NCBI GenBank assembly: GCA_004298045.1
Contig: SCRM01000019.1
Location: 186,001-250,000, forward strand
Direction of reading: 5' to 3'
From: Rhodanobacter sp.
GTDB lineage: Bacteria; Pseudomonadota; Gammaproteobacteria; Xanthomonadales; Rhodanobacteraceae
Length of the DNA stretch: 64,000 nucleotides
Both the position numbers and the translations under genes were made by a program. Positions 1 to 64,000 of the stretch are shown one piece after another. Below the pieces are notes generated by a model. That model had not been told where the DNA came from. It worked only from the letters and a program-made list of their open reading frames with translations, and made no database searches. Position 1 is the first letter of the stretch. Each line of letters starts with the position of its first letter.

Positions 1-179
1 GAGTCTTCTTGGAAGGTGCCCGGAGTGGCTCCCGAGCCATCAACCATCACGACCTTGGAATGGACGGCTATATCTTGCATTGCAGCCTGAAGTTCTTGTG
101 TGATCGTTACTTCCTTGGCTGAGGCGGTGAAGGTGCAGATGGCTACGGTAGCTACGAGCAGCTTCGAAACATGACGCAT
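1..179 (-). CDS. partial cassette-borne secreted/hypothetical protein (MRHVSKLLVATVAICTFTASAKEVTITQ...), runs off the left edge
   Basis: Reverse-strand ATG at 179 followed by a signal-peptide-like N-terminus with an open frame to position 1; preceded by an attC-like site at 192-249. Confidence 0.6.
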   Translation of the reverse strand, partial: MRHVSKLLVATVAICTFTASAKEVTITQELQAAMQDIAVHSKVVMVDGSGATPGTFQED

Positions 180-191
180 GTTGCCCCCTAT

Positions 192-249
192 GTCTAACGC
201 TTGAGTTAAGCGGTGCCGGTACGGCGTCCGCTTGGACGAACAGTTAGAT
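192..249 (-). repeat. attC-like integron recombination site
   Basis: TGTCTAACGC...AAGCGG...CCGCTTGG...CAGTTAGAT: inverted core sites (TCTAAC / GTTAGA) around an imperfect stem, between two minus-strand ORFs. Confidence 0.7.
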
Positions 250-525
250 GTTCGCTCCGACCCACATGAGGCCGATGACAAGCAACTGCACAACTACCAC
301 GCCGAGATAGAACCGCCAACCAGGTTGCCGCCTAACTTTGGCTTGGACATTGTTGTAAGCCAGCACGTAGAAGTATGAATACGGAAGAAGCGCAACGAGT
401 GCAAAAAGAACGTACCAGATAGGGCTGAAGCTTTGAAAGCAGAGCAGCGTGGTCACAAGCCACGGAATGCCCAACAGCAGCATACGACGTACTTCGCGCT
501 TGTTGAGCCCTGCCACAACGATCAT
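244..525 (-). CDS. integron cassette protein, small hydrophobic membrane protein (93 aa)
   Basis: ORF with predicted TM segments (LLLGIPWLVTTLLCF, WYVLFALVALLPYSYFYVLAY, GVVVVQLLVIGLMWVG), flanked by attC-like sites. Confidence 0.7.
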   Translation of the reverse strand: MIVVAGLNKREVRRMLLLGIPWLVTTLLCFQSFSPIWYVLFALVALLPYSYFYVLAYNNVQAKVRRQPGWRFYLGVVVVQLLVIGLMWVGANI

Positions 526-540
526 GTGCGATCCATTGCC

Positions 541-639
541 ATCTAACGATCGAGTTGAGGGGCGCGGTGGACTGGCGCCCAGTTTGCCACCGCAAACTGG
601 GTGACAGGCCGCCGCGTCCCTTCGAATGAGTGGTTAGGC
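541..639 (-). repeat. attC-like integron recombination site (longer, about 99 bp)
   Basis: ATCTAACGATCGAGTTGAGG...CCCTTCGAATGAGTGGTTAGGC with internal palindromic segment (CCCAGTTTGC...GCAAACTGGG). Confidence 0.7.
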
Positions 640-640
640 G

Positions 641-1054
641 TCATTCCGGGAGGCCAAGGGCTTTGCCTTTCCAACTGCGGCTGACTCCTTCGCGACCCTC
701 GGCTGTGACAGTAACCGAGAAGCACGATTTGGCATCGGCGTCAGACGGAACTCGAACTCCGATGACGCCGCTCCATTCCGTCAACGAGACCGCCGCAGCC
801 CCGAGTCGAGGCCGTGCCTCCAGTAGGTTCTGCGTTGGCATGTCGTATCCCATCTCGACGTCGTAAAGCTCTGGCACGCCTTGTAGCGACGCAATCCAGC
901 TGCAGTTGACCGTGACGTTGAGTCTGTCGATCTGCCCTAGCGCCTCGACGTCGGACTTTGGGAAGGTCAAGAAGTGCACTTGCGATTGCGCAACTGCTAG
1001 ACACGGGGCAGTTGCGAGCGAGATGAAGGCGATGATTCGAAGTACGGAGCTCAT
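641..1054 (-). CDS. integron cassette protein, secreted hypothetical protein (137 aa)
   Basis: Signal peptide MSSVLRIIAFISLATAPCLAVAQS; flanked by attC-like sites. Confidence 0.7.
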   Translation of the reverse strand: MSSVLRIIAFISLATAPCLAVAQSQVHFLTFPKSDVEALGQIDRLNVTVNCSWIASLQGVPELYDVEMGYDMPTQNLLEARPRLGAAAVSLTEWSGVIGVRVPSDADAKSCFSVTVTAEGREGVSRSWKGKALGLPE

Positions 1055-1057
1055 GAT

Positions 1058-1114
1058 GCCTAACGCTTTATTTGAGCGTCGGCGTAGCCGTCCGCCTCGA
1101 ATGATTTGTTAGGC
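1058..1114 (-). repeat. attC-like integron recombination site (57 bp)
   Basis: GCCTAACGCTTTATTTGAGCGTCGGCGTAGCCGTCCGCCTCGAATGATTTGTTAGGC: exact GCCTAAC/GTTAGGC inverted core sites with imperfect central stem. Confidence 0.85.
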
Positions 1115-1117
1115 AGG

Positions 1118-1516
1118 TCACGGGGCGCCTACGGCCAAGGCGGCTGCACGCACCATAAAAATAAGACCGATAACAAAGGTTGCGAACCCAAGCAAACCAA
1201 GCGACCACCCTATACGATTGAATGCCGCGATGTGTCGATTTAGGAACGCGCCATTGAACTGCAACGTGTATGCCTGAAAGATCAAATGCCCCTTAAGCAG
1301 CAGGAATAAAATTATAGAAGCAAGCAACGCATACCAAGCACTGATTGCCAAACCTGCGACATGTAGAGTGATGAGGCCAGACGCCTTGTTGCCCAGCATG
1401 ACGGAGATGGATAGTGACAGCGCTCCTCCCCCAATGAGAAATACGGCATTGGCGATCGAGTCGGCGCGCGACCGAATTTCACGCCAGTCATCATTGTTGT
1501 TCTCAGCTGAAGTCAA
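1118..1516 (-). CDS. integron cassette protein, membrane protein (132 aa)
   Basis: ORF with several hydrophobic segments; first cassette next to the integrase. Confidence 0.65.
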   Translation of the reverse strand: MTSAENNNDDWREIRSRADSIANAVFLIGGGALSLSISVMLGNKASGLITLHVAGLAISAWYALLASIILFLLLKGHLIFQAYTLQFNGAFLNRHIAAFNRIGWSLGLLGFATFVIGLIFMVRAAALAVGAP

Positions 1517-1533
1517 TCTTCATCCTTTGTTGG

Positions 1534-1690
1534 CCTAACGCTTAGTAGACCCCGAAACCGGGGTATAGCGCCGATATTCGTTGGTCGGCGAAGCGTAGTC
1601 AAGGCGGTGGAATCCTACGTTGCGACAAGGGCTTACCCGATTCCACGGGGTCCAACCGGGCCACATGCTGCGGCGGATATCCCCTCGAAC
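1534..1690 (-). other. putative attI region of the integron (boundary core GCCTAAC at 1534-1540)
   Basis: GCCTAACGCTTAG core between first cassette and integrase; location fits attI but the extent is inferred. Confidence 0.45.
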
Positions 1691-1699
1691 GAGGTCGTT

Positions 1700-2700
1700 A
1701 TGGGTTATCAGCCCGAAATCACCGATATGCACGGCGCCGGCAGACCGCCGCGGTTGCTGGACGAGGTGCGGCGGGTGTTGCGGACGCGGCACCACATCTT
1801 GCGTACCGAGGAGGTGTACGTGGGGTGGACTCGCCGCTACATCCTGGCCAACGGCAGGCGTCATCCGCGCGGGATGGGTGCGGAGAAAGTGGAGGCGTTC
1901 CTGTCGCGACTGGCGGTGCATGACCAGGTTGCGGCCAGCACCCAGAACCAGGCGTTGTCCGCCCTGCTGTTTTGTACCGGGAAGTATTGGGCGTGGAATT
2001 GCCGTGGCTGGACGGCGTGACGCGCGCCAAACGTCCGCGCCGGGTGCCCACCGTGCTTTCCCGCGAGGAAGCAAAACGCCTGCTGGCGGCGATGGAGGGA
2101 CGGCCGTGGCTGATTGCCAGTCTGCTTTACGGCACCGGCATGCGGCTGATGGAATGTCTGCGCTTGCGGGTGAAGGACGTGGATTTCGAGCGTCACGAAG
2201 TGATCGTGCGCGAGGGCAAAGGCGGCAAGGATCGGCGCACCATGCTGCCGCGGTTGCTGGTCGAACCCATGCAACGAGAGATCGAGCGCGCTCGGCTTCT
2301 GCATCAGCAGGATTTGCATGCCGGTCATGGCGAAACGCGGCTGCCGCATGCGCGGGCGCGCAAGTACCCGCTGGCAGGGCGCGATTTCGGCTGGCAGTTC
2401 GTATTCCCCTCGGGCAAGCGCTCGCGCGATCCGCTGGACGGCATTGAGCGTCGGCACCATTTTGACGACGCGATCCTGGCGCGTGCCTTGAAGCAGGCAC
2501 GGCTGACGGCGGGCATCGCGAAGCCGCTTTCCGCGCACACGCTGCGCCACAGCTTTGCCACGCACTTGCTGGAAGCGGGACACGACCTGCGCACGATCCA
2601 GGAGCTGCTGGGCCACAAGGATGTGGCGACCACCTAGATCTACACCCACGTGCTCAACCGCGGCGGACACGGGGTGCTGAGCCCGCTGGATCGCCCGTAG
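1700..2700 (+). pseudogene. intI: integron-type tyrosine recombinase (IntI), degenerate: frameshift about 1967-1972 and in-frame TAG at 2635-2637 before [10 protein letters not shown]
   Basis: N-half MGYQPEITDMHGAGRPPRLLDEVRRVLRTRHHILRTEEVYVGWTRRYI...; C-half in another frame includes IntI-specific insert ARKYPLAGRDFGWQFVFPS and [51 protein letters not shown]. Confidence 0.88.
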
Positions 2701-2749
2701 CGGGCGTGGCGCACGAACCGGCGCCAGTGACGCGGGCTAAACTGCCGCG

Positions 2750-3769
2750 ATGGCTCCTTCTCCACGCAAGCGCCAGCGGCGCAAGACGGGCACGGCCAGG
2801 CCGAAGCCCACGCGTCCCGCCCGGCCGGTGGCGCCCACTGCCCGCCCGGCCGACAGCTCGGCGCGTGCGCGCGGCGTGCTCGAATGGCTGTTGCGCCGGG
2901 TCCCGCCGGCGTATCGCGACAAGGCGCGCGATTACCTGGTGCTGACGCGCATGGATCGCCCGATCGGCGCGCTGCTGCTCTTGTGGCCGGCGTGGTGGGC
3001 GCTGTGGCTGGCGGCGGGGGATTTTCCGCCATGGAAGCTGCTGGTGATTTTCACCATTGGCGTGTTTTCGATGCGCGCCGCCGGGTGCGCCATCAACGAT
3101 TTTGCCGACCGCAAGCTCGACCCGCAGGTGGCGCGCACCGCAGGCAGGCCGCTCGCCAGCGGGCGGGTGACGCCGCGTGAGGCGCTGGTGATCTTTGCCG
3201 CGCTGCTGGCGTTCTCGTTCGGGCTGGTGCTGCTCACCAATCGCGCGACGATCCTGCTCTCTTTCGCGGGCGCCGCACTGGCGGCGGTCTACCCGTTCAC
3301 CAAACGCTGGACCTCGTTGCCGCAGGTGGTGCTGGGCGCGGCATTCGGCTGGTCGATCCCGATGGGGTTCGCGGCGGTGCTCGGCCACGTGCCGGCGATC
3401 GGCTGGCTGCTGTTCATTGCGCACATCCTGTGGTCGGTGGTGTACGACACCGAGTACGCGATGGAGGACCGCGAGGACGATTTGAAGGTGGGCGCGAAAT
3501 CCACCGCCATCCTGTTTGGCGATGCGGACGTGCCGATCATCGGCATCCTGATGGCCACGCTGCTGCTGGCGATGGTGTTCGTGGGCCAGCGCGCGCAGCT
3601 CGGCTGGCCGTACTGGCTGAGTCTGCTGGTGGCTGCCGGGCTGTTTGCCTACCAGTTGTGGCTGATCCGCAAGCGCGAGCGCGGGCCGTGTTTGGCCGCG
3701 TTCAAGCACAACAACTGGTGGGGGCTGACGGTGTGGGTGGGGATCGCGGTGGCGCTGGCGGTGAAGTGA
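2750..3769 (+). CDS. ubiA: 4-hydroxybenzoate octaprenyltransferase (UbiA family), with basic N-terminal extension
   Basis: RMDRPIGALLLLWPAWWALWLA, NDFADRKLDPQVARTAGRPLASG, DTEYAMEDREDDLKVGAKSTAILFG motifs. Confidence 0.93.
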   Translation: MAPSPRKRQRRKTGTARPKPTRPARPVAPTARPADSSARARGVLEWLLRRVPPAYRDKARDYLVLTRMDRPIGALLLLWPAWWALWLAAGDFPPWKLLVIFTIGVFSMRAAGCAINDFADRKLDPQVARTAGRPLASGRVTPREALVIFAALLAFSFGLVLLTNRATILLSFAGAALAAVYPFTKRWTSLPQVVLGAAFGWSIPMGFAAVLGHVPAIGWLLFIAHILWSVVYDTEYAMEDREDDLKVGAKSTAILFGDADVPIIGILMATLLLAMVFVGQRAQLGWPYWLSLLVAAGLFAYQLWLIRKRERGPCLAAFKHNNWWGLTVWVGIAVALAVK

Positions 3770-3864
3770 AGGCGTGACTGCCGAACGGGCATGGGCGTTG
3801 CATCGCCCCGCTGAATGCGGGTCGGGTTGCGACCCCGCCAGTATCAAGCGTCGGGCAGCGGCGA

Positions 3865-4590
3865 TCAGATCCTGCTTGATGGCGCACGGGCCAGCGCCCA
3901 CACGTCGACGCGGGCCACCCCGGCACGCTTGAGCGCACGGGCGCATTCGGCCAGCGTGGCACCGGTGGTCATCACGTCGTCCAGTACCGCCACGTGGGCA
4001 GGCAGCGCCACATTCGAATGGATGGCGAACGCGCCGCGCACGTTGCGCCGCCGCGCCACGGCGGTGAGTTCGGTCTGGGCGCTGGTGGCACGCAGCCGCA
4101 CCAGCGCGTCGCCGCGCAGCGGCACGCCGAAGTGATGCGCCAGCGGCTTGGCGAGTTCCAGCGCCTGGTTGTAGCCGCGCTGGCGCAGGCGCCTGGCGTG
4201 CAGCGGCACCACCACCAGCAACTCGGGCAGCGCCAGTGGTACCGGTTCGCGCGCCCATTGCGCCGCCAGCGCGCGACCGGCGGCCAGATCGCGGCCAAAC
4301 TTGTAGCGGGTCTCCAGCCGATCCAGCGGCCAGCCGTAGCGGAACGGTGCCCAGGCGGTTGTCCAGGGCGGCGCATGCCGTTGGCACTCACCGCACAGGG
4401 CAGCGGGCGTCGGCAACGGCAAGGCGCAGCCCGCGCAGCAGGCGGTGTTGCGCGGCAGCTCGGCGACGCAACCGGCACACAGCTCGCCACCGGCAAAACC
4501 GGGGGCACCACACAGCAGGCACCGCGGCGGCAGCAACCAGGCGTGCAGTGCGCGCAGCGGCGCGGCAAGGTGGACGGCGGCGTGCAACAT
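3865..4590 (-). CDS. comF: ComF family protein (Zn-ribbon + phosphoribosyltransferase)
   Basis: CLLCGAPGFAGGELCAGC, CCAGCALPLP, VVPLHARRLRQRGYNQALELAKPLA, VAVLDDVMTTGATLAECARAL. Confidence 0.92.
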   Translation of the reverse strand: MLHAAVHLAAPLRALHAWLLPPRCLLCGAPGFAGGELCAGCVAELPRNTACCAGCALPLPTPAALCGECQRHAPPWTTAWAPFRYGWPLDRLETRYKFGRDLAAGRALAAQWAREPVPLALPELLVVVPLHARRLRQRGYNQALELAKPLAHHFGVPLRGDALVRLRATSAQTELTAVARRRNVRGAFAIHSNVALPAHVAVLDDVMTTGATLAECARALKRAGVARVDVWALARAPSSRI

Positions 4591-4858
4591 GGGTCCGGTG
4601 TGTCAGCGGCAGAACCGGCATGCTGGCAGCGCACGTGCCGTACCGGCAGCGGCGGCCACCGCGCGGTGGCGTAGGCGCAGTGCGCATCGGTTTTGCGCCA
4701 GCAAAATCACTGCCGCGACAAGTAACCTCACGTGACCTTGCCGCGCGCACCGTACACTTGCGCAGTTGAGCACCCACCGCGCCGGGCTGGCAGCCGTACG
4801 GCGGCCGGTGGCAGTGTTTGCAACTGAACCTTCCAACTCGTGATTCAAGGGAATAACC

Positions 4859-6850
4859 ATGGCTGGTCCTGACCACCAAGCACCTACTGTCGGAACCTGG
4901 TCCGCCGTTGCCGGCACCGCGCTGCGCGTGGCGTTCGGCATGGTCTGGCTCGTAGGCGCCGCACTCACCTACTCGCCCGATTTTGCCGCGCATTACGTCG
5001 GCTACCTGCACAACGCCGCCAACGGCCAGCCGGCCTGGTCGGCCTGGTGGTTCGCGATGTGGATCGGGCTGGTCACGCCGCACGCGGGGTTGTTCGTGTG
5101 GCTCACGCGCTTCGCGGAAACCGCGCTGGCGCTGGCGCTGATTTTCGGTTTCGCGCGCAAGACCACCTACATCGTCGGCCTGCTTTTCAGCTTGTTGATA
5201 TGGAGCACGGCCGAGGGCTTTGGCGGGCCGTACTCGGTGGGCGTGACCAACATTGGCGCGGCGCTCAGCTACGTGCTGATCTTCGCCGCCCTCATCATCG
5301 TCAACTATCGCGTCGGGCCCAGCCTGTACAGCGTCGATTACCTGATCGAGAAGCGCTGGCCGACATGGCGCACGGTGGCCGAGTGGAACGTGGAAGCCGA
5401 GCCGAACGATGCCGCACGCCTGCCATGGCGGGTGCAGGCACCGGCACTGGGCGCGATCGTGGTGCTGGTTGCGCTGCTGCTGGCCGGCTTGCAGAGCGCG
5501 TTGAACGTGAAATCCGCTTCGCCGACGGCCGCCGCGGCTGCAGTGTCGCCGCTGTCGCTGGCCTCCAGCGCGCCGGTCAAGCAGGCGCGCGACGCCGCGC
5601 TGCCGCCGGTGGCGGAAGGCAACAGCGTCGATGTGAATATCGCCTCCAGCAACGACACGGTGGAGATCGCCAGCGGCGTGCAGTACCAGGCGTGGACGTT
5701 CGGCAAGACCGTGCCCGGCCCGGTGATCCACGTGCGGCAGGGGCAGACGGTGAACGTCACCTTCACCAACCGCGGCACGATGCAGCATTCGATCGACTTC
5801 CACAGCGCGATCACCCCGCCCAGCCTGCATTACGTGGAGCTGATGCCGGGCGAGTCGATCAAGTTCTCGTTCGTGGCGCACGTGCCGGGCGCGTTCCTCT
5901 ACCACTGCGGCACGCCGCCGGTGATGCTGCACATTGCCAACGGCATGTACGGCGCGATCATCGTCGACCCGGCCACGCCGCTGCCCGCCGCGCAGGAGAG
6001 CTACGTGCTGGTGCAGGGCGAGTGGTACACCTCGCAGGTGGCTGGCAAGTTGATGGGCGCCAACTTCGACAAGATGCAGGAAATCCGCCCGGATGAAGTC
6101 GTGTTCAACGGCGCCGCGTTCCAGTACCGCGACCACCCGCTGACCGCCAAGCCGGGCGACCTGGTGCGGCTGTACGTGGTCAACGCCGGCCCGAGCCTGT
6201 GGAGCGCGTTCCACGTGATCGGCGGTATCTTCGACAAGGTGTATCCAGGTGGCAACCCGGCGCAGGCGATCGACGGCGTGTCGACCTACAGCGTTGGCCC
6301 GGGCGAGGGCGCCATCTTCGACCTGAAACTGGACGAACCGGGCAAGTACCCGTTTGTCGACCACTCGATGGCACACGCGCAACTCGGTGCGATTGGCGTC
6401 CTGCAAGTGCAAAAGCCGGGCGAAGCGCTGACCAAGCCGGAGATCACCAAGGCCGCCGCACCGGAAAGTGCCGCCGTCGCGCCACCGCCGGCCGCCACCG
6501 GTCCGTACAAGTTCGACCCGGCACGCGGCAACGAGTTGTATGCCACCAACTGCGCCGCGTGCCACCAGGCCAGCGGTGAAGGCCTGCCGGCAACGTTCCC
6601 GCCGCTCAAGGGCAACCCGGCGGTGCTCGACGCCGACCCGGCCAAGCAGATCTCGGTGATCCTGCATGGCCTCCAGGGCCAAGCGATCAACGGCCAGGTC
6701 TATCCCGGTGCCATGCCGCCATTTGCGGGCAGCCTGAACGATGCCGACATTGCCGACATTGCCAACCACGAGCGCACTTCGTGGGGCAACCAGGGCAAGA
6801 CCATCACCGCCGATCAGGTGAAGGCCGCGCGCGCGGCGGGCGGGAAGTAA
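4859..6850 (+). CDS. nirK: fusion protein: N-terminal DoxD/DoxX-like membrane domain + copper nitrite reductase (NirK-type cupredoxins) + C-terminal cytochrome c
   Basis: N-term about 130 aa multi-TM; MQHSIDFH, YHCGTPPVMLHIANGM, RDHPLTA, SAFHVIGG copper/catalytic motifs; CAACHQ...MPPF heme c domain. Confidence 0.85.
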   Translation: MAGPDHQAPTVGTWSAVAGTALRVAFGMVWLVGAALTYSPDFAAHYVGYLHNAANGQPAWSAWWFAMWIGLVTPHAGLFVWLTRFAETALALALIFGFARKTTYIVGLLFSLLIWSTAEGFGGPYSVGVTNIGAALSYVLIFAALIIVNYRVGPSLYSVDYLIEKRWPTWRTVAEWNVEAEPNDAARLPWRVQAPALGAIVVLVALLLAGLQSALNVKSASPTAAAAAVSPLSLASSAPVKQARDAALPPVAEGNSVDVNIASSNDTVEIASGVQYQAWTFGKTVPGPVIHVRQGQTVNVTFTNRGTMQHSIDFHSAITPPSLHYVELMPGESIKFSFVAHVPGAFLYHCGTPPVMLHIANGMYGAIIVDPATPLPAAQESYVLVQGEWYTSQVAGKLMGANFDKMQEIRPDEVVFNGAAFQYRDHPLTAKPGDLVRLYVVNAGPSLWSAFHVIGGIFDKVYPGGNPAQAIDGVSTYSVGPGEGAIFDLKLDEPGKYPFVDHSMAHAQLGAIGVLQVQKPGEALTKPEITKAAAPESAAVAPPPAATGPYKFDPARGNELYATNCAACHQASGEGLPATFPPLKGNPAVLDADPAKQISVILHGLQGQAINGQVYPGAMPPFAGSLNDADIADIANHERTSWGNQGKTITADQVKAARAAGGK

Positions 6851-6884
6851 GGGCAAGGCGGGCGCGCCACGCGCCGCCCGCCTC

Positions 6885-6926
6885 GGCTACGTCAACCAAC
6901 CTACGCCTACGTTGGTTGACGTAGCC
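6885..6926. promoter_or_regulatory. perfect 16-bp inverted repeat, candidate biotin operator (BirA-type)
   Basis: GGCTACGTCAACCAAC-CTACGCCTAC-GTTGGTTGACGTAGCC, 43 bp upstream of bioB ATG; GTCAACC-N16-GGTTGAC resembles BirA-type operator architecture. Confidence 0.65.
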
Positions 6927-6969
6927 AGATCAGATGACCAGACTTGCGGGCTTCCATAGGGAGCCCGTC

Positions 6970-8010
6970 ATGCCTGAAGTCCTGCTGCGCCACGATTGGA
7001 CGCGCGCCGAGATTGCCGCGCTGTTCGCGCTGCCGTTCAACGACCTCTTGTACCGCGCGCACACCGTGCACGCGGCGCACCACGACGCCAACGCGGTGCA
7101 GATTTCCACCCTGCTCTCGATCAAGACCGGCGGCTGCCCCGAGGATTGCGCGTACTGCCCGCAGGCGCAGCGCTACCACACCGGTGTCGCCGCGCAAAAG
7201 CTGCTGGAGGTGGACGAAGTCGTGGCGCAGGCCAAAGCAGCGAAGGCCGCCGGGGCCAGCCGGTTCTGCATGGGCGCCGCGTGGCGCGGGCCGAAAGACC
7301 GCGACATCCCCAAGGTGGCCGCCATCGTGCGCGCGGTGAAGGCGCTCGGCCTGGAGACCTGCGCCACGCTGGGCCTGCTGGGCGAAGGTCACGCACAGGC
7401 ACTGAAGGGCGCCGGGCTCGACTACTACAACCACAACCTCGACACCGCGCCGGAGTACTACGGCGAGGTCATCCACACCCGCGAGTTCGACGACCGCCTC
7501 GACACGCTCGAACAGATCCGCGAAGCCGGACTCAAGACCTGCTGCGGCGGCATCATCGGCATGGGCGAAACCCGCGAACAGCGCGCCGGTTTACTGCAGG
7601 CACTGGCGAACCTGCCCGAGCACCCGCAGTCGGTGCCGATCAACCAGCTGGTGCCGGTGCCCGGCACGCCGCTCGAACACGCGGAAAAGCTCGACCCGTT
7701 CGAGTTTGTGCGCACCATTGCCGTGGCCCGCATCGTGATGCCCAAATCCATCGTGCGCCTCTCCGCCGGCCGCCGGCAGATGGACGACGCGGTGCAGGCA
7801 CTGTGCTTTTTTGCCGGCGCCGGTTCGATCTTTGCCGGCGACAAGCTGCTCACCACCGACAACCCCGATGTGGCGCACGACCGCGCGCTGTTCGCGCGGC
7901 TCGACCTGCATCCGCTGATCCCCGCGGGCATGACCGACACCGGGCACGCCGACCTCTACACCGGCGAGACCTGCTGCAACGGCAGTTGCAGCTGCGGCGC
8001 CGCGGCGTGA
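6970..8010 (+). CDS. bioB: biotin synthase
   Basis: [59 protein letters not shown]. Confidence 0.96.
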
Positions 8011-9212
8011 GCCAAAATCTGCCGCGCACCGACCTGCTCGACCGTCTCGCCGCGCGCACGCTCGCCCGCGAGCACGCCAGCCTGCACCGCCGCCTGCAGG
8101 TGATCGAACAGGTCGATGGCCCGTGGCTGGTGCGCAATGGACAGCGCCTGCTCGGCTTTTGCAGCAATGATTACCTCGGCCTGGCGCAACACCCGCAACT
8201 GATCGCTGCGCTCAAGCAGGCGGCAGATGAAACCGGCGTTGGCAGTACTTCCGCCCACCTGATCTGCGGCCACCGGCGCGAGCATGCGGAGCTGGAGGAC
8301 GTCCTCGCCGCGTGGACCGGGCGCGAGCGCGCGCTGCTGTTTTCCACCGGCTACATGGCCAACCTCGGCATCCAGCAGGCCTTGCTCAGCGCAGGCGACC
8401 TGTGCGTGCAGGACAAGCTCAACCACGCCTGCCTGCTCGACGGTACGAAGCTCGCCGGGGCGGAGCTGAAACGCTACCCACACGTCGACGTGGCCGGCGC
8501 TGCGCGCCAACTCGCAAGCCGGCCGCAAGCTGCGGCACTACTGGCAACCGATGGCGTGTTCAGCATGGACGGCGATCTCGCACCCCTGGCCGAACTGGCG
8601 ACACTGGCCGGCCGCGAAGGCGCCGCGCTGATGGTGGATGACGCGCACGGCCTGGGCGTGCTCGGCGCCGATGGCGCCGGCTACGTCGCCGGCCAGGGGT
8701 TCGGCCAGCACGAAGTGCCGCTGCTGATGGCGACGCTGGGCAAGGCGCTTGGCGCCAGCGGCGCGTTCGTCGCCGGCTCCGCGGCACTGGTCGATGGACT
8801 GACCCAGTTCGCGCGCACCTTCGTCTACACCACCGCCATGCCGCCGGCACTGGCCGCCGCCAGCTGCGTCGCGGTGCGGCTCGCGCGCAGCGAAAACTGG
8901 CGCCGCGAAAAACTGCAGGCGCTGATCGCGCGCTTCCGCGCCGGGGCGGCGCAGCTCGGCTTGCGGCTGGCGAACTCGCCTTCCGCCATCCAGCCTCTGC
9001 TGCTGGGTGATGCCGACACCGCACTGGCCGCCACGCAGTGGCTGGAAGCGCGCGGCCTGCTGGTCACGGCCATCCGTCCGCCGACGGTGCCGGCCGGACA
9101 GGCGCGGCTGCGCATTACGCTGTCCGCCGCCCACGACGAGGCGCAGGTGGATCGCCTGCTCGCCGCGCTCTCTGAGCTGCCTCAAGGGGCGCACCGGCCG
9201 GGCCACCTATAA
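8007..9212 (+). CDS. bioF: 8-amino-7-oxononanoate synthase (GTG start, overlaps bioB)
   Basis: [58 protein letters not shown]. Confidence 0.94.
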
Positions 9213-9240
9213 TCAGCGGCTTGCCCGTGTTTGCCTTGCC

Positions 9241-9990
9241 ATGCGCGTACTCAACATTGCCGCCTACCGTTTCGTCAGCCTCGACGACTTGCCCACGCTG
9301 CGCGAGCGCGTGCGCGGGCAGGCCGAGGCGCTGGCGCTCAAGGGCACGGTGCTGCTGGCACCGGAAGGCATTAACCTGTTTTTGGCCGGGGCGGATGCCG
9401 CGATCGCCGCGTTCATGGCGTGGCTGCGCAGCGACCCGCGCTTTGCCGCCATCGAGGCCAAGGCCTCGCGTTCGGAACGCGTGCCGTTTGGACGGCTGCG
9501 GGTACGGATCAAGCGCGAAATCATCACCCTGCGCGCCCCCGCACTGCGCCCCGAATCCGGGCGCGCGCCCACCGTGGATGCATCCACGCTCAGACGCTGG
9601 CTCGACCAGGGCCACGACGACGCCGGGCGCGAGGTGGTGCTGCTCGACACCCGCAACGACTACGAAACCGCCGTGGGCGCGTTCGACGGCGCGGTGGATT
9701 ACCACATCGACCGCTTCACCGCCTTCCCCGCCGCGGTGGCCGCCAACCGCGCGCGTTTCGCCGGCAAGACCGTGGTGCCGTACTGCACCGGCGGCATCCG
9801 CTGCGAGAAGGCCGCGCTGCACATGCAGGGTATCGGTATCGCGCACGTGCGCCAGCTCGAAGGCGGCATCCTGAAATATCTCGAAACCACCGGTGGCGCG
9901 CACTGGCACGGCGGCTGTTTCGTGTTCGACCAACGCGGCGCCGTGGGCGCCGACCTTGCACCGCTGGCGGCAAAGGAACCCCGCTCATGA
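9241..9990 (+). CDS. trhO: rhodanese-domain tRNA uridine(34) hydroxylase family (TrhO/YceA)
   Basis: [56 protein letters not shown]. Confidence 0.92.
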
Positions 9991-10757
9991 GCCTGTTCGT
10001 GCAGAAGCTCGGCACCGGGCCGGTGCCCGTGGTGATGCTGCATGGCTGGGCGATGCACGGCGGCATCATGGCACCGCTGGTGGAGGCGCTGATGCCACGC
10101 TGCACGGTGTATGCGGTGGACCTGCCCGGCCACGGCAACTCGCGTGCCAGCCACGTGCCGCTCGCGCCGCACGCCTGCGCCGAGGCGATCGCCGCGCTCA
10201 CGCCGCCGGCAATCTGGCTGGGCTGGTCGCTCGGCGGCTCGATCGCGCTCACCGCCGCGCTGGAGCTGCCGCAGCAGGTGCGCGCGCTGGCCATGTTGTG
10301 CGCCACGCCAAAGTTCGTGCGCAGCGACGACTGGGTCTGGGGCACCGAGCCCGATCTGGTGCGCCAGCTCGCCAGCGAGCTGGAAACCGATTACCACGCC
10401 ACCATCGACCGTTTCCTGGCGCTCGAGGCGATGGGCAGCGCCGACCCGCGCGGCGAACTGCGCCACCTGCGCGAGCTGGCGTTTGCACGCGGCGAGCCCG
10501 ATCTGCGCGTGCTGCAGGAAGGCATCCGCATCCTGGATACCACCGACCTGCGCGCGCGCCTGCCGGCGCTGCGCCAGCAGAGCGTGTGGATCACCGGCCG
10601 CCGCGACCGCCTGATTCCGCCACCGGCCATGGCGTGGTCCGCGCAGCAGGTGCACGGCCGTTACGCCGAAATCGACCACGCCGGCCACGCGCCGTTTTTC
10701 GGCCACGCGGACGCCGTCGCCGCCGCCTTGCAACCCTTGCTGGAAACCTATCCATGA
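9987..10757 (+). CDS. bioH: pimeloyl-ACP methyl ester esterase
   Basis: [38 protein letters not shown]. Confidence 0.92.
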
Positions 10758-11638
10758 GCAGCTTCCATCTCGACCGCGCGCGTTTGCGCCAGCAGTTCGG
10801 GCGCGCCGCAAAGACCTATGAAGACCACGACGCGCTGCAACGCGCGACCGAAGAGTTGTTGTTCGACCGCCTGGATTACTACGAGCACACCCCGGAGCAG
10901 GTGCTGGACATCGGCGCCGGCACCGGGCGCGGCACTGCGCTGCTCAAGGAGCGTTACCCCAAGGCCGAAGTGATCGCGCTCGACCTGGCGCTGCCGATGC
11001 TGCGCGAGGCGAAGAAACATTCCGGCTGGCTCAAGCCGCTGCGCCGCGTGTGCGGCGAGGCGACCGCGCTGCCGTTCCCCGACCACAGCATGGACATCGT
11101 GCACTCCAACCTGTGTTTCCAGTGGGTGGACCAGCTCGACGCGGTATTTGCCGAGGCGTGCCGTGTGCTGAAACCCGGCGGCATGCTGGCGTTCACCAGC
11201 TTCGGGCCGGATACGCTCAAGGAGCTGCGCGCGGCGTGGGCCGCGGTGGATGAGGAAGGCTCGCACGTGGGCCGGTTTCTCGACATGCACGACGTGGGCG
11301 ACGCGATGATCAACGCCGGATTGCGCGAGCCGGTGCTGCAGGTGACCGCGATGACGATGACCTATTCGACGCCGCGCAAACTGCTGGACGACCTGCGCGG
11401 CCTGGGCGCCACCCACGCCGACGCCGAACGCGGGCGGCACCTGGTCGGCAAGTCGCGTTATCAGGCCATGCTCGACGCCTACGAGGCCATGCGCGTGGAC
11501 GGCCGCATTCCCTCCACCTGGGAAGTGGTCGCCGCCCACGCCTGGGGCCCGCCGCCGGGGCAATCGCGGCGCCTGCCCGGTGGCGGCGAAGTGGCAAGTT
11601 TCTCGGTCAGCAGCCTGCGCGGTTCGCGTCGGCACTGA
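10754..11638 (+). CDS. bioC: malonyl-ACP O-methyltransferase
   Basis: RQQFGRAAKTYEDHDALQ, VLDIGAGTGRGTALLKERYP, NLCFQWVDQLDAVFAEACRVLKPGGMLAFTSFGPDTLKELR. Confidence 0.94.
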   Translation: MSSFHLDRARLRQQFGRAAKTYEDHDALQRATEELLFDRLDYYEHTPEQVLDIGAGTGRGTALLKERYPKAEVIALDLALPMLREAKKHSGWLKPLRRVCGEATALPFPDHSMDIVHSNLCFQWVDQLDAVFAEACRVLKPGGMLAFTSFGPDTLKELRAAWAAVDEEGSHVGRFLDMHDVGDAMINAGLREPVLQVTAMTMTYSTPRKLLDDLRGLGATHADAERGRHLVGKSRYQAMLDAYEAMRVDGRIPSTWEVVAAHAWGPPPGQSRRLPGGGEVASFSVSSLRGSRRH

Positions 11639-11660
11639 GCCGCGTACTGCCGGGGCGTCC

Positions 11661-13025
11661 TCAGATTTGCTGCTTGGTCGGCCGCTTCCAGCCTGGGATG
11701 ACGGCTTGGCGGCCACGGGCCACGGTCAGCTCGCCGGCGGGCGCGTCGCGGGTGACCACCGAGCCGGCGCCGATCGTGGCCTGGGCACCGACGGTGACCG
11801 GCGCCACCAGTGAAGTGTTGGAACCGATGAAGGCCCCATCCTCGATGCGGGTGGCGAACTTGTTCACGCCATCGTAGTTGCAGGTGATGGTGCCGGCGCC
11901 GACGTTGACGCCGCGCCCGATCACGGTGTCGCCGAGATAGCTGAGGTGATTGGCCTTGCTGCCTTCGCCAATGTGCGTCTTCTTGGTTTCGACGAAATTG
12001 CCGACATGCACGCCGGCGGCCAGCTCGGTGCCGGGGCGCAGGCGCGCAAACGGGCCGATCAGGCACGGCCCTCGGGTCACCACGCCTTCGAGGTCGCAGT
12101 GCGCCTGCACCACGGTGCCGGCGGCCAGCTCGACATCCTTCAGACGCACGAACGGCCCGATGCGCACCTCATCGCCGAGCGTCACCGCGCCTTCGAGGAT
12201 CACGTCCACGTCGAGCTCGACATCGCGCCCGGCGGTGACCGTGCCACGCTGGTCGAAGCGTGCGGGATCGGCCAGCCGCACGCCGGCACGCTGCAGCGCC
12301 TGCGCATTGCGGCGCCGGAACGCCGCTTCCAGTTCACCGAGCTGGATCGCATCATTTGCCCCGGCGGCTTCGACCGGGTCGGCGCACGTCACCACGCGCG
12401 CGGCCTGCCCGGCTTGCGCCGCCAGTGCAAACACGTCGGTCAGGTAGTACTCGTGCTGAGCATTGGCGCAGCCCAGCCGCGCGATCCAGCCGCGCAACGC
12501 GGCCGCCGGCGCCACCAGGATGCCGGTGTTGACGAGGTCGATCGCGCGCTGCGCGGCGCTGGCGTCCTTTTCTTCCACCACGCCCTGCACGCAGCCGTCC
12601 ACATCGCACAGCACGCGACCGTAGCCGTGCGGATCTGCCAACCGGATCGCGAGCAGACCAAATCCCCCATCGACCTCGACCAGCGCACGCAAGGTCTCGG
12701 CACGGATCAGCGGCACGTCGCCATAAAGCACCAGCACCTGCGCGGCATCCGGCACGCCAGGCATGGCTTGCTGCACGGCGTGGCCGGTGCCGAGCCGCTC
12801 GGCCTGCAGCACCCAGCGCAAGTCCGCCTGCCCGGCAAAGGCCGCCCGCACCTGTTCGCCACCATGGCCGTAAACGACGTGGATTGCCGCCGGCCGCAAC
12901 GCCCGCGCGGCATCCAGCACATGCGCCAGCAACGGGCGCCCGGCAAGCGGCATCAACACCTTTGGCCGCGCGGATTTCATCCGTGTGCCGGCCCCGGCGG
13001 CAAGTACGACGACGTGCAGCGTCAT
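11661..13025 (-). CDS. glmU: bifunctional UDP-N-acetylglucosamine pyrophosphorylase / glucosamine-1-phosphate N-acetyltransferase
   Basis: [32 protein letters not shown]; left-handed beta-helix C-term [24 protein letters not shown]. Confidence 0.96.
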
Positions 13026-13335
13026 GGCGAGCGATCCCTCAGACGTGGTAACGGAACTTTGCCGCAAACGCAGTATTTTGCCTAATTCGCGTGTGGGGAA
13101 GGAGGTGAATGCAAGCAGGGGTGGCTCGCATTGCGCGCGGGCCGCGTCGGCTTGGCTGTGCACCAGTTCCTGCGCGACCGGGAACCGCCCGTGCGTGTCG
13201 GTTCCACGCGGCAGGCAGCCGTGCTTTCCTTGTCCACGGCGGAATGCACCTACCTGCCACCCGACAGTATGGCGCGCCACACCGACGGCGCGTTCCACCC
13301 GCTCGTTCACCAGATCGCCCACGGCATGCCAAACG

Positions 13336-13364
13336 CAAAACGCCAGCGCGAGGCCGGCGTTTTG
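13336..13364 (-). terminator. rho-independent-like terminator of the atp operon
   Basis: CAAAACGCC AGCGCGAGGCC GGCGTTTTG inverted repeat with T-rich arms, downstream of atpC. Confidence 0.7.
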
Positions 13365-13385
13365 TGGATCGGATGACGCGGGTTT

Positions 13386-13808
13386 TCAGTGCTTGAGGTT
13401 CTTGCGCAGCCGTTCCAGTGCCTGCAGCTGCGCCTGCGCCTGTGCCAGGCGACGCTGCGCCTCACTTACGTCCATTTCCTCGGTGCGGTTGGCGATCGCA
13501 TCCTCGGCCTCTTTCTTGGCCTTCTGCGCGGCTTCCTCATCGAGGTCGGCGGCGCGCGTCGCGGTGTCGGCCAGCACGGTGATGACCTGCGGCTGCACTT
13601 CGAGAATGCCGCCGGACACGTAGAACTGCGCGCGCTCGCCGCCTTCCTGCAGCACGTCCACGTGGCCGGGCTTCAGACGGGTGATGAGCGGCGCGTGCCG
13701 CGGCGTGATGCCCAGCTCGCCGACTTCGCCGGTGGCAACGACCATCGTCGCCTCGCCGGAGAAGATCTCGGCCTCGGCGCTGACAATGTCGACTCGGATG
13801 GTGGTCAT
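13386..13808 (-). CDS. atpC: ATP synthase F1 subunit epsilon
   Basis: [43 protein letters not shown]. Confidence 0.95.
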
Positions 13809-13830
13809 GGTTGCTCTCGCGTTGCTCGAC

Positions 13831-13915
13831 GGGATTCGGGATACCGGGTTGGGGATTCGGAGTGACTCCGGACTTCAGGCTTTTGCGTATCCCGAATCCC
13901 GAATGCCGAATCCCC
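13831..13915. repeat. GGGATTCGGG-type intergenic inverted repeat (atpD-atpC junction)
   Basis: GGGATTCGGGATACCGGGTTGGGGATTCGG ... CGTATCCCGAATCCCGAATGCCGAATCCCC. Confidence 0.75.
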
Positions 13916-13924
13916 GAAAGCCGC

Positions 13925-15476
<1,552 letters not shown>

Positions 15477-15482
15477 GCTCAA

Positions 15483-16400
15483 TCACACCGCCGCCGCACC
15501 GCCGACGATTTCGGAAATTTCCTGCGTGATCGCCGCCTGGCGGGTCTTGTTGTAGACCAGCGTCAGGGTGTCGATCACCTTGTTGGCGTTGTCCGACGCG
15601 CTCTTCATCGCCACCATGCGCGCCGCGTGTTCGCTGGCGAGGTTCTCCAGCACCGCCTGGTACACCACCGACTCGATGTAGCGGCCGAGCACGTGCTCCA
15701 GCACGGTCGGCGCATCCGGTTCGTAGATGTAGTCCCAGTCGTGGGTCTGCTCCAGCGTGATGCCGGCGTACGCCGACTCGCCGTTCGCCTGGTGGGCTTC
15801 GAGCTCGGCGGCGACCAGCGGCAGCGGCAACAGCGCGTCGACCGTGGGCGTCTGCACCATGGTGTTGACGAAGTCGTTGTAGGCGAGAAATACGCGATCC
15901 ACGCCGGCCGCGGTGTACGCATCCAGCACGACCTTGATCACGCCGATCAGCTTTTCCAGCTTGGGGTGCTCGCCCAGCCCGGTGACGCTGCCGACCAGGT
16001 TCACGCCCTTGATGTGGCGCAAAAACGCCTGCGCCTTCTGGCCGATCGCGACGACGTCGACCTCGACCTTCTGCTCGCGCCACTGCGCCACCAGCGGCAG
16101 CAGGCGGCGGAACAGGTTGGAGTTGAGGCCGCCGCACAAGCCGCGATCGGTCGACACCACGATGTAGGCGACGCGCTTGAGGTCCCTGCGTTCGATCAGG
16201 AACGGATGCTTGAAATCCGTCGACACCTGCGCCACGTGCGCGATCACCTTGCGCATCTGCCGCGCATACGGCCGCGAGGCTTTCATCAGATCCTGCGCCT
16301 TGCGGATCTTCGAGGCCGAGACCATCTGCAGCGCACGCGTCACCTTGCGCATGTTCTGCGTGCTCTTGATCTTGGTTTTGATTTCGCGTCCGCTGGCCAT
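15483..16400 (-). CDS. atpG: ATP synthase F1 subunit gamma
   Basis: [36 protein letters not shown]. Confidence 0.97.
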
Positions 16401-16424
16401 TCGTCTCGCTCGCTGTGCTCGCTC

Positions 16425-16513
16425 GGGGGAATAGGGAATGGGGATTGGGGGAATAGTGAAAAGCTTGCCGGGTCGCGGCTCTTCTATTCCCTACTCCCTA
16501 TTGACGACTCCCT
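16425..16513. repeat. GGGAATAGGGAATGGGG-type intergenic inverted repeat (atpA-atpG junction)
   Basis: GGGGGAATAGGGAATGGGGATTGGGGGAATAG ... CTATTCCCTACTCCCTATTGACGACTCCCTG. Confidence 0.7.
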
Positions 16514-16517
16514 GCTC

Positions 16518-18068
<1,551 letters not shown>

Positions 18069-18099
18069 GGATGGATATCCTGGAAGAGCTGAAAACGAA

Positions 18100-18633
18100 T
18101 CAATGCGCCAAGTCGCTGGCGAGGCGCGCGAGGCGACCGCGCGCGGAGCCGTCGATCACTTCGTTGCCGGTGTCGATCACCACGCCGGCCAGGAGCGCCG
18201 GGTCGACCGCGGTTTCGAGCTGGATGTCGCGCCGGAAGCGGCGCTTGAGCGAGGCCTTGAGTTGTTCGGTCTGCGCGGCGTCGAGCGTCATCGCGCTGGT
18301 CACCTTGACCAGGAGCTGCGACTCGGCCTCGCGGCGGAACTGCTCGAACAGCGCCGCGACCTCGGGCAGCAGGCCCAGCCGGCGGTATTCGGCCAGCTCG
18401 GCGAGAAACCGCGCGAACGGCGCGTCTGCCGCCATGCCTTGCGGCAGATGCAGGGCGACCAGCTCGGCGGGCAGCGCGCGGGGGTCGTTGCCGAGCGCGG
18501 CCACGCGCGGATCCGCGGCGACCGACGCGGCGAACGTCAGCGCCTGCGACCACGCATCGAACGCACCGGCGTCGCGCGCCAGCTCGAAGGCGGCGCGGGC
18601 ATACGGACGGGCGAGAGTGACGGACTGGGCCAT
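18100..18633 (-). CDS. atpH: ATP synthase F1 subunit delta
   Basis: [19 protein letters not shown]-term [28 protein letters not shown]. Confidence 0.95.
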
Positions 18634-18636
18634 GGA

Positions 18637-19107
18637 TCAGATTTCCGCCGCGAGCTCGTCGAGCAGCGCCTTGTGGGTCGCGGCATCGACTTCGCGCTGG
18701 ACGATCTTCGAGGCGCCCTGCACCGCGAGCGCGCCGACGCGTTCGCGCAACTGTTCGCGCGCCTGCTGCGCCATGGCGGCGATGTCGTCCTGCGCCGCGG
18801 CCTTCAGCCGGTTGATCTCGACCACGGCATCGCCGCGCGCCTTGTCGAGCAGCGCGTTGGCCTGCTGCTGCGCGCGGTCGATGATCTCGGAAGCCTGCTG
18901 GCGCGCCTTGCGGATCTCGTCGGCCACCTTGGTGTCGGCGTTCTTGAGCTCGGCACGCGCACGCTCGGCGGCGCTCAGGCCCTCGGCGATCTTGACCTGG
19001 CGCTCTTCAATGGCCTTGTTGATGTACGGCCAGATGAAGTGGACGCAGAACCAGATGAGGATCGCGAAGGCGATCATCTCGCCGATCAGGGTCGCGTTGA
19101 AATTCAT
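18637..19107 (-). CDS. atpF: ATP synthase F0 subunit b
   Basis: MNFNATLIGEMIAFAILIWFCVHFIWPYINKAIEERQVKIAEGL. Confidence 0.95.
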   Translation of the reverse strand: MNFNATLIGEMIAFAILIWFCVHFIWPYINKAIEERQVKIAEGLSAAERARAELKNADTKVADEIRKARQQASEIIDRAQQQANALLDKARGDAVVEINRLKAAAQDDIAAMAQQAREQLRERVGALAVQGASKIVQREVDAATHKALLDELAAEI

Positions 19108-19198
19108 CGCTGCCTTACCTGCAAATTCGATACGAAACCGATCCGGGCCGCATGGCCCGCACCGGGTGGACGGCGACGCCGTGGCGTCGCCGGGTGGC

Positions 19199-20371
<1,173 letters not shown>

Positions 20372-20737
20372 TCAACCCTTGAATCGAAATGCCAGCGGAT
20401 AGACCGCATAGGCAGCCACCAGCCCCGTCACGGCAGCCAGCGGCGGCAATTTGTACTGAACCAGGATTACCACCAGCCCGCCGACGACCACCATCCACTT
20501 GAGCGCCATGCCGAGCAACAACCGCACGAACGCCGCCATGCCACCGACCAGCCGGCCGAACACCTGCGCCGACAACAGCGCGGTACCCAGCGCCAGCGTG
20601 AACCCGCCGCCAGCGGCCGCCAGTGCCTCGCGTCGCCCGACAAAAAGAAACGCCGCGCCAACAACCAACCCCGCCAGTGCTTGCCAGGTCACGGCGCGTA
20701 GCGCCAGACGGCGACCGAAAAGGAGACTGTTGAACAC
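20372..20737 (-). CDS. atpI: ATP synthase subunit I (GTG start likely)
   Basis: Small multi-TM protein VFNSLLFGRRLALRAVTWQALAGLVVGAAFLFVG..., immediately upstream of atpB. Confidence 0.8.
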   Translation of the reverse strand: MFNSLLFGRRLALRAVTWQALAGLVVGAAFLFVGRREALAAAGGGFTLALGTALLSAQVFGRLVGGMAAFVRLLLGMALKWMVVVGGLVVILVQYKLPPLAAVTGLVAAYAVYPLAFRFKG

Positions 20738-20892
20738 CCGACCTCTCCGCGCGACTCCGCGCCAAGCGGCATCGACAGCAGCCACGAACCGCAATCCAAT
20801 CCGTAAAAGTATATCAGTCGCCGATTTGCAGCGACAAGCGTTGCGGGTGCGGCAACTTGTCCAAACCGGCCGAAATCGGCGACGGCGCATAT

Positions 20893-20927
20893 AAAGAAAA
20901 GGGCCGGACCAGGGGATGATCCGACCC
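20893..20927 (-). terminator. rho-independent terminator downstream of phasin gene
   Basis: Minus strand GGGTCGGATCATCCCCTGGTCCGGCCCTTTTCTTT. Confidence 0.8.
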
Positions 20928-20979
20928 AGACTGCCGCGCCGAAGGGGAGGCCGGCGCGGCAGGTGCCACAGGAGAACGA

Positions 20980-21363
20980 TTACTTCGCGGCAGCCTTCTT
21001 GGCAGCCGGGGCAACGACGGCGTCGTTGGCGGCCTGGCGCTGCTCCTGCACGAGCGCTTGCAGCGACTCGGCAGTCTTTTGCGTCACGGCGATGATTTCC
21101 TGCGAAACCTCGACCGCACGCTCAGCCTGCTCGCGACCGAGCGTGGCGCCCTTTTCCCACAGCGTGCGCAGCGCATCGGCGTCGCGCACTTCGAGCGCTT
21201 CGGCCACGAACGCGGCGGAATCGCGGGTCTGCTGCTCGAACGCCTTGAGCTGCAGGCCGGCCACCGTTTCCAGGCTCTTCAGAGCCAGCGACTGTGCCTT
21301 GAACGCGCCATCGGCGATCTGCTTGGTGTACGCGAAAAACTGGTTGTTGAACTGCTGAGACAT
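20980..21363 (-). CDS. phasin family protein
   Basis: MSQQFNNQFFAYTKQIADGAFKAQSLALKSLETVAGLQLKAFEQQTRDSAAF..., Ala/Lys-rich C-term PAAKKAAAK. Confidence 0.88.
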   Translation of the reverse strand: MSQQFNNQFFAYTKQIADGAFKAQSLALKSLETVAGLQLKAFEQQTRDSAAFVAEALEVRDADALRTLWEKGATLGREQAERAVEVSQEIIAVTQKTAESLQALVQEQRQAANDAVVAPAAKKAAAK

Positions 21364-21499
21364 GAGCTTGCCCTCGACGGGTATGCGGTTAGTGGCGAGC
21401 ACTCTAGCAAGCTTCTTTGTGCAGTGCAATATATTTTTTCCGGATTGGCCAGACCAATCGGTAAATGTTCAGGATTCGCGACAACTTGCACGCAGTGTG

Positions 21500-21877
21500 C
21501 TAGCGCCGCGGCGCGTCAAGATCGGCCCGGCCAAAGCGCGCGCCGGAGGTGCAGGTTTCGTGCACCACCACTTCGTCCAGGCCCGGCAGGCGCGGCGCGA
21601 GGCGCTCGAACACCCAGCGCGCGAGCACCTCGCTGGTAGGGTTTTCCAGCCCCTCGATCTCGTTCAGGTAGTGGTGGTCGAGTTGGTCGAACAGCGGCGC
21701 AAACGCGGCCTTGACGTCGGCAAAATCGAGCAGCCAGCCGGTGTGCGCATCGGGCGTGCCGGCGAGCTGCACGTCGATGCGGAACGAATGGCCGTGCAGG
21801 CGCCCGCACTTATGGCCCTCCGGCACGTGCGGCAGCCGGTGCGCGGCTTCGATCTGGAATGTCTTGAAGATGTGCAT
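21500..21877 (-). CDS. queD: 6-carboxytetrahydropterin synthase
   Basis: [65 protein letters not shown]. Confidence 0.94.
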
Positions 21878-21965
21878 GGCGGCCTCGCGCGCGGAAACCG
21901 CTTCATTGTAGTCGGGCGCCCGGCGCGTCTCAGGATGCGAGACGCCACGCGGGCACGCTGGCGGC

Positions 21966-24359
21966 ATGAACGCCATCGCCGTGCCGCCTTCCGAACCCGA
22001 CCACCCCACCGGCGCCACGCTGGCCGCACGCCTCAAGCACAAATACGCCGACCGGGTCACCGCCAGCTTCGTGCTGCCCGGCACCGCGGGCGACTACGCG
22101 CCCTTCCCCGCCGAACTGCCGCCGGCGCTGACGCAAGCCTTGCACGCGCGTGGCATCGACCGGCTCTACCGCCACCAGCGCGAAGCCTGGGACGTGGTTG
22201 TGCGCGGCGAGCACGTGGTGGTGGTGACGCCTACCGCGTCGGGCAAGTCGCTGTGCTACACGCTGCCGGTGGTCGCCGCGGCAATGCGCGCGCGGCGCAA
22301 GGCGCTGTATCTGTTCCCGACCAAGGCGCTGGCGCAGGACCAGGTGGCCGAGCTGATGGAGCTGTCCAAGGCCGGCGAGCTCGGCATCCGCGCGGCCACC
22401 TTCGACGGCGACACACCGGGCGACCAGCGCCGCGCGATCCGCGCCGCGGGCGACATCGTGGTGTCCAACCCGGACATGCTGCACCAGGGCATCCTGCCGC
22501 ATCACACCAAGTGGGCGTCGTTTTTCGAGAACCTCGCGTTCGTGGTGATCGACGAGATCCACAGTTATCGCGGCGTGTTCGGCTCGCACCTCGCCAACGT
22601 GATCCGCCGGCTTGATCGCATCTGCGCGTTCTACGGCGCGCATCCGCAATTCATCCTGTGCTCGGCCACCATCGGCAACCCGCGCGAACACGCCGAGGCG
22701 CTGCTCGGCGTGCCGGTCTCGGCGATCACGCGTTCGGGCGCGCCCAGCGGCGAGAAACACGTGCTGCTGTGGAACCCGCCGGTGGTGAACCCGGATCTTG
22801 GCCTGCGCGCCTCGGCGCGCTCGCAGTCCAACCGCATCGTGCGCGGCGCGATCCGCGCCGGCCTCAAGACCCTGGTGTTTGCGCGCTCGCGCACGCTGGT
22901 CGAGGTGCTCACCAAATACCTCAAGGACGTGTTCGACCACGACCCGCGCAAGCCACCGCGCATCCGCGCCTATCGCGGCGGTTACCTGCCCACCGAACGG
23001 CGCGCCACCGAGCAGGCGATGCGCGCCGGACGGGTGGACGGCATCGTCGCTACTTCAGCGCTGGAGCTAGGCGTCGACATCGGCGCGCTCGACGTGGTGG
23101 TGCTGAACGGTTACCCCGGTTCCATCGCCGCCAGCTGGCAGCGTTTTGGTCGCGCCGGGCGGCGCCACAAGCCGGCGCTGGGCGTGCTGGTGGCGACCAG
23201 CGATCCGCTCGACCAGTACATCGTGCAGCACCCGGCGTTTTTCACCGACGCGCCACCGGAGTGCGCGCGCATCGCGCCCGACCAGCCGGTGATCCTGCTC
23301 GACCACATCCGCTGCGCCGCGTTCGAGCTGCCGTTTCTTGCCGGCGACCGCTTCGGCAGCGTCGACCCCACGGTGTATCTGGATCTGCTCGCCGAAGACG
23401 GCGTACTGCAAGCCGAAGGCGGGCGCTACGAGTGGGTGGCCGACAGCTACCCGGCCAACGCGGTCAGCCTGCGCTCGGTCTCCGATGGCAACTTCGTGGT
23501 GGTGGATCGCACCGGCGGCCGGCAGACCATCATTGCCGAGGTGGATTTCAGCTCGGCGCCGCTGATGCTCTACGAAGGCGCGATCCACATGGTGCAGTCG
23601 GTGCCGTATCAAGTGGAGCGCCTCGACTGGGAAGGCCGCAAGGCGTTCGTCACCCGCACCCACGTCGACTACTACACCGACGCCATCGACTACACCCGGC
23701 TCAAGGTGCTGGAAAGTTTTGCGTGCACATCGGCCGGCGCCGGCGAGTGCCACCACGGCGAGGTGCACGTGGTGCGCCGCGTCGCCGGCTACAAGAAGAT
23801 CCGCTACTACACCCACGAGAACATCGGCTGCGGGCCGGTCAACCTGCCCGATCTGGAAATGCACACCAGCGCCGTGTGGTGGCAATTGCCGCAGGCCACG
23901 CTGGATGCCCTCTTCGCCAGCCGCCAGGACGCGCTCGACGGTTTTCTTTCCGCCGCCTACGCGCTGCACGTGGTCGCCCGCCTTGCGGTGATGGCCGACG
24001 GCGCCGATCTGCATCAGTCGGTCGGCAGCGGCGACGGCGCATGGTCGGCGCACAGCGATGGCGGCGGGCGCGGGCAGATTCGCGCGACGGACGACGGCAC
24101 GCCGAACATCGCCGCGCTGGAACGCTTCACGCCGACGGTGTCCCTGTACGACAACTACCCCGGCGGCATCGGGCTGTCCGAACCCTTGTGGCGGCGCCAG
24201 GCCGAACTGGTCGGCAACGCAATGCAGCTGGTGCAAGGCTGCCCCTGCCGCGCCGGCTGCCCAAGCTGCGTGGGGCCGGTGCTGGATGACCGCCTGCCGG
24301 TCGACGCTTCGCCCAAGGCCCATGCCTTGCGTGTGCTTGCCGCGCTCGCCGCCGCATGA
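21966..24359 (+). CDS. DEAD/DEAH-box helicase with DUF1998 (MrfA/YprA-like)
   Basis: [55 protein letters not shown]-terminal [13 protein letters not shown]. Confidence 0.9.
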
Positions 24360-25222
24360 GCGCGACGCTGGCGCAACTGCGCGCGTTGACGCGGCAAGCT
24401 GGCGGGCGCGCGGCGGCTTTGCCTGCCGACGGTGCACTGCGGGCACGCACATCGCTCATCACGCCGGACAGCGTGACCGCGCTGCGCAACCTGCTGCGCG
24501 TGCGCGCCCCTTCGACCGCAACGCCCGCGGCAGCGCGCGACCGCGCCCTGCCCGGCGCAGAGATCGCCCCCGGCCTGCGCCTCATCACCGCGCGCCTGCC
24601 GTTCGGTGGATTGCCGGAGCAGATCGACGGCGCGTTCGACCGCCGGCCAGATTTCGATCCGTGCAGAGTGCTGTTCTTCGACACCGAAACCACCGGGCTC
24701 GCCGGTGGCGCCGGCACCCGCGCGTTCATGATCGGTGCCGCGCATTGGGATGGCACCGACATCGTCGTGCGCCAGCTCGTGATCGCCACGCTCGCCGCCG
24801 AGCCGGCAATGCTGGCCGAGTTCGCACGCTGGCTGACGCAGGGCACCGTGCTTGCCAGCTACAACGGCAAAAGCTACGACGCGCCGCTGCTGCGCACGCG
24901 CTACCGCCTCGCCCGGCAGGCCAATCCGCTCGCCGGGCTGGAACACGTCGACCTGCTCTACCCGTCGCGCCGACGCTACCGTGGCCGCTTCGAGAACTGC
25001 CGGCTGGTCACCATCGAACGCCGTGTGCTCGGCATCGTGCGCGAGGACGACCTGCCCGGCAGCGAAGCGCCCGCCGCCTGGCTCGCCTACCTGCGCGGTG
25101 GCAGCGCTGCCAAGCTGCGTCGCGTCGGCGAGCACAACCACCAGGACGTACTGAGCCTCGCGCGCCTACTGTTGCACCTCGCCGGGTGGGAGGCCACCGA
25201 CTGCCTCGTCGCGTCAAACTGA
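24356..25222 (+). CDS. ribonuclease H-like exonuclease (MrfB/YprB-like)
   Basis: VLFFDTETTGLAGGAGTRAFMIGAAHW, SYNGKSYDAPLLRTRYRL, EHNHQDVLSLARLL; ATGA overlap with helicase. Confidence 0.85.
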   Translation: MSATLAQLRALTRQAGGRAAALPADGALRARTSLITPDSVTALRNLLRVRAPSTATPAAARDRALPGAEIAPGLRLITARLPFGGLPEQIDGAFDRRPDFDPCRVLFFDTETTGLAGGAGTRAFMIGAAHWDGTDIVVRQLVIATLAAEPAMLAEFARWLTQGTVLASYNGKSYDAPLLRTRYRLARQANPLAGLEHVDLLYPSRRRYRGRFENCRLVTIERRVLGIVREDDLPGSEAPAAWLAYLRGGSAAKLRRVGEHNHQDVLSLARLLLHLAGWEATDCLVASN

Positions 25223-25453
25223 GGCGACACCAGCGCGTGTTTCACCCAACCGCGCGCACTTGGCCTCCCCCTGCCAGTCCCATCAAAAGCCTTGTCCGGC
25301 TTCAACCCGACCACTGGGCAAAATCGCCGACGGCAGCAACGAACCAGTGTCCGGCCACTCCTGGCGCGAGCCTCCTGCACCAGACATGACCTGCACCATG
25401 CGGCGGCGCATCATTCATACTTTGCGCGTACCGTTGCCACCACGATCCCGCCC

Positions 25454-26728
25454 TTGAACCCCGCCTCCCCCTCCCGTCGCGCCTGGCTGATCTATGGCGT
25501 CGGCGTGTTCGGCTACATCGTTGCGGTCACCCAGCGCACCACCATCGGCGTGGCCGGAGTGGCCGCGGCGGCGCGGTTCCATGCCGACGCGGCCACGCTG
25601 TCGCTGCTGGCGGTGCTGCAGCTGGTGGTGTACGCCGGCATGCAGATCCCGGTGGGCATGCTGATCGACCGCGCCGGCCCGCGAAAACTGCTGATCGCCG
25701 GCATGGCGCTCATGATTGGCGGCCAGATCCTTGTCGGCGTCGCGACCGCCACGCCGATGGCGATCGCTGGCCGCGTACTGGTTGGTGGCGGCGACGCGAT
25801 GGTGTTCACCTCGGTAGTGCGCCTCGTCACGGCGTGGTTCAGCGGACGCATCGTGCCGCAACTGTTCCAATGGCTGGGACTGCTGGGGCAACTCGGGCAG
25901 GTAATTTCCGCGGTGCCGTTTGCACTGCTGCTCAACGAATCCGGATGGATCCACGCGTTCCTCAGCGCCGCCGCCAGCGTGCTCCTGGCGCTGGTGGCGA
26001 TCGTGCTGGTGGTGCGCGACCACCCGCCACTCGCGCCGGCACTAGTGCGTCCGGCCAGCCTGCGCGACTCGTTGCGTCTGCTGCGCACCGCGATGGCGCA
26101 GCCTGGTACCTGGCTCGGGTTCTGGACGCACTACACCGCCATGGCCTCGGTCACCATGTTTTCGCTGATGTGGGGCTACCCGTTCATGGTGCACGCGTTG
26201 GGCTATGCGCCCAGTCGCGCCGCACAACTGCTGATCGTGCCGGTGGTTGCCGGCGCGCTCGCAGGGCCGCTGCTTGGTCGCGCCTCGGCGCGTCAACCGC
26301 GACGGCGGGCGCGGCTGGTGCTACACATCACAGGTTTGATCTGCGTGACCTGGATCGGACTGCTTGTGTGGCCGGGGCGGCCACCGCTGGCGCTGCTGCT
26401 GGTCACGCTCGTCGCCATGGGCATCGGCGGCCCGGCGGCGGTGATCGGCTTCGATCACGCCAACGCGTTCAATCCTCGCGAAAGCCTCGGCTCCGCCAAT
26501 GGCGTGGTCAACGTCGGCGGTTTTCTCGCCAGCTTCCTCATGATGTATCTGATCGGCTGGGTGCTCGACCTGCACAGCGCCGGCCACGCGGACACGCTGT
26601 ACTCGCTGGCCGGATTCAAGCTCGCCTTTGCCGTGCAATACCCGGTGCTTGGCGTGGGCGTGGCGGGCATCGTGTGGACGCACCGGCGCACGCGCGCGCT
26701 GGCCACTGCGCCGCACGCCGCCGGTTAA
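25454..26728 (+). CDS. MFS transporter (TTG start assumed)
   Basis: 12-TM pattern; GMQIPVGMLIDRAGPRKLLIAGMALM. Confidence 0.85.
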   Translation: MNPASPSRRAWLIYGVGVFGYIVAVTQRTTIGVAGVAAAARFHADAATLSLLAVLQLVVYAGMQIPVGMLIDRAGPRKLLIAGMALMIGGQILVGVATATPMAIAGRVLVGGGDAMVFTSVVRLVTAWFSGRIVPQLFQWLGLLGQLGQVISAVPFALLLNESGWIHAFLSAAASVLLALVAIVLVVRDHPPLAPALVRPASLRDSLRLLRTAMAQPGTWLGFWTHYTAMASVTMFSLMWGYPFMVHALGYAPSRAAQLLIVPVVAGALAGPLLGRASARQPRRRARLVLHITGLICVTWIGLLVWPGRPPLALLLVTLVAMGIGGPAAVIGFDHANAFNPRESLGSANGVVNVGGFLASFLMMYLIGWVLDLHSAGHADTLYSLAGFKLAFAVQYPVLGVGVAGIVWTHRRTRALATAPHAAG

Positions 26729-26734
26729 GCCGGG

Positions 26735-27580
26735 CTATTTCGCGCCGCACTCCCGCGCCGGCCCGCTCGCCAGTTGCGCCACGAAACCCGCCACATCCTT
26801 TGGCATGCCGCCCAACGTCTGCACGTCCTTCTGGCCGGTGGCGCAATACAGCAGCGTCGGGGTACCGCTGGCGCCCATCTTGTCGAACAGCGCATTGTTG
26901 GCATCCACCACGGCCTTGGCCGCCGCATCCATGGTCTTGTCCGGCGGATAACCGCCCTCCTCGTCCTTGACGTCGAACCGCGCCTCGTCCTGTGCCAGTG
27001 CGGCGGCCGGGTCCTTGGCCGCAAGAATCGCGGCCGCGCGCGGCAGGCTCGACGGCTTCACCACGCCCACCAACACGTAGCGCACGCGCAGCTGGCCGGC
27101 GGCAATCGCCGGCTTCAGCGCCTGGTACAGCTCATGGCAATAGATGCAGTTGGGGTCGAACAGCTCGGTGAGGATCGGCCCCTTGCTGCCCAGCAGAATC
27201 GGCCGGCTGGCAGGCGCCGCCGCAGCCGTGAGCGTCGCCGCCGGGCTGGTCATCAAACCCTGCGCCAGCATCGCCTGATAGGTGAGGCTGTTGCCCTCGG
27301 CGTCATAGAAGTTGTTGCCGGTGACCAGTGCCTGTGCGTGCGGCGTAAGCCACACCACCTGCTGCGCACCACCCTCGCTGGGCTCAATGACCGCGCCCAC
27401 CATGCCATCCGGCCCGGCAAACACCCGCACCACGCGCGCCGCACCATGCGAGGCGCTGCCCACCAACTGCTGCGCTTGCGCCACCGACACCGCCGGCTGT
27501 GCCGGCGCGGTCGCCGCCCACGCGGGCGCGCCGAGCAAACCACCCACTGCCGCCAACGCCAACACCAGACGAGACTTCAT
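26735..27580 (-). CDS. dsbG: DsbC/DsbG-like periplasmic thiol:disulfide interchange protein (CIYC active site)
   Basis: Signal peptide, LTELFDPNCIYCHELYQALKPAI, GTPTLLYC. Confidence 0.82.
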   Translation of the reverse strand: MKSRLVLALAAVGGLLGAPAWAATAPAQPAVSVAQAQQLVGSASHGAARVVRVFAGPDGMVGAVIEPSEGGAQQVVWLTPHAQALVTGNNFYDAEGNSLTYQAMLAQGLMTSPAATLTAAAAPASRPILLGSKGPILTELFDPNCIYCHELYQALKPAIAAGQLRVRYVLVGVVKPSSLPRAAAILAAKDPAAALAQDEARFDVKDEEGGYPPDKTMDAAAKAVVDANNALFDKMGASGTPTLLYCATGQKDVQTLGGMPKDVAGFVAQLASGPARECGAK

Positions 27581-28179
27581 GTTGCACTCCGCACCAGCGA
27601 AGTGCGCAGTGTGCGCCGATGCGCCGGTGGCGGGGTGCAACCGGATTCACCGGCGTGCGTGCCACGTGGTCAACCAATTGAAGCAGCCATCACCCGTCGC
27701 GTCTTGCCCAGGCCCGCAGCAAGAGCGAAACACCGCAAAGGCAATTCACGCCCGCAGCCTTCCAGCGCGGGCAACCTGGCGTTCAGCAGCTGGATCGTGT
27801 CCCCATGCGGGGTGCAACTGAGACCATCCGCACGCAGCGACATCCCGTGCATCCCCCGGCTCAACCCGGATCATCGTGCATTGCGAAACACTGCCTACCC
27901 GCGCCACATCCGCCTGCGTCAAAGCATGGAGGGGCGGTCATCGCGCAACGATTGGCCGAGTCGCTGCAAAAACGAAAGGCACATGCGCCGTATGTGGAAC
28001 ACGTGCCCAACAACCGGCGCACAGCTACCGGAGACCTCCGTTGCGCCACACGCTGGTACGCGATCAGCGCGCCACGGTTGAAGAAATCGTTGAAAGCGCG
28101 CGGTACGCTTGCGTGGACGACATGCGTTGCATCGCTGCTCGAGCGGTGGAGAAAGCCCGGGAAGCCGGGCCGCAGACCA

Positions 28180-28482
28180 TCAGTTTTCGCCGGCCAATCC
28201 GGAATCCAGGTGCGTAATGTGGTCGACCTGATCCAGCCACAGTTTCCAGGCTCCATGGGGAGCATCCCGGTTCTCCAGGGTGACTTCGGCATTGATACCC
28301 TCTTCCCCTCGCGGATCGCGAAACACTTGAGCAGTCGCCCGCACCCGGATGACTCCGGTGTACGTGCTTTCGTCGCGTAGCGATACCTCAACCCGGCCGT
28401 GCGCGGGCAACTGGGCAATCAGCGCCTCCAGCCGTTGAACGTCCGCACGCGTGGTGCATGTACGTGGTGCTCGCCTGCTCAT
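28180..28482 (-). CDS. small conserved hypothetical protein (possibly DUF3247 family)
   Basis: MSRRAPRTCTTRADVQRLEALIAQLPAHGRVEVSLRDESTYTGVIRVRATAQVFRDPRGEEGINAEVTLE; family assignment from memory. Confidence 0.65.
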   Translation of the reverse strand: MSRRAPRTCTTRADVQRLEALIAQLPAHGRVEVSLRDESTYTGVIRVRATAQVFRDPRGEEGINAEVTLENRDAPHGAWKLWLDQVDHITHLDSGLAGEN

Positions 28483-28734
28483 GATTCGACTCCTCGGAGA
28501 AATGGATCAATACCAAGGTGATTTGGTATGCCGGCGTTTCATATCAAATGGCCGTATGACGGCACGTGATGAGTGGTGCCTCTCGAGGTGCCGAAACCGG
28601 TAACGGCGTCCACATGCTGCAACTTCTTCGGGGTGGGGTCGAAGAAAAGGACACGCCGGCGCCAGCCGAAACCTTCAGGCACGGCGCGCTCGAGCGCTTC
28701 ACTGGTCGGATCAACGAAGTGCCGGCGCCACCCG

Positions 28735-30117
28735 CTAATTGCCAAACGGCGGTTCCACGCCCGCCGCCAGGTGAAATCGACTGATGCCCTCGAACAGCAA
28801 GGGCAACGCCGCGCGTTCGGCCGCACTCAGCTCCGGGTGCCAGGCGTCCAGCACCAGCGCCGTGCACGGGCCGGGGCCGTGGTTCCACAACTCGTGCGCG
28901 AAACTGCCGTCGTAGGCCACGCCCGTTCCTGCGCGCCAGGTTTCCTCATGCCCGGCAACGCCGCGCACGCAGCGGCCGTCCACGCGCAGGGGAATTTCCA
29001 CGTTGACCCGCACGTTGGTGAGGCCGCGGCTCGGCAACACATGGGTGCCCGGGGCAAGCATGGCGAAGTAGACGTTGGGGCCGAGGTTTTCCACCTCTAC
29101 GCGTTGCGGCAGTGACTCCACCGCCGCCAGCGTGCGCGGCAGATATTGCCGCGCGGCTGGCTCCCGGTCGCCATCCCGATAGAGGAACCACGCGGTGAGC
29201 CGGGCGTCGGCGTCGCCGTCGAGCACGCCTTGCTCACGCAGCAGCGCCAGATCGTGCGTGCGGAAATACGGCTCCCCTGCCTGCTGGGCGGCAGCTGCCT
29301 CCAGCTCGGCCAGCCAGGTATCACCAGCCGCCGCCAGCGCGGCCATGCCGGGCATGCGCACGGCATCCAGTACCGGTGCGGCGGACAGCCCCGGCAGGTA
29401 GAAAAACGCGCAGCTTTGCTGCGGATCGGGATAGGTCGCCACGGCCCGCTTGAGATAGATGTCCAAACCCTGCTCCACCCGCGCCAGCGCCGCGGCGCCG
29501 TACTGCGCGCGCACCGGCTCCATGAGCTCCAGGAAAATTTGCTGCTGGTGGCGCTGGATGTAGTCGATGGCGTGCCGCACCACCGGCCGCAGCACGGGTG
29601 GCGTGGTGTCGCGGGTGCGCCAGCGAAACGCCGCCTGGGCGGTGGCAATCGCGCGGTAATACGCCGCCGTGGCGTCGTAGGCGTTGCCCAACTGTTCCAG
29701 CGCGGCCGCCCGGTGCAACGGCGTCGACAGATCCTTTGGATCCATCGCAATCACCTGGTCGAAGGTGTCGATGGCGTCCTGCGCCTGGCCAAGCGCCAGC
29801 TGCAGGATGCCGCGGTTCTTGCGGAAATTGGCTTCCTCCGGATCGATCTGCACGGCCTTCTCGAGGTGCTCGCGGGCGCTGTCAAAGTCGCCCCGACCCA
29901 GCTCGCACATCGCCACGTAGTTCAGCGCTTCGGCGTTGTCCGGTTGCGTTTCGAGCGCCTCCCGGTACAGCGCCTCGGCCGCCTCCGCGTGATGCACCAC
30001 CACCTCGCCGCGCGCGCGCAGCACGGGATTGTTTCCGCCATCACTTGTTGCTGACATGCCAACCTGCCCGATCAACCGCTCGTGGCCACTATGCAGCGCG
30101 GTGCGGCTTTTTTTCAT
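28735..30117 (-). CDS. TPR-repeat protein with C-terminal aspartyl/asparaginyl beta-hydroxylase domain
   Basis: TPR repeats (AEALYREALETQPDNAEALNYVAMCELGRGDFDSAREHLEKAVQIDPEEANF); C-term GTHVLPSRGLTNVRVNVEIPL ... WNHGPGPCTALVLDAWHPELSAAERAAL. Confidence 0.85.
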   Translation of the reverse strand: MKKSRTALHSGHERLIGQVGMSATSDGGNNPVLRARGEVVVHHAEAAEALYREALETQPDNAEALNYVAMCELGRGDFDSAREHLEKAVQIDPEEANFRKNRGILQLALGQAQDAIDTFDQVIAMDPKDLSTPLHRAAALEQLGNAYDATAAYYRAIATAQAAFRWRTRDTTPPVLRPVVRHAIDYIQRHQQQIFLELMEPVRAQYGAAALARVEQGLDIYLKRAVATYPDPQQSCAFFYLPGLSAAPVLDAVRMPGMAALAAAGDTWLAELEAAAAQQAGEPYFRTHDLALLREQGVLDGDADARLTAWFLYRDGDREPAARQYLPRTLAAVESLPQRVEVENLGPNVYFAMLAPGTHVLPSRGLTNVRVNVEIPLRVDGRCVRGVAGHEETWRAGTGVAYDGSFAHELWNHGPGPCTALVLDAWHPELSAAERAALPLLFEGISRFHLAAGVEPPFGN

Positions 30118-30263
30118 GACTTGGTACAAGCCCCGCCGACGGCGGACGTGGCAGGCAACTGGCGGCGCTTCCCGCAGCGCTTCCCGCGGCGGGTCTGATC
30201 CAAATCACCGCACTGCGACGTTTACGCACTACCGTGCAGGGGTTGTCGTGCGCGCAGATCCCT

Positions 30264-31049
30264 ATGTCTCCTCCTTTCCTGTTGCCGAGCACGCCGCTTC
30301 CGAGCGGCTGGTCCATTGACCCGGTGAGCGGCAACTGCGTGCGTCTCAGTGACGGCGCACAGTTCGGGCCGGCCACCAGCCGTGCCCTTGCATGGTCCAC
30401 CCAGGACATCGACCTGCGGCTGCCCGCGGCAACCGGCCTGGAAATGGATGTCGCCCGACTGCGCAACGCACTCGGTTGCGTGGCCAGCGGCGTGGACGTG
30501 GCGACGCTGTCCGACGACGATCCAGTGGCGAGCGAAGCCATCCGTGCCGCCGGGATGGAGCTCGTCGCGCACGGGATCGACGCTTGGCAATGGCAACCGA
30601 CACGCATGCTGACGAGCCACTTCCAGCAGCGGCTTGGCTGCCTGTTCGATGCGGTTGGCGTGGACCGCGCGCATCATCCAGCCCCCCGGACAGGCGGCGA
30701 ACGGTGGCTGCTCACCGGGCGCATCGGCCAGCTGGCGATCCGCAGCGAGAGCGTCGTTCACGCCACCGCGGAGGTTACCGCCACGCTGCTGGCACAAGGT
30801 TGCGCGAGCGCCGGCGATGCCATGCAACTGGCCCGCACCTGGGCCATCGAGGCGGCGTGTCAGTACCTGGTCGAAGCGGCCGAAATCACGCTGGCCCTCG
30901 TGCGCCGGGTGCCATTCCACGAGCACGACTCCGGCTGCACCGCCGTGACGCAGGCCGTGGACCAGCTGTTCGCGGGGTTGCCGACGGCGAATGCGGAACA
31001 CCGGCCGACCACCCCGCTTCATTCCGGAATCGCCCATGAGCCTGCCTGA
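30264..31049 (+). CDS. hypothetical protein
   Basis: Open frame with start MSPPFLLPSTPLPSGW; no recognised domain. Confidence 0.55.
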   Translation: MSPPFLLPSTPLPSGWSIDPVSGNCVRLSDGAQFGPATSRALAWSTQDIDLRLPAATGLEMDVARLRNALGCVASGVDVATLSDDDPVASEAIRAAGMELVAHGIDAWQWQPTRMLTSHFQQRLGCLFDAVGVDRAHHPAPRTGGERWLLTGRIGQLAIRSESVVHATAEVTATLLAQGCASAGDAMQLARTWAIEAACQYLVEAAEITLALVRRVPFHEHDSGCTAVTQAVDQLFAGLPTANAEHRPTTPLHSGIAHEPA

Positions 31050-31374
31050 CCTGTCCGTCACCCTGCCTGACACCGGCCCGGACGACCCGACCCGACCCTC
31101 GCCGGAAGAAGTCGCCGCCATGCATCGCCTGGCGGAAGTGGCACTCGGCAGCTCGGGCCAAGCCCACCGCTGCGCCAACTTCCTGCTGGCGTGGTCGGAC
31201 GCCGACCGCTTTGGTGCCTACGACCCCACCGACATCTGGGCGTGCGACCCTACGGTGATCGCTGATACGGTAACGGTGTTCGGCCTCATCGCCCGCGTGT
31301 CCGAATACCCGGAATTGCTGGATCCCACGATCCGCGACGCGCTGGCCGCGATCGTCACCAAATGGCGCCGTTGA
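31036..31374 (+). CDS. hypothetical protein (resembles DUF7673-type proteins)
   Basis: MSLPDLSVTLPDTG...RCANFLLAWSDADRFGAYDPTDIWACDPTVIADTVTVFGLIARVSEYPELL; overlaps previous ORF. Confidence 0.6.
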   Translation: MSLPDLSVTLPDTGPDDPTRPSPEEVAAMHRLAEVALGSSGQAHRCANFLLAWSDADRFGAYDPTDIWACDPTVIADTVTVFGLIARVSEYPELLDPTIRDALAAIVTKWRR

Positions 31375-31617
31375 CGAATCAAGCCGCACGCGTGCAACGC
31401 CGGCCGCAGGTGCGCCGCGTTGCGGGCGGTTGGCACGATGGCGCCGCGGTGCGCGTCAAAAGATATAGCGTCAAAATCATCGTCACGCTTTCAGTCCGAT
31501 AATCCGTCGACTCGCGGCATCGCGTGCGGCGGCGTAGCGCCGGATGCGCCGCCGACAGGGAACGCACAGAAGCTGACGACTGACAGGCTGACCAAACGGT
31601 TTCAGGAGGTGTTTGCC

Positions 31618-32043
31618 GTGCACAATCCACGCCCCATTTCGCCGCACCTCGGTATCTACCGCTGGCGCATCAACATGGTGCAGTCTTCCCTGCACCGCCT
31701 GACCGGGCTGCTGCTTTCGGCCGGCGCCGTGGTTTTCACGTGGGGCCTGATCGCGGCCGCCTCCGGCCCCCACGGATGGCAACTGTTTGCGGAGTTCTCC
31801 GGCAGCGCGATCGGCCTCGTCGTGTGGTTCGCGTGGATCTGGGCACTGCTGTTCCACCTGTGCAACGGCATCCAGCATTTGCTGCACAGCCTGGCCTGGG
31901 ATTACGGCCAGCAGGCCATGCGTGACCGCACGAAAAACCCCTCGTACTGGACCACCGGCTGGGTGGTCGTGGGAGTAAGCACGGTGCTGACCGTACTGGT
32001 CTGGGTGCTGCTGGTCATCCGTTTGACGGGAGGTGCGGCATGA
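31618..32043 (+). CDS. sdhC: succinate dehydrogenase cytochrome b556 subunit (GTG start)
   Basis: RPISPHLGIYRWRINMVQSSLHRLTGLLLS, HLCNGIQHLLHSLAWD; RBS caggaggtg. Confidence 0.93.
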   Translation: MHNPRPISPHLGIYRWRINMVQSSLHRLTGLLLSAGAVVFTWGLIAAASGPHGWQLFAEFSGSAIGLVVWFAWIWALLFHLCNGIQHLLHSLAWDYGQQAMRDRTKNPSYWTTGWVVVGVSTVLTVLVWVLLVIRLTGGAA

Positions 32044-32447
32044 GCGAGTTTCCGGGCCAATCCAGCGTGCGCGAGCCCCTCAAGATCGCGCGCAACTGGG
32101 GAGCGTCGCACACCGGCGCCCATCACTGGTGGCTGCAGCGCCTCACGGCAGTGGCGTTGATTCCGCTGACGCTCTGGTTCCTGTTTTTCGCCGCCAGCCT
32201 GGTGCAGCTCGACTATGCCGCCGTGCTGGCAGCGATCGGGCAGTCGCTGCACGCGTTCGCGCTGATCCTCCTGACCGTGTGCCTCTACTGGCACGGCATG
32301 CTGGGGCTGGACGTCATCATCGGCGACTACGTGCACACGCGCTGGCTGGAGGTCACGTTGCAGATTGCCCTGCGCTTTGGCGCGTTCCTCGGCGCCCTGG
32401 CCACGACCCTGGCGGTACTCGCCATCTGGTTCGCGCGCCTGCATTGA
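32040..32447 (+). CDS. sdhD: succinate dehydrogenase hydrophobic membrane anchor
   Basis: GASHTGAHHWWLQRLTAVALIPLTLWF, HGMLGLDVIIGDYVH. Confidence 0.93.
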   Translation: MSEFPGQSSVREPLKIARNWGASHTGAHHWWLQRLTAVALIPLTLWFLFFAASLVQLDYAAVLAAIGQSLHAFALILLTVCLYWHGMLGLDVIIGDYVHTRWLEVTLQIALRFGAFLGALATTLAVLAIWFARLH

Positions 32448-32480
32448 TTCCACCTCTGATTCGAAGGGACGACACGCACC

Positions 32481-34277
32481 ATGTCCACTGAAGCGTACAA
32501 AGTTGAAAACCATCAATACGACGTGGTGATCATCGGCGCGGGCGGCGCCGGCCTGCGCGTGGCGCTGGGTCTGGCAGAAGCCGGGCTGTCGGTGGCCTGC
32601 GTCACCAAGGTGTTCCCCACCCGCTCGCACACGGTGGCCGCCCAGGGCGGCATTGCCGCGGCGCTGGGCAACATGGGCGAGGACGACTGGCGCTACCACT
32701 TCTACGACACCGTCAAGGGCGGCGACTGGCTGGGCGACCAGGACGCCATCGAGTACATGTGCCGCGAGGCGATTCCCGCCGTCATCGAGCTGGAGCACTT
32801 CGGCGTGCCGTTCTCGCGCACCGAGGACGGGCACATCTACCAGCGCCCGTTCGGCGGCCACACGGTGCGCCACGGCGAAGGTCTGGCACAGCGCGCCTGC
32901 GCAGCGGCCGACCGCACTGGCCACGCCATCCTGCACACGCTGTACACGCAGGCGTTGAAGCACAAGGTCAAGTTCTTCGTCGAGTTTTTCGTCACCGACC
33001 TGGTGACCGATCCGCGCAGCGGCGACATCACCGGCGCGCTGGCGATCGACCTCAGCGAAGGCAATGTGCACTACTTCCGCGGCCACGCGGTCATCCTCGC
33101 CACCGGCGGCTACGGGCGCACGTATTTATCCTGCACCTCGGCGCACACCTGCACCGGCGACGGCGGCGGCGCGGCGCTGCGGGCCGGCATTGCCATGCAG
33201 GATCTGGAATTCGTGCAATTCCACCCGACCGGCATCTACGGTGCGGGCTGCCTGATCACCGAGGGCGTGCGCGGCGAGGGCGGTTATCTCACCAACGCCA
33301 ACGGCGAGCGGTTCATGGAGCGCTACGCGCCGCACGTGAAAGATCTGGCCTCGCGCGACGTGGTCAGCCGCGCCATCACCATCGAGATCCGCGAAGGCCG
33401 CGGCGTGGGCGAGCACAAGGATCACGTGCTGCTGAACCTGGCGCACCTGGGCGCCGACACGCTGCACGAACGCCTGCCGGGCATTTCCGAAACCGCGCGC
33501 ATCTTCGCCGGCGTGGACGTCACCAAGCAGCCCATCCCGGTATTGCCGACCGCGCATTACTGCATGGGCGGCATCCCGACCAACCTGTACGGCCAGGTGG
33601 TGCAAAAAGTCGGCACCGACAACGACCACATCGTGCCGGGCCTGTTCGCCATCGGCGAAGCGGCGTGCGTCTCGGTCCACGGCGCCAACCGCCTGGGCAC
33701 GAACTCGCTGCTCGACCTGATCGTGTTTGGCCGCGCTGCCGCGCAGCGCTGCGCCGAGATCATCAAGCCGGACACGCCCTTCGCCCAACTGCCGACCGAC
33801 GTGCTGGATCCGGCGCTGTCCCGGCTCGACAAGCTGCGGCACGCAAAAGGCGGCACGCCCACGGCAGTGCTGCGCGAAAAGATGCAGCGCACCATGCAGA
33901 ACGACGCGGCGGTATTCCGCACTGCCGAGACGCTAAAGCAGGGTTGCGAGCGGATCGACGCGGTCTACGCCCAGTTCGAGGACGTGCACGTGTCCGATCC
34001 GTCCCTGATCTGGAACTCCGACCTCATGGAGACCTTCGAGCTCGGCAACCTGCTGGTGCAGGCTGTGGGCACGATGCACTCGGCGGCGGCACGGCCGGAG
34101 ACCCGCGGCGCCCACGCGCGCGACGATTTTCCCGAACGCGACGACGCCAACTGGATGAAGCACACTCTGGTCAAAGTCGATCACCAGGGCCAATGCGCCC
34201 TCGACTACCGGCCGGTACACACGCAGCCGCTCGACCACGAGGTGGAAACCATCCCGCCGGCCAAACGCGTGTACTGA
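32481..34277 (+). CDS. sdhA: succinate dehydrogenase flavoprotein subunit
   Basis: [53 protein letters not shown]. Confidence 0.97.
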
Positions 34278-34338
34278 CCGGAGCCCCGCGGCGCTTGCCG
34301 CGGGCAATCTCAATATTTCGTTCCAAGGGAGAACTCTC

Positions 34339-35118
34339 ATGGCCCAGTTCCGCTTGCCACAGATGTCCCGGGTGCAGAAGGGCAACTACGTTGCCGCCAA
34401 GCCGGGCGCCAAGAAAGTCCGCAAGTTCAAGATCTACCGCTGGGACCCGGAAATCGGCGGCAATCCGCGCACCGATACCTTCGAGGTCGATGTGAGCGAC
34501 TGCGCGATGGTGCTGGACGTGCTGCTCAAGATCAAGAACACCATCGACCCCACGCTGACGCTGCGCCGCTCATGCCGCGAGGGCGTGTGCGGTTCCTGCT
34601 CGATGAACATCAACGGCGAGAACACGCTGGCGTGCACCAAGGCGCTGGACGATCTGCGCGAAGGCCAGGTCAACATCTACCCGCTGCCGCACATGCCGGT
34701 CATCCGCGACCTGGTGCCGGATTTCAGCCACTTCTACGCGCAGTACGCCTCGATCCAGCCCTGGCTCAAGACCGACAGCCCGGTGGGCTCGCGCGAACGC
34801 CTGCAATCGCCCAAGGACCGCAAGAAGCTGGACGGCCTCTACGAGTGCATCCTGTGCGCCTGCTGCACGGCCTCGTGCCCCAGCTACTGGTGGAACCCGG
34901 ATCGCTTCCTCGGCCCGGCCGTCCTGCTGCAGGCCTACCGCTGGATTTCCGACTCGCGCGACGAAGCCACCGGCCAGCGCCTGGATGAACTCGACGACCC
35001 GTTCAAGCTCTACCGCTGCCACGCCATCTTGAACGGCACCAACACCTGCCCGAAGGGCCTGAACCCCTCCAAGGCCATTGCCCAGATCAAGCGCCTGATC
35101 GCCGAACGCACGATCTGA
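34339..35118 (+). CDS. sdhB: succinate dehydrogenase iron-sulfur subunit
   Basis: [42 protein letters not shown]. Confidence 0.97.
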
Positions 35119-35204
35119 GGGCGCGGCATCGTTCCGCTGTTCGCCGCCTCTCTCTGCCGGGAGAGGCGCCGTGGTGGGCGTCCAGCTTCAAGTCCCGCAC
35201 GTAC

Positions 35205-35270
35205 CCTCATCCGGCCCTTCGGGCCACCTTCTCCCGGCGGCAACGCCCGAGAATGAAGGGGTGAGAAGGG
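35205..35270. repeat. dispersed intergenic REP-like element
   Basis: ACCCTCATCCGGCCCTTCGGGCCACCTTCTCCCG...GGGGTGAGAAGG: GGCC-CTTCG-GGCC hairpin and CCTTCTC/GAGAAGG complement. Confidence 0.45.
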
Positions 35271-35340
35271 GCGGCCGTCCGGGCAACGTGCCCGTCGGGT
35301 GGGCCTCCCGCGCCCGCCGCCACCGCGGCGGGCGGTCACC

Positions 35341-36987
35341 TCACATGCCGTTGTAGATCGGGCCCTCGCCGCCGTGCGGCGTGGTCCAGACGATGTTCTG
35401 CGTCGGGTCCTTGATGTCGCACAGCTTGCAATGGACACAGTTGGCGGCGTTGATCTGCAGCCGCGGCTGGCCGTCCGCGCCCGTCACGAACTCATACACG
35501 CCGGCCGGGCAGTAAGTGGCTTCCGGGCCGCCGTACTTCGCCAGGTTCACCTGCACCGGCACGCTCGGATCCTTCAGCGTGAGGTGCGCCGGCTGGTTTT
35601 CGTCGTGGTGCGTGTTGGATAGGAATACCGAGCTCGCGCGGTCGAAGGTGAGCTTGCCGTCGGGTTTCGGGTATTCGATCTTCACGCACGCCGCGAGCGG
35701 CCGCAGCCGGGCGTTGTCGGGCGTGTGGTGATGCAGGTTCCACGGGATGTGGCCGCGCAGCAGCCACTGCTCCACACCGGTCATCACCGTGCCCACGCGG
35801 CGGCCGTAGTGGAACCACTGCTTGAAGTTGCGTGATTTGCGCAGCTCCCGATGCAGCCACGAGTTACGCAACGCCTCGGGATAACGCGCGAGCTCGTCGT
35901 GGCTGCGTCCGGCCACCAGCGCGTCGAACACTGCGTCGGCCGCCAGCATGCCGGTCTTGATCGCCGCGTGGCTGCCCTTGATGCGCGATGCGTTCAGCAC
36001 GCCGGCCTCGCAGCCGATCAGCGCGCCGCCCGGAAACACCAGTTTGGGCAGCGATGCCAGGCCGCCGGCGGTGAGCGAGCGCGCACCGTAGGCCAGCCGC
36101 TTGCCGCCCTCGAACACCGGGCGAATCGCCGGGTGCGTCTTGTAGCGCTGCAGCTCTTCAAACGGCGACAACGTGGGGTTGCGGTAATCGGTGCCGATCA
36201 CGAAACCGACGGCCACCAAGTGGTCTTCCAGGTGATACAGGAACGATCCGCCATAGGTCTGCGCGTCCAGCGGCCAACCCGCCGTGTGCATGACCAGGCC
36301 CGGCCGCGCCCTGGCCGGGTCGACCTCCCACAACTCTTTCACGCCGATGGCATAGCTTTGCGGGTCGCAGTCGGCGTCGAGATGAAAGCGCTCGATCAAC
36401 TGGCGGCCCAGATGCCCGCGCGAGCCTTCGGCAAAAATCGTGTAGTTCGCCACCAGCTGCGTGCCGGGCTCGTAGGCAGCGGTGTGCGTGCCGTCCTTGG
36501 CCACGCCGATCTCGCCGGTCTGCACGCCACGCACCGCACCGTGCTCGTCGTACAGCACTTTGGCGGCGGCAAACCCCGGAAACACGTCCACGCCCAGCGC
36601 CTCGGCCTGCTCGCCCAGCCAGCGCACCACGTGTCCCAACCGCACCATGTAGTTGCCCGCATTGCGAAAACACGGCGGCAGCAGCCAATGCGGCGTCGCG
36701 CGCACGCCGGTGCGGGTGAGAAACACGAAGCGGTCCTCCGCCACCGGCAGCGTCAATGGCGCGCCGCGCTCGGCCCAGTCGGGAATCAGCTCGCCGAGCG
36801 CGCGCGGATCCATGATGCAGCCGGAGAGAATCTGCGCGCCGATCTCCGGCGCCTTTTCCAGCACGCACACGTTGATGTCGTGCTGGCGCTCGCGGGCCAG
36901 CTGCTTCAGGCGGATGGCCGTCGCCAGCCCACCCGGGCCACCACCGACCACGATTACGTCGTACTCCATCGCTTCGCTGTCGCTCAT
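35341..36987 (-). CDS. electron transfer flavoprotein-ubiquinone oxidoreductase
   Basis: VIVVGGGPGGLATAIRLKQLA, LEKAPEIGAQILSGCIMDPRAL, INAANCVHCKLCDIKDPTQNIVWTTPHGGEGPIYNGM. Confidence 0.95.
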   Translation of the reverse strand: MSDSEAMEYDVIVVGGGPGGLATAIRLKQLARERQHDINVCVLEKAPEIGAQILSGCIMDPRALGELIPDWAERGAPLTLPVAEDRFVFLTRTGVRATPHWLLPPCFRNAGNYMVRLGHVVRWLGEQAEALGVDVFPGFAAAKVLYDEHGAVRGVQTGEIGVAKDGTHTAAYEPGTQLVANYTIFAEGSRGHLGRQLIERFHLDADCDPQSYAIGVKELWEVDPARARPGLVMHTAGWPLDAQTYGGSFLYHLEDHLVAVGFVIGTDYRNPTLSPFEELQRYKTHPAIRPVFEGGKRLAYGARSLTAGGLASLPKLVFPGGALIGCEAGVLNASRIKGSHAAIKTGMLAADAVFDALVAGRSHDELARYPEALRNSWLHRELRKSRNFKQWFHYGRRVGTVMTGVEQWLLRGHIPWNLHHHTPDNARLRPLAACVKIEYPKPDGKLTFDRASSVFLSNTHHDENQPAHLTLKDPSVPVQVNLAKYGGPEATYCPAGVYEFVTGADGQPRLQINAANCVHCKLCDIKDPTQNIVWTTPHGGEGPIYNGM

Positions 36988-37260
36988 GCACCACTCCCGT
37001 TCTAAGCCCGCCACGGCGCGCCTGGTTGCGCGCCAGCCATTGTCCACGGCCCGACGCCCGCCGTGCGGCGCGGGTCGACCCGATCCAGTTCGTTGCCCCG
37101 TGGGCCACGCATCGGCGTTCGACGCATGCCCCGTCGCGGCGGCGGGGCGAAACGCCCCGCGTAACGGTGTCCCAAATGCCTGCAACAAAGCAACCTGCCA
37201 ATGAGGTACGTCAAACGGGGCTCGCCCGGAGCCGGACCGCCGGCGGCCCCGATGACGACA

Positions 37261-37289
37261 ATGCCGGCGTCGCGACGCGACGCCGGCAT
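37261..37289 (-). terminator. strong hairpin downstream of the comA-like gene
   Basis: ATGCCGGCGTCG-CGACG-CGACGCCGGCAT; weak T-tract. Confidence 0.5.
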
Positions 37290-37330
37290 CTTTGCCACGC
37301 TCCTTGACCGTACCGGTCACCGGATACGGG

Positions 37331-38161
37331 TCACTCCTTGATCGGCGCCGGATTGGCGACGCGTCCCCAGGTGGATTTGTTGCCCCAGATGTTCTGGCGC
37401 AAGCCTTCCAGTTGCAGGATCTGCGAGTGATCGACGAACAGGTTGACCTCGTTGCCGTAGTTCTTGATGTACCACTCGAACACCAGCGGGTCGGCCGACT
37501 CGAACATGACGTGCTCCAGGCCCACGCCGTTGATGATCGATGCGGCGGCCGCGGTGTTCCAGTTCACCACGTTCTCGGTGATGCCCTCGGACTCGATCAT
37601 GATGATGTCGGCGCCGGCGTCCAGCGCGCGCTTGGCGCGATTGACCAGATCGCCCACATCCTTCTTGCCCTCGGCCGCCAGCTCCGCTTCGGTGGAATCG
37701 CCGCCGGAGCCGAACTGGATGCCCAACTCGGGCTTGGCCTTGAGTCCGGCCTTCTTCACCTGCTCGATCAGGCGCAGCAGGCCGGAGGTGGGAACGGTGA
37801 GGAAGCCGGTGGAGATCTCGATCACGTCGAACCCGACCTCCTTGGCCTCCTTGAGGTACTTGGCCACGGCATCCGGGCCGTAGCGCAAGACAGTTTCGAT
37901 CCAGCCGCCGGAGGAGATGTAGGCGTCGTGCTGGTGCGCCAGATCGCTGAACGCGCGCACCTGTTCGCGCGGCAGCAGGGCAAAGGAACCGCCGGCCCAT
38001 TTGACGCCGTCGACCCATTGCCCGGCGACGTCCAGCACGTCGGCCAGATGCCGCGTGCCATAGGTGGCGTAATACGGCCCGCGGATTTCGGTCAGGCCGA
38101 ACGAACGGGGTTTTTCCGGGCGATAGGCCCGTGGAACGAAATCGAAACTGGTGTTGGCCAT
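37331..38161 (-). CDS. phosphosulfolactate synthase (ComA)-family protein
   Basis: KPRSFGLTEIRGPYYATYGTRHLADVLDVAGQWVDGVKWAGGSFALLP, FDVIEISTGFLTVP, KPELGIQFG, GADIIMIESEGITENV. Confidence 0.82.
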   Translation of the reverse strand: MANTSFDFVPRAYRPEKPRSFGLTEIRGPYYATYGTRHLADVLDVAGQWVDGVKWAGGSFALLPREQVRAFSDLAHQHDAYISSGGWIETVLRYGPDAVAKYLKEAKEVGFDVIEISTGFLTVPTSGLLRLIEQVKKAGLKAKPELGIQFGSGGDSTEAELAAEGKKDVGDLVNRAKRALDAGADIIMIESEGITENVVNWNTAAAASIINGVGLEHVMFESADPLVFEWYIKNYGNEVNLFVDHSQILQLEGLRQNIWGNKSTWGRVANPAPIKE

Positions 38162-38199
38162 GATGTTTCTCCTTTCGATGTGTGGGGGTGGTTCGGGGA

Positions 38200-39588
38200 T
38201 CAGGCGGCGGCCGGGAGCTGGCGCTGCAACGGGACCTTGGCCAGCAGCGCAGTCAGTTCGCGCACATCACGGGCATCCAGCTCATGCACGGTGCGGGCGA
38301 TCTGCGCCGCCAGCCCGTCGCCGGTGAAGGGCGCGACCAGCCGCAGAAATTTTTCGCTGGCGCCGGCCCAATCCAGCGGCTGCGAGGTGAACCCCTTGTA
38401 GGCCGCGGCGGTGGCTGAAAACACCTTGCCGTCGTTGAGTTCCACCTCCACCCGGCTGGGCATTTCCTGCGGGAAACGGGCGGTGAAACCGGCATCGGGC
38501 GCCACGGTGATTTTCTGCAGCAAGGCCTGCACATCGGCGCTGACGATGCGCGCGGCAGCGTACTGGGCCGGTTGCACTTCGCCATCCAGCAGGGCCACCG
38601 CCACCATGTACGGCAGCGAGTGGTCGGCCTCTTCCTTGCTGCGGATATGCCGTTTGTCGCCCTCCTCGCCGCCGCCGATGATGTCGTAGGCAACCTGGAA
38701 GGTGGCGATGCGCACCGCGCGGATCGCGTCGGCGCGGAAGCCGGGGCGAGTGGCGATGTCGATCGCGGCATCGATGGACGATTGCGAGTGGATCTCCGCA
38801 TTGTGCTTCTTGATGATGGTGCGCAGGACGCTTTCCAGATCCTCATGCGACCAGTCGATGGTGAACGGGCCGGTGATGGTTTCCTTCAGCCCCTTGTTGC
38901 CTTCGAACACCTGCTCGGGGCCGGTGATGCCCACGCTGGCCAGCAGCGCCGCGTGCGTGCCCTCCTTGCCGACCTGCGGATAGGCCAGGCCTTTCCAGTT
39001 CGACAGATTGCCGGTGCGGGTGACGCGCAAGGCATTGTTGGCGGTGCCGGAAATGGCGATCGCGTTGGCGGTCTTGGCGACATCCAGGCCCATCACCTTG
39101 GCCACGCCGGCCGCCACCGCGTACGCGCCTTGCACGGTGTGGTCGAAACCCTTGGCGCGTACCGGCGCTACGTCGGACAGCCGCGTCTGCACCTGGTAGG
39201 CGACCGCCACGGCGGTGAGGAAATCCTTGCCGCTCGCGTTGACGCTCTCCGCCGCCGCCAGCACCGCGCCGATGTTGTCCGACGGATGGCAGGTTTCGCC
39301 GGGGGCGAGGTAGCTGTCCATGAAATCGAGATAGCGGCTGAGGCCGATGTTGTAGAACGCCGCCCGGTCCGGCGCCGAACTGCCGCCGCCAATCAGCGTG
39401 GAGGCGCCGTTGCCGCCGAGCGATTCGGTGAGTTTGCGGATCGCCCGCATGGATGGTGCGTCGAGCGCGCCGATGGCGACGCCGAGTGTGTCGAGGATGC
39501 GGATCTTGATTTGTTCCACCGCCGGCGCACTGATTTGCGCGTATTGGGCACCGTGGACAAAAGCCGCCAGTTGCTGGACTTCAGTCAT
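38200..39588 (-). CDS. MmgE/PrpD family protein
   Basis: RILDTLGVAIGALDAPSMRAIRKLTESLGGNGASTLIGGG, FMDSYLAPGETCHPSDNIGAVLAAAE, KRHIRSKEEADHSLPYMVAVALLDG. Confidence 0.88.
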   Translation of the reverse strand: MTEVQQLAAFVHGAQYAQISAPAVEQIKIRILDTLGVAIGALDAPSMRAIRKLTESLGGNGASTLIGGGSSAPDRAAFYNIGLSRYLDFMDSYLAPGETCHPSDNIGAVLAAAESVNASGKDFLTAVAVAYQVQTRLSDVAPVRAKGFDHTVQGAYAVAAGVAKVMGLDVAKTANAIAISGTANNALRVTRTGNLSNWKGLAYPQVGKEGTHAALLASVGITGPEQVFEGNKGLKETITGPFTIDWSHEDLESVLRTIIKKHNAEIHSQSSIDAAIDIATRPGFRADAIRAVRIATFQVAYDIIGGGEEGDKRHIRSKEEADHSLPYMVAVALLDGEVQPAQYAAARIVSADVQALLQKITVAPDAGFTARFPQEMPSRVEVELNDGKVFSATAAAYKGFTSQPLDWAGASEKFLRLVAPFTGDGLAAQIARTVHELDARDVRELTALLAKVPLQRQLPAAA

Positions 39589-39661
39589 GGTCAGAGACCT
39601 CCCTGACTGGAAGGCGCATCGGCACGCCAGCGCAAACCGCGCACGCGAAAACGCATGACTC

Positions 39662-39675
39662 GTTGGCGCGCCAAC
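39662..39675. promoter_or_regulatory. perfect 14-bp palindrome upstream of the PrpD/ComA-like pair (candidate operator)
   Basis: GTTGGCGCGCCAAC, 73 bp upstream of the PrpD-family start. Confidence 0.35.
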
Positions 39676-39888
39676 ACGAATGATTCGCGTTCGTGTAGAG
39701 TAGGCCCGCCATGCATGGACGGTGCTGATCTGGGTCAGCCATCCGCCAAAACCGATTGTGTCTCCCCGTCATGCAGCCTCCGGCTCGATGGCCTTCCGGC
39801 GGGCCCAAGTTGCGGCGGTCAGCTTGGCCTCGCCACCCTTCGATCGATGGGTGCATCAGCCGCATTTGCAAAAGCGGGGGCTGCTTTC

Positions 39889-39904
39889 ATACCCCTAGGG
39901 GTGT
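39889..39904. promoter_or_regulatory. candidate CsoR-family operator (site 1)
   Basis: ATACCCCTAGGGGTGT in the divergent PrpD / psiE-dsrE intergenic region; matches sites 2 and 3. Confidence 0.55.
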
Positions 39905-40210
39905 GTGATACCTTCGAAACGTACGCGTGCTGCGCTTCCCGCGCAGTCTCGGCTGCGGTCAGCTCCGAAGGGGGGGCTTTGGCCTCGAACCACCAGATAC
40001 ATTGGTATGCCTACGCGGCCATCCGTGACCGCGAAACCGCGCTGACGCCGCCGTCATCGGCGGTCACCGGGCATGCGCGCGCCGACGTGCCGCAACCCAC
40101 CGGCCGCCGCCATATCGCGCCGGCTTTCCGCCTCGGAATCCGTGCCGTCGGTTACATGCTGCATGGCATGGGGCCGTATCGATTCGATCCGCAAGCCACG
40201 GAGAACACCG

Positions 40211-40639
40211 ATGCCAGAGCTCCCGGTTCCCGCCATCAAGCGCCACGGCCGGCACATGTTTGCCGCCATCGAATATGCCGGCCTGCTGCTGGTGCTGATG
40301 GCCACGGTGGTGGCCACGGCGCAGGAAGTGCGCTCGATGATGAACAGCGCCAGCGTGTCGGTGACCGACCTGCTGCTGCTCTTCATCTACCTCGAGATCG
40401 TGACCATGAGTGGCGTGTACTGGCGCACGGGCCGGCTGCCGGTGCGGATGCCGCTGTATGTCGCGATGGTCGCGCTGGCGCGGCACATGATGCTCGACTC
40501 CACCGAACTGACCTCGCTCGACACCCTCGCCGAGGCGGGGGCGATCCTGCTGCTGGGTGTCGCCGTGCTGCTGGTCCGGTACGGCCACACCCGCTATCCC
40601 TACCTCGACGAGAACGGCCATTCCCGCACCATCAGTTGA
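40211..40639 (+). CDS. phosphate-starvation-inducible PsiE-family membrane protein
   Basis: AIEYAGLLLVLMATVVA ... DLLLLFIYLEIVTMSGVYWRTGRLPVRMPLYVAMVALARHMML. Confidence 0.8.
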   Translation: MPELPVPAIKRHGRHMFAAIEYAGLLLVLMATVVATAQEVRSMMNSASVSVTDLLLLFIYLEIVTMSGVYWRTGRLPVRMPLYVAMVALARHMMLDSTELTSLDTLAEAGAILLLGVAVLLVRYGHTRYPYLDENGHSRTIS

Positions 40640-40707
40640 TGCGCGCATGACCATCCGCGTGCCGTAGCTGTTGCCGTACCACCTTTCGATTCCCGTGGAG
40701 AAATGCC

Positions 40708-41301
40708 ATGCACCATGCCCCATCCACCCTGGCCCTGCTCGGACTGCTTGCCCTCGGCCTGTCGTTCGGCGCCGCCGCGGCCAGCACCGCGACGACGGCC
40801 ACCGCCGACAACGCCAACACGGCCGGCTGGCACACCGGCGTCATCACCAGCGGCGGGGAAATCCACCCGGTACCCAAGGGCTCGTCGTACATGCCCGATC
40901 CGAAGGCCACCTACAAGGTGGTGTTCGCCATGACCCGCGGCAGCGACGACCCGACCAAGGTCAGTCCCGCCGTCGAACGCGTGGCGCGTGCGGTCAACCT
41001 GTTCACCGCGGCCGGGGTACCGCTGAAGAACCTGCACTTTGTCGCGATCGCCTATGGCGCGGCGACGCCGGCGATGCTCGACGACAAGCATTACGAGGAT
41101 ACGTATCTGGTGCACAACCCGAACCTGCCGATCATCCGTGAGCTGCGCAAGGCCGGGGTGGACATCGTGGTGTGCGGCCAAGCGGTGGCGGAGTACAAAT
41201 ACCACTTCGACTGGATGGACCACGACGTTCCCGTGGCCCTGTCCGGCGTGACCACGATCACCGAGATGCAACTCAAGGGTTACGCCTTGATGCAACTGTG
41301 A
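40708..41301 (+). CDS. periplasmic DsrE-family protein
   Basis: Signal peptide; YKVVFAMTRGSDDPTKVSPAVERVARAVNLFTAAGVPLKNLHFVAIAYGAATPAML...VVCGQAVAEY. Confidence 0.85.
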   Translation: MHHAPSTLALLGLLALGLSFGAAAASTATTATADNANTAGWHTGVITSGGEIHPVPKGSSYMPDPKATYKVVFAMTRGSDDPTKVSPAVERVARAVNLFTAAGVPLKNLHFVAIAYGAATPAMLDDKHYEDTYLVHNPNLPIIRELRKAGVDIVVCGQAVAEYKYHFDWMDHDVPVALSGVTTITEMQLKGYALMQL

Positions 41302-41381
41302 GCAGGCAACGGCTCCGACACTGATCCGCGCCCGCCTGCCCGGCGTGGCGTACGCGGAGGTTCTTCAGGGAAGCGCGCTCG

Positions 41382-42050
41382 ATGCATATTCGCAACCGGC
41401 GGTTGATCTTCGGCGCATCGATGGTGCTGTGCACCGCCGCAGCGGGCGCCGCCACGCCCGACGCCGCGCACATTGCCGCGGCGGGAAACGGGCGCGGCGC
41501 GCCGCCCTGTGCAAGCTGCCACGGCGTTGCCGGCGATGGCCAGGCCGCCGCCGGCTTTCCGCGCCTGGCGCACCTCGATGCCGGTTACCTGCAGCGCCAG
41601 CTCGACAATTTCGCCGACGGCTCGCGCGCCAACGCGACGATGGCACCGATCGCGAAATCGCTCACCGCGGCCGAGCGCCAAGCGTTGGCCGCCTATTACG
41701 CCGGCATGCCGCTGCCTGCCGCGACGCAGCCGCCAGTCGCCGACAGCGGCAGCGATCGCGCCCGCGGCGAACAACTGGCGACCCGCGGCAGGTGGAGCCA
41801 GCAGGTTCCCGGTTGCGTGCAGTGCCACGGTCCGCAAGGCGTGGGAGTCGGCGCGCATTTCCCGCCGTTGGCCGGCCAGTCGGCGCTCTACATCGCCAAC
41901 CAGTTGCGTGCCTGGCGCAGCGGCACGCGCAGGAACGATCCGCTGGGGTTGATGCAGCACGTCGCGTCCGCGCTCGACGACGCGGACATCCGGGCCGTGT
42001 CCACGTGGTTTGCCGCACAACCGGCAGGCGGCAAGGGAGGCAAGCCATGA
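41382..42050 (+). CDS. diheme cytochrome c (c4-like)
   Basis: CASCHGVAGDGQAAAGFPRLAHLDAGYLQRQL and CVQCHGPQGVGVGAHFPPLAGQSALYIANQL. Confidence 0.9.
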   Translation: MHIRNRRLIFGASMVLCTAAAGAATPDAAHIAAAGNGRGAPPCASCHGVAGDGQAAAGFPRLAHLDAGYLQRQLDNFADGSRANATMAPIAKSLTAAERQALAAYYAGMPLPAATQPPVADSGSDRARGEQLATRGRWSQQVPGCVQCHGPQGVGVGAHFPPLAGQSALYIANQLRAWRSGTRRNDPLGLMQHVASALDDADIRAVSTWFAAQPAGGKGGKP

Positions 42051-42988
42051 AACCCGCACCCCGCATCGCGCTCATCGCGCTGGCCATGGTGATCGTGCCG
42101 TGGGCGGCGCGCTCCAGTGGACAGGCATCCCGCACGACCGCCGCCCCCGCCGCAACCAAGCCGGCAGCTGCGGCGCTGCCCGCCTTCACCCCACCACCCG
42201 ACTCGGCGATCCCGGACGATCCGTTCGGGGCCTTGGTACGCGAAGGCCGCGACATTTTCCTGGACACGCCCGGCCACGCCAAACCCTACGTCGGCAACGG
42301 CCTCAGTTGCAGCAATTGCCACCTCGATGCCGGGCGGCGCGCCAACTCGGCGCCGATGTGGGCGGCCTATGTGCGCTACCCCCGCTATCGCGCCAAGAAC
42401 GGCAAAGTCAACACCTTTGCCGACCGCCTGCGCGGGTGCTTCCAGTTCAGCATGAACGGCAAGGCGCCGGCGGCGGACAGCGACGTCATCCGGGCGCTGA
42501 CCGCGTATTCGTACTGGCTGGCGACCGGTGCGCCCACCGGCAAGAACCTCGCCGGCTACGGCTACCCCAAGGAAGGCTTCACGTCGCCCCTGCCGCCCAG
42601 CTATGCGCGCGGGCAACAGGTCTACGCGAGCCACTGCGCGCTGTGCCACGGAACGAACGGCGAGGGCCAGCAGGTGGCCGGCAAGTTCGTGTTCCCGCCG
42701 CTGTGGGGGCCGCAGTCGTTCAACTGGGGCGCCGGGATGGGCAACATCGACAACGCGGCCGCGTTCATCAAGGCCAACATGCCCTTCAGTCGCGGCGACA
42801 CGTTGACCGACCAGGACGCCTGGGACGTGGCGATGTTCATGGACGCGCACGAGCGTCCACAGGATCCGCGCTTCAAGGACAGCGTCGCCGCCACCCGCAA
42901 GCAGCACCACGACAGCAAGTGGTCGCTCTACGGCACCGAAGTCAACGGCCGCCTGGTCGGAACCGGCACGCCGCCGCGCGGCCGATAA
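42047..42988 (+). CDS. tsdA: thiosulfate dehydrogenase-like diheme cytochrome (TsdA)
   Basis: GLSCSNCHLDAGRRANSAPMWAAYVRYPRY, DRLRGCFQFSMNGKAP (Cys heme-ligand context), CALCHGTNGEGQ. Confidence 0.87.
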   Translation: MKPAPRIALIALAMVIVPWAARSSGQASRTTAAPAATKPAAAALPAFTPPPDSAIPDDPFGALVREGRDIFLDTPGHAKPYVGNGLSCSNCHLDAGRRANSAPMWAAYVRYPRYRAKNGKVNTFADRLRGCFQFSMNGKAPAADSDVIRALTAYSYWLATGAPTGKNLAGYGYPKEGFTSPLPPSYARGQQVYASHCALCHGTNGEGQQVAGKFVFPPLWGPQSFNWGAGMGNIDNAAAFIKANMPFSRGDTLTDQDAWDVAMFMDAHERPQDPRFKDSVAATRKQHHDSKWSLYGTEVNGRLVGTGTPPRGR

Positions 42989-43080
42989 TGGCACGCGGCG
43001 GCACGGGAACACGCCGCGCCGCGGCGCCCGCACGCCAGTCTGCCGCGATGGATCGCAGCAGACGTGCCGTGTCGAACCGG

Positions 43081-44397
43081 CTACTTCCAGTCGTACTGGA
43101 TGCCCAACGAGTCCTCGCGCATCGAGATCCTCTCGGTGCCGGCAGGCATGCCACCCATGAACACCGGCAGGATCGACGCGCCGGAGACGCTGTGCGAGAA
43201 CGCGTGCATGTAGGCCATGGTCAGCTCACCGCCCGAGGCCAGCTTGTGCGTAAAGCCGAGCGTCGCGTGGTTGGTGACCACGCCCGGCGCGAGGATGTTG
43301 AAGGTGACGTCGCTGCCGCGGATCGGGTTGTCGGTGTGGTTGTAGCCGGCCCGCCAGGTCCAGCGCTCCGCACCCGCCCACTCCACGCCGAGTTTCCACA
43401 CGTTGACGTCCTGCCAGCCGAACCCGGGCCCATTGGTCGATCCAAGCTGCGTCGGCCGGAGGCTGGTGTCGCCCACCGAATGCACGTCGCTGTAGTTGAT
43501 GCGCATGTAGTCGAGCGCCAGCGTCACGTCATGCCATGCCGTCCAGGCCACGCCGGCACCGTAGTTGCTCGGGATATCGAAGCGGCCACGTTCGGCAAAC
43601 AGGCCCGAGTAATCGGAGAAGCGGCTCATGTGCACCTTCATCGCGTAGGTTGCGCCCACCGCGAAGTCGTCGCCCACCCGCGCGTAGTAACCGAGGCGCA
43701 GGCCGCCGCCGGTCGAGGAGTCACGCCCGTTGTCGGTGACCTTGGCGGGATCGGCGGACAACCCCGGCGTGCCCGCGAACGCCTGCAGGCCGAATGCCTT
43801 GAAGCTCTGGTACACGAACAGCGGCGTGACGCCGATCGACTGGCGTGGCGTGAACGCGTAGGCGACGGTCGGCGCGACGACCAGTTGCATCAGGTCGACG
43901 CCGAGGCTGCCCTGCCCGCACAGCATGTTGGCGGGCCCCCTGCCGCAGTTGAAGTTGGCGCCGGGGTAATCGGTATCCATGCCGCCGTTGCCGTACACCG
44001 TGACGCCCAGCGCAAGCTGGTCGCTCAGCATGTGGTTGTAGCCGAACTCGGGAATGCCGAACCAGTCACGGTTGCTCGACACCGAACCATCGAGTCCGGG
44101 GCCGAGGCCGCTGCGCGAGGCGGAACGCCGCGGAGTGAACGCGGTGAGCCCCAGCTCGAGCCGGTTGCCGGCGAACGCCATCGTCGCCGGATTGTTGGCC
44201 CCGCCGAAGGCGTTGTCGGTGAATGCCAGCGAAGCCCCGCCGCGACCCGATGCCTGCATGCCATAGCCATGGGTGAAATAGCCGTCCGTGGCACACGCCC
44301 CGGAAGCCACGCCCGCCAGTGCAAGCAGCCATATGCTGCGGCGAAAGGTCGCGCGATGGACGGCTGAACGGAAACGTGCGGAATACTGCGATTGCAT
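43081..44397 (-). CDS. FadL-family outer membrane transport protein
   Basis: ATDGYFTHGYGMQASGRGGASLAFTDNAFGGANNPATMAFAGNRLELGLTAFTP; beta-barrel C-term ending in WK. Confidence 0.82.
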   Translation of the reverse strand: MQSQYSARFRSAVHRATFRRSIWLLALAGVASGACATDGYFTHGYGMQASGRGGASLAFTDNAFGGANNPATMAFAGNRLELGLTAFTPRRSASRSGLGPGLDGSVSSNRDWFGIPEFGYNHMLSDQLALGVTVYGNGGMDTDYPGANFNCGRGPANMLCGQGSLGVDLMQLVVAPTVAYAFTPRQSIGVTPLFVYQSFKAFGLQAFAGTPGLSADPAKVTDNGRDSSTGGGLRLGYYARVGDDFAVGATYAMKVHMSRFSDYSGLFAERGRFDIPSNYGAGVAWTAWHDVTLALDYMRINYSDVHSVGDTSLRPTQLGSTNGPGFGWQDVNVWKLGVEWAGAERWTWRAGYNHTDNPIRGSDVTFNILAPGVVTNHATLGFTHKLASGGELTMAYMHAFSHSVSGASILPVFMGGMPAGTERISMREDSLGIQYDWK

Positions 44398-44683
44398 GAT
44401 GGTGTCCCCTTCATCGATTCGTGGAACGGCGCGAAAACATTGGCCCTGCAGGCCTGCAAGCCCTGCTGCGACGTGCGATACCCGCGGCCGTTTCGCCCCT
44501 GCCACGGTTTTTCCCCTCCCGCATGGCGCCCCCTGCACCATCGGGTTCAACGCATCACGCCACCCGGTGCGGACGCCCTTCAGGTTCGGGCACCAGTACC
44601 GACTCGCTCCGTGAGAGAATGTGACGTCGATTCGTACGCACTGGCGTGCGGACCATCCATCGGAAATCAGGTTGGAGGCATCC

Positions 44684-44953
44684 ATGCAGGAGATCAGCGA
44701 AAGCCGCAAGAAGGTCGCGCTGCGTCTTGCGCGCGTCGAAGGCCAACTGCGCGGCATCAAGGGGCTGGTCGAAGGCGGTGCCGAGTGCGAAGACATCGCG
44801 ACGCAGATGACTGCGGCGCGGCGTGCGCTGGATCGCGCCTTCTACGAGATGCTGGCGTGCAGCCTGCTGCGCCACGTCGACGAGGAACCGAGTCCGGCGG
44901 CCGTCCGCGAGTCGACCAACGAACTCATGCGCCTGCTGGTGAAATTCGCCTGA
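44684..44953 (+). CDS. CsoR/DUF156-family transcriptional regulator
   Basis: KKVALRLARVEGQLRGIKGLVEGGAECEDIATQMTAARRALDRAFYEMLACSLLRHV. Confidence 0.9.
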   Translation: MQEISESRKKVALRLARVEGQLRGIKGLVEGGAECEDIATQMTAARRALDRAFYEMLACSLLRHVDEEPSPAAVRESTNELMRLLVKFA

Positions 44954-44961
44954 GCTGCGCT

Positions 44962-45948
44962 TCATGGCTTGCCCTGCTTGAGCCACTCCTGCTCCATCTG
45001 CAGGTAGGTCGAGTTGGCGTTCAGGCGGTTGGCGGCATCGAAGGTCGGCACGCCCTTGAAGCGTGACCAGTCGGTGTGTGCATAGGCGTCGTCGAAGCTC
45101 TCCCAATTGCGCACCGCCTTGCCCATCTGCTCGCGCAGGTAGGCGATGTAGTCGCGGGTGAATTGCGCATCCTGGCGCGGATCGGTGGACGCCGGGCCAT
45201 GCCCCGGCACCATCACGCGCGGATGCAAGGCCAGCACCTCGTCGATGGCGACGAGCCAGTGCCGCGTGTCCGAATCCGGGCCGATGAACGGCGCGCGGCC
45301 GGCATAGATCACGTCGCCGGAGTACAGCACGTTGTCGGGTTCGACCAGCAGGCCGAGGTCTTCGGGTGAATGCGCCGGCCCGAAACGATGCAGCGACAGC
45401 GTGACCGCACCCATCTTGAACGACTCGTTGTGGTCGATCCAGCGGTCGGGCAACGGCGGCTTGAAATCGGCGCCGAGGTACTTGCCGATCAGCGCGCGGC
45501 GTTCGGTGACCCGCTGCAACGCCGCCTCGGAGCCGAGATAGGCCTTGGCGCGCACGTCCGCCCACACTTTGGCGCCCACCGCGCGCAGCGCCGGTATGCC
45601 GTAGAAATGGTCGGCGTGGTAGTGGCTGATGACCACCAGCTTGATCGGTTGCGAGGTGCGCTGGCGGATCTCCGCAATCAGCCGGTCGGCGAGCGACGGC
45701 GAGCCCAGCGAATCGAACACGATCACGCCATCACCGGTGATCACGAAACCGGCGTTGGCAATGAAGCCCTGGTTCTCGCGCGTCGCCGCATCCAGCCGGC
45801 CTTCCACGTAGTACGTGTGCGGGCCGACCTGGTGCACCGGCATGTCGATGTCGGTGGGCGCCCAGTCGCCCGCGTGCACCGGCAGGACCGCAGCCACCAG
45901 CAAGGCGAGGCACCATGCCATGAGCCTGCCGGGGCTGCGCCGCGTCAT
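44962..45948 (-). CDS. MBL-fold metallohydrolase (SoxH-like)
   Basis: Signal peptide; VVISHYHADHFYGIPAL, SGDVIYAGRAPFIG, VMVPGHGPAS. Confidence 0.85.
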   Translation of the reverse strand: MTRRSPGRLMAWCLALLVAAVLPVHAGDWAPTDIDMPVHQVGPHTYYVEGRLDAATRENQGFIANAGFVITGDGVIVFDSLGSPSLADRLIAEIRQRTSQPIKLVVISHYHADHFYGIPALRAVGAKVWADVRAKAYLGSEAALQRVTERRALIGKYLGADFKPPLPDRWIDHNESFKMGAVTLSLHRFGPAHSPEDLGLLVEPDNVLYSGDVIYAGRAPFIGPDSDTRHWLVAIDEVLALHPRVMVPGHGPASTDPRQDAQFTRDYIAYLREQMGKAVRNWESFDDAYAHTDWSRFKGVPTFDAANRLNANSTYLQMEQEWLKQGKP

Positions 45949-47666
45949 GCGCCGACGATTCCCGGATTGCCGGTTTCGCCGATCAGGCGCGGCTGTTCCA
46001 GCGTGGGCGGGGCCAGCGTGCGATGCGCGGCCAGGTACTGCTCGACGACCTCCCACACCGGTGCGCCACCCGGGTCGCTCACGACGGGCGCCCAGCCCGC
46101 CACCTTGTACTTCTTGCCGGCATCCATCGGCACGCCGGCCAGGCGCATGTCGCTGATGCGCTGGCCACTGGCCGCGCCGGGCGTGCAGGCGTAGCTCATC
46201 CCGCCCACGCGCACCATGTCGCCGCCCTGCTGGTAGTACGGATCGGGGTTGAACAGGTTGTCGCAGACATCCTCGAGGACAGCCTTGAGCTCGGCGCCGG
46301 TGTACTCGTTGACGGTCGCGGTCGGATAGGTGATGGCGGTCTGGTCGAGCAGGCATTCGCGCGTGATCGACTCGCCCGGCAGCAGCGTGGTGCCCCAGCG
46401 GAAGCCGGGCGACAACGCGATCTGCGCCCCTTTCACGTCGCGCAGGGCATCAAGGATGACCTGGTCGAAGCTGCCGTTGAAATTGCCGCGGCGGTACAGC
46501 AGCCCCTCGCTCACCGCGAGTTGCTCTTCCAGCTTGGCGCGGTAGGGCGCGCGGTGGCGATCGATCAGCGACTGCATCGCCGGGTCGGGTTCCAGCAGGT
46601 TCGCGAACACCGGCAGCAGGCGGTAGTGGTAGCCGCGCACCTTGCCGCCTCGCACGTCGAAATCCAGCACGCCGAGGAACTTGCCGTTGCTGCCGGCGTT
46701 GGTCACCAGCGTCTGCCCGCCGGCGTTCTTCACCGCCACCGGTCGCGGCACGCCGTCGTGGGTGTGACCACCGAGGATCGCGTCGAGCCCCTGCACCTTC
46801 GAGGCGAGCTTCAGGTCGACGTCCATGCCGTTGTGCGACAGCAGCACCACCACGACCGCACCGGCCTTGCGCACCTTGTCGATCGTGCGCTGCAGGCGGT
46901 CGTCCTGGATGCCGAAGGTCAGGCCATCGACGAAGCGGCCGGGGTGCGCGATCGGCACGTACGGGAACGCCTGGCCGATGACGGCGACGCTGACGCCGTT
47001 CACTTCGCGCAGGCTGTAGTCCGCAAACACCGGATCGCCGAAATCCGCAGTGCGGATGTTCTGCGCAAGAAACTCGAGCTTGCCCTTGAACGGCCCGTTG
47101 ACGACCTCGCGCACCCGGTCGGCGCCGTAGGTGAACTCCCAGTGCCCGGTCATGATGTCGACGCCGAGCGCGAGCTGGGCGTCGACCATGTCCTGGCCGC
47201 GACTCCACAGCGCGAGCCCGGTGCCCTGCCAGGTGTCGCCGCCATCCAGCAGCAGCGAACCGGGGCGCTCGGCGCGCAGGCGCTTCACCAGCGTCGCGAG
47301 ATGGGCGAACCCGCCCAGCTTTCCGTAGCGCCTGGCCGCGGCAACGAAATCGACGCAACTGAGGGCATGCGCCTCGGGCGTGTTGGCCGCGATGCCGTAG
47401 TACTTGAGAAAGTGCTCGCCCACGAGGTGGGGCGGCCGGCCGCGCGCCGCGCCGACACCGATGTTTTGCGAGGGCTCCCGGAAATACACCGGCTGCAACT
47501 GCGCGTGAGTATCGGTGAAATGCAGCAGCCCGACGTTGCCGTATCTGGGCACGTCGTACAGCGACTTGGCGTCGCGGTCGGCCGCAAACGCCAACTTGCC
47601 GAGCGGCATACCGGCCACGGACGCCGCCGCCAGCACGCGCAGGAACTCACGCCGGGACAGGTTCAT
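45945..47666 (-). CDS. soxB: thiosulfohydrolase SoxB
   Basis: Tat signal RREFLRVLAAASVAG; VGLLHFTDTHAQLQPVYFREPS, LLDGGDTWQGTGLALWSRGQDMV, VLLSHNGMDVDLKLA, LGGHTHDGVP. Confidence 0.95.
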   Translation of the reverse strand: MNLSRREFLRVLAAASVAGMPLGKLAFAADRDAKSLYDVPRYGNVGLLHFTDTHAQLQPVYFREPSQNIGVGAARGRPPHLVGEHFLKYYGIAANTPEAHALSCVDFVAAARRYGKLGGFAHLATLVKRLRAERPGSLLLDGGDTWQGTGLALWSRGQDMVDAQLALGVDIMTGHWEFTYGADRVREVVNGPFKGKLEFLAQNIRTADFGDPVFADYSLREVNGVSVAVIGQAFPYVPIAHPGRFVDGLTFGIQDDRLQRTIDKVRKAGAVVVVLLSHNGMDVDLKLASKVQGLDAILGGHTHDGVPRPVAVKNAGGQTLVTNAGSNGKFLGVLDFDVRGGKVRGYHYRLLPVFANLLEPDPAMQSLIDRHRAPYRAKLEEQLAVSEGLLYRRGNFNGSFDQVILDALRDVKGAQIALSPGFRWGTTLLPGESITRECLLDQTAITYPTATVNEYTGAELKAVLEDVCDNLFNPDPYYQQGGDMVRVGGMSYACTPGAASGQRISDMRLAGVPMDAGKKYKVAGWAPVVSDPGGAPVWEVVEQYLAAHRTLAPPTLEQPRLIGETGNPGIVGA

Positions 47667-47673
47667 CGCGCGC

Positions 47674-47994
47674 TCAACCCACGGCAGCTTCGTCGGTGCG
47701 GGTCTCGCCGGCCGAGTCGTTCCAGGTGACGGTGATCTTGTCGCCCGACTTGCCGCCCTTGAACCGCAGCGTGAGGAACGGGTTCTTGGAAACCGCCGGG
47801 CCCCAGTCGCCGGTCATCACCGTGCGACCGTTGCAGGCGACCGTGACGGTCTTGATGTAATGCGGCGTCGTGGCGAGCTTCAGCTTGCCCGCGGCATCGG
47901 TGGTGAGGCCGGTCGCCTCGGGGTGCGACATCAGCATTTTCACTTCCACCACATCGCCGTTGACGGTGGCGCGAATCTTGGTCGGATCTGGCAT
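47674..47994 (-). CDS. soxZ: thiosulfate oxidation carrier complex protein SoxZ
   Basis: MPDPTKIRATVNGDVVEVKMLMSHPEATGLTTDAAGKL...VTWNDSAGETRTDEAAV. Confidence 0.93.
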   Translation of the reverse strand: MPDPTKIRATVNGDVVEVKMLMSHPEATGLTTDAAGKLKLATTPHYIKTVTVACNGRTVMTGDWGPAVSKNPFLTLRFKGGKSGDKITVTWNDSAGETRTDEAAVG

Positions 47995-48022
47995 GACGCA
48001 TGTCCTCGTGAATGGGTCGTTC

Positions 48023-48517
48023 TCAACCGCCGCAGCCGCCGAGCGTCACCTTGACCAGGCGCTCGGCGTAGAAGAAGCCCTGGTCGGTCTGCACCAGTGC
48101 CGTGACCTTGGCGGTCTGTGCCAGCTTCATGCGCAGCGACACGTAGGGTTCGGTGCCATCCGGGATGTGGAACGCCGCGGTCAGTGCATTGGGATTCGTC
48201 GCGCAGGCAATCGCGATCAGCTTGGTGTTCGGCAGGTTGCTCTGCACCTCGACCGGCACCACCGCGCCGTTCTCCGCGATGTCGGGAGCGGTGAAGTCGA
48301 TGTCCTTGGACAACTGCGCCTGCGTGCCACCCAGTGCCTTCACCAGCTCGTCGATGGTGTGCGCCTCGAACTCCTTGCGGTTGTCGCCCGGCGCGAGCGC
48401 ATGCAGCACGTCGTCCGCGGCCCATGCCCGGGTCGGTATCCAGCCGCTGCCAACCAGCAGCGCCAAAGCGCTGCCGCCGCCTGCCAGTTTCAGAAACTCC
48501 CGCCTGTTCGATTTCAT
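48023..48517 (-). CDS. soxY: thiosulfate oxidation carrier protein SoxY
   Basis: Tat signal RREFLKLAGGGSALAL; C-terminal GGCGG carrier motif (VKVTLGGCGG). Confidence 0.95.
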   Translation of the reverse strand: MKSNRREFLKLAGGGSALALLVGSGWIPTRAWAADDVLHALAPGDNRKEFEAHTIDELVKALGGTQAQLSKDIDFTAPDIAENGAVVPVEVQSNLPNTKLIAIACATNPNALTAAFHIPDGTEPYVSLRMKLAQTAKVTALVQTDQGFFYAERLVKVTLGGCGG

Positions 48518-48576
48518 TGCAACGCCCTCGGCTGATGGTTGGCTCTACCCGCACGCATGCCTGTCATGCGTGCGGT

Positions 48577-49569
48577 CTACTTTTCCGGCGAGCCGGCCAG
48601 AACCCACTGGATGATTGCGGTGAGTTCCGCGTCGCTCGGCCCCGCCTGCGGCGGCATCGGGATGCTGCCCCACACCCCCGATCCCCCCGCGCGCACCTTC
48701 TTGAACAGGCGCTGTTCCGCGCCTGCATCCCCCTTGTACTTGGCGGCCACGCTGTGGAACGCCGGCCCCACGATCTTCTGGTCGATGCCGTGACACGCGG
48801 CGCACCCGAACTGTTCGGTCAGCGCCCGCGGCGTCGGCGCGGCCGCCGCATGTGCGGTGGCTTCATCGGCGGGCGGCGCGGCTTCATTCATGCTGGCGAG
48901 GCCGCGGAAGTTGTCGCGGATGTCGCCATACATCGAGGCGACGAAGCCCTCCGGGATCGAACCGGTGATCTTCACCTCCTTGGCGCAATCGTGCATGCAG
49001 GTGGTGTTGTGCGTGTCCGATTTGCCGTGCACGTGCATCAGGCCCGGGAACTCGTAGAAGCCGTCGCGGTTCGGCATCTTCACCTTGGGCAACGTCTCGC
49101 GATTGGCGACGAAATTGCCCGGCACGATGTCGCTGAGGTTGAGCACGTATGCCGCGGCCGCGTACACCTCGTCGGCAGTCAGCGACTTCGAGTGCGGAAA
49201 CGGCATTGCCCGGTTGATGTAGTCGAACAGCGTGGTCGCGTAGTTGAGGCGGCTGCCGACGGTGCTGAGCGGCGCGGCGGTCTTGAGCGAACCCACGCCG
49301 CCGGCGAGCACCATGTACTTGTTGCTGTCGCCGAACGTGCCGTGGCACATCGCGCAATTGGCGTCGAAGACCTTCTCGCCCTGCGCGACCGAACCCTGGC
49401 CGGGCGGCAGCCCCTGCCCGTCGGGACGCACGTCGATGTTCCAGCCGGCGATCTGCTGCGGCGTGGCCGCGGTGCCCAGGCCGTACTTCGACGCGCTGGC
49501 CGCATACGCGAGGGTCGCCACGCCAAGCCCCGCGATGCCGGCGATGGCGAGCAACCTAGACTTGGACAT
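48577..49569 (-). CDS. soxD: SoxD-type diheme cytochrome c subunit of sulfane dehydrogenase
   Basis: ATPQQIAGWNIDVRPDGQGLPPGQGSVAQGEKVFDANCAMCHGTFGDS; second heme FGCAACHGIDQKIVGPAFHSVAAKY. Confidence 0.9.
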   Translation of the reverse strand: MSKSRLLAIAGIAGLGVATLAYAASASKYGLGTAATPQQIAGWNIDVRPDGQGLPPGQGSVAQGEKVFDANCAMCHGTFGDSNKYMVLAGGVGSLKTAAPLSTVGSRLNYATTLFDYINRAMPFPHSKSLTADEVYAAAAYVLNLSDIVPGNFVANRETLPKVKMPNRDGFYEFPGLMHVHGKSDTHNTTCMHDCAKEVKITGSIPEGFVASMYGDIRDNFRGLASMNEAAPPADEATAHAAAAPTPRALTEQFGCAACHGIDQKIVGPAFHSVAAKYKGDAGAEQRLFKKVRAGGSGVWGSIPMPPQAGPSDAELTAIIQWVLAGSPEK

Positions 49570-50896
49570 TGTGCACCTTGCCTTCGGCATCGACCTGCCA
49601 GGTCTGGATGCCGTTGTTGTGGTACGGCGAGTGGGTGCCTCGCACTTCGCGCAGTTGCGCCATGCTCGGCTGCACGTAGCCGGTCTCGTCGACGCAGCGG
49701 CTCTGCAGCAGGGCCGGGCTGCCGTCCCAGTGCCAGTCGGCGCGGAAGCGCGTGAGGGCCTTGGTCAGCACCGGGCCCTGCAGCTCCGCCGTGCGCCAGT
49801 TGCGGCCGCCGTCGGTGGAGACGTCGACGCGCTTGATCCGGCCGCGCCCCGACCAGGCGAGGCCGCGGATCTGGTAGTACCCGCCCTTGTCCAGCAACTG
49901 CTGTTCGCCCGAGGGCGAGGTGATGACCGACTTGGCCTCCTGGATCCAGGTGTACTGGCGTGTGCGGCCATCGGGCATCAGGTCGCTGTACTGCAACGAT
50001 TCCTCGCGCGTGTTCCACGGCTGGTCGCCGACCTTGATCCGGCGCAGCCACTTCACGTTGGAGACACCCTGCACGCCCGGCACCAGCAGCCGCACCGGAT
50101 AGCCCTGTTCGCGCCGCAGCATCTCGCCGTTCTGGCCGTACGCCACCAGCACGTCGTCCAGTGCGAATTCGATCGGGATGGTGCGCGTGAGGCCCGAGCC
50201 GTCCGCACCCTCGGCAAGGATGAATTTCGCCCGCTTGCGGTCGAAACCGACGTCGTCCAGCAGGGTCGACAACGGCACGCCGGTCCACTCCGAGCAGCTC
50301 AGCATGCCATGCGTATACTGCACGGTCGGTACCGCCGGGGTCGCCCAATTCATCCCGGTGTTCGCGCCGCATTCAATGAAGTGGATCCGCGAGACCGAGG
50401 GAAATCGCAGCAGGTCCTCCATCGTGTAGATCTTGGCCTCGCGCACCAGCCCGTGGACCATCAGGCGGTGGTCGTAGGGATTGATGTCGGCGCGGCCGTT
50501 GTGATTGCGCTCGAAGTGCAGGCCGTTGGGCGTGATGATGCCGAACTGGTTCTGCAGCGGCGAGAAGGCTACCGAGGACTGCGTGGTCGTGGTCAGGCCC
50601 GGGCTGGAGCGCCGGATGTTGGTGCGCTCGAACGGCGAAGGCACGCCATACGGGTCGGCGCCGACCGGTTTGCCCAGATCCTGCGACCACGGCGGCACGT
50701 TGGGCGGCAGGTTCTTCGGATCGGGCACGTACTCGCCGGCATGCGCCAGCGTCGGCAGCACCGCCGCCGCGGCCGCCGTCGCACCCAGGCCGAGGCCGAT
50801 ACGACGCAGCACCTCGCGCCGCGAACGACCTTCCGTCGACAGGAAATTCTCCCGCGCCTCGATCAGGCGTCCTGGCCGGGTTTCATGCGCACTCAT
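49556..50896 (-). CDS. soxC: SoxC molybdopterin subunit of sulfane dehydrogenase
   Basis: RREVLRRIGLGLGATAAAAAV; TPNGLHFERNHNG, IHFIECGANTGMNW, SCSEWTGVPLSTLL. Confidence 0.94.
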   Translation of the reverse strand: MSAHETRPGRLIEARENFLSTEGRSRREVLRRIGLGLGATAAAAAVLPTLAHAGEYVPDPKNLPPNVPPWSQDLGKPVGADPYGVPSPFERTNIRRSSPGLTTTTQSSVAFSPLQNQFGIITPNGLHFERNHNGRADINPYDHRLMVHGLVREAKIYTMEDLLRFPSVSRIHFIECGANTGMNWATPAVPTVQYTHGMLSCSEWTGVPLSTLLDDVGFDRKRAKFILAEGADGSGLTRTIPIEFALDDVLVAYGQNGEMLRREQGYPVRLLVPGVQGVSNVKWLRRIKVGDQPWNTREESLQYSDLMPDGRTRQYTWIQEAKSVITSPSGEQQLLDKGGYYQIRGLAWSGRGRIKRVDVSTDGGRNWRTAELQGPVLTKALTRFRADWHWDGSPALLQSRCVDETGYVQPSMAQLREVRGTHSPYHNNGIQTWQVDAEGKVHNVQV

Positions 50897-50938
50897 CGAC
50901 GGCTCCGTGGTTGCACGCTGCAATATCGGCAGCCCCGC

Positions 50939-51913
50939 TCACTGCAAACCCACGACCGGCCGCTTTTCGGTGGTCCACTCGTACATCGACCCGTCGTACA
51001 CGGCGACACCGGGGTTCTGCATGATTTCGTGCAGCACGAACCACGCGCCCGAGGCGAGATGACCGGTGTTGCAGTAGGTGATCGTCGGCTTGTGCGAGTT
51101 GACGCCCAGATGCTTGAACACGGTCGCGTAGTCGGCGCGGCTGAGGAAACGCATGCTGCCGTCGCGCTTCACCGCGCGCACCTCCGGCGGAAAGTCCTCG
51201 GCCCCTTTGATGTGGCCCGCGGCCAGCACGATCGGCTTGCGCTCCAGCCCGATGTAGAACGGCAACGGCCGCGCATCGACCAGTTGCCGGCCCTGCGCGG
51301 CGGCCTTGGCGACGTCGGTGCTGTCGGCGAACAGCTTGCGGTTCTCGGCCTTCGCGACCCAGTTGCCGGCAGCGGGTTTGGCAGCGTCGGTGCTGACCGG
51401 ATATCCCGCTGCGAGCCACGCCGCGGTGCCGCCATCGAGGATCGCCAGGTTGTTGTCGCCATACACCTTCATCGACCAGTACACCCGCGCCGCCATGTCG
51501 AGGTCACCCGCGGAGGTGCCATCGGAAACGATCACGGTCGGCCGTCCATCCTGCACGCCGACGCTGCGCATCAGGGCCTGGAAATCCGCCTGGGTCGGCA
51601 GCATCCACTTGATCTCGCGCCCATCGATCATGCGCGACGTGCGCACCTTGGCGAAATCGAGCAGCAACGCGCCGGGAACATGTCCGCCAAAACCGGCAAG
51701 CGTCTTCTTGCCGCTCTCGGTCGTGAACGTCGGTGCCTTGGTGAACGACGCCGTATCCTCGCGCACATCGAGCACATTCACCTCGGCTTGATGCTGCTGC
51801 AGCCACGCCGGCGTCACCAGCGGGCCGGGTACTACGACGCCCGAACCGAACGCCATGCCCGACACCAGCGCTGCGGCGATGGCCAACAGCGCACTGGCAA
51901 AGAAACGCTTCAT
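50939..51913 (-). CDS. periplasmic rhodanese/thiosulfate sulfurtransferase
   Basis: Signal peptide; VNVLDVREDTASFTKAP, GGTAAWLAAGYPVS, ITYCNTGHLASGAWFVLHEI. Confidence 0.9.
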   Translation of the reverse strand: MKRFFASALLAIAAALVSGMAFGSGVVVPGPLVTPAWLQQHQAEVNVLDVREDTASFTKAPTFTTESGKKTLAGFGGHVPGALLLDFAKVRTSRMIDGREIKWMLPTQADFQALMRSVGVQDGRPTVIVSDGTSAGDLDMAARVYWSMKVYGDNNLAILDGGTAAWLAAGYPVSTDAAKPAAGNWVAKAENRKLFADSTDVAKAAAQGRQLVDARPLPFYIGLERKPIVLAAGHIKGAEDFPPEVRAVKRDGSMRFLSRADYATVFKHLGVNSHKPTITYCNTGHLASGAWFVLHEIMQNPGVAVYDGSMYEWTTEKRPVVGLQ

Positions 51914-51935
51914 GTCATTCTCCTGGTAAACGCCT

Positions 51936-52649
51936 TCACGGCGACGCGGCATCGATCGCCGCCACCTGATCAGTCAGTGAAACCCTGCAGCAACTCAATA
52001 CGTACACGTGGCGATCGTCGAGCACGCCTTCGCCGCCACGCGCAGCGACCCGCTGGTCGCGGCGCGCCAGCAGCAGGCGGATCTGCGGCGCAAACAGCAC
52101 CAGCAGGTCGTGCAGCCAGCGCTCGAGCGGCGCCGCCGCCGCGGGTTGCGCCGCCACGATCTGCGCGAACTTTCGCCCCATGGCGGGCGCACTCCGCCAC
52201 GCTTCGCCGGTCACCCAGCGATTGGTAGTGAACAGGCGCACGGGCAGTCCGCGCGCGTCGACACCGATGCCGACCAGATGCACGAAGTCCGGCGCGGACC
52301 GGGCGCGTCCGCGCGGCAGGCGCACGAACACGTGGAAGTGCCCATGCTCCCCACGCGCACCGCGGCCGTGCGAGTGGTAGTAGAAGAACCATCCGCCCGG
52401 ACGCGTTGCCTGTCCGTCGTCCGCAGCGTAGTGCTGCCATGCCTGCGGAACCCCGGAACCCAACGCATCGCCGAGCGGGGTAACGCCGCGCGCCACGCAA
52501 TCGTCCAACAAACGGATCAGGTCGCGCGCGGTGCGCCGCGTGGAGTGCAGGTGGTGGACACCCCCAGCCAGCAGCCCGCGTTGCAGCACCGAGCGCGACA
52601 CCCGCAGGTGCGCGCGATCAACGCCGACGCTGGCTGCCCTGGGCTTCAA
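51936..52649 (-). CDS. conserved hypothetical protein of the sox operon (TTG start overlapping upstream stop, TTGA)
   Basis: RLLDDCVARGVTPLGDALGSGVPQAWQHYAADDGQATRPGGWFFYYHSHGRGARGEHGHFHVFVRLP...; family not identified. Confidence 0.7.
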   Translation of the reverse strand: MKPRAASVGVDRAHLRVSRSVLQRGLLAGGVHHLHSTRRTARDLIRLLDDCVARGVTPLGDALGSGVPQAWQHYAADDGQATRPGGWFFYYHSHGRGARGEHGHFHVFVRLPRGRARSAPDFVHLVGIGVDARGLPVRLFTTNRWVTGEAWRSAPAMGRKFAQIVAAQPAAAAPLERWLHDLLVLFAPQIRLLLARRDQRVAARGGEGVLDDRHVYVLSCCRVSLTDQVAAIDAASP

Positions 52650-52930
52650 CCGGCGTGCCCCTGCGGCGCGCACGGGCTGGCCATCTTTGCCTTCTGCGGC
52701 GCACAGGGGCTGGCTGCCGCCTTCGGCGCACACGGGTTGGCCGCTGCCTTGGCCCCCTTCGGTGCGCACGGATTGGCCGCTGCGGGACTTGCCGCAGTGG
52801 CGCTGCCGGCAGCCGCGGCTTGCGGCGCGGTGGCAGTCGGCGACGTCGGACTGCCGCAGGCGCTCAGGCCGCCCAGCGACAGCAGGGCCACGGACAACGC
52901 GGCAGTCAGCGGTACGGATTTCTGTTTCAT
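52646..52930 (-). CDS. small lipoprotein with four [N/S]PCAP[K/Q] repeats
   Basis: Lipobox LSAC; NPCAPKGAKAAANPCAPKAAASPCAPQKAKMASPCAPQGHAG. Confidence 0.8.
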   Translation of the reverse strand: MKQKSVPLTAALSVALLSLGGLSACGSPTSPTATAPQAAAAGSATAASPAAANPCAPKGAKAAANPCAPKAAASPCAPQKAKMASPCAPQGHAG

Positions 52931-52946
52931 GTCGGACTCCTCGGGT

Positions 52947-53525
52947 TCAATCCGCGCAACTGATCTGGTTGGAGGTGGCGATGCGACGGCTCAGCCAGCC
53001 CACCAGCACGGCGCCGCCCACCAGCAACGCCAGCACCAGCCAGTCGGGGATGTGCAGCAGCTCGCCGACGGTCTGGGCCTGCGGGCCCGGCGCCGCGGTG
53101 AGGAACGGCTCGATGTTGCCGAACACGCCGGCGAACATCACGACGCCGATCACCAGGCCCACGAAAAACACGATGCCGTCGATGCGTCCCGCGGTCGCGC
53201 CCACCACCGAGGTGCCGGGGCAGTAGCCGCCCACCGCCATGCCGGCGCCGATCAGCGCGCCGCCCAGCAGCGTCGCCCACACGAAGGTGGTCGGCACGAA
53301 CAGGTCGGACCACTTCACCAGCCCGAACAACTGCATCAGGTACAGGCCGCCGGCGGCGACGATGATCGCGGTGAACATCACGTTGAACACGGTCCAGTCC
53401 TTGAGGCGCAACTGCGCGCTCAGGCGGCAACCGTTGCCGAGCCCCCCGCGCTGCAGCACGAACCCGAACAGGACACCGAACACGATCCCCGAGAGCGGGG
53501 TCGTCCATCCCAATGGAAAGGTCAT
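52947..53525 (-). CDS. YeeE/YedE-family (thiosulfate-transport-type) membrane protein
   Basis: FGFVLQRGGLGNGCRLSAQLRLKDW ... GMAVGGYCPGTSVVGATAGRIDG. Confidence 0.87.
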   Translation of the reverse strand: MTFPLGWTTPLSGIVFGVLFGFVLQRGGLGNGCRLSAQLRLKDWTVFNVMFTAIIVAAGGLYLMQLFGLVKWSDLFVPTTFVWATLLGGALIGAGMAVGGYCPGTSVVGATAGRIDGIVFFVGLVIGVVMFAGVFGNIEPFLTAAPGPQAQTVGELLHIPDWLVLALLVGGAVLVGWLSRRIATSNQISCAD

Positions 53526-54043
53526 TGCCATAGCCTCCGCGTGGCCATCCCGACGATGATTCCGGTCAGGAAAAAGCCGATCAGGAATACGAAGCCGGCC
53601 GTCGCCAGCACCGCCCCGCCCGACAGGCCGAGACCACTGGTGCACCCGGCCGATACGCGCGCGCCAAAGCCCGACAGGATGCCGCCGCCCAGCGCAAGAG
53701 CGAGGCGCCCCAGCGTGCGTGCACGCGGCGGCCCCTCGACGCGCAGGCGCAGGCGGCCCGACCACCAAGCGGCAAGCAGCGCGCCGATGCCCATGCCGAT
53801 CACTTCCCACACGATCCAGGAGTTCAGCGGATTGTTGCCACCCGCCACCATCGGGCCCAGATAGCCATTGACCGTGGTGGCCGCCGGCGCGATGGCTTTG
53901 GATGCGGCCGCCGCCAGATCGGTCGGTGCACCGGAGGCGCCGAGGCCGTGGCCGGTCGCCAAAAACGTCACCATCAACACCAGGCCGAGCGCCACGCCGG
54001 CAACGTGCGCTTTCCAGATCGGCCGCGTCTTCATCAACAGCAT
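53522..54043 (-). CDS. YeeE/YedE-family (thiosulfate-transport-type) membrane protein
   Basis: GGGILSGFGARVSAGCTSGLGLSGGAVLATAGFVFLIGFF. Confidence 0.87.
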   Translation of the reverse strand: MLLMKTRPIWKAHVAGVALGLVLMVTFLATGHGLGASGAPTDLAAAASKAIAPAATTVNGYLGPMVAGGNNPLNSWIVWEVIGMGIGALLAAWWSGRLRLRVEGPPRARTLGRLALALGGGILSGFGARVSAGCTSGLGLSGGAVLATAGFVFLIGFFLTGIIVGMATRRLWQ

Positions 54044-54070
54044 CGTGATGTACCTCTCCTCGAACTGCAG

Positions 54071-54086
54071 ATACCCGGTACGGTAT
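54071..54086. promoter_or_regulatory. candidate CsoR-family operator (site 2)
   Basis: ATACCCGGTACGGTAT, 27 bp upstream of the first gene of the yeeE...sox operon, in the divergent fccB intergenic region. Confidence 0.6.
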
Positions 54087-54410
54087 CGATGCTGAACGCT
54101 AATCTCGTCGCGTTGCGGAATGCACGCTGTGGTGCAACACGACCGTGAATCTCGCGGTTCCGTCACGTGCGGCCGGCTCATGCGGAGGCGTCCCCGGGAA
54201 TCCGCACGCGCAGCCTTCACGCACTGCCGGACACCATCCGTACCACACGGCGTATGGTATGCGCCGTTGCCGGTGCGTCCGGCAACCGACACCAGCAGGG
54301 GAGCTCCACCATTACCGACGGCGCGACGCCAGCACACGCCTTTTGCGGCTGAGAATTACCGGGCGATACGGCACGCAGCCGTCGGTTCGCATCCCATGAG
54401 GAGACCAGGC

Positions 54411-55790
54411 ATGACCCACGAAATCGATCGTCGGCACTTCCTGAAGATGAGCGGCACAGTGTTGGCGGCCGCACCCGCCGTGCTTGCCGCCGGGCCCGCG
54501 GCACTCGCCGCCGGCGTGGCGCAACCCGCCGGCGGCAAGCAGGGGGCACCGTTCGTTTCCACCCACCGCATGCTCGACCTGCCAAAGGCCAGGGGGCCAC
54601 GGCTGGTGATCATCGGCGGTGGCACCTCCGGACTCACCATCGCCAAGCACGCGAAGAAGGCGTACCCGAAGTTCGACGTGGTGCTGGTCGAGAAGCGCTG
54701 CATGTATTCGTCGTGCTTTGCCAGCAACCTGTGGTATCCCGGCATCGTCAACCTCGAGTTCCTTGCCGACCACAGCTTTCTCGACGCCGCCCACAACGGC
54801 GGCTACATCTACGTCAACGCGACCTGCATCGGGCTGGATCGCGCCAGCCGCACCGTCGCCACCAACGAGGGCGACATCAAGTACGACTTCCTCGTCGTCG
54901 CACCCGGCATTTCCTACGACTACGACAAGATCGGTGTGCACGACATCGACGCCAAGGTCGCGCTGCGGCAGACCTACCCCGGCGGTTTCATCTGCCCGAC
55001 CGAGCACGTCACCATCCATCGCAAGGTGCACCAGTTCGAAGGTGGCGTGTTCATCCAGACCGTGCCCAGCGGCAACTACCGCTGCCTGCCCGCGCCGTAC
55101 GAGCGCGCCTGCCTGATCGCCTCGGTCATCAAGCACAACAAGCTCAAGGGCAAGGTCGTGATCCTGGATGCCAACCCCGAGATCACGATCAAGGCGCCGG
55201 GTTTCCACGCCGCCTTCGACGAGTTGTACAAGGGCATCATCGAGTGGCACCCGACCGCGGCGGTCACCGGCGTGGACGTCGCCGGGCGCACCGTCCACAC
55301 CGAGTTCGACAGCTACAAGTTCGACGACGCGGCGATCTACCCCAACGTCCGCGCGGCCACGCTGATCGAGGAACTGGACCTGATGGCGCCGCCCACCAAG
55401 AGCAACCAGAAGGAAGCGAACATCGACATCCGCTTCTACAACCTGATCGGCGACCAGCGCGTCTACGTGACCGGCGACTCGCGGCCGATGCCGTACTCCA
55501 AGAGCGGCAACACCTCCAACAGCGAAGGCCACTACGTCGCGAAGGTGCTGGCCGCGCGCGCACAGGGCAAGGACATCGCGTGGACTTCGCCGCAGACACT
55601 GTGCTACTCGATGGTCGACGCCTTTCCGAAGCAGGCGATCTGGGTCGACACCTACTACGGCTACGACGCCAAGAAGGATGCGATCACCGGTTTCAAGGAC
55701 ACCAAGGTCGACAACAAGCGCAGCGAGGCCAACGGCACCGCCTATCTGGAATGGGCGCGCGGGCTGTACCGCGACATGTTCAAGGCCTGA
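54411..55790 (+). CDS. flavocytochrome c sulfide dehydrogenase flavoprotein-type FAD protein (FccB/SoxF-like)
   Basis: Tat signal RRHFLKMSGTVLAAAPAVLA; RLVIIGGGTSGLTIAKHAKK, VLVEKRCMYSSCFASNLWYPG, FLVVAPGISYDYDKIG. Confidence 0.87.
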   Translation: MTHEIDRRHFLKMSGTVLAAAPAVLAAGPAALAAGVAQPAGGKQGAPFVSTHRMLDLPKARGPRLVIIGGGTSGLTIAKHAKKAYPKFDVVLVEKRCMYSSCFASNLWYPGIVNLEFLADHSFLDAAHNGGYIYVNATCIGLDRASRTVATNEGDIKYDFLVVAPGISYDYDKIGVHDIDAKVALRQTYPGGFICPTEHVTIHRKVHQFEGGVFIQTVPSGNYRCLPAPYERACLIASVIKHNKLKGKVVILDANPEITIKAPGFHAAFDELYKGIIEWHPTAAVTGVDVAGRTVHTEFDSYKFDDAAIYPNVRAATLIEELDLMAPPTKSNQKEANIDIRFYNLIGDQRVYVTGDSRPMPYSKSGNTSNSEGHYVAKVLAARAQGKDIAWTSPQTLCYSMVDAFPKQAIWVDTYYGYDAKKDAITGFKDTKVDNKRSEANGTAYLEWARGLYRDMFKA

Positions 55791-55840
55791 ATGCGGAGGG
55801 CGGCCGGGCCGCGCAGGCGCCCCGGCCGGAACCCATCCCC

Positions 55841-56545
55841 ATGGATCGCAGAGCATTCGTCAAGGTGTGCGCGGGCACGGCCATCGCGGCCGCGTGGTGG
55901 CGCGGCCAGCCCGCGCTCGCCGCTTCCATCGCCGACCACCCACCGGCGCGCCTGGTCAATGCCGATGGCAGTCCGCTCAAGGCGGCGGACGTCCCGACCA
56001 CCGAGGCGCTGGTGTTCGCCTACCCCTATCGCGGCGTCCCGTGCTTCCTCATCAACCTCGGCGCGCGCGCCGCGCATCCGGCCACCCTCGCTTCACCCGA
56101 AGATGGCGACTACACCAGTCCAGCGGGCGTGGGGCCGCATGCCAACCTCGTCGCCTGCGTGGCCATCTGCACGCACCAACTGAGTTATCCGACCCCCGAC
56201 TACAGCGCGATCCGCTACGCGGATTCGGCGAGCCCGCTTGCCGGTGCGCCGGGCCGCATCGTGTGCTGCACCCACGGCAGCGTGTACGACCCGGCCGCCG
56301 GTGCCGCGCGGGTTTCCGGCCCGGCGCCGAATGCCCTGCTGCCGGTGCAGCTGGCATGGGACGCCGAAAGCGACGGCCTCGCGGCCACCGGCTGCGTCGG
56401 CGACAAGTTCTTCGCGCGCTTCTTCGACGCCTACAAGTCGGACCTGATCGACCGCTTCGGGCCGGGCGGCTATCACCAGCCGGTGGGCGAGACCACCGTG
56501 GCCATTCCGCTCAGCCGCCATTCCGCCGCGGTGTCCACCTGCTGA
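55841..56545 (+). CDS. Rieske-type 2Fe-2S protein
   Basis: Tat-like signal; ICTHQLSYP ... VCCTHGSVYDPAAGAARVSGPAPNALLPV. Confidence 0.8.
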   Translation: MDRRAFVKVCAGTAIAAAWWRGQPALAASIADHPPARLVNADGSPLKAADVPTTEALVFAYPYRGVPCFLINLGARAAHPATLASPEDGDYTSPAGVGPHANLVACVAICTHQLSYPTPDYSAIRYADSASPLAGAPGRIVCCTHGSVYDPAAGAARVSGPAPNALLPVQLAWDAESDGLAATGCVGDKFFARFFDAYKSDLIDRFGPGGYHQPVGETTVAIPLSRHSAAVSTC

Positions 56546-56569
56546 CGGTCCGGCCGCGGCGCTGGCGGG

Positions 56570-57535
56570 TCAACGCCCCGGCGGCTGGAAACCGTACTTC
56601 GCATAGATTGCACGTGCCTGCGCGCCCGCCATGAACTTCACGAAATCGCGCGCAGCCTCGGCGTGCGGGGCCGCCTTCATCACCGCCGCGGTATAGGTGG
56701 CCACACTGTTCTGCGCGGCCGGGATCGCCACGGTTTCCACCGGATGATGCAGGACCTGCTGCTGGAACCACGCCTCGGTCGACCACACCGGCGCGGCGTC
56801 GGCCTCTCCCTGCAATACACGCAGCGGCGACTGGCGGTGGTGGATGCGGGTCAGGAACGTGGTGCCGGCCGCGACCTTGGTCTGCATGACCGCCGTCACC
56901 AGCGCCTCGCCGCCGGCCTTGCGGTAGCTGGCCTCGATCTGGCGCGCGATGCCTTCCCACTTGGGGTTGGGCATGCTGACGCGCACGTCCGCGCGGCCGA
57001 GGTCCGCCAGCCCGCGCACATGTTTCGGATTGCCCGCCGGCACCAGGATCGCCAACCCGTTGCGCGCATAGTCGAACGTGTCGGCGAACCAGCCATGCTC
57101 CTCCTGCAGGTGCGCGATCGCCCCCTTGCCGGCCGTATAGACGTCCGGCTGCAAGGCGATCTTCAGATTGCCCATCACCAGCGAACCGGTCTGGATCTGC
57201 TGCGCGAGGATGCCCGGCGGCAGCGTTTCCACGTAGATGCGCTGGTACTGCGGATACGCCTGCCGGAATGCCGTCACCAGATCGTGCACCACCATGAACT
57301 GGTTGCCGGCGAAGAACACCACCAACTGGGGATCGACGATATCGCCGTGCAGGTCGGCAATCGCGTCCACCGGCGCCACCTGGAAATGCACGCCGCCGGC
57401 GGGCGGCGGATTCCACGGCGGCAGGTAGTCCTGTGTCGACGAAGCCGGTGCGGCGACGGCCGCCGCAGCCACCAGCCACAGCGGACATGCCGCCAACAGG
57501 CAGCGGCGCCATGTGCGCCCAAGGCTACGTTGCAT
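56570..57535 (-). CDS. periplasmic substrate-binding protein (molybdate/sulfate-type fold suggested)
   Basis: Signal peptide; LVVFFAGNQFMVVHDLVTAFRQAYPQYQRIYVETLPPGILAQQI...KWEGIARQIEASYRKAGG. Confidence 0.75.
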   Translation of the reverse strand: MQRSLGRTWRRCLLAACPLWLVAAAAVAAPASSTQDYLPPWNPPPAGGVHFQVAPVDAIADLHGDIVDPQLVVFFAGNQFMVVHDLVTAFRQAYPQYQRIYVETLPPGILAQQIQTGSLVMGNLKIALQPDVYTAGKGAIAHLQEEHGWFADTFDYARNGLAILVPAGNPKHVRGLADLGRADVRVSMPNPKWEGIARQIEASYRKAGGEALVTAVMQTKVAAGTTFLTRIHHRQSPLRVLQGEADAAPVWSTEAWFQQQVLHHPVETVAIPAAQNSVATYTAAVMKAAPHAEAARDFVKFMAGAQARAIYAKYGFQPPGR

Positions 57536-57574
57536 CCCACGCCTCCTCTCGCGCGATCTGCGCGGCACCCGGGT

Positions 57575-58147
57575 TTACAGCGGCATCAGCGCGTAGCCCT
57601 GCTGCTGCAGCTCGGTGATGGTGGTCAACGCCGACAACGCGACCGGCACCGCTGGATCCACCCACTCGAAGCGATAGTGGTGCTCCATCACCGCCTGCCC
57701 GCACACCGCCACCTCGATGCCGTGCTGGTGCAGCTCGCGGATCACCGGCAGGTTGGGATTGGCGACATGGTGCAACTGCTGGTAGTGCGCGTCGTCGAGC
57801 GCGATTTCCGTCGCCGGTCCGTAGGCGATCGCCACGAACTTCAGGTGATCGAGCGGGACGCCGGCGCTGGCGTACAGGTTGACCGTGCGCGCGACGCGTT
57901 CCAGCGCCGGGCTCACCTCGGTCGCGTCCTTGCCGGGGTGGGTCAAGGCAAAGACCACCTTGTAGGTCGCCGCGCGATCCGGCATGAATACGGCATTCTT
58001 CGGCACCGGGTGGATCTTGCCGGCGCTGGCGATGACCCCCGCATGCCAGCCGGCATCGCTGGCCGACGCCGCCATGGCGGAACCCGCAAAGACGAATCCC
58101 AGTGCGGCCAGCGCGAGTGAAGCGAACACGCGATCGATTACATGCAT
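57575..58147 (-). CDS. periplasmic DsrE-family protein (paralog of 40708-41301)
   Basis: WHAGVIASAGKIHPVPKNAVFMPDRAATYKVVFALTHPGKDATEVSPALERVARTVNLYASAGVPLDHLKFVAIAYGPAT; same architecture as the left copy. Confidence 0.85.
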   Translation of the reverse strand: MHVIDRVFASLALAALGFVFAGSAMAASASDAGWHAGVIASAGKIHPVPKNAVFMPDRAATYKVVFALTHPGKDATEVSPALERVARTVNLYASAGVPLDHLKFVAIAYGPATEIALDDAHYQQLHHVANPNLPVIRELHQHGIEVAVCGQAVMEHHYRFEWVDPAVPVALSALTTITELQQQGYALMPL

Positions 58148-58328
58148 GGGCCTGCCTCCATGTTGATAATCCACCTGGTTACCCCGAACACCCCCGCGTG
58201 CGCCGAGTCGTCATCGTGCGCGTCGGTTGCGGCGCCCCACCCCTGCGCCGGCGAAACCGCTGTCGGGTGCCATGCCGGCGGCGGCGCCAAACCGGCATTC
58301 CGTCGCAGGCGCCCACGCCAAACCGCAG

Positions 58329-59348
58329 TCAGCCGCCAATATACGACATCTCGATTTTCTTGCGCGCCGCGATTTCCGGCGTCGCCTGGGTGCGCAATTC
58401 CGAATAGCGGTCACGGCGCCGGCCCCACACGCCGGCGATCTTGTCCATGACCGCCTCGTCGTCGGCGCCGCTGCGCAGCAGGTCGCGCAGGCTGGTGCCC
58501 CCGCCGGCGAACAGGCAGGTGTACAGCACGCCTTCCGCCGACAGCCGCGCGCGGGTGCACCCGCCGCAGAACGGCTGGGTGACCGAGGCGATCACCCCGA
58601 CCTCGCCCGCACCGTCCTTGTAGCGCCAGCGGTTGGCTACTTCGCCCGGATAGTTTGCCGGCACGCGCTCCAGCGGCCAGCGTGCATCGACGCGCTTGAT
58701 CACTTCGGCCGAGGGCACCACGTCCTGCATGCGCCAGCCGTTGGTGGTGCCGACGTCCATGAATTCGATGAAACGCAGGATGCAGCCGCTGCCGCGGAAA
58801 TGCTCCGCCATGTCCTCGATACACTGCTCGTTGGCGCCGCGCTTGAGCACCATGTTGATCTTGACCGGCGTGAGCCCCGCTGCGGCCGCGTTGTCGATCG
58901 CGTCCAGCACCTTGCCCACCGGGAACCCGACCCCGTTCATCGCCTTGAAGGTCGCGTCGTCGAGCGCATCGAGGCTGATGGTGATGCGCTGCAAGCCGGC
59001 CGCCTTCAACCGGCGTGCCTTGTCCGCGGTCAACAGCGAACCGTTGGTAGTCAGGCTGATGTCGGTGATGCCGGGGATCGGCGCCAGCAGCGCGACCAGC
59101 CGCTCGATGTCCTTGCGCACCAGCGGTTCGCCGCCGGTCAGGCGCAGCTTGCTGACGCCCAGCGCCGCGAACAAGCGCGCGAGCCGCACGATCTCCTCGA
59201 AACTCAGCAGGCTGGCGCGCGGCAGGAACGCGTGGTCGGCGCCGAACAGCTCCTTCGGCATGCAATAGGTGCAACGGAAGTTGCAGCGGTCGGTCACCGA
59301 GATGCGCAGGTCGCGCATCAACCGCCCCAGTGTGTCTCGCGTTTCCAC
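58329..59348 (-). CDS. moaA: GTP 3',8-cyclase
   Basis: [64 protein letters not shown]-terminal MSYIGG. Confidence 0.96.
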
Positions 59349-59374
59349 GCCTCACCCCCTTGTGCCCGGCCACT

Positions 59375-59390
59375 ATACCCATGAGGGTAT
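59375..59390. promoter_or_regulatory. candidate CsoR-family operator (site 3)
   Basis: ATACCC-ATGA-GGGTAT perfect-arm inverted repeat, 26 bp upstream of moaA ATG. Confidence 0.6.
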
Positions 59391-59701
59391 GCTATCCACC
59401 TTCGTCCACACCTGATCTGGAGCAGCCGCCGGTTCCACATCCACACCGTCGCAACCGGGGTTCCGCGATCCGGAACCACCGCAAGTCCTGAGCTAAGCTG
59501 CGACCCGAAGCCGGTGGCCCGATGTCAGCTGAAAACCGCGAGCCAGAGTCAGATGGCAACCAACACACCGTCACGCACTTCGCCACAAAACGTGTCGCCA
59601 AGATACCGGCCTGCCTTGCATGCTTCAGCGCGCCGCCCGGATCACACGCGTCCCGTGCGGTGGCACCCCGGGATCGAAACGTCCCACCTCGACAGCCGAA
59701 C

Positions 59702-60700
59702 ATGAATCACGACACCCCCTACGCGAATTTCCACATGGCCGATGTACGCCGCAAGCGCGTCACCGCGCGGCGCGCGGTGGCCGTCGGCGAGTTCCACCCC
59801 GGCAGCGCGTTTGCCGACATCGTCGAGCACCGTCTGCCCAAGGGCGACGCGCTGGTGATGGCCGAGTTCGCCGGGCTGCAGGGCGCCAAGAACGCCTCGC
59901 ACCTGATCCCGCTGTGCCATCCGCTGGCGCTCGAATTTGCCGAGGTGCGCTGCGTGCCGGAGCCGGAGCGGCAGGTGATCCGCGTCTATTGCGAAGCCGC
60001 GCTGGCCGCGCGCACCGGCGTGGAAATGGAAGCGCTGGCCGGCGTCAACGCGGCGCTGCTGACGCTCTACGACCTCACCAAGCCGGTGCAGCCCGCGCTG
60101 AGCTTCGGCGGCGTGCGCCTGCTGTTCAAGGAAGGCGGCAAGAAGGGGCTGTGGATCCATCCCGACGGCATGAGCGCCGCCGAACGCGAGCGCTTCAAGC
60201 CCCACGCCCAGGCGCCGCTCGACGGGCAGAGCGCCGCCGTCATCACCCTGAGCGACCGTGCCAGCCGCGGCGACTACGCCGACCGCGCCGGCCCGGTGCT
60301 GGTCGAACGCCTCGCCGCGCTCGGCGCCCGCATCGTCGCCACCGAGGTGCTGCCGGACGAGCCTGCGACGCTGGCGGAACGGTTGCGTGACCTCGCTTCC
60401 GCCGGCACCCGGCTGGTCATCTGCACGGGGGGAACCGGGCTCGGGCCGCGCGACCGCACGCCCGAGACGCTGGCCGCCATCGCCGATCGCCGCGTGCCGG
60501 GCCTGGCCGAAATGTTCCGCGTCGAAAGCAGCCAGCACACGCCGCTCGCGTGGCTGAGCCGCGCCGAGGCGGTGCTCGTCGGCGGCACGCTCGTCATCGC
60601 CCTGCCGGGCAGTCCCAAGGCGGTCGCGCAAGGCATGGACATCCTGGCGCCGGTGCTGCCACATGCGCTGGCCATGGCCGCCGGTGGAGACCACGCATGA
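59702..60700 (+). CDS. moaCB: bifunctional MoaC/MoaB-type fusion
   Basis: MoaC: FHMADVRRKRVTARRAVAVGE, KNASHLIPLCHPL, GVEMEALAGVNAALLTLYDLTK; MoaB/Mog: VITLSDRASRGDYADRAGP, ICTGGTGLGPRDRTPETL. Confidence 0.93.
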   Translation: MNHDTPYANFHMADVRRKRVTARRAVAVGEFHPGSAFADIVEHRLPKGDALVMAEFAGLQGAKNASHLIPLCHPLALEFAEVRCVPEPERQVIRVYCEAALAARTGVEMEALAGVNAALLTLYDLTKPVQPALSFGGVRLLFKEGGKKGLWIHPDGMSAAERERFKPHAQAPLDGQSAAVITLSDRASRGDYADRAGPVLVERLAALGARIVATEVLPDEPATLAERLRDLASAGTRLVICTGGTGLGPRDRTPETLAAIADRRVPGLAEMFRVESSQHTPLAWLSRAEAVLVGGTLVIALPGSPKAVAQGMDILAPVLPHALAMAAGGDHA

Positions 60701-61944
60701 CGGCATTGCTCGATCCAGCCATCGCCGTCGAACGCATCCGCGGGGCCTGCACGCCGCTGGCCAGCGAGCACGTGGCACTGGCGGCGGCGGATGGGCGCGT
60801 GCTGGCCGCCGCCGTCCGCAGCGCGGTCGACCTGCCGCCCTTCGACAACTCGATGATGGATGGCTTCGCGCTGGGCGCCGAGGCGCCGGCGACCGCCGGC
60901 AGCATCTGGCCGATCGCGGGGGAACAGGCCGCCGGCGACGCGGCCGCGGTCGCCACCACCGGCGCCTGGGAAATCATGACCGGCGCACGGGTGCCGGACG
61001 GGCGCGACCGGGTCATCCCGGTCGAACGCGCCGAACGCCTGGCCGATCCGCCGCGCGTGCGGCTGCTGGCCGACGTCGCCGCCGGCACCAATGTGCGCAC
61101 CGCCGGTTCGGACGTGCAGCGTGGCGACACCGTGCTGGACCACGGCACCGTACTGGCCGCGCAGCACCTGATGCTGCTGGCCGCGCTCGGCGTCGCCGCC
61201 GTGGAGGTGGCGGCCCGGCCGCGCGTCGCCGTGCTGTGCACCGGCCGCGAGCTGGTTGGCGATCCCGCGGCCAGGCTCGAATCGGGCCAGATCCGCGACA
61301 GCAACGGCCCCTACCTCGCCGCGCGCCTGCCGCACGCCAGCGCGGAAGTCGTCCACCGCGAGGTGGTCGGGGACGACGCCGCCGCGTTTCTTGCCGCGGT
61401 CGGGCGCGCCCGCGCCGCCGGCGCGCACATCGTGTTGTCCACCGGCGCGGTCTCGATGGGGCGCTACGACTTCGTTCCGCACGCGCTGGAAAAACTCGGC
61501 GCCACGATGCTGTTCCACAAGCTCGCGATCCGCCCCGGCAAGCCGCTGCTGTTTGCGCGCCTGCCGGATGGCACGCTGTTCTTCGGCCTGCCGGGCAACC
61601 CCATCGCGGTGGCCGTGGGGCTGCGGTTCTTCGTCAGCGTCGCGTTGCGCGCGCTGATGCGCCTGCCGACCGAACGCCCCCTGCGCGTGCGGCTCGCCAA
61701 CGCGCACGGCAAGCACCCCGACCTGCGCATGCACTTCAAGGCGCGGCTCGGGATCGACGCCGACGGTCGCCTGCAGGCGCTGATCCTGCCGGGGCAGGAG
61801 TCCTACCGCATCGCCCCCTACGCGCGCGCCAACGCCTGGGTCATTGCGCGAGCCGGCATCAGCCAGCTCGCGGCCGGCACGCTGGTGGACGCCTACGGCC
61901 TGAGCCACCTGCAGGGGCCGCAACCGGCCGGAGCCGACGCATGA
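60697..61944 (+). CDS. moeA: molybdopterin molybdotransferase
   Basis: PPFDNSMMDGFALGAEAP, EIMTGARVPDGRDRVIPVE, FFGLPGNPIAVAV. Confidence 0.95.
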   Translation: MTALLDPAIAVERIRGACTPLASEHVALAAADGRVLAAAVRSAVDLPPFDNSMMDGFALGAEAPATAGSIWPIAGEQAAGDAAAVATTGAWEIMTGARVPDGRDRVIPVERAERLADPPRVRLLADVAAGTNVRTAGSDVQRGDTVLDHGTVLAAQHLMLLAALGVAAVEVAARPRVAVLCTGRELVGDPAARLESGQIRDSNGPYLAARLPHASAEVVHREVVGDDAAAFLAAVGRARAAGAHIVLSTGAVSMGRYDFVPHALEKLGATMLFHKLAIRPGKPLLFARLPDGTLFFGLPGNPIAVAVGLRFFVSVALRALMRLPTERPLRVRLANAHGKHPDLRMHFKARLGIDADGRLQALILPGQESYRIAPYARANAWVIARAGISQLAAGTLVDAYGLSHLQGPQPAGADA

Positions 61945-62201
61945 AGATTCATCTCGCCCTGTACGGCACCCTGCGCGAGGTCGATCCGCGCGGCTGGCTG
62001 GAACTGGAGGTGGCCGAGGCCGCAACCGTCGCCGACCTGCGCGCCGCGCTGGTGGCCTATCTCGAGTCCCATACGTCGAACGCCCGCGCGAGCGTGGTCG
62101 AGCGCTCGGCGTTCGCCAGCCGCGACAGCGTGCTGCGGGAAACCAGCCCGCTGCCGGCCGGGGTCGAGCTGGCGGTGTTGCCGCCGGTGAGCGGCGGCTG
62201 A
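61941..62201 (+). CDS. moaD: molybdopterin synthase sulfur carrier subunit
   Basis: Ubiquitin-like; C-terminal LAVLPPVSGG. Confidence 0.92.
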   Translation: MKIHLALYGTLREVDPRGWLELEVAEAATVADLRAALVAYLESHTSNARASVVERSAFASRDSVLRETSPLPAGVELAVLPPVSGG

Positions 62202-62202
62202 C

Positions 62203-62718
62203 ATGGACAACCTGCGCACCCTCGTGGTCGATGCGAGCCAAACCCGGCTGGAGGTGGCCGATGCCATCGCCTGGGTATCCGATCCGCGCTTCGGCGGCAT
62301 CGCGACCTTCATCGGCTGCGTGCGCGGAGCGAACCTCGGCCGGGTCGTCACCGGCATCTCGTACGACATCTTCCGGCCGCTCGCGCTGCACATCTTCGCG
62401 GACATCGGCGCCCAGGCCCGGCGCGAAGTGGGCGACCCGCTCAAGCTCTACATCGCGCACGCCTGCGGCCGCCTCGCGGTCGGCGACATTGCCGTGCTGG
62501 TCGCCGCCGGCACCCCGCACCGCGACGAAGCCTTCCGCGCCTGCCGGCTCGCCATCGAGGCGGTCAAGCATGCGTCGCCGATCTGGAAACAGGAGCATTA
62601 CATCGATGGCGACAGCGCGTGGAGCGAGGGCTGCTCGCTGTGCGATGCGCAGTCCGCGGAAGCCGGCGTCGCGGTCGCGGCCGGCAGCCACCAGCACCCG
62701 CATGGCCACCGGCACTGA
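62203..62718 (+). CDS. moaE: molybdopterin synthase catalytic subunit
   Basis: GGIATFIGCVRGANLGRVVTGISYDIFRPLAL, IWKQEHYIDGDSAWSEGC. Confidence 0.92.
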   Translation: MDNLRTLVVDASQTRLEVADAIAWVSDPRFGGIATFIGCVRGANLGRVVTGISYDIFRPLALHIFADIGAQARREVGDPLKLYIAHACGRLAVGDIAVLVAAGTPHRDEAFRACRLAIEAVKHASPIWKQEHYIDGDSAWSEGCSLCDAQSAEAGVAVAAGSHQHPHGHRH

Positions 62719-62781
62719 CCCATGGCCGTGGATCGGCATCGAGGATTCCGCACCCCCTCGTCACGCCACCGGGAAATCCGC

Positions 62782-63693
62782 ATGAAGCGCCGCAAGCTCG
62801 CGTCGATCACCGCGTTGGCTTGGCTCGTGCTCGCGCTGTTGCCACTGGCCGCCGCGGGACGGCCGGTGCTGCGGGTCGCCTATGCCGGGTCGATGGGCGC
62901 GCTCATGGGCCAGGGCCTCGGACCGGCCTTCGAGCGCACGCACGCCGCGACGTTCCAGGGCACCGGGCAGGGTTCGTACGCACTGGCCCGCCTGCTCGCC
63001 GCCAAGCAGTTGCAGGCCGACGTCTTCATCGCCGTCACGCCGGGGCCGATCGACGTGCTGCGCAAGGCCGGGCTGGTCGCATCGGTCGTGCCGATCGCCA
63101 GCACCCACATGGTCGTGATCTACAGCCCGCGCAGCCGTTTCGCGCCCGCCTTTGCCGCGGCGGCCGCCGGCGGCCAGCCATGGCATGCCGTGCTTGCGCA
63201 ACCGGGCCTGCGCTTTGGCCGCAGCGACCCGTCGATCGATCCGCAGGGCGCCAACGTGCTGTTCACGCTGCAGCTTGCCGCCCGCTACTACCGGCAGCCG
63301 CAACTCGTCCGCCGCATCGCGGGCGACATCATCAACCCGCGGCAGATCTTCACCGAGAACTCGTTGCTCTCGCGGCTGGAGGCCGGCCAGATCGACGCCA
63401 CCATCGGCTATGCGAGCGCGGCCCACTCGCACCACCTGCCGACGCTGGCATTGCCGGATGCGATCAATCTCGGCAACCCCGCCATGCGCGCGGACTGGTA
63501 TGCCAAGGCCGGCATCGAACTGCCCGACGGCAAGGCGCTGCGCGCGCAGCCGCTGGTGTTCTACGCCGCCATCCTGAAAACGGCCCGCCAACCGCAACTG
63601 GCGCAGCAGTTCATCGCCTTCATCCACGGCCCGCGCGGGCAGGCGCTGCTGCGGCAGTACGGCTACGCCCCCGCAACGCAGGGAGCGTCGTGA
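62782..63693 (+). CDS. molybdate/tungstate-type ABC transporter substrate-binding protein
   Basis: VLRVAYAGSMGALMGQGLGPAFERTHAATFQGTGQGSYALARLLAAKQLQADVFIA. Confidence 0.87.
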   Translation: MKRRKLASITALAWLVLALLPLAAAGRPVLRVAYAGSMGALMGQGLGPAFERTHAATFQGTGQGSYALARLLAAKQLQADVFIAVTPGPIDVLRKAGLVASVVPIASTHMVVIYSPRSRFAPAFAAAAAGGQPWHAVLAQPGLRFGRSDPSIDPQGANVLFTLQLAARYYRQPQLVRRIAGDIINPRQIFTENSLLSRLEAGQIDATIGYASAAHSHHLPTLALPDAINLGNPAMRADWYAKAGIELPDGKALRAQPLVFYAAILKTARQPQLAQQFIAFIHGPRGQALLRQYGYAPATQGAS

Positions 63694-64000
63694 CCGGCAT
63701 GGCCCGTCCGCTGCGCAGCCCATGGGTGTCGAGTGGCCTCACCGCGGTCGCGGTGGTGCTGCTGCTCGCGCCGTTCGTCGGGCTGCTGGTGGCAACGCAC
63801 TGGGCGGATTTCCACCTCGCGCCCGGCGACGGCCAGGCGATCGCGGTGTCGGTGGGCTACAGCCTGGTTGCCCTGGTCCCCATCATCGGCCTCGGCACGC
63901 CGTTCGCATGGTGGCTGGCACGCCGCGATCGGCGCGGCAAATGGCTGGTGGATGCGATCCTGCTGATGGCGTTGCTGACACCGCCGCTGGCGATGGGCCT
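63690..64000 (+). CDS. ABC transporter permease (ModB/WtpB-like), partial, runs off the right edge
   Basis: Overlaps the SBP stop (GTGA); AVSVGYSLVALVPIIGLGTPFAWWLARRDRRGKWLVDAILLMALLTPPLAMG. Confidence 0.85.
   Translation, partial: MTGMARPLRSPWVSSGLTAVAVVLLLAPFVGLLVATHWADFHLAPGDGQAIAVSVGYSLVALVPIIGLGTPFAWWLARRDRRGKWLVDAILLMALLTPPLAMG

Follow-up and report, generated by a model that had tools for sequence, protein, structure and literature searches.

A recurrent palindrome in a sulfur-oxidation and molybdenum-cofactor island of Rhodanobacter sp. is a probable operator of the island's own CsoR-family protein

Introduction

Control of sox genes has been described for few regulators. In Thermus thermophilus HB8, the CsoR-family protein TTHA1953 represses sox genes and a gene for sulfite oxidation, which its authors call the first such link (PMC10318464). 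As reviewed in the same publication, SoxR of Paracoccus and Pseudaminobacter, a member of the ArsR family, is a probable repressor of the sox promoter, and the reported targets of CstR are sulfide-detoxification genes, in organisms said to be without Sox (PMC10318464). The cysteines of Enterococcus faecalis CstR have been reported as C31/C62 (PMC9405070). Streptomyces lividans CsoR no longer bound its TAC-N9-GTA operator when carrying R57A or Q81A, and bound it much more weakly with R54A (PMC3902906).

The present analysis concerned a 64-kb stretch of DNA (C6:186001-250000; "the window") from a 3.26-Mb draft genome of Rhodanobacter sp. A first-pass annotation of this stretch had noted three similar palindromes in front of genes for sulfur oxidation and molybdenum-cofactor (Moco) synthesis, and had attributed them to a CsoR-like protein encoded among these genes. 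The closest named record to this regulator, P0001, came from R. thiooxydans LCS2 (92%; genome size 4.1 Mb). Genome-wide statements on the motif rest on pattern searches.

Results

Palindromic sites and genes of the island

The sites and genes discussed below, with their positions in the window, were as follows:

39889..39904, candidate operator 1, ATACCCCTAGGGGTGT, upstream of psiE-dsrE-cytochrome c-tsdA
40073..42988, + strand, psiE, dsrE, diheme cytochrome c and TsdA/SoxA-type cytochrome
44684..44953, + strand, regulator P0001, CsoR family (PF02583), 89 aa, with C35 and C59 and without H60 and C64
44962..54043, - strand, sox operon: two yeeE genes, a Cys-rich ORF, rhodanese, soxC, cytochrome (soxD-like), soxY, soxZ, soxB and a soxH-like metallohydrolase gene
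54071..54086, candidate operator 2, ATACCCGGTACGGTAT, before yeeE, the first gene of the sox operon
54240..54260, secondary overlapping dyad, GTACCACACGGCGTATGGTAT, upstream of fccB; absent from the first-pass list
54411..55790, + strand, fccB-like gene for a flavocytochrome c sulfide dehydrogenase flavoprotein (PF21706, PF09242)
56570..59348, - strand, moaA, a dsrE-like gene and a gene for a solute-binding protein
59375..59390, candidate operator 3, ATACCCATGAGGGTAT, before moaA, within the divergent moaA/moaC gap
59522..63693, + strand, divergent Moco genes: moaC/moaB fusion, moeA-like gene (named by inspection only), moaE and a gene for a WtpA-like solute-binding protein

All three palindromes of the first-pass annotation were found at the positions and with the sequences given there, and its distances of 27 bp to the yeeE start codon (ATG, 54043) and 26 bp to that of moaA (GTG, 59348) agreed with the sequence. 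Operator 1 lies about 170 bp upstream of the start of the psiE ORF (40073). The sox site had also been regarded as shared with the divergent fccB gene. This part of the proposal has to be corrected: some 325 bp separate the site from the probable start of fccB (about 54411), and fccB has an overlapping dyad of its own at 54240-54260, about 150 bp 5' of the gene. The R. thiooxydans counterpart of this dyad (L092:9940) was an exact ATAC-N8-GTAT, and a separate fccB site was located at L096:10093. Scans for sigma-70 consensus sequences at the three operator promoters gave no match, so that the overlap of operator and promoter rests on alignment by eye.

The moaA gene of the island is a second copy in this genome; the housekeeping moaA on C16 was without such a site. 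Matches of the moaE and WtpA-like products were below curated cut-offs. The island (40073-54043) yielded no SoxXA pair, and the diheme cytochrome and the TsdA/SoxA-type protein, whose match to the SoxA model was below cut-off, may take its place. Beside the island, positions 37331-39588 encode a ComA-like phosphosulfolactate synthase (below cut-off) and an MmgE/PrpD protein.

Rarity of the motif

With at most one mismatch, the pattern ATACCCNNNNSGGTRT gave eight matches in the window (both strands counted), versus 0.29 expected. Over the whole 3.26-Mb genome, ATACCCNNNNGGGTAT with at most one mismatch occurred at four places, three of which were the island promoter sites; the fourth (C15:4481) lay within an unrelated 654-aa ORF. 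The genome-wide scan suggested together with the original proposal thus placed all such sites, bar one intragenic match, at island promoters. The probability of finding at least three of four places in one 19.5-kb stretch was 8e-7, for a stretch that was chosen after the sites had been seen. When two mismatches were allowed, 38 places were found genome-wide, versus 4 for the reversed pattern; weaker matches are therefore common and constitute no evidence.

Conservation of the sites in relatives

In R. thiooxydans LCS2, sites with at most one mismatch occurred at exactly three places, in the same three promoters, while the reversed-pattern control gave none. The counterparts of operators 1 and 3 were ATACCCCCGGGGGTGT and ATACCCTAATGGGTAT, respectively. 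At both the psiE and the moaA site, all 12 arm columns were identical between the two genomes, with two of four and three of four spacer bases kept, respectively. The sox-promoter site was kept in all five genomes that encode a close relative of the regulator, and in a five-way alignment 11 of its 16 columns were invariant, versus 39 of 293 elsewhere. The moaA site was seen only in two related Rhodanobacter genomes. Conservation upstream of orthologs, which had been named as a test of the original proposal, was thereby confirmed for all three sites in one relative and for the sox site across five genomes.

Six perfect sites were found in the five regulator-encoding genomes, all at promoters of sox, moaA, dsrE-like or thioredoxin-like genes. 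They included those preceding a thioredoxin-like and a DsrE-like gene in the FW106-10 bin, where the regulator gene, too, had a site upstream. No perfect site was found in 11 congeners that lack the regulator; these genomes are also without SoxB, and absence of the motif is therefore confounded with absence of its targets. Among the one-mismatch sites outside sulfur loci that were inspected in regulator genomes, several were intra-ORF and were taken as chance occurrences, and one, in L095, lay about 340 bp before a sigma-factor-like ORF. In a wider search of six more distant genomes, soxC and yeeE had sites, but so did genes or promoters unrelated to sulfur, and no regulon is therefore claimed there.

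Link between motif and regulator

Using a matrix derived from the regulator promoters of relatives, the three sites ranked 1-3 in the 64-kb window. This test is partly circular, because the sites of the relatives were chosen for likeness. To remove this circularity, an unbiased search was run, independent of the sites in the window, in which every exact palindromic dyad with 4-base arms was counted in the 200-bp stretch 5' of the regulator gene of 30 more remote relatives. ATAC-N8-GTAT ranked first (19 of 30 regulator genes; none in control segments), followed by ATAC-N9-GTAT (9 of 30). The connection between regulator and motif, only inferred in the first-pass annotation, is thus supported by a motif found de novo at ortholog promoters.

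No conserved copy of the site was found before the regulator gene itself in this genome, R. thiooxydans, L026 or L027, and in the genome under study the regulator is, judging from its upstream region, not evidently self-regulated. Canonical CsoR genes of Firmicutes and Mollicutes (L062, L071, L076) were preceded, at no more than about 50 bp from the gene start, by a perfect ATACCCNNNNGGGTAT. The arms are therefore common to likely copper sensors as well, and the motif does not reveal the signal. In a Nevskiaceae bin, a perfect palindrome (L146:1501) lay about 70 bp before a gene resembling that for a high-potential iron-sulfur protein (named by inspection).

Features of the regulator P0001

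The PF02583 domain of P0001 scored above the curated cut-off, which places the protein in the CsoR/RcnR (DUF156) superfamily. Its structure model, which was of good confidence (pLDDT 89.6), showed a three-helix fold, and its nearest PDB match, by sequence as well as by fold, was CstR of Streptococcus pneumoniae (7mq1). R14, L15, R17 and Q41, which make up the RLXR motif and Gln of CsoR/RcnR DNA binding, were invariant in 34 proteins; in the alignment, S. lividans CsoR has R54, R57 and Q81 at the positions of R14, R17 and Q41. C35 and C59, 24 residues apart, were likewise invariant in these 34 proteins. Both H60 and C64 of the copper ligand set C35-H60-C64 were absent from all 34, whereas 17 of 18 outgroup CsoR-type loci had both. 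Residue 64 was His in P0001 and the four proteins nearest to it, and E, G, N, D, P or A in the other members of the clade. The His60 that accompanies Cys35 in FrmR/RcnR is Ser in P0001, and matches to the FrmR and RcnR models were far below cut-off. As in CstR, P0001 has no His60 metal ligand and a sulfur-gene neighbourhood, but its conserved cysteines lack the 29-residue separation of the C31/C60 type.

In the phylogenetic tree, the 34 C35/C59 proteins formed one clade (99/97), and CstR sat on a long branch whose position was not fixed. Genes of the clade stand beside sox genes in several lineages, and elsewhere beside rhodanese, DsrE2, TauE or metallohydrolase genes. In two Panacagrimonas loci (L034 and L037), the regulator gene is near a modABC cluster that includes a ModE-like gene, and near TauE, a metallohydrolase gene and a BLH/DUF442 phosphatase-like gene, which makes these loci a second case of a molybdenum neighbour of the regulator gene; no operator was found before modA in either. 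SoxH and the regulator were also encoded on a contig labelled Klebsiella pneumoniae (L056), which was close to Nevskiaceae-like sequences and probably stems from a mis-labelled bin.

Discussion

The sequence comparisons point to the palindrome as the likely operator of the island's own CsoR-family protein, a predicted CstR-like thiol repressor of sox, fccB, psiE-dsrE-tsdA and the island moaA. That the three sites are landing sites of this repressor is very likely, given that related bacteria carry the site at the corresponding genes and distant relatives carry it before the gene of the repressor itself. We infer binding, repression, a persulfide signal and a cross-link along the following lines. 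A pair of tetramers of the reduced repressor would read the TAC/GTA arms via R14, R17 and Q41. Bound on or next to the core promoter, it would block transcription of the targets named above, sox from yeeE on; repression is favoured by the short distance, 26-27 bp, from site to start codon at yeeE and moaA. Per- or polysulfide arising during oxidation of reduced sulfur would react with C35 and C59, cross-link protomers and free the DNA, upon which sulfur oxidation would be switched on together with the supply of cofactor to its molybdenum enzyme, SoxC.

Two alternatives retain the regulator and its regulon and differ in the signal. The less improbable, though still unlikely, is a simple redox switch that works by disulfide formation and has no specific persulfide signal, as proposed for TTHA1953, which loses DNA upon disulfide formation and showed no response to NaHS (PMC10318464). 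P0001 likewise has two cysteines and no standard metal site, but its closest solved relative is a persulfide sensor, and some members of its clade sit with rhodanese, DsrE2, TauE or metallohydrolase genes. Cu(I), mentioned in the first-pass annotation as a possible signal, would have to be bound by C35, C59 and H64 instead of a C-H-C site. Fold and palindrome do match those of copper CsoR, and H64 is found in P0001 and its four nearest relatives. With H60 and C64 of the three-residue CsoR copper site replaced, residue 64 variable in the rest of the clade, and sulfur rather than copper genes as neighbours, this part of the earlier proposal appears weak and a copper signal improbable.

Other alternatives disconnect the palindrome from P0001. 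The genome contains two CsoR-family genes, the second coding for an FrmR/RcnR-like paralogue on contig 7, and TAC/GTA arms are common to operators of the family; the sites could thus be bound by another protein, such as this paralogue, with a different role for the island regulator. Discovery of the motif de novo at promoters of P0001 orthologs, the different dyad (GTACTATACCCAGGTAC) in the paralogue's own promoter, and the count of zero perfect sites in the 11 regulator-free congeners make such an assignment quite improbable. That three chance palindromes were picked by eye is more improbable still: the motif was indeed noticed after the fact, in a window with many weak matches, but its genome-wide exclusivity, cross-species conservation and recovery in an independent motif search contradict this explanation. 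The preferred reading remains a CstR-like thiol repressor encoded within its target island.

On a wider scale, the chances appear about even that the P0001 clade represents previously unnamed beta- and gammaproteobacterial CsoR-family thiol sensors (C35/C59), with a cross-link geometry unlike that of CstR and ATAC-N8-GTAT control of lithotrophic sulfur oxidation, to which the Rhodanobacter regulon would add a dedicated second molybdenum-cofactor pathway. Such a regulon suggests that a sulfur signal sets metal-cofactor supply to the molybdenum enzyme of the pathway. The shifted second cysteine raises the question how much displacement of a thiol switch a single fold tolerates when the DNA site hardly changes. 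With a candidate regulator, its operator and its targets now defined in proteobacteria that are in culture, R. thiooxydans among them, these proposals are testable at once.

Comparison with known systems

No proteobacterial counterpart was found in the literature covered, which takes in few subscription papers. SoxR is unrelated to P0001 in family and fold. S. lividans CsoR shares the DNA-reading RLXR and Gln residues; its operator, TAC-N9-GTA with C/G tracts, resembles the TAC-N8-GTA found here (PMC3902906). It differs in being a copper sensor with C-H-C ligands, two of which are absent from P0001, and copper-efflux targets. CstR (Staphylococcus aureus, E. faecalis, S. pneumoniae 7mq1; YrkD of Bacillus licheniformis) resembles P0001 in its two thiols, lack of a CsoR metal site and sulfur-gene neighbourhood, whereas the second cysteine of the S. 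pneumoniae protein is at +29 (7mq1 sequence) and that of P0001 at +24.

TTHA1953 shares with P0001 the CsoR family, two cysteines and control of sox, which for P0001 is predicted. Its cysteines are 29 residues apart (C39/C68) instead of 24, and its operator, TACNNTACNNNNGTANNGTA, is without a GC tract and differs from the island operators, among which only the fccB dyad comes near it. The TTHA1953 gene is far from its targets, whereas the P0001 gene lies inside its target island, and the validated targets of TTHA1953 include no Moco gene, whereas moaA is among the predicted targets of P0001. CsoR-family control of sox is thus not new as a concept, Thermus being the only such case found; the present system departs from it in cysteine spacing and operator, in the position of the regulator gene within the island, and in having moaA (in two related genomes) among the predicted targets.
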